The translations under genes were made by a program, and so were the position numbers. The notes under the pieces are model-generated. The model was given only the letters and a program-made list of their open reading frames with translations. It was not told the DNA's origin and did no database searches. DNA of 64,000 nucleotides from Bolinopsis microptera (lineage: Eukaryota > Ctenophora > Tentaculata > Lobata > Bolinopsidae): NCBI RefSeq assembly GCF_026151205.1, contig NC_087082.1, forward strand, positions 14,169,365-14,233,364, read 5' to 3'. Positions 1 through 64,000 of this stretch are shown one piece after another; positions within the stretch are counted from its first letter, which is position 1, and every line of letters begins with the position of its first letter.

Positions 1-3000
1 CTGTAAACTGTCTCTATTTTTGGTAAAAGGGTGTGGAAAGATGGGAAGGTTTTTTCCAACCGTTTTTCAACGGTTTAACATCATTGATAGTTGGTGTGAG
101 GACTTCCAAAAAAACCGGCCCAAGTTGGTATATTGCCCGGAGTTGTGTTGAGTTTCTGGGAGTGGAGTTGGGTTATGGTTCCCCTTTTAAGGTAAAATAC
201 CCCTTTCCTTTTCCCTTTTCAGGTTTTTGTATTGGGGAAAAAACCTTTTGATTTGAAAGGGCTTTGGGGTGGTAAAGGTTTGCCCCTTGCTTTTTGGGTA
301 AAAAGGCAAGCTTTTCTTTTGGAAAAGGTTAAAAATTTGTTATGTACTTTTCCCCCGCCTGATTTTTTTACAAAAAACCGTTTAAGGTGGGGAAACCTTG
401 CCTTTGGAGGAGGGGGGGGGGTAAAATTTCTTCGGGGCGAAGGTAAAAATTTTTTAACATGGACCAAGGGGGGGACCCGTCGTGGTTTGTTCTTTTCCAA
501 ATTTTTTTCGATGAAAATTTGGGGTTTTTCATTTAGGTCAAAATTATTATCCCCCCCCCCATTGTTTCCTGATTTTTCAACAAAAAATTCTTTGGGGGGG
601 GGTGGGGGGGACTTTTTCGTTAAGTTTTTTAAATTGGTTAGATAAATAGCCCCTAAACAGCGCCTCCAGCCCCTTTTAAAAAGTTCTGGAAGCTAATGGG
701 AGAATCCCGGTGGGGTTTGGGGGCTGTGATTAAGTTTCCCCCTTTTTGTGGGGGCTTTTTGGTTGGGAAAAAAAATTGGCTGGTTTGGGATGTTTGGGGG
801 GAAAGGTGTTTTTTTTTTTCCCTTAATTTGCCATAATAATGCATAAAAAGAAAGAGGGGGGAATTTTCTTTAGGAATCTTTTTTCGGCCTTTTTTTTTTT
901 TTAAAAAAAGATTTTTAATTTTTCATTGTTTTCATTTTTATTTCTTTTCGGGGCTGTTTAAATTCTGTTTTTCCACCCCTTTTTTTTGTTTTCTTGGGGG
1001 AATGGTTGCCCTTCTTGAAATTAAGCAAAAAACCCCCCCAAAAAAAATCATTTAGGATCCGGGGGATTCTGTTCCCTCAGAGCAGTCTGCAAATCAAAAA
1101 GCCCTCCCCAAAAATTTTGTCTTCAAAGCCCCAAAAGTTTTTTTTTCAGCTTTCTCCTAAAAAACTTTTCCTGCAGATTTTATTCGTTTCAGGGGGGCTT
1201 TTCAGTTTTTTTGGATTCATCAGCATCTATTTAGGAGGAAAACCACGCTTCCGATCGCTTTTCCTGAGGGGGTTTAAAAAGAATGGGAAACACTTTGGGC
1301 CCCAAAATTTTTTCCCCCCAAAAAAAAATTTTAATCTTGTGGTGTAGAACCCTGTCTGGGTTTTTCTGCAGGGACAGGAAATCCCGGATACTTGAAAAAA
1401 CTGGCAGTCCCCTATTTTCCTGTCAATTTTTTTTTCTTCAATCATTGGTTCTTGATTTTCTATATTTTTTGTAGTTGATGGAGAAACAGATGAAGTAAAA
1501 AAAATTTCACAATGTTTTTTTGTGAGCGTTACAAATTATGAATTTTCAAAGGCCCCCTCTTTTCCTTCGTTTCAAATTTTTCTCTCGAATCTTATGACTT
1601 AGTTTCATGGGTCGAGTTTTTAAACACTCTTGGAAAGGAGGCTTTTAATCGTTCAAACAGTCAAGAATTTTCGGGGTTTTATCAAAAAAGGTTCGACAAA
1701 AGCCCCCTTTTTTGTAACCGTTTTTTGATGCGGGTAAAAGGAAGCCAAGCAGTATTGTGAGTAGGGAGATCCCCTGGCGATCCCAACTTTTGCTGAGGTC
1801 TAAATCCTAGCCCTAAAACGCGGGGGGGGGGGTTTTCATTTTTGGGGGTTGTGTTTTTTAAAAAATTTTTTTTTTTGGCCTTTCCACTTCAAAAATTCTT
1901 TTTATTTTTCTCTGATTCTTTTACCATTACATTCCCCCCAACAAACCAACCTGAAAGCATTTGAAGGGGAATTCAAAAAAAAAATCCCCTTTCGCCTTTT
2001 TATCTCAGACCTGAAAAAAGGGAAAAATTAATGAATCATTTGATGGTCGATTGTTTTTTTTTTTAGAAAGGTTAAAAAAGTTCAGGTTTCCCCCTTAATG
2101 TTTTTTTGTTCGCAATTTAATAAAAAAAGTTAAAAAAAAACGGGATAAAAATTGCATAGAAACGTTCCCCCACGAAAATAAAAAGGATCCAAAATTTAAA
2201 AAAAAAGATCAAGCTTTTTTTAATTTAATTGATTTTTTAATCAGGGGTTTAAAAAATAAAAAGGGGTTTATCAAGCGATCTTTTCAGGGGCAGATTGGGG
2301 GGGCGTTCATTTTTGGGGGGTGTTCCTTTTTTGGAGGGGGGTTTTGGGTTCGCGAAACCGTTTTTTTGTTGTGCTTTTTAAATCTTTAGTTTTTTAAATT
2401 TGACTGTTTCAACTCTTAAAATTGTCATAATGTCAGCTACTTTTTAAGGGGGAGAATTTTTACGGGGCCCTTCGACATTGTAATTTTTCCCTTATTAGAA
2501 TTTAACAAGAAAAAACGTTTTTGTGCAGGCAAGGATCGGAAATTTTTTAAAACCACTCCTTTGCTCCCTTTCCTCCCTGCAACGTTTTCTTTTCCCCTTT
2601 TAATAGCACCAAAGTTTCTTTTTGACATAGTCCTTGTACAAAAACCGATTCAATTTTGCGTGATACTTAAAAAAACCCCCTTTGGTAGAAGTGCGATACG
2701 TCCTAATATTTTTTCTATCCGCTCGTGTTTCGGCCAGCCCCTAGAAAAAAAAAAAAGGGATAAATCTAGTGCCAAAATTCTGTCCCTTTGATACCTCGGG
2801 AGGAATTTTAAATGTAACATTTAAAAAATAAAACTATACAACCCCCCAATTTTTGAAAATATATTTTTGTAATAGTCGAATGATTTGTTAGATTCCCCCT
2901 GCAATACTTGGTCCGACCATTGCCCCACTGCCACTAAATTTTTGAACAAAGTTGAGCTGGCGTCTAAGCAAAAGATACAAGTGTTTTTTTTTCTGAATCG

Positions 3001-4480
3001 TATGCCGATTCTTTCGATAACTTAAGAGATTTTTTTGATCCGGTAGGCTGTGACCCTCCAGCCCCTGATCACGACCGCTACCTCCAATGCAGCTCAAAAA
3101 AAATTTGGGTAGTTTAAAAAGGGCACTTAAACTGAAAAAATTTTTTGCAACAAAGAATTGAAATTAATATTTCAACGATTTTAGGGGGGTTTTAAGGCCC
3201 CCCTAACAGCATTTCAACAACTATTTTTATCTGTTAAACAGCATTTTAATTCGATGTCATGGGGGCATCACTTATCAGTCCCTTTGCTTTGCTCACTTGG
3301 TTTCAAATTGCAAGAGGTCTTTGATTTTATCGGCCATATTACGAATTTTCTTGTAATAAAATTTTGTCCGAGGGAGTCGGGGCCCCAAAATTTTGAAAAC
3401 ACATATTATTATAATCTAAAATTCAAACTGAAAATCTGTTTTTGTTCGAAAAAATTGTGTTAAACCCTAAAATTACAAAACCCTTAAAGGGAAAAAGGTT
3501 TTATTTAAAAAAAAAAATATCAATCCCAATTTTCTTTTTTTTTTGTTAAAAAATTCCCAAAATTTTGGGATCCCCCCAAAATAAAAACAAAAAAAACAAA
3601 GTTTAAAAATTTTCAGTTTTTTTTGGCGCCAAAAAATGGCAAAAAAGGGGGCGTGGCTTGGGGCCGTCCACAAATGGTTTCTTCCTTCTTTTTCCCCTTA
3701 ATTTTTTTCTTTTTATTTTTTTATAAAAAAAACCTTTATCCCCCTTTTTTTTAAAAAAAATAACCCCAAATTTTCTTTTCTTTTTCCCCCCTTTAAAATT
3801 CATTTTTCCAAAAAAATTTACCCTTTTTTTTGGGTGAGTTTCCAAAAAAATTTTTTTCCCCCTTTTGGGTTTTTTGAGTTTTATTTCTTTGGGTTTCCCT
3901 TTTTTTTGGGGTTTCACCCCCCGCAGATTATTTCCATTTTTAAATTATTTACCTATTTTCCCACCAACCCCATTTTAATTGGGACTCCCCCCTTTTCCCA
4001 AAAATTTTCCCTTTTTTTTTTAATTTTTAAGGCCCCCCTTCCCAGAAAAAACCTTATTTTTTGGGGTTTCCCCCGCCAACTTTTAATTTGAGGTTTAAAG
4101 AAAAATTTTTTCTTTTTTTTTTGGGGGCCCTTTTTTTGAGTTGTTTTAATTTTTTGAGTTTTTTTCATTTTTTTCCCCCAAAATTTTATTTAAAACTAAT
4201 TTTTTATCATAGAATTATTATTGAAAACTTTTTATTACCCCAAGATAAATTTTTTTATAATTGGGTTCAAACCGCCCCCAATTTATTTTATTTTTAAATT
4301 AAAAAATATAAATAAGACAAATTTAAATTTTTGGGTATCAAATTTTTCCCACAACAAAAACCCTTAATTTAAAACAATAAAAATTATTCCACCCAAAATT
4401 TTTTTTAAAGGGGACCCCAAACAAAAAACCTCCCAATTTTAAAACCCTTTAATTTAAAAAATTAGGTTTTTCTTTTTTCC
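1..4480. other. Degraded, homopolymer-distorted sequence with no supportable gene
   Basis: Long mono-nucleotide runs of all four bases (for example C-runs near 551, G-runs near 411 and 595, many T and A runs) occur every few tens of bases. No reading frame has domain logic; the open frames are low-complexity Phe/Lys/Pro strings created by the runs. The texture changes gradually to clean sequence by about 6.8 kb, which suggests consensus error at a low-coverage contig end rather than biology. Any exons of the minus-strand Tudor gene lying here would be unreadable. Confidence 0.6.
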
Positions 4481-7400
4481 AAAATTTAAATAATGTTTTT
4501 ATTTATAATTGGGGCTATCACCTTTCCAGAAAGATTTTAAACCCTTTTTATTTAATAATTGGGTTTTAACCCCCTCCGCCGGGGAAAATTTCCCCTTATT
4601 TAAAAATTTGGGTTTTTACTCCCCCTCCAGAAACCAAAAAACCCTTATTTATAATTGAGGTTTACTCACCCCCAAAAACCCCAAACCCCCTTTATTTTTT
4701 AATTGAGGTTACCCCACCTCCGCAAAATTGACCCTTTTTTTAAAATTTTAAGGCACTCCCCTCCAGCAAAACCAAAACCCCTTATTTAAAAATTGAGGTA
4801 CTCACCCCCAAGCGACTTCCCGGGCCCTCTAATTTTAAAAATTTTATTTTTTATTTCACCCCCCAGCAGACAAAAACCCCTTTTTTTAAATAATTTAAAG
4901 GGGTTTACTCCCCCCAAAGCGATTTTGCCCCATTTTTTAAAAATTAACCGCTTATTATTTTCCCCTCCACAACTAAACCCTTATTTAAATTGAGGCTTTT
5001 CACCTCCACCCAAATTTGCCCCCTTTAAATTTATAATTTGAGGTTACCCCCCCTCCACAGCCCCAAAAAAACCCCCTTTATTTTTTAAAAAGGGGGTTTT
5101 TTACTCACCCCCAGAAAGACTAAAACCCTTTATTTAAATTTAAGGTTACCCCCTTTCCACAAAAACCAAAAAACCCTTTTCTTTTTAAATTGGGCTACTC
5201 ACCCCCCACAAAACCCCAAAACCAAAAAAACCCTTTTTTAAAAATTTGAGGAAACCCCACCCCCCCAGCAATTTAACCCCTTTAAAACTTTTTTTTTTAA
5301 TTAAAGGCTTCACCTCCCAGTTTAAACCTTATTTATTTTTGAGGTTACTCACCTCCAGCAGACTTACCCTTATTTATAATTGAGGAAACTCACCCCCACA
5401 AAATTTAAACCCCCCCCCTTTTTTATAATGGGGCTCCCTTCACCCCCCCCACCCAGCCCCAAACCCCCTTTATTTAAAATTTAAGATTTAAATCACCCCC
5501 CGGGCGGGACTCCCCCCTTTTTTATAATTAAGGCCCTTACTCCCCTCCAGCAAAAAAAACCCCCTTTATTTATAAAACCATTTTTAACCCAAACTTGCCC
5601 CATTAAATTTAACCCCCCCAAAACCCCAAAACCCCCCGTGAAATTGGGACTAAACCCCTTAAATTTTTAATTATTCCCAAAACCCCACAACTTGACCCTT
5701 TGGGAAAAAAAATTTAAAACCTACTCACAAAAAAGGACCAACCCTTTTAAACCCCGGACACACCTCCAAAAAAACTTCCCCATTATAATTTGGGGCTACC
5801 CAACCTCCAACACTCTAAACCCCAAAATTTATTTATTATTTAAATCCAAAAAACCTAACAACCCTTTTTGCCTTTCCTTTCCCTTAACTTTCTTTTTTTG
5901 GGAATTTAAATAAACCCCCAAAAGGGAAACCAAAACCCCTTTTTTTAATAATTGGGGGCTAACCTCACCCCAAACCAAATTTAAACCCCTTTTTAAAAAA
6001 ATTTAAAATTAAAGGGCCCCCAAACCTTCCCAGGGCCTAATTTCCTTCCCCTTTTTTATAATAACCCCCCTCACCTCCCAACAAACCCTTAAACCCTTTT
6101 TAAATTTTCTTTTTGGATTTTTTTTTTGGGGTTTCCCCCAAACTCCAAAACTTTATTTTAAAACCCAAAAATAATTGAGGCTCCCTCCACTTCCACAAAA
6201 AAACCCTTTATTTAAAAAAGGAAACACCCCCAAAAACCCCACCAAAAAACCCTTTAAACCCCCCCCTTTTTTTAAATTAATTGATTAAAATTTTTATTTC
6301 AAAAAAACCCCCAACCCCCCAAGACAAACCCAAACCCCCCAAACCCCATTTTAAAAACCCCTCACTCCAAATGCAAAAATTTATAAAAAAAAATTTATAA
6401 TTGGGTTTAAAAAAAAAACCCCACCCCCCCCTTTTCCGAAAACCCCCCCCTTAAATTTTTTTAAAATTGGGGTTTCCCTCACCCCAGCCGAAAAAACCCC
6501 TTATTTATAACTGAGGTTACCCCCCCCAAGCTAAAAACCCTTATTTATAATTGGGGTTACTCCCCTCACAGACTTTACCCTTTATTTAAAATTTGGGGGT
6601 TACTCCCCTTTCCAGCAGACAAAAACCTTTTTTTAATTGAGGCTACCCCCCCCAGAAAGGACCAACCCCTTATTTAAATTGATTTTTACTCACCCCCCAC
6701 CCGACTAACCCTTTTTTTTTAAAATTTTAGGGGTTTTCCTCACCCCCACAGCCCAACCCTTTTAAATTTATAACTGAGGTTACCCTCCGGGCAACCAACA
6801 AACCCTTATTTATAATGAGGTTACTCACCTCCAGCAGAATAAACCCTTATTTATAACTGAGGTTACTCACCTCCAGCAGACTAAACCCTTATTTATAATT
6901 GAGGTTACTTCACCTCCAGCAGGACTAAACTTTATTTATTACTGAGGTTACTCACCTCCAGCACACCTCCAGACTAAACCCTTTTTATAATTTGAGGTTA
7001 CTCACCTCCAGCACGACTAAACCTTATTTATAATTGAGGTTACTCACTCCAGCAGACTAAACCTTTATTATAACTGAGGTTTACTCACCTCCAGCAGACT
7101 AAAACCCTTATTTATAATTGAGGTTACTCACCTCCAGCAGAATAAACCCTTATTTATAACTGAGGTTACTCACCTCCAGCAGACTAAACCCTTATTTATA
7201 ATTGAGGTTACTCACCTCCAGCAGACTAAACCTTTATTTATTACTGAGGTTACTCACCTCCAGCAGACTAAACCCTTATTTATAATTGAGGTTACTCACC
7301 TCCAGCAGAATAAACCCTTATTTATAACTGAGGTTACTCACCTCCAGCAGACTAAACCCTTATTTATAATTGAGGTTACTCACCTCCAGCAGACTTGACC

Positions 7401-8055
7401 CTTATTTATAATTGAGGTTACTCACCTCCAGCAGAATAAACCCTTATTTATAATTGAGGCTAATCACCTCCAGCAGACTAAACCCTTATTTATAATTGAG
7501 GTTACTTACCTCCAGCAGACTAAACCCTTATTTATAATTGAGGCTACTCACCTCCAGCAGACTAAACCCTTATTTATAATTGAGGTTACTCACCTCCAGC
7601 AGACTTAACCCTTATTTATAATTGAGGTTACTCACCTCCAGCAGACTAAACCCTTATTTATAATTGAGGTTACTCACCTCCAGCAGACTAAACCCTTATT
7701 TATAATTGAGGTTACTCACCTCCAGCAGACTAAACCCTTATTTATAATTGAGGTTACTCACCTCCAGCAGACTAAACCCTTATTTATAATTGAGGTTACT
7801 CACCTCCAGCAGACTTGACCCTTATTTATAATTGAGGTTACTCACCTCCAGCAGACTAAACCCTTATTTATAATTGAGGTTACTCACCTCCAGCAGACTA
7901 AACCCTTATTTATAATTGAGGTTACTCACCTCCAGCAGACTAAACCCTTATTTATAATTGAGGTTACTCACCTCCAGCAGACTAAACCCTTATTTATAAT
8001 TGAGGTTACTCACCTCCAGCAGACTAAACCCTTATTTATAATTGAGGCTACTCAC
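4480..8055 (-). repeat. 42-bp minisatellite built from a 5' splice junction
   Basis: A 42-bp unit is repeated with near-perfect fidelity from about 6,838 to 8,055 (roughly 29 copies). It can be traced, increasingly distorted by homopolymer errors, back to about 4,480, so perhaps 80 copies in all. On the minus strand each unit contains TCTGCTGGAG followed by GTGAGT and ends in a TTTAG-like 3' splice motif. The ten exonic bases and the GTGAGT donor are those at the end of the adjoining Tudor exon (8,056-8,212), so the array is a serial duplication of that gene's exon end and donor. It occupies the start of the following intron. Confidence 0.9.
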
Positions 8056-22521
<14,466 letters not shown>

Positions 22522-22900
22522 CTGAAATTTGTATTTTACTTCCATCACAATATTTAAAACTTTCACTTTACCAAATTTAAAGTAATGTGTAATTAAACGA
22601 GTCTAAAACGTTTTTAGAAAAAATTTGTTTAGCAACTTTAAACAAATCTACAGCTATAACAGCTTGAATACTGAACACTCAATTTGTCATGATCTTTTTA
22701 ATATTCATTAATTCAATTATTTAACAGTACCTGTTATGGAAACCACCACCTCTCATTATCTGATACCTTGCTAAGAAGAGACATTGTATAATTAATTTGT
22801 TAGATATATGGCACCGTTAGATGTTCAACTCCGAATATCATATCATTTAAATAAAATGTTAAAATGTAGAACTTTATTGTTCTCTCTAAAGAGACGATTA
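22522..22900. other. AT-rich stretch, nothing recognised
   Basis: No coding potential, repeat or structured motif was seen here upstream (minus sense) of the 22,423-22,521 exon. Confidence 0.4.
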
Positions 22901-23650
22901 GAATCGGAATAGAGATAGGGATTAGGGGATTAGGGGATTAGGGGATTGGGAGATTGAGATTGTGATTGTGATTGTGATTGGGATTGGGATATTGTGATTG
23001 GGATATGGATTAGGGGATAGGGATAGAGATAGGGATAGGGATTGGGGGATTGGGATTGGGATAGGGGCAGCTGGTCAGCCGGCGCAATTCCCACGAATAT
23101 CGTCACTTTTGGCAATAATGTCGTTTACATTTTGATAAGAGATTACAATGTCGTTTATCTCGTAATATTGTCATTAACAGAATATAATGTCGTTTATCTT
23201 CTAATATTGTCATTAACAGAATATAATGTCGTTTATCTTGCAATATTGTCATTAACAGAATATAATGTCGTTTATCTTGTAATATTTTCATTAACAGAAT
23301 ATAATGTCGTTTATCTTGTAATATTGTCACTAAGAGATTATAATGTCGTTTATTACCTAACAATGTCGTTTAAGAGGAGTGACATTGTGCCGGCTGCCCG
23401 ATAGGGATTGGAATATTGGGATTGTGATTATGATTTTGATAGGGATAGAGATAGGGATAGGGATAGGGATAGAGGGATTGGGAGATTGGAATATTGGGAT
23501 ATTGGGATATTGGGATATTGGATTGTGACAATGTGATATTGGGATTGTGATTGTGACAATGTGATATTGGGATTGGGATTATGATTGTGATTGTGATTGT
23601 GATTGGGATTTGAATATTGGGATTTTCGGATTATTGGGAGATTAGCCTTA
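22900..23650. repeat. (GGGATT/GGGATA) simple repeats around a 39-bp minisatellite element
   Basis: Irregular GGGATT, GGGATA and ATTGTG repeats occupy 22,905-23,070 and 23,400-23,645. Between them 23,075-23,398 is bounded by the inverted motif GGGCAGCCGGC / GCCGGCTGCCC (the left copy carries an 8-bp duplication) with CAATGTCAC-like continuation. It contains six to seven copies of a 39-bp unit with ATGTCGTTTATCTTG and ATTGTCATTAACAG. The repeat is open in both strands' frames but has no domain. It looks like a small TIR element whose interior became a minisatellite. Confidence 0.75.
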
Positions 23651-24241
23651 GATCACAAAACTCTGGTCGAGAAAACTTTTCTCAATGATCGCTAGAACAT
23701 ATTCTAAAAGCTTCAGGGTGGTTGCTCATAAAATGTGAGAGGAGATAGATGTTTAGACTCAATTTTCAGGGCGTGTGATTAAAAATCGATCATGCAACAA
23801 GTACTGACCTTTGACTGGTGATAAATTTAAAATTCGGCTAGGAACATTATTTTTCCTAGATATCACTCCCCTCCATCAGAAACTATAAAAGACTACACCC
23901 TCATACAAATAAGAGATAGAGGTGTAAATCTTGAAAAATATGCTTTGGAGTCCTTTTTTCCGGATCCAGAGCCAGCAACTCCTTACTGGAACTTAATGGA
24001 ACTAGCTCCCTTCTGAGGTCAAAAATTCAGAAAGCATTCTGAGTTTTAATACTTAGCTGGAAAAGTATAAGAGTAGGAGTATTTATAATTCTTTGAGCAT
24101 GAACGATAATTATTTTTTGGGAGGTACAATATTCTACAGATGTGACAACATTATAATCATCTTATCTACTTTAAAATAATAAAATTGTTCAAACTATATA
24201 CACATAATTGTCAAAATGACCCTATATAAAAACAAGCCTTC
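23650..24241. other. No feature recognised
   Basis: Mixed-composition sequence without ORF, inverted ends or tandem structure that I could identify. Confidence 0.4.
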
Positions 24242-24712
24242 AAAAAATCAATATATATTCCCTATATATATATCCCTTTATACAATAAAAGGATTGTAGA
24301 AGTGGAACATGGGACGTTTACACCGATAATCCTATCAACCACTGGGGGTATGGGAAGGGAAGCTAATAAGTTCTTCAAGAAATTAGCGGATAAACTTTCT
24401 AGGAAATCAGGCCAACGATATAGTGAGGCAATGACATTTATTAGGAAGAGAGTAAGATTTGACCTTTTGAGAACAACAGTCATAGCTCTTAGAGGAGAGA
24501 GAGGGTTAAAAAGTAGTAGTGCAGTAAAAATAGCAGAATTAGATATAAATTTGGAGCCAGTTCTTTAAACTGGCTTACTTATACTACTTAAAGGGTGTTT
24601 ATTTAGTTTTCTATTGAATTTATATTGAATTTTTATTTAGGGTAATTGTTATATTATGTGTATATTGTTTGAATAATCTTACTATTAAAAAATATATATA
24701 TTCCCTATCTCA
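24242..24712 (+). mobile_element. 5'-truncated retroelement end with coding remnant and target duplication
   Basis: The open frame from 24,302 to 24,568 (88 codons) starts EHGTFTPIILSTTGGMGREA and continues KLADKLSRKSGQRYSEAM. From memory of such proteins this resembles the extreme C-terminus of a retroelement pol family common in cnidarians and molluscs; it was not checked. The segment is bracketed by direct repeats of ATATATATTCCCTAT (about 24,251 and 24,692), as expected of a target-primed insertion with 5' truncation. Function of the peptide: unknown. Confidence 0.6.
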
Positions 24713-24821
24713 AATATTGGGAGAAACATTTGAATATTAACCTTGACCTTGTGGCTCCAAATTCAAATCCAAACTATTTATATCAACAAAATTCTTTCTC
24801 GCACCTCTGTCCCCTGTAGAG

Positions 24822-25128
24822 CAGTGGCGTAACGAAGGGCCCCGCTATCCCCGCTGTGCACGGGGGCGCCGTCTTAGGGGGGCGCCAAATCGTCGTTTGA
24901 ATGTGGGACAATTTCTAAAACTTAACCTAAGTACTACCAAAACTGCGCGTTTTGCTCTAGATAAACACTTTTTTAGAGATTTTACAGGAGTATCCTCTAA
25001 AATCACCTAATTTGTTCAATTTTAGGGAGGGGCACCAAAAGGGGAGGAGGCGCCAACAGGGGGGCGCTTTTTCGGCGGGGGGGGGGGGGGGGGGGGGGGG
25101 GGCGCCAACAGGCAACGTTACGCCACTG
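24822..25128. mobile_element. hAT-type MITE, copy 1
   Basis: The termini CAGTGGCGTAACG and CGTTACGCCACTG are perfect inverted repeats of a kind typical of hAT elements. The flanks CTGTAGAG (24,814-24,821) and CCGTAGAG (25,129-25,136) are a 7-of-8 target duplication. The 307-bp interior is G-rich (a run of about 24 G at 25,077-25,102). It matches, in inverse orientation, the copy at 45,325-45,594, sharing AAAACTGCGCGTTTTGCTC, ATCACCTAATTTGTTCAAT and other stretches. Confidence 0.93.
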
Positions 25129-25183
25129 CCGTAGAGAAATCACTGTTGTGAAATCACTTGACTGAACCTAGAGTACATACACA

Positions 25184-25790
25184 GTATCATGGAGAGAGAT
25201 CGTTTCAGAAAGTTGGCCCTAAATTATGGAATGAGCAGCCTCTTGAAATTAAGAACTGCATGTCCTTGGACTCTTTTAAAGTGTATCTAAAAACGTTTCT
25301 TTTCGAGCGTGCTTGTGATACTCCCAAATAGTTTTTTATAGCAAAGTTTTAAAAATGTACGTCTTGATAATGATTATTTTTACCTTAGTTTTCCGCCCTC
25401 TCCTAACTATGTAAACACAGAGAAAGCTTTTAGTCACTGTGCAGTTAAAGTATTTAATTCCTTGCCATACGACATAAGATCAGCTGAGTCAGTTACATCT
25501 TTCAAGACCAAACTTAAAACATACTTCTTTTCTCTAGCATTTGATTGATTTTGCATTTACATAGGTAAAATGAACTTGTCATGTCTAATTTTCAATTAAA
25601 CTAAGCTCAGTTAATGTAAGAGCCGCTTTAGAAAGCACTGGAGTTTATCTCCAGGATTAAATTATATCGAGTTATATGATTTAGCTATAAGGCTTTCTCT
25701 TAAATTTGATCCTTCGAACAGCTGTTGAGCAATGAAACGCAAACATAATCTTAGCTATAAGGCGGTTTATAAATGTTGTATTTATTATTA
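25184..25790 (+). pseudogene. Two LINE (L2/CR1-type) ORF2 C-terminal fragments with 3' tail
   Basis: 25,206-25,332 encodes SFQKVGPKLWNEQPLEIKNC then LDSFKVYLKTFLF and a stop. 25,410-25,546 encodes FSHCAVKVFNSLPYDIRSAE then TSFKTKLKTYFF and a stop. Both are the characteristic 'GPKLWNSLP...SFKxxLKxxLF' terminus of L2/CR1-type ORF2 proteins. The second is followed by a 3' UTR ending in an L2-like tail, GGCGGTTTATAAATG, and TTATTATTATTA. The tandem position implies two independent 5'-truncated insertions. Confidence 0.8.
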
Positions 25791-25939
25791 TTATAAAGGG
25801 TCTCAATAAGAGGTCTCGACTGCCTAGGCGTCAAACCTTGGCAGTCGGTAGTTTTCCTCTGGCCCGGGATCAGCTGACCCTAGGGACCAGAGGGTAAAGG
25901 TGTAGAGACTATGTGTATCTACAAATCTTTCGAGGTTGT

Positions 25940-26580
25940 TTTTACAAGAGACAGGGCTTGCTACGCAAGGGAAGAAAACCGGGAGAAACAATCACAAATT
26001 ATACAAATAAGTATTATAAAACCTAGCAAAAAGAAATTAAAACAATCCTACACTACTACAAATGTTTATTACATACTACAATGTAATACACGATAAATAA
26101 ATGCTGTATTATCAAGAAACAGGGCTTGCAGGGCAAGGGCGGAACACAGGGACTGGCTACAGAGTGTATAAAACAGTGATTCAGCAAGTACCCATTGGGT
26201 ATTGCTGAATCTGACCCACAAAATACCACAATCAATACAAGAATATACAATATTTAAACAAACATCATGTTTATACAAGAATCAGGGCATGCAGATGCAG
26301 AGCAAGAGAAGAAGAATAAGAGAAAAACTCCAACACATGTATACCCCTTTAGTCCAGTAAATAACAATAATTACTTGTACACAAAACTGTATTTAATATA
26401 AAATACATAACAAATACACAGTCTACCCAATATACGGGTTAAAAATTGTATAAACAAGAGACAGGGCTTGCATAGCAAGGGAAGAGATATAAGAGGACCA
26501 GGTAAAAAGTGTTTATTACAGTATCCAGTGAAGAATAAACTAAATATAGAATATCTACAGTGTATTATACTCTCAATAAT
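25940..26580. repeat. About 170-bp tandem repeat, four copies, in the LINE 3' UTR
   Basis: Units begin near 25,949, 26,117, 26,281 and 26,459 with (AGA)CAGGGCTTGC..GCAAGGG and contain TTTATTACA and TATAAAAC-like segments. Spacing is 164-178 bp. They lie between the pol stop codon and the terminal hairpins. Confidence 0.7.
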
Positions 26581-26581
26581 A

Positions 26582-28366
26582 TCATATGTCTAAGACCATC
26601 CTGAGAATTCTGGCTGATCCAAGCAGAGCTGTCTTCTGGAGATTAGAGATGCTCAGATTGCAGTGGACTGCGTCGAGGTGTTTACGAAAGTTAATGGTGA
26701 TAGTTCCTAATGCGCCTATCACCACAGGGACGATTGTGACCTTTCGTAAATTCCAGTTCTCCTTAATTTCTCTTTTTAGGTCTTGATATTTCAGTATCTT
26801 TTCTTGTTCTCTATCCAGGATCCGGGTATCTCCTGGGACTGCAACGTCAATGATAGTTGCTGCGTTGGTTACCTTGTCTACCAGGAGGAGATCCGGTCTG
26901 CAGTGTTCGATAACGTGGTCCGACTGGACATGGAAGTCCCACAATATCTTGACTTTTTCGTTCTCCAGCACCTTCTCTGCCCGGTGTTCGTACCACCTTT
27001 TACTGCGTGGGAAGCCGTATTCCTTGCACAGACTCCAGTGCAATGCGGCAGCTACTTTGTCATGCCGACACTTATATTCTGTCTGTGAAAGTTTTGGGCA
27101 CCCATTCAGTATGTGGTCTATTGTCTCGTAATGATTTCTGCAGAGTCTGCAGAGGGGAGAAGAGCCAGGTGTTTTGTCAATCCTGTGCTTCACATAATTC
27201 GTCCTAAGTGCTTGGTCTTGGGCTGCTATCAACAATCCTTCTGTCTCCTTCTTCAAGTCTTGTTGAGTGAGCCAGTTCCAAGAGGTTAATGGGTCCGCTA
27301 TACCCATCATCTGCCTTGGGAACTGTCCGTGCATCACTTTAGCAGTCCACTTCTCCTTGTGGATTTCCTCGCGTTGTGTTCGGTCGATATCTTTCTCTAT
27401 CTCTTCACCCAAGAGTATCTTGTCTTTGACAAAGTAGTCGTTCAGAGCAATCAGTTCTGGGTCTCTACTTCTCACCACATAAGTGGTGAGTGCATTCTCC
27501 TCTCTCTTTACGACTTCCTCTATACTATGTAGCCCACGGCCACCCAGTTGACGGCTTACGTATAACCGATCAACATCTCCTTGGGGGTGGTGAGCTCCAT
27601 TTATCCTCATCAGTTTCCGGGTCTTGACATCTGAGGCTTTGGTCTCTCCAGCATTCCATGAGATAATTCCAGCTCCATATCTTATCACAGGTACAGCCCA
27701 GGTGTTAATTGCTTGTATACTATTCCTGCCATGAAGCTGGGATTTTAAAACCTTTTTAACTCTTCTGATATACTCTTTTGTAACCAGTGCTTTCATCTCT
27801 TTGTGCAGTATATCATTGGCTTCTAGTATTCCCAGATATTTATAGCCCTCGTCCTCCAACTCATGGATCTGTTCACCTGTGGGTAGGGAGATGCCTTCGA
27901 AAACGGCTCTTGCTCCCTTCTTCACCTTCACCACGGCACATTTCTCTAGCCCGAATTCCATTTTTATGTCACTGCTGAACTCTGCTGTGGTATTAACCAG
28001 TGTTTGCATTTCGTCTTCACTCTCGGCATACAACTTGAGGTCGTCCATGTATAGCCTATGTGACACTTTCGGTCGACCTCCCTTCTCCAGAGAGTATCCT
28101 ATGTCATGCTTATTCAAAAGAATGGACAGGGGTATAAGACTCATGATAAAGTGAATAGGTGATACTGAGTCTCCTTGGAATAGACCTCTATTAATTTTAA
28201 TTCTCCCAAGGGAAACTTTACCAAGCATCAGGTTAACATACGATTGCTTGAAGGAGGCTTCAAACAGATCTATGATGGATGAAGAGATACCACACATGGT
28301 CAAACAAGACAGAATCCAAGAGTGTGGGACGCTATCATACGCCTTCTTGTAGTCTATAAACGTCAT
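26582..28366 (-). pseudogene. RLE-type LINE pol, C-terminal part: RT palm, zinc knuckle, endonuclease
   Basis: This 594-codon frame has motif A FIDYKKAYDSVPHSW at its very start, motif B GLFQGDSVSP (near residue 60) and motif C RLYMDDLKLYAES (near 105). A CCHC knuckle CRLCRNHYETIDHILNGC lies near 405. The restriction-like endonuclease core RPDLLLVD...IIDVAVP near 490 has the PD-x14-D spacing. All catalytic residues expected of the RT and endonuclease are visible. A single frameshift, between codons for NLFT and MTFIDY, separates it from the upstream frame. Otherwise it is undamaged, so loss of function is recent or could be read through by frameshifting. Confidence 0.9.
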
Positions 28367-30048
28367 GTGAACAGGTTCCGCTTCCTTCGTTTACAGTTCT
28401 TCAGAATGAGTTTGTCTATCATTAACTGTTCTTTACATCCTCTGCTCTTCTTCTTGCACCCTTTCTGCTCAGGGGGGAGGAGTTTTTGCTGGTCTAAATG
28501 GTTGTATATGGAATCTGAGATTAGACCAGTGAACAGTTTCCACATAGCTGATAAGCATGTAATAGGTCTGAAATTGCCTGGGATGGGTCCTTTGGAGTGG
28601 TCCTTTATGAGCAGGTACGTGCGTCCCAATGTCATCCAGTCAGGGATATCAGCGTTGGTTAGGCAACTCATAAGTTGATCTGCAATCCTATTGTGGAGTT
28701 CTTTAAAGTGCTTTATCCAATAAGCATGCAGTCCGTCTGTACCAGGAGAGGACCAATTGGTCATTTTCTTCACTCTATCTGCAACCAGGGTGTTAGTTAT
28801 AACAAACTGTCGCTGTTCATCTGCTGAGGCTAGTGCTGTTCTGACATCCGGTAACCATTCAGCATCACTGTCATGTTCAACCGGCTGCTCCCATATGTTC
28901 TTCCAGAACTTCAAACAAGAATCCTTGTCAGCCTCAGGGTGGGAGATATCCTGTTCTTCAGGGTTTGTTTGAAGGTTTCTGTAGAACTGCCTCTGGTTGT
29001 TTCCAAACAACTTGTTCTGGTGGTATCGTTCGCATCTTTTATTAAATCTCTTTATCTTAGCTGCTTTTGCACGTAGACATTGCTTGAGCTCCTCAATGAT
29101 GCATGATATACCCTTTTTCTTCAACAGGGGGTGACGTCTGTTGAGCCCTTCTAGTATTTTTTGTTTAAGGGTAATACCTTTCTTCTTCTCCTCAAGATAA
29201 GAGATGTCTTTCCTCACCTGGGTAATCTTATCTTCGATTCTTCTTTTCCATAGCGGAGTTTTCCGCTTCTCTGCATTCTTATTTGCAGGTTTTTCACCAA
29301 GTCTTTCGCTGACTAAATGTGCTCCTGCAAGCAATAGAGTCTTGGTTTCAGTGATTGAAGAAGTAGGAATCTCTGCTATACATGAGTTGATGAGAGATGT
29401 TTCCTCCATAAGCTTCTTTCTGTTCACATGTCTCAGGGGCTTGGTTTCTATCACTGAAGGGTCTTCTAAGAGGGTTTTTAGCCGCTCAATGATTGCCTCC
29501 TTGTCAAAATCAGGTACCGTTGCGGTGGGGGTGAGTTCTTCGGCGGCAACAGTTGGGATAGTTGCATCCCTCAACGTCCTGATTGCTTGGGAGACTGTGG
29601 GTAGAGCTTGAGTTGTCGTTGTTGGAGCCTCTTCCACTACGCTAGGTGGAAGAGTACCTCGAATCTCCAATAGTTCTATGTCTGAGAGGAGATTATTATT
29701 TCTGATTGACCTTGCTTGGTCTGCCAATCTTTGTTCTGTACAAGTGAAGAGTCCGGCATCATCCCACAGTGACCGGAGTCTCCTTCTATAACCAGAGCGG
29801 GATGGTTGGCTCTGGTAATACAGCGTCATGAGCTGTATGTTGTCCTCCTTGCTCCACGTGTGACGAGTGGAAGTCTCAGTGCGAGCCTTCCTCTCACGGC
29901 GTGCTGGAGGGGCGATGTTAGGTTGTTGATCCTGCTCTGACCTATTAGTAGGGAGAGTAGGAGAGTTTGAAAAATTTGAGAGAGAATTCATATCATAACT
30001 GGGGGACTTGATATACCCCCTAGAGAGTTGGCAGGGAAAACAGAGCAC
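28363..30048 (-). pseudogene. RLE-type LINE pol, N-terminal part: Myb-like domain and RT fingers
   Basis: This 561-codon frame carries, around residues 60-115, a Myb/SANT-like DNA-binding segment (HTWSKEDNIQLMTLYYQ ... RSLWDD). A Ser/Thr/Glu linker and a basic region (KNAEKRKTPLWKRRIEDK) follow, then RT motifs: WSSPGTDGLHAYWIKHF, GNFRPITCLSAMWKLF and LLPPEQKGCKKKSRGC. It stops (TGA) immediately before RT motif A; the rest of the RT is in the next frame. The stop and the next ATG overlap as ATGA. In R2/R4/NeSL elements N-terminal Myb or zinc-finger domains choose the target DNA. The initiating Met is uncertain; a second Met lies 19 codons in. Confidence 0.85.
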
Positions 30049-30309
30049 TGAGCGTTGCCCCGCGTCGCCCAGCTTCCCAGGTAGCTACCTCCTGGCTAGT
30101 AGACCCGTTAGTAACCATTTAACCCATGGCCACACATCCTTTTGTCACGAGTCCACAACTTAAGATTGGGGGACATCTGCGGGTCAGTCCATGCCCGGAA
30201 GGAAAACCACTAGGTGTCAATTGCACCTAGTCAAGAAACCAAGAGCTAGAGCAGAAGGATAAAAGATTTTCACCAACGAGAGGCAAGAAAGGGAATTAAC
30301 CGGGGGACA

Positions 30310-30712
30310 AGTAACATCAAATACAAGGATATATATAACATAATTTCAATTACAATGTAATTACTAATACAATGGGTATGGTAAATGGTAACACTATAAA
30401 TAGTAATTATTTACTAAGGATGGAGAATCTTTCAGTACTGACAGTCTATGCTGCTATGATAACGAATAAATATATAATAAGGGGATAAATCTTAAAATAC
30501 TGCTGTTTCAGTCACAGATACTTTTCTTGGTTTTTCCATTTTGTGCTTTTTTTTGTCTTTTTTGTTTTTAACTTTTTTTTGTAATTTTCTTTCTTTTTTT
30601 TTGTTCCTTCCTAAACATTATTATTATTATTATTATCTACTGACTCTTTCAATCTTTAATTTGTAAATGTTTCTACTGAAAAATGCATGTAACTCCTTAA
30701 TCTTTAAAATGT
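30310..30712. other. Spacer between the RLE LINE and the hAT composite
   Basis: AT-rich, with T-runs (30,540-30,600) and a (TTA)n tract at 30,620-30,637. Nothing coding. Confidence 0.4.
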
Positions 30713-30730
30713 GTTTAGAACAGGAGGTGA

Positions 30731-31012
30731 CCGGGACATGATTTTAGGCCTGACCGGGACCAGGACCGGGACCGGGATACAAAATGTGACTTGACCGGGA
30801 CCGGGACTGAGATTATCAATTTACCGTGACCGGGACCGGGACCGGGACCAATAATTTCTGGGATTTCTATCTTACCGGGACTGGGACCGGGACCAACAAT
30901 CCAATTTTACCGGGATGACCGGGATGACCGGGATTTGACCAGGATGACCGGGATGACCGGGATTTGACCGGGATGACCGGGATTTGACCAGGATGACCGG
31001 GATGACCGGGAC
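30731..31012. repeat. Subterminal ACCGGG / GATGACCGG array (left)
   Basis: Irregular repeats of GGGACCGGGACC followed by GATGACCGGGATTTGACC units. The counterpart at 42,592-42,830 is near the other end of the hAT-type element. Arrays like this near termini commonly hold transposase sites, an inference here. Confidence 0.85.
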
Positions 31013-31092
31013 CAAAACTGGTATTCTCATATTGAAAGCTGCAACTTTCATTTACATTATAATTGAACAATTTGAATAAGTAATAACTAGAA

Positions 31093-31663
31093 TACGGGTA
31101 TATGACCCCCAGAATATAGGTCGTTTTTTGAGCACTTAGAAACAGGTGTTAAAACTACTTCTAAGCATGTTTAGGGCTGTAAATATGTACATAATAACCC
31201 TTTAAATGTTTCTTGGGTAGTTGAAAATAATTATTAGGTTTTTAAGTGTACTTTTTTTTCACCTGTAAAAATACCATTTTTTAACAGGGCCCCCAGAATA
31301 TAGGTCCAAACATCTGTTCCTAAGTTGTTCTAAAATTGTCACAGACAGTTATATGCAGTCAGAATATGTTGCTGAGACTGTATTGATGATGCCAATGGCT
31401 CCAGATACTAAATTGAAATGGTTTAGAGTATACTTAATAGCAAAAAATCAAAAACTACGGCCCCCAGAATATAGGTATGCAAAAATCGTCCTCAAATACT
31501 CCACCTTCATACATTTTGATGATGCCATCTCTTCAGCATATGTTCTTTAACTGTTTCTCATCACTACCCCACATTCCTTAATGCTCAGGGTGACAGAGAA
31601 AATGCAGAATCTTGGTCGCTTTTTTTTTTTTTAAACCTATATTCTGGGGGCCATATACCCGTA
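31093..31663. mobile_element. TA-flanked MITE (Tc1/mariner-like ends)
   Basis: The ends TACGGGTATATGACCCCC (31,093) and GGGGGCCATATACCCGTA (to 31,663) are inverted with one mismatch over about 29 bp and end in TA, compatible with a TA target duplication. The motif CCCCCAGAATATAGGT also occurs internally at about 31,291 and 31,461. An open frame inside (31,353-31,550) has no recognisable domain. Confidence 0.75.
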
Positions 31664-31766
31664 ATGAGTAAAATCTTTAATTTTACTTGTTAAAAAGCTT
31701 TCATGCACTCATTTAGTAGGGATCTTAACTAAATACTTAAATAAGATTGAAGGAGTGTCCCTAGAT

Positions 31767-32657
31767 ATGATTGAGGGGGGCTGTTTTTATCTGTATCAAT
31801 ACAATGCTATGGACAAGAGACTTGAAAAGTTAGAGGATATAATGAGCAGCATAAACGAAAAACAACATGAAACTGCTACCTCCCTTAAAGCCTTTGAAGC
31901 AGATGTCACTGCAATTAAGAACAAAGTAGATGACTCTAAGGCCTGCCTACAGTCTCTCCAGCTTAATGACCGCACCACCCCATCCAGAAAAAAGCCATCG
32001 CCTCATCCTCAAAACCAGAACCACCCAACCCACAGCCCTAGTAGACAAACACGAAAACCAAAAAAGGTTCTACTCCTACATGACTCCCAGATGAACAACT
32101 TTCTACCTGAGTCATTTTCCTCTGGGTTCAAGGTGGAAAAAATGAAAGTAGGCTCTTATACTGACATGATAAAAGACCACTGTATGAGAGATGTCATTAA
32201 ACAGCCAGAGGTCGACTGTTACATTCTCCAGCTTGGAGTCAATGACTACAGATACAGAACCTGCTCTGTTAATAAAGCGATTGAGGATGCAAAATCAGTC
32301 ATCGATAAACTCCTCTCGAGCTCCAGTGCAAAGGTTGTCATCTCCCTACCCACCCCAACCCCTGGATTAATCAGTGAACTTACCAACCAATTTGTCTCAG
32401 AAATAACCCAATTTGTCTCAGCTAAAAGAGGGTTAAGTGACTTTTACCGCCGCCTATATACTGTAAACAATACTGGAAACTTTTCCCGTGCCATCTCTGC
32501 TGCTGAGTCATCCCAAGACTCTCCTAACCCGTTGAAGGAGGACCAACTTCATGTCTCAGAGTATGGTTTGAAAAAACTTTGTTTGAATATTAAACTTGGC
32601 CTATACCGTGCCTTTGGTATGAGATCCCATAGAAAGCAGCCCCCTACAGAGCGTTAG
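31767..32657 (+). CDS. LINE ORF1 with coiled coil and SGNH-type esterase domain
   Basis: 296 codons from the first ATG; a second ATG lies 14 codons in. An N-terminal heptad region (DKRLEKLEDIMSSINEKQ) forms a probable coiled coil to about residue 70, followed by a basic Pro/Lys linker. The SGNH/GDSL hydrolase blocks are VLLLHDSQM (nucleophile Ser, near 103), LQLGVNDYR (block III Gly-Asn-Asp, near 156) and EDQLHVSEYG (block V Asp-x-x-His, near 260). Esterase ORF1s occur in CR1-clade LINEs, where the domain may act at membranes or in RNP assembly (family knowledge, role unsettled). All catalytic residues are present. ORF2 starts 52 bp after the stop. Confidence 0.88.
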   Translation: MIEGGCFYLYQYNAMDKRLEKLEDIMSSINEKQHETATSLKAFEADVTAIKNKVDDSKACLQSLQLNDRTTPSRKKPSPHPQNQNHPTHSPSRQTRKPKKVLLLHDSQMNNFLPESFSSGFKVEKMKVGSYTDMIKDHCMRDVIKQPEVDCYILQLGVNDYRYRTCSVNKAIEDAKSVIDKLLSSSSAKVVISLPTPTPGLISELTNQFVSEITQFVSAKRGLSDFYRRLYTVNNTGNFSRAISAAESSQDSPNPLKEDQLHVSEYGLKKLCLNIKLGLYRAFGMRSHRKQPPTER

Positions 32658-32709
32658 ATTAACCCTAAAATTCAAGAAAAAACAAGTATCACGAGATCAA
32701 GTCGCTGTG

Positions 32710-35700
32710 ATGTCCTGGAACATCCAGGACAGCACAGGAGACGGGTCTAACAAATTTGAAAATAGCGAATTTTTGTCAATCCTCAAACAAGCTAACATTC
32801 TTTGTCTTCAAGAAACAAAGAAGCAAGTTAAGATTGAAGGATACCTCTCTTTTAATAGCAACCGCAAAAATTCACGCTCAGGAGGGGTCTGCATTCTTGC
32901 TGAAAATGACCTAAGAAAAGGTGTCTCTAGTGTGCTTTGTAATGAATCTGATGACATTATTGTTGTTAAACTGGACAAGAACTTTTTTAAACTTGATTTT
33001 GACCTATTTTTGGTATGTTATTATATTAGCCCTGCATACTCGTCCTATGTCAAGAAGAATCCAGATTATACTGCTAATACCTTCTCTGCTCTTGACTGTA
33101 TCTGTATCAGACTACGTCAAAAGGGAGAAGTTATTATGTGTGGCGATGCAAATGCAAGAACTGGAAAACTCCCAGACTATATCCTTTCCTGTAATGCACC
33201 TGCCATCCATGACATCTATAACGACATTGGACTCGAGCACGACATAGAAGAACCAAGAAACAATTCTGACCTTACAATATCTGAACCCCACTGCCAACAC
33301 TTCCTTGACATGGTTATCAATAACCAACTCAAAATTCTTAATGGTCGTACCCTTGGGGACACCACTGGAAAAATGACCTGTCACAAATACAATGGAAGCA
33401 GTGTGGTTGACTATTTTGTAATCACCTCATGGGCAAGAGATCATGTAAACTCTCTCCAAGTAAAAGAGTTTACATCATACTCTGATCATTGTCCATTAGT
33501 CTTGAAACTCACTACATTTGAACCATTTGTCGCAAACTTCCAGCTCCCAGACTTTTCTAACTTACCTTGTGGCTATAAGTGGGACAGCAACACCTCCCAT
33601 TCACTATTTAAAAAAGCCCTTACCTCGCCCGAAATTATCAACAATCTGGAAAGCATTGTGACAAATGAATTTAGCAGTACTCTGGAGGGCAATCACGAAC
33701 TGAACGATGCAGTCATAAAATGTCTCCACAGTGCTGCTGATATAGCCTTAAAAGTGAAAAAGCCTCCCAAAAATTCTGCCCGTAAAAAATGGTTCGACCC
33801 ACAAGTCAACTCCTCGCGGCGGAACCTTAATAGGCTAGCAAATCGGCTTGGTAGTAAGCACTGTAACAGTATCCTCAGACTAGAATATTTTAAGCAACGC
33901 AACAAGCATAGCAATTTTGTAAACAGTAAGAAAGTAGCTTTCCTTAAGAAGTTAAATGAAGCTATAGAAGAAGGTCACATACTCGACTGGAAAAAATTTA
34001 AACGGCTTAAACAAGAACATGACACTAGCCCCTTACTTGACAAATTTGATTTAGCTAGCTTCCATGACTTCTTTGCATCCCTTTATAAAAAACCAGACCA
34101 GGAGCCAGATCTCACTCACCACAATCACAAACATTACCCTGAACCACCAGATCTGGATATCCTAAATAAGCTCATGTCAGAATCTGAAGTGACCTCTGCC
34201 ATCAAAAATCTCAAAAAAGGTAAAAGTTGCTCAAACGACTTGATATCCAACGAGATGCTTCAGAGCGTAACTCCGCTTTGTCTCAAAGCCATCCTCAAAA
34301 ACTTCAACCACTCACTGGTCTCCGGTTACTATCCATGGCACACCAGCATCATTACTCCTATTTACAAGTCTGGCAACCCTTTCAGCCCGGACAACTACAG
34401 AGCAATAGCTGTTGGTAGCTGTATGGGTAAACTGTTCTCTAGCATCTTACTTGAGCGTCTCCTGCACTTCAAAAAGCTCTACTGCCCTGACCCAAAAGAA
34501 CAACTAGGGTTCTCGAAGGGTGCTCAAACAAATGACCACGTTTTTACCCTTAAGACAGTCATTGACAAATATACCAAGGTTAAAAAAGCTCGTCTCTATG
34601 CATGCTTTGTTGATCTAAGAAAGGCCTTTGACACTGTATGTAGGGACCTCCTTCTGCACAAAATCACATGCCTTGGAATAACTGGAAACTTCTTCAATTG
34701 CCTAAGTGATATGTATAGAAACTCAATAGCTCATATAAAAATCTCCAAACTCTTGTCCCCTAATATTGACATTGGAAAAGGAACAGAGCAGGGACACCCT
34801 CTATCACCGGACCTTTTTAAAATCTATATCAACGACTTGTCATCTCTCCTGAAATCTGTTGGTGATTATCCTATTCTAGCTGACGTCCTAATATCACATC
34901 TGCTCTGGGCTGACGATCTTGTCCTACTTGCCCTAAGTCCCAAGGCCTTGCAAGACAATATAAACATCCTATTCGACTTCTGTAACTCTATGGGCCTTGA
35001 AGTAAACATTAAAAAAACCAAGATTCTCATATTCTGCCCTCCTAAAAGAAAACAATCCTATGAAACATTCATTTTGGGAGGCCAGCCCATCCAACACACC
35101 GACAAATACTGCTATCTTGGCATTATATTCCACAGAAATGGATCTTTTACAGCAGCAAATACTGAACTGAGGGCCAAGGCTCTCCGTGCTCTCTATGGCC
35201 TCAAAGGCAATATCGTCAAAGATGCCCTCTCTCACCGTTCTCTAAACATTCTATTTGACTCTCTAATAAAACCGATACTGCTGTATGGCTGCCAAATCTT
35301 ATGTCCTCACTCAAAAACCATGAGATACCTCTCCAAAACAGATAGCAAAGCCAACCCCCAGCATACTCTCAGGTACATCTCACAAGACCACTATGAAAGA
35401 TTCCACCTTAAGTTTATCAAGTGGTCCTTGTCTGTCCATTCAAAAGCATCAAATATAGGCTGCTGGGGCGAAAGTGGGCGCCACCCCCTCTTCTTTGAAG
35501 CCTGCAAACTTGCAATAGATTTCTATACTCGCCTTGAAAGCACTGAAAATGAACTTCTCTCCGCTGCATTTCACGAGCAGATTATGCTGGGCCTTCCTTG
35601 GTACACCAACATCTCTAATCTTCTCACCAAATATAACTTCCCCCACTCATCCTCTTCAAAATCCAAGCTCTCTACCCAAATCAGTCACAACATGAGGGAA

Positions 35701-36198
35701 GAATTTGTGGATACCTGGAAATCTGCCAAGGCATCCTCACCTAAATTAGAATTCTACAATCAAATTAAACATGATTTTGAACCAGAAACATACTTAGGAG
35801 TGGTTAAGATCCCCGATGCTCGGAAAAGCTTAACAAGGTTTCGTATTAGCTGCCACAATCTTTACATTGAGAGGGGCCGTTACGAAACCCCCCTAGTACC
35901 AAGAGAACATCGATGGTGCACTTTTTGCTTTTTCAGCAAGGGGCTTAAGCCTATTGAGGACGAAATTCATGTTCTAACTGACTGTTTACTCTACTCCTCA
36001 GTTAGAGAAAAATTTAACTTCCATCCCAAAAATATTACTGACCTAGCCGGTTTGCTATCCGATAAAACACTAGACCCTACAAAATTTACTGCCACAGCAA
36101 GAGCAATCCATTCAATTCTCTCTGTGAACGAAAATTTTACAGCCTACTATAAGAGCCCAGATTTCCACTCAAATACTGGCCAATGCATAATGCTATAG
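32710..36198 (+). CDS. LINE ORF2: AP-type endonuclease and reverse transcriptase
   Basis: About 1,162 codons without interruption. The AP endonuclease spans residues 1-265: MSWNIQD, CLQETK (catalytic Glu), GDANART, YSDHCPL (catalytic His). The RT core: NYRAIAVGSCMGKLF (near 563), FVDLRKAFDTV (motif A, near 633), GTEQGHPLSPDLF (motif B, near 692), LWADDLVLLA (motif C; Trp replaces the usual Tyr before Ala-Asp-Asp). The C-terminus carries CTFC ... EIHVLTDC, a zinc-binding-like element common in this clade. The endonuclease nicks target DNA and the RT copies the element RNA from the nick. The start is the ATG at 32,710. Confidence 0.93.
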   Translation: MSWNIQDSTGDGSNKFENSEFLSILKQANILCLQETKKQVKIEGYLSFNSNRKNSRSGGVCILAENDLRKGVSSVLCNESDDIIVVKLDKNFFKLDFDLFLVCYYISPAYSSYVKKNPDYTANTFSALDCICIRLRQKGEVIMCGDANARTGKLPDYILSCNAPAIHDIYNDIGLEHDIEEPRNNSDLTISEPHCQHFLDMVINNQLKILNGRTLGDTTGKMTCHKYNGSSVVDYFVITSWARDHVNSLQVKEFTSYSDHCPLVLKLTTFEPFVANFQLPDFSNLPCGYKWDSNTSHSLFKKALTSPEIINNLESIVTNEFSSTLEGNHELNDAVIKCLHSAADIALKVKKPPKNSARKKWFDPQVNSSRRNLNRLANRLGSKHCNSILRLEYFKQRNKHSNFVNSKKVAFLKKLNEAIEEGHILDWKKFKRLKQEHDTSPLLDKFDLASFHDFFASLYKKPDQEPDLTHHNHKHYPEPPDLDILNKLMSESEVTSAIKNLKKGKSCSNDLISNEMLQSVTPLCLKAILKNFNHSLVSGYYPWHTSIITPIYKSGNPFSPDNYRAIAVGSCMGKLFSSILLERLLHFKKLYCPDPKEQLGFSKGAQTNDHVFTLKTVIDKYTKVKKARLYACFVDLRKAFDTVCRDLLLHKITCLGITGNFFNCLSDMYRNSIAHIKISKLLSPNIDIGKGTEQGHPLSPDLFKIYINDLSSLLKSVGDYPILADVLISHLLWADDLVLLALSPKALQDNINILFDFCNSMGLEVNIKKTKILIFCPPKRKQSYETFILGGQPIQHTDKYCYLGIIFHRNGSFTAANTELRAKALRALYGLKGNIVKDALSHRSLNILFDSLIKPILLYGCQILCPHSKTMRYLSKTDSKANPQHTLRYISQDHYERFHLKFIKWSLSVHSKASNIGCWGESGRHPLFFEACKLAIDFYTRLESTENELLSAAFHEQIMLGLPWYTNISNLLTKYNFPHSSSSKSKLSTQISHNMREEFVDTWKSAKASSPKLEFYNQIKHDFEPETYLGVVKIPDARKSLTRFRISCHNLYIERGRYETPLVPREHRWCTFCFFSKGLKPIEDEIHVLTDCLLYSSVREKFNFHPKNITDLAGLLSDKTLDPTKFTATARAIHSILSVNENFTAYYKSPDFHSNTGQCIML

Positions 36199-36329
36199 GA
36201 CCTCAAAAATAGTATTATATTAAACATTTCTATTTTATCCCTACACATCTGTAAATAACTAGAATTGTGTAACCTTAAATTATTTCAGAATTATAACTAT
36301 TGTGAATTCAATAAAATAATTATCACTTT

Positions 36330-36360
36330 TGTATCCTTGTATCCTTGTATCCTTGTATCC
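36330..36360 (+). repeat. LINE 3' tail of four TTGTATCC units
   Basis: Four tandem 8-mers close the 3' UTR of the CR1-like LINE. Such tails serve as the template-recognition end in CR1/L2 reverse transcription (family knowledge). Confidence 0.85.
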
Positions 36361-36389
36361 TACAATGTGCACCTCAATGACTGTAAATC

Positions 36390-36800
36390 AGACATTTTTG
36401 GCCGCCAAATTTTTTTAAAGGCCTAACTCAAAATTCTGTCCCAAAACTTAAGGTCATGAGACAATTCTATGTTGATTCTGAAAATTTCATGTGAAAATAT
36501 TGAAACCCTATTGAGTTCTATTGTTTTGAGCGAAGTCAGTTTGAGATATGGGCAATTTTGTTCATTTTTTGCGATTATTTGAACACAGAATCCACAGTTA
36601 GGTAGATATTGAGCTGATAATCATAGAGAATGTGTAATATATGCTTACCTTCCATATAAAGTTGGTTTCATTCAAAAATATTGATATTTGACCAATTTAT
36701 GGACCAAAATCGATCAAATTTGGTGCATATGCCCAAATATGGGCATATGGTTTTTGTTTTTATCCCATAACTCGGCCAATTTTTATCCAATTTTGATAAA
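36390..36800 (+). repeat. Dispersed repeat A, copy 2
   Basis: The inverse of 21,540-21,985. Shared segments include GGCCGCCAAATTTTTTTAAA, CTAACTCAAAATTCTGTCCC and ATTTGACCAATTTATGG. It lies directly downstream of the LINE tail inside the hAT composite. No ORF. Confidence 0.85.
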
Positions 36801-36884
36801 ACTTGATATGTGGGTTCAGGAGACTAGTAGCTACAAGTAGAGCATCCCAAAGCATGGTTTTGGGCATGTTCAGGGTTTTTGACC

Positions 36885-37311
36885 AACCTATATTCTGGGG
36901 GTCGTATAGACCTATATTCTGGGGGCCCGTAAAATTGTGGTGGCCATAACTTTTTTCCAAATTGTCAGTTTGCAGATGTCTCGATGAAAAGATAGCTTAA
37001 AATAATACTTATACTCATACCAGTAGTCTTAATGGCATGTGTTGGACAGATTTTTGTCATGACAATTTTTCGCCATATTTACTCCTCTAGAAAATGACAA
37101 CATCGTTTAAATCTTTCGCTGTCATGACCAAATATACCAAAATACCTCATGTAGGTCCAAAATTTTTATCCAGAAACATAAGTTACATGTTTTACTCCAA
37201 CCTAGCAGTAACAGATCCCATTAGTATCGCTTATCTTGGTTAGAACTGTATCCACTAACATGACCTATATTTTGGGGGCCACCTATATTCTGGGGGCCAT
37301 ATACCCGTATT
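36885..37311. mobile_element. Segment with repeated CCTATATTCTGGGGGCC ends (partial TA-type element)
   Basis: CTATATTCTGGGGG occurs at about 36,886, 36,905 and 37,285, with a TTTT variant at about 37,263. The last is followed by CCATATACCCGTA, identical to the right terminus of the MITE at 31,093-31,663. No matching left end exists nearby. Either a truncated element is present here, or 31,093 and 37,311 are the true ends of one larger element into which the LINE inserted. Confidence 0.6.
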
Positions 37312-37633
37312 AAATTAGAAAAAAATAGAAAAAACCCGTCAATATGGGGCATGGGCCTAATGTACTACACCAATAATGTTCACCATCATTCCTCAATCAA
37401 TGATCCCTCAAATTATTCAACAGTTTCATTCTCCAATTCCAATTGACAATTGAGCGGAGCCCGAGTTGAAAACTTGATGTTAGTTTGCACTTATGAGTTA
37501 TGTAACGATATTAGTTACCTAAACTTGTTTAGCAATTTTAAACATTGCTTTATTTGGCTCAGAGGTTGTTTAAAGATGAAATTCACAATGAATGAAAGTA
37601 AAAACTTAAAATCACAGTGAATGAAATTATGTA
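37312..37633. other. Host sequence of the hAT-type element before the gypsy insertion
   Basis: AT-rich, no ORF. It includes a two-copy motif AATGAAAGTAAAAACTTAAAATCAC / AATGAAATTATGTA near the 5' LTR. Confidence 0.4.
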
Positions 37634-37768
37634 TGTTATATATTCTAGTAATTTATTGTATGATTAACCGATATACTATTCAGGATGACTACCTGGGTTT
37701 TGGTTTTGGTTTTGGTTTAGCTTTTAGCGTTTAGTCTTGCGTTTACCTTGTCACAACGATTCATAACA
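37634..37768 (+). repeat. 5' LTR of the gypsy element
   Basis: 135 bp, TGTTATATATTC ... TTCATAACA. It contains a short TGGTTT tandem (GGTTTTGGTTTTGGTTTTGG). It is unusually short for an LTR. It must contain the promoter, but no clear TATA box beyond TTATATATT at its start is visible. Confidence 0.96.
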
Positions 37769-40700
37769 ATGGCGACGAGTCTGGTTTCGAACTTACGCTT
37801 ATCCAAGGAACACGATTGTGTCAGAGAGTGGCTGGAAATCTTTGAAAACGCCGCGTCTGTGTTCATTTTCGCACACGCAGATAAGTTACCAGATGACGCA
37901 AACGAGAAAACTGCTAAAAAAGCAGAACTCATGAGAACACTGTTAACAGTCAATCTGGGGCCTGACGCGTTGAAGAAGTTGCGTGCATTTACATTTCCAG
38001 CTGAAATTAAAGACACTGACTACGCTACCCTGAGAAAAACTCTTGTTGATCGGTTATCACCCAAAACAAACATTGTAGCTCAACAGCAGAAGTTTATGAC
38101 GTTGAATCAGATTGCTGGTGAATCCTTATGTACTTTTATGTCACGATTGAAGGAAGCTGCTAATGTTTGTCAGTTCGGTGATTTGTTTGATTTAATGGTG
38201 CGTACACGTTTTGTGGCTGGACTATCCTCTGATAGGATACGTGCTGAACTCATATCAGAATCTGCTACCAACGACACGTCTGCCAGCTTGTTCGATAAAG
38301 CTCAGACGAAGGAGAACGCTCTGCAAAGTTCAATGTCAGTCACAACACACTATGTTCAAAAACCCGGGAAGTTTCAAAAACCTCAAAACTCTAAGTTCCA
38401 GCAGAAGGCCGACCTTAGCATTGTTTGTTCACGTTGTACTGTTCGTGGTCATGTTGCGAAAAACTGCAAAGTTCGTTGCAGAAACTGTCGCAAACCCGGA
38501 CATATCGCAAAGAACTGTCGTTCAGCTAAGAAGCAATCCCATTGTGTTGAAGGGATTGGTGATCATGATGATGGCAACGCTTGCGCTGCTGATTATGGGT
38601 ACACACATCAAGAGTCGGAGAACACGTTGTACTGCGTGGAGACGGCTGATCCTGTCCAGATTCCAGTACAGACTCCTGTTCCCGATGGTACTCTTCCTGC
38701 ATCAGTTGTTAGTAATTTGTCCAGTTGTATTGATTGTAATCAGAAACCATTTCTTAAAGTTAAGATTAATGATAAGATTTTGAAAATGGAGTTAGATACT
38801 GGTTCATCTTTAAGCTGTATAAGTAAGTCTGATTTTGCTAGACTAGGACTAACTGATTGCCAGATTGTTCCATGTTCCCAGAAATTGCGAGTAGCTAATT
38901 TTAATTGTGAAAGCATTGACTGCAAGGCCCTTGTAAACATTGAATTTAGAGGCAAGAAATGGATTTTACCACTATATGTTGTCGATTGTCGGTTTCCCAC
39001 ACTCCTAGGTCGAGAGTGGATCATCCAGATGTTTGGTAAAGACTGGTTGGATCATATGATAGGACTTGTTGATGTTGAGCAATCTTACGCTGTCTCCAAG
39101 CTTCAGAGAGATGAATTTGTTAGTGAGATACTCCGCAGTCCTGTGTTCGATCCTGGTGTTGGAACTGTTAAAGGATTCGAAGCTTGTCTACAATTTAAGC
39201 CTGATGCGAGAGCAAAGTTTTGCAAGGCAAGGCAGGTCCCATTTGCCATCGTAGACAAGGTTGGGAAAGCCATAGTGAAGAATGGACAGCTGATTCCAAC
39301 AGAGCACTCAGACTGGGCTTCACCCATAGTTCCTGTCATGAAAGCGGATGGTACAATTCGCATATGTGGTGACTACAAGACTACCGTAAATCCTAATCTT
39401 GACACAGCTATTTACCCACTTCCTACGATAGAAGATTGCTTGAGTAAGATTGTCGGAGGTAAACTGTTTACTAAGCTGGATATCAGAGCCGCTTATAATA
39501 GTTTGAAGTTGAGAGAATGTGACCAAAAGATTGTGACTTTGAACACACACAAAGGATTGTTCAGTCCTACTTCTCTACCATTCGGTATTTCATCTGCCGG
39601 ACCGATATTTGAACGCAAGATTGATGATACCTTGAGAAAGACAGAGAACACGGCATGGCGTGTTGACGACATTCTAATAACAGGACCTGATGATGAGAGT
39701 CACATGAAGAATGTGAGAACGGTGATTACAGCACTAGAGAATGAAGGCTACAAATGCCGGCTAGACAAGTGTGTTTTCATGGAGCCTAAGGTGACATTTC
39801 TAGGCCATGAAGTATCTGCTGACGGGATAAGACCGCTGAGTTCGAAAGTTGAAACGATAGTGAGAGCACCGTATCCTACTACTAGAGCGGAGATGATATC
39901 ATTTCTTGGTGGTGCACAGTACTATTCACGTTTTATTCCAAACATGTCAACAGTTGTTGAACCACTTAACCGTTTAAGACCCGCTGACAGTATTTTCCAC
40001 TTTGGAGATAGAGAAAAGAGAGCTTTTGATGAGTTAAAAGCGCTGTTATCGTCTGACTTGGTTCTAACAGTCTACAACCCTGAGCTGGAGTTAAAGCTTG
40101 ACACGGACGCTTCATCCGTTGGTTTAGGAGCTGTTACGTCACATATTGATGAAAATGGGACAGAGCGACCGATCGAGTATATATCTCGAACTCTGACGAA
40201 ATCGGAGAGAAACTATTCCATGATAGAAAAAGAAGCATTGGCAATAGTTTGGGCGACTAAGAGACTGCACCGTTATCTTTTTGGACGACCGTTTACCCTA
40301 GTTACAGACCACAAGCCGCTGGAATCTATCTTTCACCCTAGTCGTGGGATTCCTAGCATGGTGGCAGGTCGTTTACAACGATGGTCATTGTTCCTAAGCG
40401 GTTACACTTACAAGATCCAGTTTCGACCCACTGGTAAACATTGTAATGCTGATCTATGTTCCCGTTTTCCACTGCCTTTAGACACATCGGCAGAGACGAG
40501 AGAGTTTGATGACGAGTTAACAGAGGAGTTTGAAATGAAACCTCTAGATACTGTTTTCAGCGTGCACTACTTCGGTGATGACAAACCTTTGATTGACGCT
40601 GAGTTAATAGCTAGTCACACGAGAAGAGACAAGACACTTGGTCGAGTGTTACAGTTTGTTAAAGACGGCTGGAACGAGAAACCCCCTGTTGATGTCGAGC

Positions 40701-42079
40701 TGAAACCGTTTTACACACGTCGAAACGAGTTGTCAGTAGACCAGAACTGTATTGTCTGGGGATCTCGAGTTGTTATTCCAGAGAGTATGAGAAAGAGCGT
40801 GCTTTCAATGCTTCATGCAACACACATGGGCATTTCACAGACCAAAGCACTAGCGAGAGGCTATGTTTATTGGCCAAACATGGATGCTGAGATCGAGAAA
40901 ATGGTTAAACTATGTGAACCATGTCAACTAAACCAGAAGAAACCCGCTAGATCTACACCACACCCATGGGCTAAAACTATGGAGGCTTGGGAGCGGATTC
41001 ATCTAGATTTCTGTGGACCCTTTCTTGGATCTATGTGGCTGATAGTTATCTGTTCGTATTCAAAATGGTTAGAAGTTGTTAGAATGACGAACATTACAAG
41101 TAAGAGAGTGATTCAAGAGTTACGAGACATCTTTAGCCGTTGGGGACTACCCAAGATACTAGTATCAGACAATGGATCGAGTTTAACTTCAGAAGAGTTT
41201 AAAGTATTCACGAATAATAACCAGATTCGACACGTGCTTATTCCTGCTTACTCACCTGCAAGTAATGGACAAGCAGAAGTTGCAGTCGGACTGTTTAAAA
41301 GAGCTATGAAACGGATGATCTTGAAAAACCCTGACGTTATGTGTAACCTGGCTGATTGGCTGCTAAACTACCGCAACACACCACACACCACTTCCGGAGT
41401 AGAGCCTGCAGTTGCAATGATGAAACGACGGACAAGAAACGCCTTGAGTTTTCTACACCCGAGTTCGAGTAGTAAGTTTGCCAAAGTTGCTTTAAACGAT
41501 CAGAACACGATTGCTGAATCGAGACTTCGTGATCTAAATATTGATGACACTATATCGTTCTATGATGAGAACAAGAAGTGCTGGAGAAACGGTGTTATCG
41601 AGGGTAAGGAAGGTACCAAAGTGCTACTGATCAAAACACCTGATGGAGTCTACCGCAAGCATTTGGACCAGGTGATCAAGAGATCTGTTGTGTCAGAACC
41701 GTTGCAACAAACAGATCCGGATACACCGAGAGTTGAGCTGGAGATAAGAGATGAGCAGAGTTCTACAGCTACTAATGGTGATTTAGAGAAGACAGCGAGC
41801 TTACCTGAGAGTACAGAGCCGGAAACTTCGATTATAGTTGGTAATAATCCAAATCTACCCGCTGAGCCTGACCATAAGGCAGCCGTTAAACCTATAATCA
41901 CTGCACAACCTGTACTTAAACCACGTGAGCTTGCCATAGAAATTAACCGTAGCACTATAAAACCTAATATTGTTAGAGAGCATGAATTGCAACAACCTAA
42001 TTTGCTTCTGCCAGCAAACTTTGCACGTGATAGTAAACCACCAGACAGGCTAAGTTACCACAAACTGGGAGGAACATAA
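37769..42079 (+). CDS. Gag-Pol polyprotein of the gypsy element
   Basis: 1,436 codons in one frame, so no gag/pol frameshift. Two CCHC zinc knuckles near residues 220-250 (CSRCTVRGHVAKNC, CRNCRKPGHIAKNC) bind RNA. The aspartic protease has LDTGSSLSCI near 342. RT: RICGDYKTTVNP, TKLDIRAAYNSL (motif A), LPFGISSAGP, and RVDDILITG near 633, where Arg stands in the place of the usual aromatic residue before xDD. RNase H: LDTDASSVG, EKEALAIVWA, VTDHKPLE, NADLCSR. Integrase: HATHMG...CEPC zinc domain, then LDFCGPF, VSDNGSS and NGQAEV, giving the D,D(35)E triad. The C-terminal tail is Pro/Glu rich without a visible chromodomain. The first in-frame ATG follows the LTR directly. Confidence 0.95.
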   Translation: MATSLVSNLRLSKEHDCVREWLEIFENAASVFIFAHADKLPDDANEKTAKKAELMRTLLTVNLGPDALKKLRAFTFPAEIKDTDYATLRKTLVDRLSPKTNIVAQQQKFMTLNQIAGESLCTFMSRLKEAANVCQFGDLFDLMVRTRFVAGLSSDRIRAELISESATNDTSASLFDKAQTKENALQSSMSVTTHYVQKPGKFQKPQNSKFQQKADLSIVCSRCTVRGHVAKNCKVRCRNCRKPGHIAKNCRSAKKQSHCVEGIGDHDDGNACAADYGYTHQESENTLYCVETADPVQIPVQTPVPDGTLPASVVSNLSSCIDCNQKPFLKVKINDKILKMELDTGSSLSCISKSDFARLGLTDCQIVPCSQKLRVANFNCESIDCKALVNIEFRGKKWILPLYVVDCRFPTLLGREWIIQMFGKDWLDHMIGLVDVEQSYAVSKLQRDEFVSEILRSPVFDPGVGTVKGFEACLQFKPDARAKFCKARQVPFAIVDKVGKAIVKNGQLIPTEHSDWASPIVPVMKADGTIRICGDYKTTVNPNLDTAIYPLPTIEDCLSKIVGGKLFTKLDIRAAYNSLKLRECDQKIVTLNTHKGLFSPTSLPFGISSAGPIFERKIDDTLRKTENTAWRVDDILITGPDDESHMKNVRTVITALENEGYKCRLDKCVFMEPKVTFLGHEVSADGIRPLSSKVETIVRAPYPTTRAEMISFLGGAQYYSRFIPNMSTVVEPLNRLRPADSIFHFGDREKRAFDELKALLSSDLVLTVYNPELELKLDTDASSVGLGAVTSHIDENGTERPIEYISRTLTKSERNYSMIEKEALAIVWATKRLHRYLFGRPFTLVTDHKPLESIFHPSRGIPSMVAGRLQRWSLFLSGYTYKIQFRPTGKHCNADLCSRFPLPLDTSAETREFDDELTEEFEMKPLDTVFSVHYFGDDKPLIDAELIASHTRRDKTLGRVLQFVKDGWNEKPPVDVELKPFYTRRNELSVDQNCIVWGSRVVIPESMRKSVLSMLHATHMGISQTKALARGYVYWPNMDAEIEKMVKLCEPCQLNQKKPARSTPHPWAKTMEAWERIHLDFCGPFLGSMWLIVICSYSKWLEVVRMTNITSKRVIQELRDIFSRWGLPKILVSDNGSSLTSEEFKVFTNNNQIRHVLIPAYSPASNGQAEVAVGLFKRAMKRMILKNPDVMCNLADWLLNYRNTPHTTSGVEPAVAMMKRRTRNALSFLHPSSSSKFAKVALNDQNTIAESRLRDLNIDDTISFYDENKKCWRNGVIEGKEGTKVLLIKTPDGVYRKHLDQVIKRSVVSEPLQQTDPDTPRVELEIRDEQSSTATNGDLEKTASLPESTEPETSIIVGNNPNLPAEPDHKAAVKPIITAQPVLKPRELAIEINRSTIKPNIVREHELQQPNLLLPANFARDSKPPDRLSYHKLGGT
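37770..37785 (+). promoter_or_regulatory. Putative tRNA primer-binding site overlapping the gag start codon
   Basis: TGGCGACGAGTCTGG begins one base after the LTR end plus A. The TGG matches the complement of a tRNA CCA end. It overlaps the gag ATG (37,769-37,771), leaving no leader. The tRNA species was not identified. Confidence 0.5.
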
Positions 42080-42438
42080 AACACGTTTCATTATCACATT
42101 TTATGACAGTTGTTTTATTTTGAATGTGTAAATCTAACCACACATTAATCCAGTTAAATTATCCAGATCAAACATAAAGTTACAAATATTCCCTGTCACG
42201 TTTATGTTTTGAAGAGAAACACGTTATTTTTTGTTTTAAACGGAATGCGCTAAGTTTTAAATCGTGTAGCGAGCGCAACACGTTTCAACATTTTCACGTG
42301 AGTTCACTTAACGCTTTTGTAGATTTCATTTTGACCACGTTTTCAAACATTTTAAATTTTGTACGATTGATTTATATCACATTATTTTACGAATTCAGTT
42401 AAATTATTAAATCTATATTGTTTTTAACACTTTTTAGT

Positions 42439-42447
42439 TGAACGGGA
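42439..42447 (+). promoter_or_regulatory. Putative polypurine tract
   Basis: TGAACGGGA lies immediately before the 3' LTR and is purine-rich with one C, placed where plus-strand priming would begin. It is short compared with most elements. Confidence 0.4.
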
Positions 42448-42582
42448 TGTTATATATTCTAGTAATTTATTGTATGATTAACCGATATACTATTCAGGAT
42501 GACTACCTGGGTTTTGGTTTTGGTTTTGGTTTAGCTTTTAGCGTTTAGTCTTGCGTTTACCTTGTCACAACGATTCATAACA
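42448..42582 (+). repeat. 3' LTR of the gypsy element
   Basis: 135 bp, appearing identical base for base to the 5' LTR on visual comparison. Confidence 0.96.
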
Positions 42583-42591
42583 ATGTAAAAG

Positions 42592-42830
42592 ATCCCGGTC
42601 AAAATCCCGGCAAATTTGAGTGATTGACCGGGACCAGGACCGGGACCGGGACCAAGAATCCTGAATTAACCGGGACCGGGACCGGGACCGGGATCATAAA
42701 TCAGCATTTGACCGGGACCGGGACCGCGACCGGGATGAAAAATGTGACTTGACCCGGTTTACCGGGACTGGGACCGGGACCGGGATAGCTCAAAATTGCC
42801 AATCCCGGTACCGGGATTCCCGGTACCGGG
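42592..42830. repeat. Subterminal ACCGGG array (right end of the hAT-type element)
   Basis: Repeats of GACCGGGACCGGGACC with interspersed AT-rich spacers, ending in a palindromic ATCCCGGTACCGGGATTCCC region before the terminal inverted repeat. Confidence 0.85.
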
Positions 42831-42869
42831 AATCCCGGTCACCTCCTGGTTTAGAATCTAATTATGGAT

Positions 42870-43230
42870 TGCTTTTTAGGTTCTCTTGTGTCCTGAAGTG
42901 ATTTTGTGACACACCTGTGCATTTCAAGTTGTTGTGCCACAATAAATCATCGTGCAATCTTTTATCATCAGTTCCCTTGACTACTGTAATGCACTTTACT
43001 TTGGAGCTAATCATTCTGTTTGAAACAGCTACAATCTCTGCAAAACAGAGCATGCCGTTAAGTTAAAGGTCTAAAGAAGAGAGAAGAAGTTGATCCCTAC
43101 ATAAAAGAACTTCATTGCCTCAAGGTACAAGAACGTATAGAATTTAAAATACTCCTGTTAACTTTAAAACTGCTCCATGGGCTAGCACCTTCATATGGTC
43201 CTGTCAAACCTTGCAGTAAAGTACAATTCC
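42870..43230 (+). pseudogene. Degenerate CR1/L2-type LINE ORF2 fragment
   Basis: Translating pieces in different frames gives SSLDYCNALYFGANHS (42,968 on) and then KVQERIEFKILLLTLKLLHG (43,120 on) and LAPSYGP. These are the post-RT 'LDYCNALLYG ... RI.FKI.LLTFKALHGLAP.Y' region of L2/CR1 ORF2 proteins. Several frameshifts and stops; not functional. Confidence 0.75.
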
Positions 43231-44336
43231 AATGGTGGAAGAGATGTGTCTCAAAAAAACTACGTAAAATAACAATTATTAAGAACTTTTCAATTTTTTA
43301 GTAATTTAAGTTTCTCATGAATCTAAAACAATAATATTTTGCAGCCAACCTTATTACCTTTTAAATATCAATGAATGTAAACATTGTTAATTGACATTAG
43401 TGCCACAGTTTATGTGGTAAAAACAAATTTATGGTCAAACATTATATATCGTAGAAGGGCATGATTTACCCACATCACTAAGCATCTGGATGGATAATTA
43501 GCACACAAGGATAAACTGAGCTTTAAACATGACCACCAGCAATAGCATATAACCATAGCTCCAAAATAAATAAATTGCTCTACATAGAAACATCTGGCCT
43601 GATCTTATCACATTGTGGTCCCCTGGGGTTCGGTAAAGCCCTTACAGGCAACTGGGTCCTTTTACCAGCCACAATAAAACTAGTCATGCCAGTACTATCA
43701 TAAACTGTAACCAACTATTTAAAAATAAGATATCTTTTGCTAGAATTCTAAATTTTAAGCCATAGAGCAATCTTCTCAATTTTAAAATTTAAAAATAACA
43801 TTTTACCCTAACTATGATGTGGTGGCATTTCACACTTAACTAAAATTCAACTTTGAAAGTCAATAGATTATTAGTCACAACAAAATTATAGTTTAAGACA
43901 TCCATTTTGCATTGTGTTTCCATTATTAGAATTTATGATATGTTTTGATTGAATAATTGGTAATACATTTAACTTTTGTTTTATTAACTTTTGTTTTATT
44001 ACCTGGGGACCTCAGGCTATCATATTCATTAACATGAATAGAGATTAGGCGGAATGACAGGTTGAGCGCGGCCGAGTAACCATCCTTATAGACTAATATA
44101 AACTAACAGATTCTTAAATTTCAGGCTAATTGCTTAATGTAACATGTATTTTTCCGAGCAATAAAACTACATTCAACAAAATACTGCATAATAAAAGCGC
44201 AGCAATTGAATTTTGCGCCTCATAGTGCACTTCCTAATTTTACTCGTTCAAATTTATTCGAACTAGTGCACACCGCTTTCTTCTCAAAATTGCCAGCAAG
44301 TGTAGTAGTAGCACACGCCGGGCTAGTCCATTAAGC
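43231..44336. other. AT-rich spacer, no gene recognised
   Basis: No ORF with domain content. A duplicated TTAACTTTTGTTTTATTA at about 43,970-43,995 is the only repeat noticed. The last 150 bases rise in GC (GCGCAG, GCGACCGCGCGC) towards the next coding remnant. Confidence 0.4.
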
Positions 44337-44867
44337 ATGAACATAGCTAAAGGCGACCGCGCGCTATATAACTGCAAGCGCAACGAGAGCCAAAGTTTTT
44401 TATTAATTGCACAATGTCATTCTTTCCAGATCGTAATCAGGTCCATTTATCCACCTGACCTGCTTATGGAGAGGAGTGGTGACGACAATAAGTCCGTAAA
44501 CTATCTCGACATCAACATCTCGATGAATAACTCCGGACACGTCGCCACCAAGCTTTACAACAAACTTGATGACTTCAACTTTCCTGTGGTCATGTACACC
44601 TTTCCTAACAGTAATATTTCCTCTTCTGTTGGTTATAATGTTTTTTACGGTCAGGTCCTTCGTTACTCTTCCATTATCTCTGACCTTGATTCTTTTCTGT
44701 GTTCTACCAACACCCTTTATAGGACACTTCTTTCAAGATGTTATAATGACAGACTCCTGAAGAGTAAATTCAGAAAGCTTCTGAAAGACCGACCTAGTAT
44801 TCTGTACAAATACAGTATACTTGATGTCAGCGACATCCTTGACATCACATTTAACGTGAACAGGTGA
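44337..44867 (+). pseudogene. Retroelement RT C-terminal fragment (Penelope-like or related)
   Basis: An open frame of 176 codons. From residue 48 it reads KSVNYLDINISMNNSGHVAT, then YNKLDDFNFPVVMYTFPNSN and GYNVFYGQVLRYSSI, ending with a basic KSKFRKLLKDRP tail. The 'YLDI.I....' strand followed by 'KRDDFNFPIVNFP.....S..YGV...QLIRY' is known to me from the C-terminus of RT proteins resembling Penelope-like elements in invertebrates. The RT catalytic region is missing, so this is a 5'-truncated copy. The first 45 codons appear to be unrelated flank. Imperfect hairpins follow the stop. Confidence 0.6.
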
Positions 44868-44946
44868 TCACTGACGAGTGATTGCTAGGGGGTCTTGGCA
44901 CATTAAACCGGTACAGGTATTAAACCCCCGAAACCGGTGTGCCAAG
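44867..44946 (+). other. Paired hairpins immediately 3' of the RT fragment
   Basis: ATCACT-GACG-AGTGAT (44,867-44,882) forms a short hairpin overlapping the stop codon. CTTGGCACA (44,894-44,902) pairs with TGTGCCAAG (44,938-44,946), and inside that CCGG pairs with CCGG. Likely a structured 3' UTR of the retroelement. Confidence 0.6.
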
Positions 44947-45324
44947 TCATCTGCTGATGATGTTCACATAACATTATTTCCTCTCTCCTTTATTCCTTCC
45001 GTCTTTTCTTAAACTTACAGTTCAGTTACTTTATTTCACCAGGTCTACCTAAGGATCAATTATTCTTTGGTGGGGTTTCACTTCTGGTATTGGCTTCATT
45101 CCCGTTCCTTTTCCTTATTCTTTATACTTATTTTTTTATATAGTTTAATGAGATTGTATTCTTTTATCATTATAAAATTGCAGGGAGAAAAATTTAGCAT
45201 TCTTATTGACGTTTAACTAGCTTGATGGTTAATTGCTTCAGAGTTCAGATCTCTGAGCTATCGCTAAATGCAAAAAAACAATGGAATTATTCGCCATCTG
45301 ACACATGATTTTTATTGTTACATG

Positions 45325-45594
45325 CAGTGGCGTAACGTTGCCTTGGGGCCCCCGCCGAAAAAGCGCCCCCCTGTTGGCGTCCCCTTCCCCTTTTGGTGTT
45401 CCTCCCTAAAATTGAACAAATTAGGTGATTTTAGAGGATACGCCAGTAATATCTCTAAAAAAGTGTGTATCTAGAGCAAAACGCGCAGTTTTGCTAGTAG
45501 TTTAGTTAAGTTTTCGAAATTGTCCCACATTCAAACGGCGATTTGGCGCCCCCCCCCCCCCCCCTGCACAGCGGGGCCCTTCGTTACGCCACTG
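45325..45594. mobile_element. hAT-type MITE, copy 2
   Basis: CAGTGGCGTAACG / CGTTACGCCACTG inverted ends, 270 bp, with a perfect 8-bp target duplication GTTACATG (45,317-45,324 and 45,595-45,602). Inverse orientation relative to copy 1 at 24,822-25,128 and homologous throughout. C-run at 45,551-45,564. Confidence 0.95.
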
Positions 45595-45602
45595 GTTACA
45601 TG

Positions 45603-46214
45603 TCTGATGTCACAAGCTTATATTATATTAACCAACAATACTAATGAGTCGTTATTTGTCATGTTAACACATGAGCTACCATTTACAATTGCACACTGTT
45701 ACTTTGCCTTTCTTTGTTCTCAAACCATATATCTCAATATATGGTTTGACAGTAAAACAATTGTGTGACCAATGCAACGAATGAAATATATAAATATGTG
45801 TTGATGCATTCCACAGCCCTTCAGATAATTTCATCTCTATGTATGTCGATAATAGTGTTAAGCATTTCAAAATATATAAAATATGAAATATAGTTGTGTG
45901 ATGGTCAAATTACTCAATGCAGTAAAACCCCGCTATACCGCGCCCAATTTACTGCAAGCCTAATATACCGCGGCCATTTCCTTTCCCCCAAATAGAGCTT
46001 AACGTACATAAAGTGAACAATCAAAACCCCGATTTATCGCAAACCCGATTTACAGCGGTTTTTCCCTTTCTCCCAAACTCTGCAGTAAATCAGGGTATTT
46101 CAAAATTAATATGATCAAGTTTTGTGAATAATACTTTGAACATGAGGTGACTCTCAATTCGACCGACCATTTGACTTGCCCTCGAAAAATGATAAGCAAT
46201 AATACAGTAGGTCA
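45603..46214 (+). other. Upstream region of FBXW10 with a possible pogo/Tigger-like end
   Basis: At 45,919 CAGTAAAACCCCGCTATACC, and repeats of that theme to about 46,095 (TTTACTGCAAGC, ATATACCGCGG, GATTTATCGC, GATTTACAGCGG), resemble the subterminal region of pogo/Tigger-type elements. A matching right terminus was not found. No clear core promoter motif precedes the ATG at 46,215; the transcription start is unknown. Confidence 0.4.
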
Positions 46215-49200
46215 ATGGTTGTAGCCGATGTGGTTCTAGATGAAAGCTGCAACTCTTGTGGAGTTCATCATAACCTGTCCAGAGTATCCACTATCTTACC
46301 TGTTGTCTCGGTTGATGATGCTTTAGAATTCTTGGTACAACTTTGTAGCGAACTAACAGATCAGGAAAAGCACAACGTGTGTAAGTTATGAAGTTTCATT
46401 CAATATCTAACTAATAATAATGATGTTACGTTTTTCTAAATATTTCAACAATTTCAATAAAATTTAGGAAAAAATGAGCGACTGAATATTAAAGGACCAG
46501 TTAACTGAAAAAAAAGTTATCCTCATATTTTGACAGATTGTGACAAATAGCAAACTAAGCAACGAGTCGAAATTCCTAAATCTCTAGCTGCTCTCTAACG
46601 CGTGTAATTAGCGTTTGTATTATTTTGGCGATGACGTCATAAAGTCCCTTGCGCGCACAGAGTAGCTCGTGAGACTGTATTTTACAGGTAGAAAATGGAC
46701 ATAATACAATGTTTCTCCCCCAAATAACTCGAAAAGTAAGTATTTTAGGGTACATGTTGCTTCATAAGTTGTATATAAACATGGCCATTCTGCACAATTT
46801 GCACTCATTCAAAAATCTGTAGGGCCTTCATAGCCCAATTTACGAGATGCCCATATTTTAGCATGATTTCTGGAACCGAAAATCAGTTTTTCGCCAATAA
46901 CTGAAAAAGTAAGCACTTTAAGGCATATGTTTGTTCGTAAGTCATATATTAGTATGCTAATTACGGTTCTTTTGCACCCTGTCTAAAGACTCTATCACGA
47001 TCCTATCGAAAATGGTCTCAGTACCACGCCCAAAATGGTTTTTGGCAAATTTCTCGAAAAGCAAGGATTTTAGGCCATGTGTTGCTCAGTAACTCCTATA
47101 TAAACATGCATATGCCGCTTGGTTTAAGCCTATTTAGAAGTCTCTAAGAGAAGCAAGGGGTCGGTTACGTTGTTGGGTCAATATGGGCGTGGCCCTCCTG
47201 GGTTTTCTCCACGGTCAAAAAATGTCTCCAAACGAAAATCGTTTATTTATAACTTCGGGAAGGTTTGTGCAAAGTTTCGTGAGTATTTGAGCATTTGCAG
47301 GTTCATTTCCATAAATGTCCATAAATGACTGGACTACACAACTTTAGAGTTAACTTTAGAGAAACTCTTAAGTCATTTATCTCAAATTAAGCTGTTAGTG
47401 TCCATGATCAACCTGTGGCGACAATGTTTAACGTGAAATGTAAAAATCAGGAGTAATATAAAAAGTGTATTTTTAGATTAAAGTGCTAGCTCATAGTTTT
47501 AGAATTGTATAGATTAGGTAACGTTGGTCGTTTAGCCATCTAACAATCGATCGTGCCGTAATATATGGCCAGAGAATAATAGGGTCTTGGAAATTCTATA
47601 GTTGTTCAGTGGGTCGATTGACTGAACACGTTTGCACTTGGTATTTAAACTTACCAGTAGTTTATTTATGTTATGTACCGATGATAATGCAATTAGGATA
47701 ACAACTAGGTAAGCCGTAAGTCTAATTCAAAACACACCGCACACCGTACACACCAATCAGTATAACTATTTGGTAGACCGGGTATTTTGGCGGGAATTCT
47801 GTTCCCACGGCACTGTTCTGATAGAAGCTACTTCTACTAATAATCCCAGAGGAACGGCCGTAAAGTAGCCAGACTTCTTGTCTCCTGTACTGGCTGACAC
47901 ATGTGGATTAAAGTTAGAAATTTCGCTATGATATAAATATAATTGCTCTCGGAATTGAACAAACTCCTACTTATCTAGATCCTTTCTAAATTCGTTAGAG
48001 TTTCATGGACTGGGGAAAAATAATCGGTACAGTCTCCCTGCTTGTGTAATTAAGCAATGAAAACAATCCAAAATTATCACATTATATGACATAAGTTGTA
48101 ATAGCAGAAACTTTCTAACCGTACATTCACCCGCCACTGTTCAAGAAATTATGTCACTGTTTAAAATCATGACGTGAGCACTGTACATACAATCAGCTAT
48201 TCCTTTAGTTAGGATGATAGCCAAAACTATAAGGATTTTGGAGAACTAGGGTAATAGTCATAATTCTAAAATTTGAGTGAGTTACACGTGTTTTATTGAC
48301 GATGATAAACATTTGCAATGTATTACGCTATGCAAGCGCGCACTGAGGGACTTTATGACGTCACGACGCCACAGCTTATTATTGCAATAACACGCGTTAC
48401 ACGTACGCTAGAGAATTGGTTCTTTCGGCGATACGATTCTTTACCAGTTTGTCACAGCTGATTTAAATCTTAGCCAAATTGGAGACTACAAATTTTTCAG
48501 TTAACTGGTCCTTTAATCACCAAATTATTCAAAAATATCATTGTGTGATTTAATTCGTTGTGTAAATTTGATTAAAATTCTATCTAATAAGCAAAAAACT
48601 ATATAAATCCTTTATTATGCTGTCTTTTATAAATCCTGATCTGTATTTAGGGAGTATACTGCAGACAGCAGAAAGCAAATACTTCAGACAGTACGTGCCA
48701 AAAGAAAGGGACTCCTTGGCAGGGCACAAGTTACAAATTGTGCTACAGTGGTTTAGATCTGATGAAACTGTATGTTATTTTAATCTTTCCATTCAAATTT
48801 GATATTTTTATCGAGCAGTCTGGAGAAAATGTATGATGGGAAAGAATTACCTCAGCTTTATTGACGTTTCTAAATATGGGTTCTCTCTAGGCAGTAACAA
48901 TAAAACTTAACTATTTTCACGATAAGTAGCAAATAGAACTTCAGCAAACCACGCTATTATCATATAACGTACATAGTAATTTAACTTCACAATTCTCATA
49001 AATGGTACTAATAAAACTCACCTTTATATTCCAGTAATTACTTTATTTAAACAAAATTAGGCATACAAAACTTCTCAATATCGTCACATTATTAGTGGCT
49101 GCCTGTGCAAATCCAGGAATTTAAACAATATATTATTTTCAGAAAGAGCCCCAGAGGTTGACCTTTATTCTAAAAGCTCTGTCTTATGTTGAGCAGAAAG

Positions 49201-52200
49201 TTCTGTACCTACTCAGAGATTTCCTTACACCATACAGTAAGTTATAAAATAATCAAATGCATAGATTAAAAATGATAGATTAAAAATGATAATTTTAAAG
49301 TATGAGACGGATGTTTACCTTGTTGAGTTTGTCAGAGCATCTTGTGGAACTATATCACTATAGTACTATAATGTAGATCCACTATGTGCCAAGCCCACTG
49401 ATCAAAGTGAGAATCCTAGTTGAGCGGTAATATTATAAAAAGAGCTGTTCTTTATTGGAGCATCTCCAATTTCCATGCTTTGCAGCTTGTTCAAATATAC
49501 CGTTAAAGTATTGATACTTGGTAATACAATACCCAATACCCTAACAAAACCAACCAGTTGCCATGGAGACTCACCCTGTCCCCAACAACGCTAATTTATA
49601 TTTGTGGGGTATTTGTGGAAATCTGGCAATCAATAAAACTGCTCTTCCGTCAAGTAGATAGTTGGTAAAATACCACGTGGGCTGATTTGTTAATTTCGAG
49701 AAAAACGTTTGGTTAAATTTATGTACGTAACTTTTTAGTGAATTGTTAGTTATCTGTCGCTCTTAGTAAGAGCCATTATTTACGAGGGAGCATGCTCATT
49801 TATTCTGACATCATATTTATAATTAGAAATCCACTACACAATTTACTGCCTAAAATGTAATGACACTAGCTTCACTGCTAATATCTATTGATGTAAGCTA
49901 ATTTTAGATGCTAATCAATGTAAAGGGTTTAAGTTAAATAGATAAATGGTGGGATAGAGGGGCACAATGTTCTGCGATCAAATTAACTTCCTTTTGGTCA
50001 GATCGTGTGATACATGTTAACGCATTTTGTGTTACCATGGCAACACACTTTGTAATATTACTGTGTAGCAGGCTGCAGGAACACAGGGATTTATAACACA
50101 CGCGTCTTTAATACTGCATACTGTAACCATGGCATTTTTTGGGAGCTTCATTAAGTTTAATTGCCGCATAGCTAATGTAAGAATGAAGCTAATGATAAAA
50201 CAACACTATCACTACCCAAACAAGGCACAAGTGAGCGTTTATTTCAGTATAATTGAAACTTGAGGCAATGAAGACGTGGGCAATGTAAGCTTAATATTTG
50301 TAATCAGTTTGTACTTTGACACTGTTTCTTTAAATACTCAACAAGTCTTTAATAATATCTAACTACAGGTGATCTGAAGAGTGAAGACGACTTTAAACCA
50401 GATGCTACTCACTGTCCCTGGTAAGTTCAGATGCTACTCACTGTCCCTGGTAAGTTCAGATGCTACTCACTGTCCCTAGTAAGTTCAGATGCTACTCACT
50501 GTCCCTGGTAAGTTCAGATGCTACTCACTGTCCCTGGTAAGTTCAGATGTTACTCACTGTCCCTGGTAAGTTCAGATGCTACTCACTGTCCCTGGTAAGT
50601 TCAGATGCTACTCACTGTCCCTGGTAAGTTCAGATGCTACTCACTGTCCCTGGTAAGTACAGATGCTACTCACTGTCCCTGGTAAGTTCAGATGTTACTC
50701 ACTGTCCCTGGTAAGTACAGATGCTACTCACTGTCCCTGGTAAGTTCAGATGTTACTCACTGTCCCTGGTAAGTTCAGATGCTACTCACTGTCCCTGGTA
50801 AGTTCAGATGCTACTCACTGTCCCTGGTAAGTTCAGATGCTACTCACTGTCCCTGGTAAGTTCAGATGCTACTCACTGTCCCTGGTAAGTTTTCAGATGC
50901 TACTCACTGTCCCTAGTAAGTTCAGATGCTACTCACTGTCCCTGGTAAGTTCAGATGCTACTCACTGTCCCTGGTAAGTTCAGATGTTACTCACTGTCCC
51001 TGGTAAGTTCAGATGCTACTCACTGTCCCTGGTAAGTTCAGATGCTACTCACTGTCCCTGGTAAGTTCAGATGTTACTCACTGTCCCTGGTAAGTTCAGA
51101 TGCTACTCACTGTCCCTGGTAAGTTCAGATGCTACTCACTGTCCCTGGTAAGTTCAGATGCTACTCACTGTCCCTGGTAAGTTCAGATGCTACTCACTGT
51201 CCCTGGTAAGTTCAGATGCTACTCACTGTCCCTGGTAAGTTCAGATGCTACTCACTGTCCCTGGTAAGTTCAGATGCTACTCACTGTCCCTGGTAAGTTC
51301 AGATGCTACTCACTGTCCCTGGTAAGTTCAGATGCTACTCACTGTCCCTGGTAAGTTCAGATGCTACTCACTGTCCCTGGTAAGTTCAGATGCTACTCAC
51401 TGTCCCTGGTAAGTTCAGATGCTACTCACTGTCCCTGGTAAGTTCAGATGCTACTCACTGTCCCTGGAAAGTTCAGATGCTACTCACTGTCCCTGGTTAG
51501 TTTACAACGCGGTGAGGGTGGGAGGGGAAGGTTTCAAAGGAAGAAACAATAAGGTTTTGAGGGAGGTTCATGTTTAAACAGTGCAATGTTTACAGGTCGG
51601 GACAATGGCCGTGTTTCTCGGAGAGAAGTGGGTGTGTGGACTTCATATCCCGGCTACCAGTTACCGTCTCTAAACTCATTCTCTGTTTTGTGGGGGTCAA
51701 CAACATTTGGGGTGCTAGGCTCGTTTCCAAACGCTGGTTAGTTATAAGAAAATGTAGATAAGAAAATGTAGATAAGATAATGTAGATATCAGATAAGTTA
51801 TCAGATACGAAAATTTAGATAATCAGTTTTCTAGCTGTTCTATTCTAAAATTAGTTGCTCGGACGAGACAACAGTAACTGACTGACCAGTGACCCCCCCC
51901 CCCCCCCCCCCCCCCCCCGACTGACTAACCCCACAAATCTGCAGGTACATGATAATAAAGGAAGTGTTGAGGGAGCACAAACAGTTTCAAGCGCACGTGT
52001 TCCGTTGCAGAGCGCTGCGCCCCGCCATGCGCAACGTCAACCCCACATTTGCTAACAAAGTGGCACTGTGTTTCACATCCGGGGTGTGCACCACTGGTCA
52101 CCCTTATGTCAGGTCTCTTCTTTTCCTTTTTTTACACAATTACTGTGCAATAAGTAGGGTTTAATTAGTTAGTTTTCACTTTTAATAAGTTAGATTATTG

Positions 52201-55200
52201 ATATTTGCTCTGTCATTTTGATATGATAAATATGTAGTTTAACAGATAAACTAGCAGTGAGGAAGAGCCGGGATCTACTAAGGTCATTCTAGAAGAAAGG
52301 AATGTGTACTGCGCGGCTTACCACGTGCATAATCTCTATAGATTCAAAGGTAATAACGATTACCATGAGACTTGAATTTTACCAATAATTGATGTGATCG
52401 TTTCATTATATTAGTACCACAGAGACTTTTTTTAAATAAGATAGTTGGTTGAATTATTAATTAATTATTAAATATTATATTAAAATTATATTAAAACTGA
52501 TTTAGGATATTCCAGATCCGCACAGACAGTTGCATTATTGTCGAGGCAAATATTTTGCTATTGGTTCAAATGATAGACGAATACACATAAGGTCCATGGA
52601 AACGGGTGAGCAGTAAATACCCAGTTCGTTTTTCGTTAATATCGTTAATTAAATGATTAGCTAATTATAAGAATGATTGCAGTATTCCCTCCTTATCTCG
52701 GATAACCTTATCTCAGGTAAGCTACACAAGACAATAATGGGGCATGCAGGTAGTATACAATCACTGTTGCTTATAGAGAAACTCAGAATAGTAATTTCAG
52801 GTTAGTAGTATAGAGTACAGCTATATATAGATATAACCATCAACCAAAGTCATTGTGTTTTGTGAATTATAATAACTATTAAGCGTACCAGACATTGCCA
52901 TTGAATAGTCAAACATTATGGTTACTGTGGTTACTGTGGTTACTATGGTTACTAAACACAATGGTACGGATATTGTTACAATACTTGTCACCAGGAAGTT
53001 ACGATCTGACGATCAGGGCGTGGTCAATAGAAACAGGGGCCTACCTGCGGTTGTGGAGGGGACACCGGGGAACTATATCCTGTCTAGATCACAACGACAC
53101 GTCAGTTACACTAATTATCAGTTTATTTAATAGTACAATCTACGTGATTACGTTTAATTACCTAACCATGTAATCAACTAATCGACTAATTAATATCGCT
53201 CTCAGTCTGCTGATATCTGGGGCTCGTGATAGTATGGTAAAGGTGTGGTATCTAATTAATATCGTTCTCAGTCTGCTGATATCTGGGGCTCGAGATAGTA
53301 TGGTAAAGGTGTGGTATCTAATTAATATCGTTCTCAGTCTGCTGATATCTGGGGCTCGTGATAGTATGGTAAAGGTCTGGTATCTGAAGAAGGCGATGAT
53401 AAAGCGCACTTTTCACCATCCCCGTCCCATTATATCAGTAAGGTTGCTCGGAGACAGAGCTGCTGTTGGTACAGAGTCACATCACTTATACTTGTGGGAC
53501 ATTAACCAGGGGACCAAATTAAAGGTATGTGGGACATTAACCAGGGGACCAAATTAAAGGTATGTGGGACATTAACCAGGGGACCAAATTAAAGGTATGT
53601 GGGACATTAACCAGGGGACCAAATTAAAGGTATGTGGGACATTAACCAGGGGACCAAATTAAAGGTATGTGGGACATTAACCAGGGGACCAAATTAAAGG
53701 TATGTGGGACATTAACCAGGGGACCAAATTAAAGGTGTGTGGAACATTAACCAGGGGACCAAATTAAAGGTATGTGGGACATTAACCAGGGGACCAAATT
53801 AAAGGTATGTGGGACATTAACCAGGGGACCAAATTAAAGGTATGTGGGACATTAACCAGGGGACAAAATTAAAGGTATGTGGGACATTAACCAGGGGACC
53901 AAATTAAAGGTATGTGGGACATTAACCAGGGGACTAAATTAAAGGTATGTGGGACATTAACCAGGGGACCAAATTAAAGGTATGTGGGACATTAACTAGG
54001 GGACCAAATTAAAGGTATGTGGGACATTAACCAGGGGACCAAATTAAAGGTATGTGGGACATTAACCAGGGGACCAAATTAAAGGTATGTGGGACATTAA
54101 CCAGGGGACCAAATTAAAGGTATGTGGGACATTAACCAACGGACCAAATTAAAGGTGGGTAAATTGGGAAAAAGGGATCCTTTTATCTATGTATATTGAG
54201 GGTCGTTCCCTTCTAGCTTTCGTCACGAGTGAGCTTTCGATTTTTTAAATGCAGAGTTTCTTGGGAGCTGGAAACCGACTTAGTTTGCAATGACAAGCCT
54301 AAGCTGTGCTGAAGAATTACGTTTAGATGAGCGAATAAAGATGTACAAAGTAGAGGACTTTTGAAAGATCCTAATATCCCCCAGGTTTTCAGCACTGTTG
54401 GTGCTGTATACTGTGTGAATATAACTCCACATTTCATAATGGGAGGAGCACACAATGTCATGTACATTTGGAACATGATATCTTTGAAGGAGGCCCCAAT
54501 GTTCACCCTTCCTCACCCAGGGTTTGTTATTTTTACTTTCTCTTTTCAGTTTTACTGCAGCTAAGGAAACAATTGGTTAAATTCATTATGTGTGGGATGT
54601 ATAAGATACTGTCCGTTTATAAAGGGTCAGTCACCCGTCACATACTATACAACTTAGACTCCCCTCCCCCAACTTTACACACAGCTATTGTGTGTATTCC
54701 TAGCCTTCTCTCCGTTACGATGGCTAACGACGATCTTATTAAATACCGATTCAAACCGATTGTCACATCAAAATATCTAAAACCATGTCAATCAGCGGTA
54801 CCTTGACTGGAGGCGGCGTCCTCCGAACCTGAATTCTATGATTATCCCGTGATCTATTTTGTACGCTGCGCGCGTCTTAAACCACGTTTTCTGCTTGCAG
54901 GCGTGTGTTATCAGTGCAGTATTGCTACGTGCGGTGTGTGACTGGGTGTGACGACGGAAAGATAAGAGTTTGGAGTTTGGTATCTGGAGACTGTATCAAG
55001 GTTATACGAGCCAATGCAAAGGGAGATCCCATCACAGCTCTGTTTGTAGATATTGATAGGTCAGTGACTGTTAACTATAAGATCCCTGTTACCACTATTA
55101 CTACCTCTATTACTACTGCTTTTAGTTAGCAGACAAGCTTTCGCTCATTAATTTGTTACTCCATCGCATCGTAAAAAATTGAAAAAATTGAAAAGGAGCG

Positions 55201-58200
55201 AAGACAGGTTGCTCTTTGTTCATATCATTGTTAAGGACCCATGTAAATTTCAAAAAATCAAGTTCCCACCTATTTCTCAACGGATTATCTGACAGGTTGG
55301 TGGTTAACACAACAAGTACTGTTATATCCCTCAACTTCATATCTACTACCTGGGATTACTGCTCTCAGAGGTTCTCCGAGGTAAGTTATCGTATCTTGTT
55401 ACGTATTCGTGTGTAAATTTGTAGTGATCCCGGGATCAATACAAATTTACACAAGAATACATTGCAACCATGCGACTCATAAAGAATATTCCAATCCGGA
55501 TTTTACATATCTTGTTACCATGGTTACTCAGTTACTTATATCGTTACCATCGTTATTGCTTATCTTGTAACCATGGTTAGTTATCCTCTTATTAACATGC
55601 GAACGTCTTGCATTGTTACCATGACAGCTGTGTGATCAAATCTTCAGCAAGAGGTGGCCAATACTTTAATCAATAAATTAGCTATATAATATAAATGTTA
55701 TAGTAATTATCTAGCTATGTGTCTACTGTACAGCACATTTCATAAAACTGCTGTCAGTTTTTTACCATTGCTAAGCAGTATTGTAGATTCTTTTATTCGT
55801 AAAATGTCATCTATGAACACAAGATAACAGCTGCAGATTACGTTTCATATTTTCAACCCTGACCAATTGCCCAGGAGTAATATTAAAGGGGGCAATATAA
55901 TCTAATGAACTATAACTAGATCTAATGATCTATAACTAGATAAAATAAGAACTTGTTTAGGAGAAGAGGCAGAGCCAAGAGGGGCCGGGAGATAACAAGA
56001 GGACGCTAAAAAGAAGATGTAAATCAGCTGTTCAGCTTAGAACACAGTCAGTAATAAGTCATTAGACAGTAGACACACTTTTAATTTATCATTACAAGCT
56101 GCACTAATTTTATACCTTACTATATTATCAATTCAGCCCACCATACTTAGTCTATCACATCTCATAGTACTGTCTTGCATAATATCACATTTTTGCTCAA
56201 TTCAGCACATATTTATTGCACTCTAAACGTCTGTCGGCCAATAGAGAAGTGTTTCTAGATCACGTGTTTTAGTAGGGACCAATGAGAAACACACAATTTC
56301 AGCATCAAGAACATGACGACAAATCTTTCTGGTCAGGGAGCAGTGAGGTACAGGCAATATGTTTTTATTTTATTCACTTTTGTTCGAGTTTTCTATAGAT
56401 GTGGATACTGGCGGGGAGGTGATCATTGTTTGTTTACGTTTTAGTGGCGCCTCCATTAAGCAGGTCAATACAAAATTTGCATCACATCTTCAACCTGCTT
56501 AATAGAGGCGCCACTAAAACGTAAACAAACAATGATCACCTCCCCGCCAGTATCCACATCTATTAGGTCCAGCATTATTATTCTTATTTGACCCTCTCAA
56601 ATTTCAGTAATAATGCAGTTTCTTCCCTTTCAAATTGATGCACAGCAAACTGGAAACTATAATTTACCCCACTTTCACCTTATGGCAGAGAACTATCAGA
56701 CTTCCAGAAGACTGGCGTAATGACAGGAACAGCTCCCGAACAATTCAGAACAGCTGTAGATACTAAAAGTGAGGTAGTGGAACAATACAGAACAACAACT
56801 GTGAATCCTAAAAGTGAGGAACCCACCGCCCCACGTGCACCGCCTCCGTCTCCCAGAGAACCTGAAAACATCAAGGTTAACTCTTCCTCCTACTTACTGC
56901 TTACACAGTTACACCGATCTGCTCCTTTTATTTTATTTTAACAAGGCTCACCCCGTGGCTATTCGCCTGATCACTTCGTTCGCCAGAGTGATGCAACGGC
57001 TTCCCGCCGTACTCACCAATTTGCAAAATTTAAAATAGGATTCACGACTCTGCTCTAATACACTTTTGTAGAAACTACCACCTAAATGCCTCCACTTTCA
57101 GACTACAGTTGTAGAAACGGCAACGAAGCAGATGTTGTTTGATGATGTATTCCAGAGGGGTCCCATCTCATACTGTGGTCTCATTAGTCGACCTAACACA
57201 GAGATACTCCACAGCACATCCTCAGGTAAAGCACTGGCAGAGCATTACCAGCAGAGCATCACCAGTAAACACTGGTAGTGCATTGGTAGTTACTCAGCTT
57301 AGTTTAAGTTCAGTAAAATCTTACCTAACTTGCTAGTCTCTTGCTCGTTTCTCTCCAGTGCATTGTTATTGTAGATCAAGAAGCTCGAAAAGAGCGCCGG
57401 GCATAGGGATAGGCGCGCTTGGTTGAGTACAATCATCTCCTACCGTTACAAATATGTGTTGTTATATTCCAGGGTAGTAACCACATAAAACACAGGTGGG
57501 AGAGAAGGCTGGAACACCACACAGTGCAAGACTACTCCTCCTAGAACTGCTACCATGGTAACAGGTCCTACTAGAGGACAGTACAATTCTGAGCAGCTCA
57601 AGAAGATGAAGTCCAAGAGACCAAGTTCAGCTCCGTTTGTCAGTGCTAGTCTCAGTGTCCACGGACACCTGCCTTCCTTCGCTACACGGCGTCCTAACAC
57701 TGCCTCTCTCATTCAACACAGAGTCAATGTAAGTGTAGAGTTAATGGCAAAATGTATCGTCTTCACTAAATCACTGACCAAGGATTTTAAATATTGTTAC
57801 AGAGGAGCCCTCGGGGTACGCATCATTTGATGTATTTCGAATCACTCCCTATGATCTGGTTTCATATCATCATTAATTAACTGACTCATTGGTCCCTGGG
57901 CAAATAGTCCATCCAACCTGTCAAATTTGTGTTCAGAAATTTTCATATTTGAAAATGGGACAGAAATTGGAAAAGCTTTCTGCGAGCTTCCTCCGACAGA
58001 AATAAAACTTCCAGCACCTCAATTGTGTCATATGCAGATGCCATCTATAGTTGACCAACTAATTGGTTGTGGGTGAGAAATTCAGTCAAAACTGTAAAAT
58101 TTCCGTCCTGGAAATTTCATCTTCAAAAACTGAGAATGGGACAATATTATTTTTCAATTTTTAAAATAATCACCCTAGTAAAACTAGTAAAACTTCAGGT

Positions 58201-58396
58201 AATGCCCGCAGAGCGGTGGCAGAGCACGTGGCAGAGGTTGCTATCGGACATTCCCGAGAAGACCCCTGAGGGGGTGATTAGGGTACAACAAAACATACCT
58301 CAACCAAACATTCCTCAACCAAACTCATCCCACTCTAACAACTACAAGGGGCCGGTGCGGAGACCGAAAACAGCAACTGCTAGAATCCGCTATTGA
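46215..58396 (+). CDS. FBXW10: F-box and WD40 repeat protein, FBXW10 ortholog (18 exons, complete)
   Basis: Exons: 46,215-46,380; 48,651-48,769; 49,143-49,236; 50,369-50,420; 51,596-51,736; 51,945-52,112; 52,258-52,349; 52,506-52,605; 52,717-52,800; 52,995-53,100; 53,338-53,524; 54,385-54,521; 54,901-55,059; 55,296-55,380; 56,689-56,875; 57,102-57,225; 57,496-57,728; 58,199-58,396. About 810 aa. N-terminal Cys motif (CNSCGVHHNLSRVS), F-box (DFISRLPVTVSKLIL...LVSKRW), a VNPTFANKV and EERNVYCAAYHV linker typical of FBXW10, then WD repeats (GHAGSIQSL, ISGSYDLTIRAW, GHRGTISCL, ARDSMVKVW, DDGKIRVW). F-box proteins bring substrates to SCF ubiquitin ligases; WD repeats bind the substrate. Phases agree except at 52,349/52,506 and 55,380/56,689. 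Three exon-intron boundaries carry minisatellites made of the boundary itself. A poly(A) signal candidate lies at 58,949. Confidence 0.88.
46493..48512. mobile_element. 2.0-kb TTAA-flanked transposon (Kolobok/piggyBac-like ends) in FBXW10 intron 1
   Basis: AGGACCAGTTAACTGAAAAA at the left is mirrored by TTTTTCAGTTAACTGGTCCT at the right, flanked by TTAA on both sides (46,489-46,492 and 48,513-48,516). The inverted similarity extends patchily inward (TGACGTCATAAAGTCCCTTGCGCGC at about 46,631 against GCGCGCACTGAGGGACTTTATGACGTCA at about 48,335). Inside are three diverged copies of a roughly 165-bp unit (about 46,710, 46,870 and 47,035), each with AACTCGAAAAGTAAG-like sequence and GTTGCTCAGTAACTCCTATA-like sequence. 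No transposase frame; non-autonomous. TTAA duplications are used by piggyBac and Kolobok; the AGG start favours Kolobok. Confidence 0.88.
50398..51498 (+). repeat. 29-bp minisatellite made of the FBXW10 exon 4 donor (about 38 copies)
   Basis: The unit CAGATGCTACTCACTGTCCC + TGGTAAGTT starts within exon 4 (exonic end ...CACTGTCCCTG) and includes the strong donor TG|GTAAGT. Copies are nearly identical from the exon to 51,497. Each unit therefore reads as a 19-nt exon-like piece followed by a 10-nt GTAAGTTCAG, giving about 38 consecutive consensus 5' splice sites at the start of intron 4. Confidence 0.95.
51596..51736 (+). CDS. FBXW10: FBXW10 F-box exon
   Basis: Encodes SGQWPCFSERSGCVDF, then ISRLPVTVSKLILCFVGVNN and IWGARLVSKRW. 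The LP-x5-L-x-L-CF ... VSKRW pattern is the F-box, which binds SKP1. It joins the preceding exon through a split Trp codon (TG|G), which requires use of the first, not a decoy, copy of the donor in the 29-bp array. A C-run of about 23 bases lies in the next intron (51,893-51,918). Confidence 0.88.
52506..55380 (+). CDS. FBXW10: FBXW10 WD40 propeller exons
   Basis: Seven exons encode successive WD repeats: YFAIGSNDRRIHIRSMETG; GHAGSIQSLLLIEKLRIVIS; GSYDLTIRAWSIETGAYL with GHRGTISCLDH; LLISGARDSMVKVWYL; HHLYLWDINQGTKLK; IMGGAHNVMYIWNM; GCDDGKIRVWSLVSGDCIKV; and RLVVNTTSTVISLNF. The order and spacing match FBXW10, including the C-terminal 'DGKIRxxxxxxGxCxKVxxANxxGDP' repeat. The entry exon at 52,506 is in a frame one base off from the preceding exon as drawn. 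Confidence 0.85.
53190..53403 (+). repeat. 66-bp triplication of the FBXW10 exon 11 acceptor and exon start
   Basis: Three copies start near 53,206, 53,272 and 53,338. Each holds a TTCTCAG acceptor, the exonic codons LLISGARDSMVKVWYL and an intron-like AATTAATATCG spacer. 66 is a multiple of three and the frame stays open through all copies, so splicing to the first or second acceptor would add one or two extra WD strands in frame. Confidence 0.93.
53491..54155 (+). repeat. 35-bp minisatellite made of the FBXW10 exon 11 donor (about 18 copies)
   Basis: The unit GTATGTGGGACATTAACC + AGGGGACCAAATTAAAG begins as the last 29 exonic bases (WDINQGTKLK) plus the donor AAG|GTATGT and repeats to about 54,155 with few substitutions. 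It presents about 18 tandem copies of the 5' splice site at the start of intron 11. Confidence 0.95.
54156..54384. other. Remainder of FBXW10 intron 11
   Basis: Ordinary AT-rich intron after the 35-bp array. Ends in CCCCCAG. Confidence 0.5.
56395..56563. repeat. 71-bp near-perfect inverted repeat (hairpin) in FBXW10 intron 14
   Basis: The arms 56,395-56,465 and 56,493-56,563 match with one mismatch, separated by a 27-base loop. They contain ATACTGGCGGGGAGGTGATC and GTTTTAGTGGCGCCTC. Transcribed, this would be a long stable hairpin. It is not bounded by an obvious target duplication. Confidence 0.93.
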
Positions 58397-59402
58397 GGAA
58401 GACAGTGGAGCAGGCTTGTTTACACTTCATCAAATTCAACCCTCTGACCTCTACCCAGATCTGAAGATAGGGCTGCACGGCCAGTCATGAGTGTGAGTGT
58501 TAACGATATGCAAGAGAGCAAATAAGATAAGGAGAAAAGCTTTTGTGATCATCTTAATGGGCCATCTCGACCACTACACCGTACACTGACAACACTGAAG
58601 CTTCAAGTTCAAATTGGCGGACACTATCCCCATAAAATTAAAAAATGGAACCCGTATACAAATTTCCATAAAAATGTTGGATTGTGAACAAACAACAGTG
58701 AATCGTTTGCAGCCACTTTTGGGGTGCCATTGTAAAAGCTTTCTACAATACTCATGTGCAAGTTTCATGAATTTAAGACAGAGGTATACACCTTTTTACT
58801 TTAATACTGATTCAGTATTTGATGGTCTATTTTGTATTTGAGTATTACAGATTATATTCTTTATTACAGATTATATTCTTTATTTTTACTTTATAAGATA
58901 GATAAATATATATTCTTTTAATTTTAACAACGCTTTTTAATTAGTTGTAATAAATACTAGATACTTCAGCATGCAGTCAGTCCACCAATATTATATCCAA
59001 ACCAAACTCTTTATTCATATTGATCCTTTTGCCCTTGGTGAAACGATACCATTAAAAAATTAAACGAGATTTTACAAATATCTGAATGATAAGAAGAAAT
59101 AAATACAGAATGAGAAATAATAGATAGTCAAACTATAGCGGAATTACAAAGACTCCGACATACAGATAACATATTAATACTAGCACACGTGAGTCAAGCT
59201 GAACATTTGGATTTAAATCAATACTAATAGGAGATACTCTTTGTAATATCAATACTAGTGTTATCAAATCTAATTTCTGGAATCTAAAAAATAACTCTTT
59301 CAATTTAGTCTTAACTAAAACTGTTGAGTCTGCAATGTTACCATGAAAATCACAAATCAACATTATTCTGTTAACACTGTGACACTCTGTCAGGATGTAC
59401 AA
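58397..59402. other. Intergenic region between two convergent genes
   Basis: Contains the presumed 3' UTR of FBXW10, with a poly(A) signal candidate AATAAA at 58,949-58,954. A small tandem ATTACAGATTATATTCTTTATT occurs at 58,845-58,885. No gene seen. Confidence 0.5.
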
Positions 59403-59412
59403 TTTATTATCT

Positions 59413-62400
59413 TCATCTGTATTGGTTATACATATTTGGGTTCGGCATATTAGCGTTCGGTATGTTAGCGTTCGGCATGTTTCCGAGTTGCATCTGAGGA
59501 TAAAGGTATCAAAATTCCAGCCAATTGTATACTTCTAATTATGCTTCGCCTGTTTTATAATCTTCTTAACAATCCAAATTCCAATTCACCTTGAAGAAAA
59601 TAAGGAACACCTGATTATAAGGAACTCTGTGAAAATAAGCCTACCTGATTATAAGGAACTCTGTGAAAATAGGCCTACCTGATTATAAGGAACTCTCAGA
59701 CCTGTGAAAATAGGCCTACCTGATTATAAGGAACTCTGTGAAGAGATGCCTGGTGAGGTTGAGCTATGCCCGGATTTGGTCCCAACGTCGGTCGAACTTG
59801 TCTGAAAATAGTTAGGTGTAATATTAATATTTGATAAATAAACTCTGTCCAAACCGATCAGAAATGTTTGCTTTACTATAATAAAAGTTAATGGTACGAC
59901 ATACACCTGCATCTATTTAACTTTTTAATGCTAAACTGGTTTGCTGAATGGTAAATTCCTGTGATACCTAGTTTCTAATTAATTAGATAATTAATTAGTT
60001 AATTGTTAACCTGGGTGCAGTTTGAGGATTCATGTTCGGAGGAAGGGATATCTGTAACACTTGAGCTGGTCGCTGCACTGGCAGAAATCCACCAGGGTCA
60101 ACATAACCTGGGGTAAAGCTCAGTAGTAACAGAGTAACAGCAAATCTCTCTCAGTGTATATCGTTTCAAGCATGGCATTTCCTTAATTTATGATAGTAGA
60201 ATTTCTTTTGAAACTCTTCTTTCTTGTTTATCCAAATCCAAATTCTAATAACTACTAAAAATAACAAATACTTCTTGGGATCTGTTGCACGCTGGGATAT
60301 TGGTAACCTCTGGGGTACTGTTGAGGCATCATCATCGCTGAGGGAATGTTTCTCATAAATCATCTATTTTTAATTCCGATAAACTTTTTAAAAATCTGGC
60401 CGATCCAATGCGCTTAAAGATGGTTTCTTAGAGGTTGGTGAGGTCAATTTGTGTTCAATCAGCGGAGGTGCAAAATGAATAACATCGATTAGATCACAAA
60501 AAGAGATACGTGCGCGCTGACCTCCATCTCCAAACACGCCGCGCGTTACGCATCTTCCTCAGATCGAGTGTAACCGATTTGTGAAATGAGGTCATCTACG
60601 AATGAAAGAAAAAAGAATCTTCTCAAACCTGCATTTGGTCGGGGACTGTTCATCGAATTATCAATCCGTCCCTAAAGAAGGGGAACAGAAGTTTAGAACG
60701 AGTAGATCAATATGATGGTAAGTTCAGCTTGTTTGTAACTTGAGTACAAATAACAGGTACATCTCTCAGAATAACGTCAGAATTTAGACATTACAGAAAT
60801 TGAAGACTCACAGCAGCACTTGGACCCCCCCCCCCCCCCCCCACTTACAGCAGAACTGACTGGTCTGAGTTGTTGTGGTTGTGCCATGTGCATTATCTGA
60901 CCGCGTATAATGCCACCAGGCTGTGGCATTATAGGGGATTGTTGCTGTGTTCCTTGACCCATCTGCATCATGGGTACCGTCATACGCTGCAAAATAAACC
61001 CCTTCATTGAAAACACCGATTGATCATTGATGGCCCAAAAGCGATTATTCATGAAAAAGAATAAAGCACAAAAAAATGTCACAGAAGGTCGTCAGGACTG
61101 GTCGTATTGAGTCCTTAACAACATAAAAACCCTGACTAGAACTGTCCTTCTTCGAGTTCACATGTACATGACAGGATTTCTAGCATGTTATATTTTATAA
61201 ACATGTTATATTTTATAAACATGTTAAACTCTATAAACGTGTTATATTTTATAAACATGTTAAACTCTATAAACATGTTAAACTCTATAAACACGTTAAA
61301 CTCTATTTAAACATGTTAAACTCTATAAACACGTTAAACTCTATTTAAACATGTTAAACTCTATAAACATGTTAAACTCTATAAACATGTTAAACTCTAT
61401 AAACATGTTATAAATGATATAAGGATATAGTAACCTGTTGGGTAGGGCGTTGTGCAGGGTTTATAGGAGGTACTATGTAACCGGCGTTATAGGCTCCTCT
61501 AATTCCCTTACTCTGGGGTAAAACACTTTATCAAATACGATATATACATATATATTTTACTCTCTTACTCTATAATATTATATCCACTATATAAGTCATT
61601 TGTTAACTTATTGACTTAACCCCAAAAAAACTGAAGTGTGCATAATTTTAGTCCTGCAAACATTTGAGCGTGCTAATTTCTACCGTAACCTATACTACTA
61701 AGAACTGGGTGAATCGAAGTAAAAACAATAAGTTAAAGTAGTTAAATAAAGTAGTTAAATAAAGTAGTTAAATAAAGTAGTAAATAAGTAAAAGTGTTTA
61801 TTAACCGGGTCGTGAGGAAGCCTGTTAACATGAGGCACACTCTTGGGAGACTGTATAGAGGTAGCAGGTAGTATATTAGGAGGCTGGGAGGACGGACTAC
61901 TCATACTGTGAACAACAGGTAGATTAGGAGAGATAGGAGTCATAACCCCGCTACCACTTGGAGCGGGGGTTTGGGGGGCTGCTGGGCTGCCTCCTGGAGG
62001 GGCTTGCTTTGAGTTGGTCATAAAGGGGGCTGGTTTGAGGTGAGGCATAGTCTGGAGTTGGGGGCCGGCTGAACTGACCTGGTAAATAGGTTAGGTTACG
62101 TGCCGTGAACTTGCATTTATGTGTTGCAGTATGTATACTTCAGCAAAATCCTTGATTACCACTTTTTTACCACTTTTTTCCACATTGATTCTCCGCAAAC
62201 AAGTCCTTTTATGAATATCGTAGAAGGTTATAAATTGGACCAGTATGTTAAAAAATAATGGAGAACTTGGCCCTTGGAAAACATTTTATATTATAAAAAA
62301 ATCAATTAATTGATTAATTAAATAATCAAGATATTTTGGATTTTTAAAATGTTTGAAACAATTTGTGAAAATTTTGAATTATCAATTAATTAAATAATCC

Positions 62401-63556
62401 TCACTCCATAACCACTCAATCACATAATACAATTCCAGTTCTGCTCTCCCACAAGCTACTCAACAAATAATTATATCAAGCTCAAGTTGATAGGCGTGAG
62501 ACTGATTATATTTCCGAGAATTTCAATGGACTAAATCTACTCTCCCAGAAGTTCACAGGGCAATCTCTTGTTAAGAGATTGCCATTGAATTATACACTTT
62601 CTAACTTTGAGCAGTTCTTTCTAAATTAGGTAACACTTTCCAGTAACAACATGTGCTCGTCAAACTGTGAAACGATAACACCCGGCGCGGCCTGCAATTA
62701 AAGTTAGCAAACCCATTTGACGGTGCTTTGTTATAATCTACCGGGTTATACAATGCAACCTAAAGTAACTTATAATATGATCTTATAATGAACCATTAAC
62801 ATGTCTACAGTATGAACGCTACAATTATGAATAATAATTGCCAAAAATATACTACAATCTTGCTCGAGTTTTATGAATACCAAATCTGAGACTCAGTAAA
62901 AACAACAAATACTTGGTTCTTATACATGACCCCTATAATAATATAAACAATTGTCAGGTAAATTAGTGACTTACTGAGCGGTTTAAGCGTTCTTTACAGA
63001 GATCAAGTATTTCCTTAGCATAGTTAGGTGGCTTAGCGTCAGTAGATATCTTCATTTTACTCAGCTTACCGTCCACCGAGCTGTCTTTTGAACTGAAAGG
63101 TGCTTTTTTAGATGGAATACTGGTTACCGGACAATAATACTGGTTACTGGACTATAATACTGGTTACCGGACAATAATACTGGTTACTGGACAATAATTC
63201 ACCGTGCGAATATAATGATGGAATACTGGTTACCGGACAATAATTCACCGCGCGAATATAAAGATATAAATGAATTATCGGATATTATTGAAATAATGCA
63301 GAAGGCGCGAGTGGTAATAATATCGGATATCTATAAATATATTATATCTGATTTATATACGGTCTAATGAAATGACTGACCTGTGGAACTCAGGCGTATC
63401 CCTCTTCCCGTACTGCAGAACCAGGCTCATCTCAGCTACAATATCAGAGAGAACGTTAATGTGGTCCGACTTGTTGCAGTGTGTTATTAGTCGTCTTACT
63501 GCCATGTTGTTGAGCTGATTCTGTGTTAGGTGGATGTCACTCTTTACTTCAAATAC
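59413..63556 (-). CDS. Gln/Pro/Met-rich protein of unknown identity (5' end beyond the window)
   Basis: Exons in transcription order: 63,381-63,556; 62,975-63,092; 61,806-62,078; 61,435-61,512; 60,849-60,986; about 60,282-60,350; 60,011-60,107; 59,720-59,801; 59,413-59,493 (stop TGA). Phases close at nearly every junction; only the 5' border of the 60.3-kb exon is unsettled. The first exon is helical (VRRLITHCNKSDHINVLSDI then AEMSLVLQYGKRDTPEF), the second ends AKEILDLCKERLNRS. The rest is low-complexity: PHLKPAPFMTNSKQAPPGG, MMQMGQGTQQQSPIMPQPGG, MMMPQQYPRGYQYPSVQQ, and a terminus with NMPNANIPNANMPNP and MYNQYR. Such composition is usual in nuclear cofactors or mRNA-binding proteins, an inference. 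I do not recognise the family. An AATAAA lies 5 nt after the stop (59,403-59,408). Confidence 0.75.
59605..59745 (-). repeat. 34-bp repeat carrying both splice sites of an exon end (four copies)
   Basis: On the minus strand each unit is TTTTCACAG|AGTTCCTTATAATCAG|GTAGGC: a 16-nt exon-like piece with an acceptor and a donor. The copy nearest 59,720 is the true exon end (codons for RVPYNQ and its donor). The other three lie in the following intron; one has a 7-base insertion. Confidence 0.9.
60107..60848. other. Introns around the 60.3-kb exon
   Basis: A run of 18 C at about 60,829-60,842 lies just outside the donor of exon 60,849-60,986. Nothing else recognised. Confidence 0.4.
61185..61415. 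repeat. 17-bp AT-rich minisatellite (about 13 copies)
   Basis: The unit ATAAACATGTTAAACTCT and variants (TATATTTT, ACGTT). It lies in the intron whose 5' splice site is at 61,434, beginning some 20 bp from it. Confidence 0.85.
61735..61805 (-). repeat. Short TTAAATAAAGTAG repeat abutting a donor
   Basis: About four copies of a 13-bp unit end within 25 bp of the donor at 61,805 (CCCG|GTTAAT, minus strand). Confidence 0.75.
62079..62974. other. Intron, nothing recognised
   Basis: AT-rich intron. A short inverted pair CAATCTCTTGTTAAGAGATTG (62,561-62,581) forms a small hairpin. No coding potential. Confidence 0.45.
63115..63255. repeat. AATACTGGTTACCGGACAAT repeat (about five copies)
   Basis: A 20-bp unit with variants; the last two units are joined to a duplicated TTCACCG(T/C)GCGAATATAA. 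It begins about 25 bp from the acceptor of exon 62,975-63,092. Confidence 0.8.
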
Positions 63557-64000
63557 CTGGTAAAGTAAAGTAAAGTAAAGTAAAGTAAAATTTATGACAT
63601 CACATCATCACACATGTCTACAAAATATCATCGCACTGTGTGAAAAAATATATAATAAATATTTCCCCACCAACATTAATTCTTTATCAAATACAATATT
63701 TAAAAACAATTTTATAATAAATAATAATAATAAAATTTGGTAGCTTAAACACAAACTCTAAGCCCAGTGGATAAACCACAAAACTTATGCTCTATTGTGT
63801 GAAACAAAGATACTAGATCAAGATAACTATCAAGGAGTGTATGCATAGGACATAAAAAGTTTTGGAACGAAGATGACATGCTTATGAAGCGAGCTAACAG
63901 TCTAAATGCTAATAAGTTCAAAAAGATCATGACATTAGGTTGCATCCTAAACAGTTTAAGCAAATAACATAAAGTTATATTGTCAATTAATCGCTCATGC
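63557..64000. other. Intron or flank upstream of the last visible exon
   Basis: (TAAAG)n at 63,561-63,587 forms the polypyrimidine tract (minus strand CTTTA repeats) directly against the acceptor of exon 63,381-63,556. Beyond it is AT-rich sequence with an (ATA)n tract at 63,717-63,734. A 72-codon minus-strand open frame at 63,745-63,963 shows no domain. Confidence 0.5.

Follow-up and report, generated by a model that had tools for sequence, protein, structure and literature searches.

Tandem copies of a splice site together with its exon edge are a rare feature, known, in those parts of the published record considered here, from lancelets, where they are called mirages, and from one human gene. 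The human case is a donor minisatellite in 6-16/IFI6, reportedly described by Turri, Cuin and Porter. Repeated sequence is also tied to splice sites in introners, which are dispersed copies of one element, and Hellsten 2011 and Zhuo 2007 are said to have described intron gain by tandem genomic duplication. The mirages of amphioxus, as presented in the available portions of two papers, are minisatellites lying across exon-intron boundaries in Adh3, the globins BflGb6 and BflGb9 and TnC, with imperfect examples in PGBD5 (PMC3087553; PMC3902484). For potato RdRp, the accessible part of a further paper reports intron gain by tandem genomic duplication (PMC4974935). A limited literature search found no earlier report of mirage-type arrays in ctenophores.

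We analysed a stretch of 64,000 nucleotides from the ctenophore Bolinopsis microptera, referred to below as the window. The original prediction placed a splice site plus adjoining exon bases inside the repeat unit at six loci, and a tandem-repeat listing combined with reading of the sequence confirmed all six: four donor arrays (units of 29, 35, 42 and 34 bp) and two acceptor arrays (66 and 58 bp), with donor and acceptor boundaries both duplicated. The unit sequences are six different ones. Each unit reaches across an exon-intron boundary, the exon model being firm for three of the arrays and weaker for the others. On the plus strand, in an F-box/WD40 gene, the 29 bp donor array (50399..51502) has 38 units, each made of the exon end CAGATGCTACTCACTGTCCCTG followed by GTAAGTT. 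In the same gene and strand, the 35 bp donor array (53493..54156) has 19 units in which an exon end ...TTAAAG precedes GTATGT, and the 66 bp acceptor array (53186..53385) has three units in which TTCTCAG is followed by 46 exon bases, each unit being in frame at 22 codons. The minus strand carries the 58 bp acceptor array of a Tudor/MYND gene (10893..11041, 2.6 units), the 42 bp donor array (6800..8075, about 30 units with a CTGGAG/GTGAGT junction, its degenerate copies reaching back to about 4480) and the 34 bp donor array (59609..59742, 3.7 units, ...TTATAATCAG then GTAGGC). Long runs of decoy splice sites had been anticipated, and in the 29 and 35 bp arrays the repeats do offer donors: GTAAGT is intact in 36 of 38 units of the former, while in the latter AAGGTATGT is found in 17 of 19 units and GTATGT or GTGTGT is intact in 18 of 19. 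These motifs are candidate splice sites. In these two arrays, the only ones compared in this way, interior units are near-identical and the last units diverge, a pattern that would be as in concerted evolution.

The F-box/WD40 gene lies at 46215..58393 (plus strand). Its first 14 exons join into a single 561-aa frame that runs to 55380 and has F-box and WD40 profile matches; the remainder was traced by reading. In this model exon 4 (50369..50420, plus strand) takes the first donor copy of the 29 bp array, and a WD40 exon (53338..53524, plus strand) is flanked by the acceptor array on its 5′ side and by the 35 bp donor array on its 3′ side. Alignment to WD40 structures is gap-free at the acceptor-array junction when the last 66 bp copy is used, and only that copy gives a WD40 fit without insertion. 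The frame runs into a stop immediately past the first donor copy of the 29 bp array (TGG TAA; copies 4, 7 and 10 were translated) and inside the second unit of the 35 bp array (open reading frame end at 53554), so later donors of either array would add a stop. On this gene model, use of a decoy donor would therefore carry a coding cost. Frame and domain match together suggest that regular splicing may proceed undisturbed by the arrays. A further array in this gene, of 14 bp units (51744..51788, plus strand), is docked 7 bp after a donor.

The Tudor/MYND gene (8000..16000, minus strand) has its Pfam matches in exons other than the array-bearing ones; PF00567 is above cut-off in two exons, and PF01753 (E 0.0014) is below its cut-off. 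The donor seeding the 42 bp array belongs to an exon at 8056..8212 (minus strand), predicted from an open frame and an exon finder, for which there was no Pfam match. Reading of the sequence also showed the duplicated acceptors that had been expected beside arrays at about 13.0 and 13.5 kb. At 12960..13175 (minus strand), an acceptor and exon start occur twice, separated by a GGGACA x22 array (13010-13143), and at 13470..13824 (minus strand) the duplicated acceptor of a Tudor-gene exon adjoins a C-rich minisatellite (13603-13824). An AT-rich array at 14202..14250 (minus strand) is docked 15 bp ahead of the acceptor at 14186. The third gene is Q/P-rich (59400..63604, minus strand, from open frames); the pieces tried gave no Pfam match. 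An Rfam search of the window returned no match.

It had been argued that random duplication would rarely hit junctions this often. Inside the window the argument stands: among arrays that lie in gene spans and have a period of at least 15, 6 of 20 contain a splice-site core when 1.18 are expected (simulated P 0.0004, Poisson 0.0014), in a post hoc count for which the six positives were scored by reading and 62 splice-site cores were read, two of them (11871 and 11847) later held doubtful. Other arrays were said to begin within about 30 bp of a splice site, and in the predicted window introns 12 of 23 intronic arrays do so (5.7 expected, P 0.002). Outside the window there was no such excess, with junction-containing units in predicted genes at 0 of 41 arrays, or about two by eye, against 2.28 expected. 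The same was true without gene models in a sample of 19 loci of 10 kb, about 11 percent of which is made up by its 93 arrays: splice-like donors (score 7 or more) occur inside 11 of 93 arrays (8.2 expected) and splice-like acceptors inside 10 of 93 (13.3 expected), with no excess of either. Given this lack of excess motifs or junction units elsewhere, arrays of the junction-containing kind seem to have a hot spot in the window.

Arrays do, however, lie beside splice sites elsewhere. Exons were called blind to the arrays by an exon finder and exon chaining, a codon-likelihood ORF screen having proved too weak, and outside the window the exons are for the most part predicted ab initio. On this basis, 17 of 53 intronic arrays outside the window have an end no more than 20 bp from a predicted intron boundary (7.3 expected, P 1.2e-4), L014 supplying 6 of the 17. 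The excess persists with better-scoring exons only (10 of 26, 4.3 expected, P 0.002) and in four myosin loci alone (6 of 20, 2.7 expected, P 0.02). In bins picked after the data were seen, 9 of 53 arrays end 10-16 bp before the AG (1.22 expected, reached in 0 of 50,000 simulations), none of the 53 at 17-38 bp (3.8 expected, small numbers), and, more weakly, 6 of 53 fall 1-12 bp from the 5′ end (2.1 expected, P 0.016; 4 of 44, P 0.056, without L014). Arrays begin immediately beyond the splice cores on either side; four more cross an intron end and are outside the 53 counted. The set comprised nine locus-strands of eight sample loci (L003 plus, L005 both, L006, L007 minus, L008, L013, L014 and L020), in some of which arrays near exons had been noticed before the test, and four myosin loci (L022-L025, one shortened), picked without such prior view. 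It leaves out the chains of L016, L017 and L021, which are long single ORFs or transposons; L003 minus, L007 plus, L016 minus, L019 minus and L025 plus, as doubtful; and L019 plus, though an array sits 12 bp from a donor there. No three-exon chain was obtained in L004, L009-L012, L015 and L018. In hand-picked introns outside the window, docking at 20 bp or less was seen for 12 of 25 arrays (4.2 expected); the array-blind run is preferred because some of these introns were noticed through their arrays. Docked arrays have no residual junction homology (mean identity 0.297 for 25 docked edges, 0.313 for 118 others), and the two kinds of array, docked and junction-containing, may therefore not share one history.

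Donor motifs themselves recur in tandem across the genome. Tandem pairs of MAGGTRAGT number 1797, compared with 87 for the reversed, 124 for the permuted and 326 for the reversed-permuted motif. Single copies, compared with the reversed motif only, number 10382 against 8307, which gives 0.17 pairs per single copy for MAGGTRAGT and 0.01 for its reverse. As long arrays inflate pair counts, we also counted distinct loci, leaving out the reversed-permuted motif, the largest control (326 pairs): C1 has at least 12 donor loci versus 4 reversed and 3 permuted (P 0.009), the part of C1 covered completely for all motifs has 8 versus 4 and 1 (P 0.04), and CAGGTAAGT has 12 loci on C1-C9 versus at most 2 (P 0.05). 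Docking and tandem donor motifs together support an association of arrays with splice sites beyond the window. The enrichment of tandem repeats at splice sites predicted for the rest of the genome is therefore borne out in these two respects; for junction-containing units and for motifs inside sampled arrays it is not.

The units are repeated structures, and arrays and splice sites are associated. To explain this, we favor, with a probability of about 0.62, mirage-type minisatellites at splice junctions under a high duplication rate combined with selection. We hypothesize that a segment of 10-70 bp straddling or touching an exon-intron junction is tandemly duplicated, and that the exon-proximal copy is kept as the working splice site, the one that would be used in RNA. 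Extra copies would be gathered on the intron side via unequal exchange or slippage, the former being our inferred route of array growth, and then homogenised. Because the genome is rich in tandem arrays, the rate of tandem duplication is probably high. Selection would purge duplications disrupting exons or splice cores of roughly 10-15 bases; arrays would consequently pile up on and right beside junctions.

A tentative alternative is that duplications occur anywhere in introns, and that arrays near junctions persist since deletions near exons would also take the splice site and be purged. Purifying selection alone would suffice here, in agreement with arrays starting just beyond the splice cores on both sides. 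This account expects a gradual fall with distance, however, rather than the empty interval 17-38 bp before the AG (small numbers), and alone it leaves the exon bases inside units unexplained. We consider it unlikely that DNA at or near splice sites is instead a hot spot of tandem duplication, for example through R-loops, transcription stalled at splicing or exon-edge nucleosome boundaries. Such directed mutation would fit the tight docking 10-16 bp before the AG, with nothing at 17-38 bp, and the high ratio of pairs to single donor motifs, but RNA folding of two array segments gave stability no greater than that of shuffled sequences, docked arrays lack residual junction homology, and sampled arrays are not enriched in splice motifs. 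Doubtful, too, is the wider claim that splice junctions are mutational hot spots where a transcription- or splicing-tied process seeds arrays on and right beside splice sites in very many introns, so that introns lengthen at their ends and become filled with decoy donors, acceptors and branch points. Chance in a minisatellite-full, intron-dense genome, with this window merely striking, would account for junction units at expectation elsewhere and for the negative motif test on 93 arrays; docking in independent genes, including the myosin loci, and donor pairs far exceeding three control motifs make it improbable. Intron gain by duplication of AGGT-bearing segments, with arrays as young introns, would match the AG/GT-like junctions in units, and mirages are proposed as intron sources in amphioxus globins in the available part of PMC3087553; we regard it as very improbable here, as in the two F-box/WD40 introns with donor arrays the acceptor that was read does not repeat the array unit. 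Consensus errors that inflated or created arrays are the least credible cause, for although window positions 1-6800 are clearly degraded (homopolymer fraction 0.40-0.66 in 1-8000, 0.13-0.28 elsewhere), the sequence holding the five arrays other than the 42 bp one is clean, and the frame of the F-box/WD40 gene accommodates its two donor arrays and its acceptor array.

Like introners, the window arrays link repeated sequence to splice sites. Introner-type dispersal was not seen for the 29 bp array: in a search that skips simple repeats, so that its counts are lower bounds, this array matched itself and one locus at 68 percent, which argues weakly against dispersal. Duplication touches splice signals both here and in intron gain by tandem duplication, which makes a new intron, whereas the window arrays multiply existing junctions. 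The human minisatellite, as far as its partial description goes, is likewise a donor array lengthening an exon end, at a single locus. With the amphioxus mirages, in the portions of the papers available, the window arrays share a boundary-spanning unit, occurrence at 5′ as well as 3′ boundaries, AG/GT signals repeated across many of the copies and units of tens of bases (tens to about 160 in amphioxus; PMC3087553, PMC3902484). Edge units escape homogenisation in the 29 and 35 bp arrays, as in mirages. The arrays described here differ in belonging to another phylum, in reaching 38 units and in flanking both ends of one exon; they have been counted genome-wide, are accompanied by other arrays docked beside splice sites, and are known from DNA alone. 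The choice among dozens of identical decoys offers a natural test of exon-edge recognition. Where a genome holds so many of these arrays, the origin of mirages, which have been put forward as a source of new introns, can be tested directly. Their occurrence in a ctenophore would mean that mirages are not peculiar to lancelets.

The original prediction held that minisatellites in all three genes of the window are built on, or seeded at, exon-intron junctions. Tandem Repeats Finder recovers 6/6 of the proposed arrays in the expected places, and sequence reading bears out that the repeat unit of each combines a splice site with exon bases. Four arrays carry a donor in every unit, exon bases included (29 bp, 50399-51502, plus strand; 35 bp, 53493-54156, plus; 42 bp, 6800-8075, minus; 34 bp, 59609-59742, minus), and two likewise carry an acceptor (66 bp, 53186-53385, plus; 58 bp, 10893-11041, minus). 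The junctions are repeated and the decoy motifs are intact: GTAAGT is kept in 36/38 units of the 29 bp array and AAGGTATGT in 17/19 units of the 35 bp array, consistent with the predicted long arrays of decoy splice sites. The 42 bp array fades gradually into a degraded-looking stretch (window 1-6800), which is probably poor consensus; in window 1-8000, runs of at least three equal bases hold 40-66 percent of bases, as compared with 13-28 percent elsewhere.

The window (G000:C11:14169365-14233364) belongs to a genome of 264.65 Mb, 97.5 percent of which (258.07 Mb) lies in 13 chromosome-size contigs. Three host genes lie in the window, with transposon-like ORFs in between. The MYND/Tudor gene (about 8-16 kb, minus strand) has Pfam Tudor matches above cut-off in two exons and a MYND match below cut-off; the other two are an F-box/WD40 gene (46.2-58.4 kb, plus) and a Q/P-rich gene (59.4-63.6 kb, minus). 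Several long ORFs at 17600-42100 were judged by reading to be retroelement-like, including reverse-transcriptase-like ones and a gag-pol-like ORF of 1452 aa (37721-42079). Minisatellites with units of 27, 21 and 15 bp also occur in likely coding frames (10713-10793, 14981-15080 and 59431-59478, respectively), with peptides such as PPLSKPSGP and MPNAN.

The best proof that the arrays hold true junctions comes from the F-box/WD40 gene, where 14 exons join into a single open frame of 561 residues with an F-box match (E 3.9e-5) and WD40 matches. The protein matches WD40 structures, with Tako8 best and FBXW7 among the next, and the alignment has no gap at the junction of the 66 bp acceptor array, given that the last acceptor is used; an earlier acceptor would insert 22 or 44 residues with the frame kept. 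Exon 53338-53524 is flanked by this acceptor array and, at its opposite end, by a donor array. If the frame is read on from donor copy 1, it runs into TGG TAA straight away in the 29 bp array (translations of copies 4, 7 and 10) and into a stop within the second unit of the 35 bp array (ORF end 53554). Choosing any later donor would thus put a stop into the frame, so decoy donors carry a coding cost if used. By reading, this gene also contains a large inverted repeat with arms of ~70 bases at about 56400-56560.

For the window, the test set comprised 20 arrays of period at least 15 and 62 splice sites read in the three gene spans, two of them doubtful, and the null dropped units at random onto the collapsed sequence. 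Six arrays contain a junction by reading versus 1.18 expected (simulated P 0.0004, Poisson 0.0014), P values that are post hoc because the window was picked for its six arrays. Outside the window we sampled 19 loci, each 10 kb long (13 taken at a fixed coordinate, 6 at seeded random places), and added four myosin loci that had been picked on PF00063 matches with their arrays still unseen. In predicted genes outside the window, arrays with a splice core in the unit numbered 0/41 versus 2.28 expected. A motif test independent of gene models scored 93 array units for their best donor or acceptor and set them against random non-array segments of equal length; neither donors (score at least 7 in 11 versus 8.2 expected) nor acceptors (10 versus 13.3) were in excess. 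By eye, array 4688-4772 of L008 covers an acceptor whose exon start is ambiguous (4758 or 4776), array 651-694 of the myosin locus L025 overlaps a donor, and donors are also carried, outside the 0/41 count, by L004 6322-7322 and a 14 bp array at L006 7435-7477. The junction-containing form is thus without excess in this small outside sample.

In other predicted genes, arrays do associate with splice sites by docking, where an intronic array ends close beside a splice site without containing it. Exons were called by a script blind to arrays, and 53 arrays lie wholly within the resulting 110 predicted introns, with 4 more crossing an intron end. For 17 of the 53, an intron end is at most 20 bp away, where uniform placement predicts 7.3 (P 1.2e-4). 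The same distance held 10/26 arrays versus 4.3 when only better-scoring exons were used (P 0.002), 6/20 versus 2.7 in the myosin loci alone (P 0.024), and 13.5 versus 6.2 when one array was drawn per intron (40 introns, median P 0.001). With distance bins fixed after viewing the data, 9/53 arrays stop 10-16 bp before AG versus 1.22 expected (reached in 0/50,000 simulations; 6/44 versus 0.87 without locus L014, P 2e-4), and 0/53 stop 17-38 bp before it versus 3.83. The 5′ side is weaker, with 6/53 arrays starting 1-12 bp past the donor versus 2.09 expected (P 0.016; 4/44 without L014, P 0.056; this bin likewise set afterwards). Docked arrays are usually followed by a short pyrimidine-rich stretch with AG and then the exon, or else come after the donor, and no decayed continuation across the junction was found in them. 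Loci shuffled in 60-base blocks gave 3-6 arrays versus 143 real, which means that the arrays are not a product of composition.

Several acceptor-docked arrays, including L014 2907-6392 and L024 4316-4352, contain by eye CTAAT- or TTAAT-like words that could be candidate multiple branch points. At L025 1250-3140, a predicted 1.9 kb intron is nearly all 8 bp repeat (240 units), stopping 13 bp before a myosin exon. Two tandem exons at L022 2713-2905 and 2965-3187 match almost the same stretch of the myosin head (105-167 and 102-167, respectively), and are perhaps mutually exclusive alternative exons.

Genome-wide pattern matches, independent of exon models, were counted as singles and as pairs. 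CAGGTAAGT gave 2462 singles versus 1212 for its reversed control and, with 15-45 bases between copies, 496 pairs versus 2; MAGGTRAGT gave 10382 versus 8307 and 1797 versus 87. Pairs of AAGGTGAGT numbered 227 versus 49, and for pairs only, a permuted motif gave 124, its reverse 326, and acceptor-like YTTYCAGG 1345 versus 320. As long arrays inflate pair counts, distinct loci were counted, leaving out the 326-pair control and applying the reversed motif's single ratio to both controls for P values. Contig C1 has at least 12 donor loci versus 4 reversed and 3 permuted (P 0.009), or 8 versus 4 and 1 up to 17.65 Mb, where all lists are complete (P 0.04); CAGGTAAGT has 12 loci on C1-C9 versus at most 2 (P 0.05). 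The reversed control has 18 loci over the whole genome. Units differ among the 12 CAGGTAAGT loci compared by sequence, so donor arrays arose many times. The 29 bp array has one other match, itself an array of donor motifs (14 bp x40) at C1:1291 kb. In locus L002 such a 14 bp x40 donor-motif array (1434-2001, CTG followed by GTAAGTTCAGA) has a 65 bp array nearby (1-1271), and an 11 bp satellite of CAGGTAAGTAA units at G000:C8:17904441-17904966 is practically donor motifs alone. Of the predicted tie between arrays and splice sites elsewhere, docking and tandem donor motifs stand, both being in excess, whereas the junction-containing units and the motif test fail to extend it.

We hypothesize that arrays would grow by unequal exchange, with the exon-proximal copy as the splice site that would be in use. 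What we infer as the reason for the pile-up at junctions is an either/or: docking reflects longer survival of near-exon arrays or more frequent duplication near junctions. Border retention, the idea that near-exon arrays outlast others since deletions there are purged, is slightly favoured by the lack of any mechanistic signature; the sharp peak 10-16 bp before AG leans slightly toward junction-near DNA duplicating more often. Simple selection against exonic arrays cannot give docking, because the null already confines arrays to introns.

A human minisatellite was reportedly found in 1995 to supply multiple donors. A limited literature search on mirages, on minisatellites at boundaries and on minisatellites, tandem repeats and splice sites of ctenophore genomes turned up no ctenophore report among the papers listed. 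Published accounts from lancelets describe mirages as minisatellite-like duplications of intron-exon boundaries, found in the Adh3, globin and TnC genes and in imperfect form in PGBD5, and report splicing as undisturbed by them (PMC3087553; PMC3902484). The window arrays have the same structure as these mirages, namely duplicated intron-exon boundaries.
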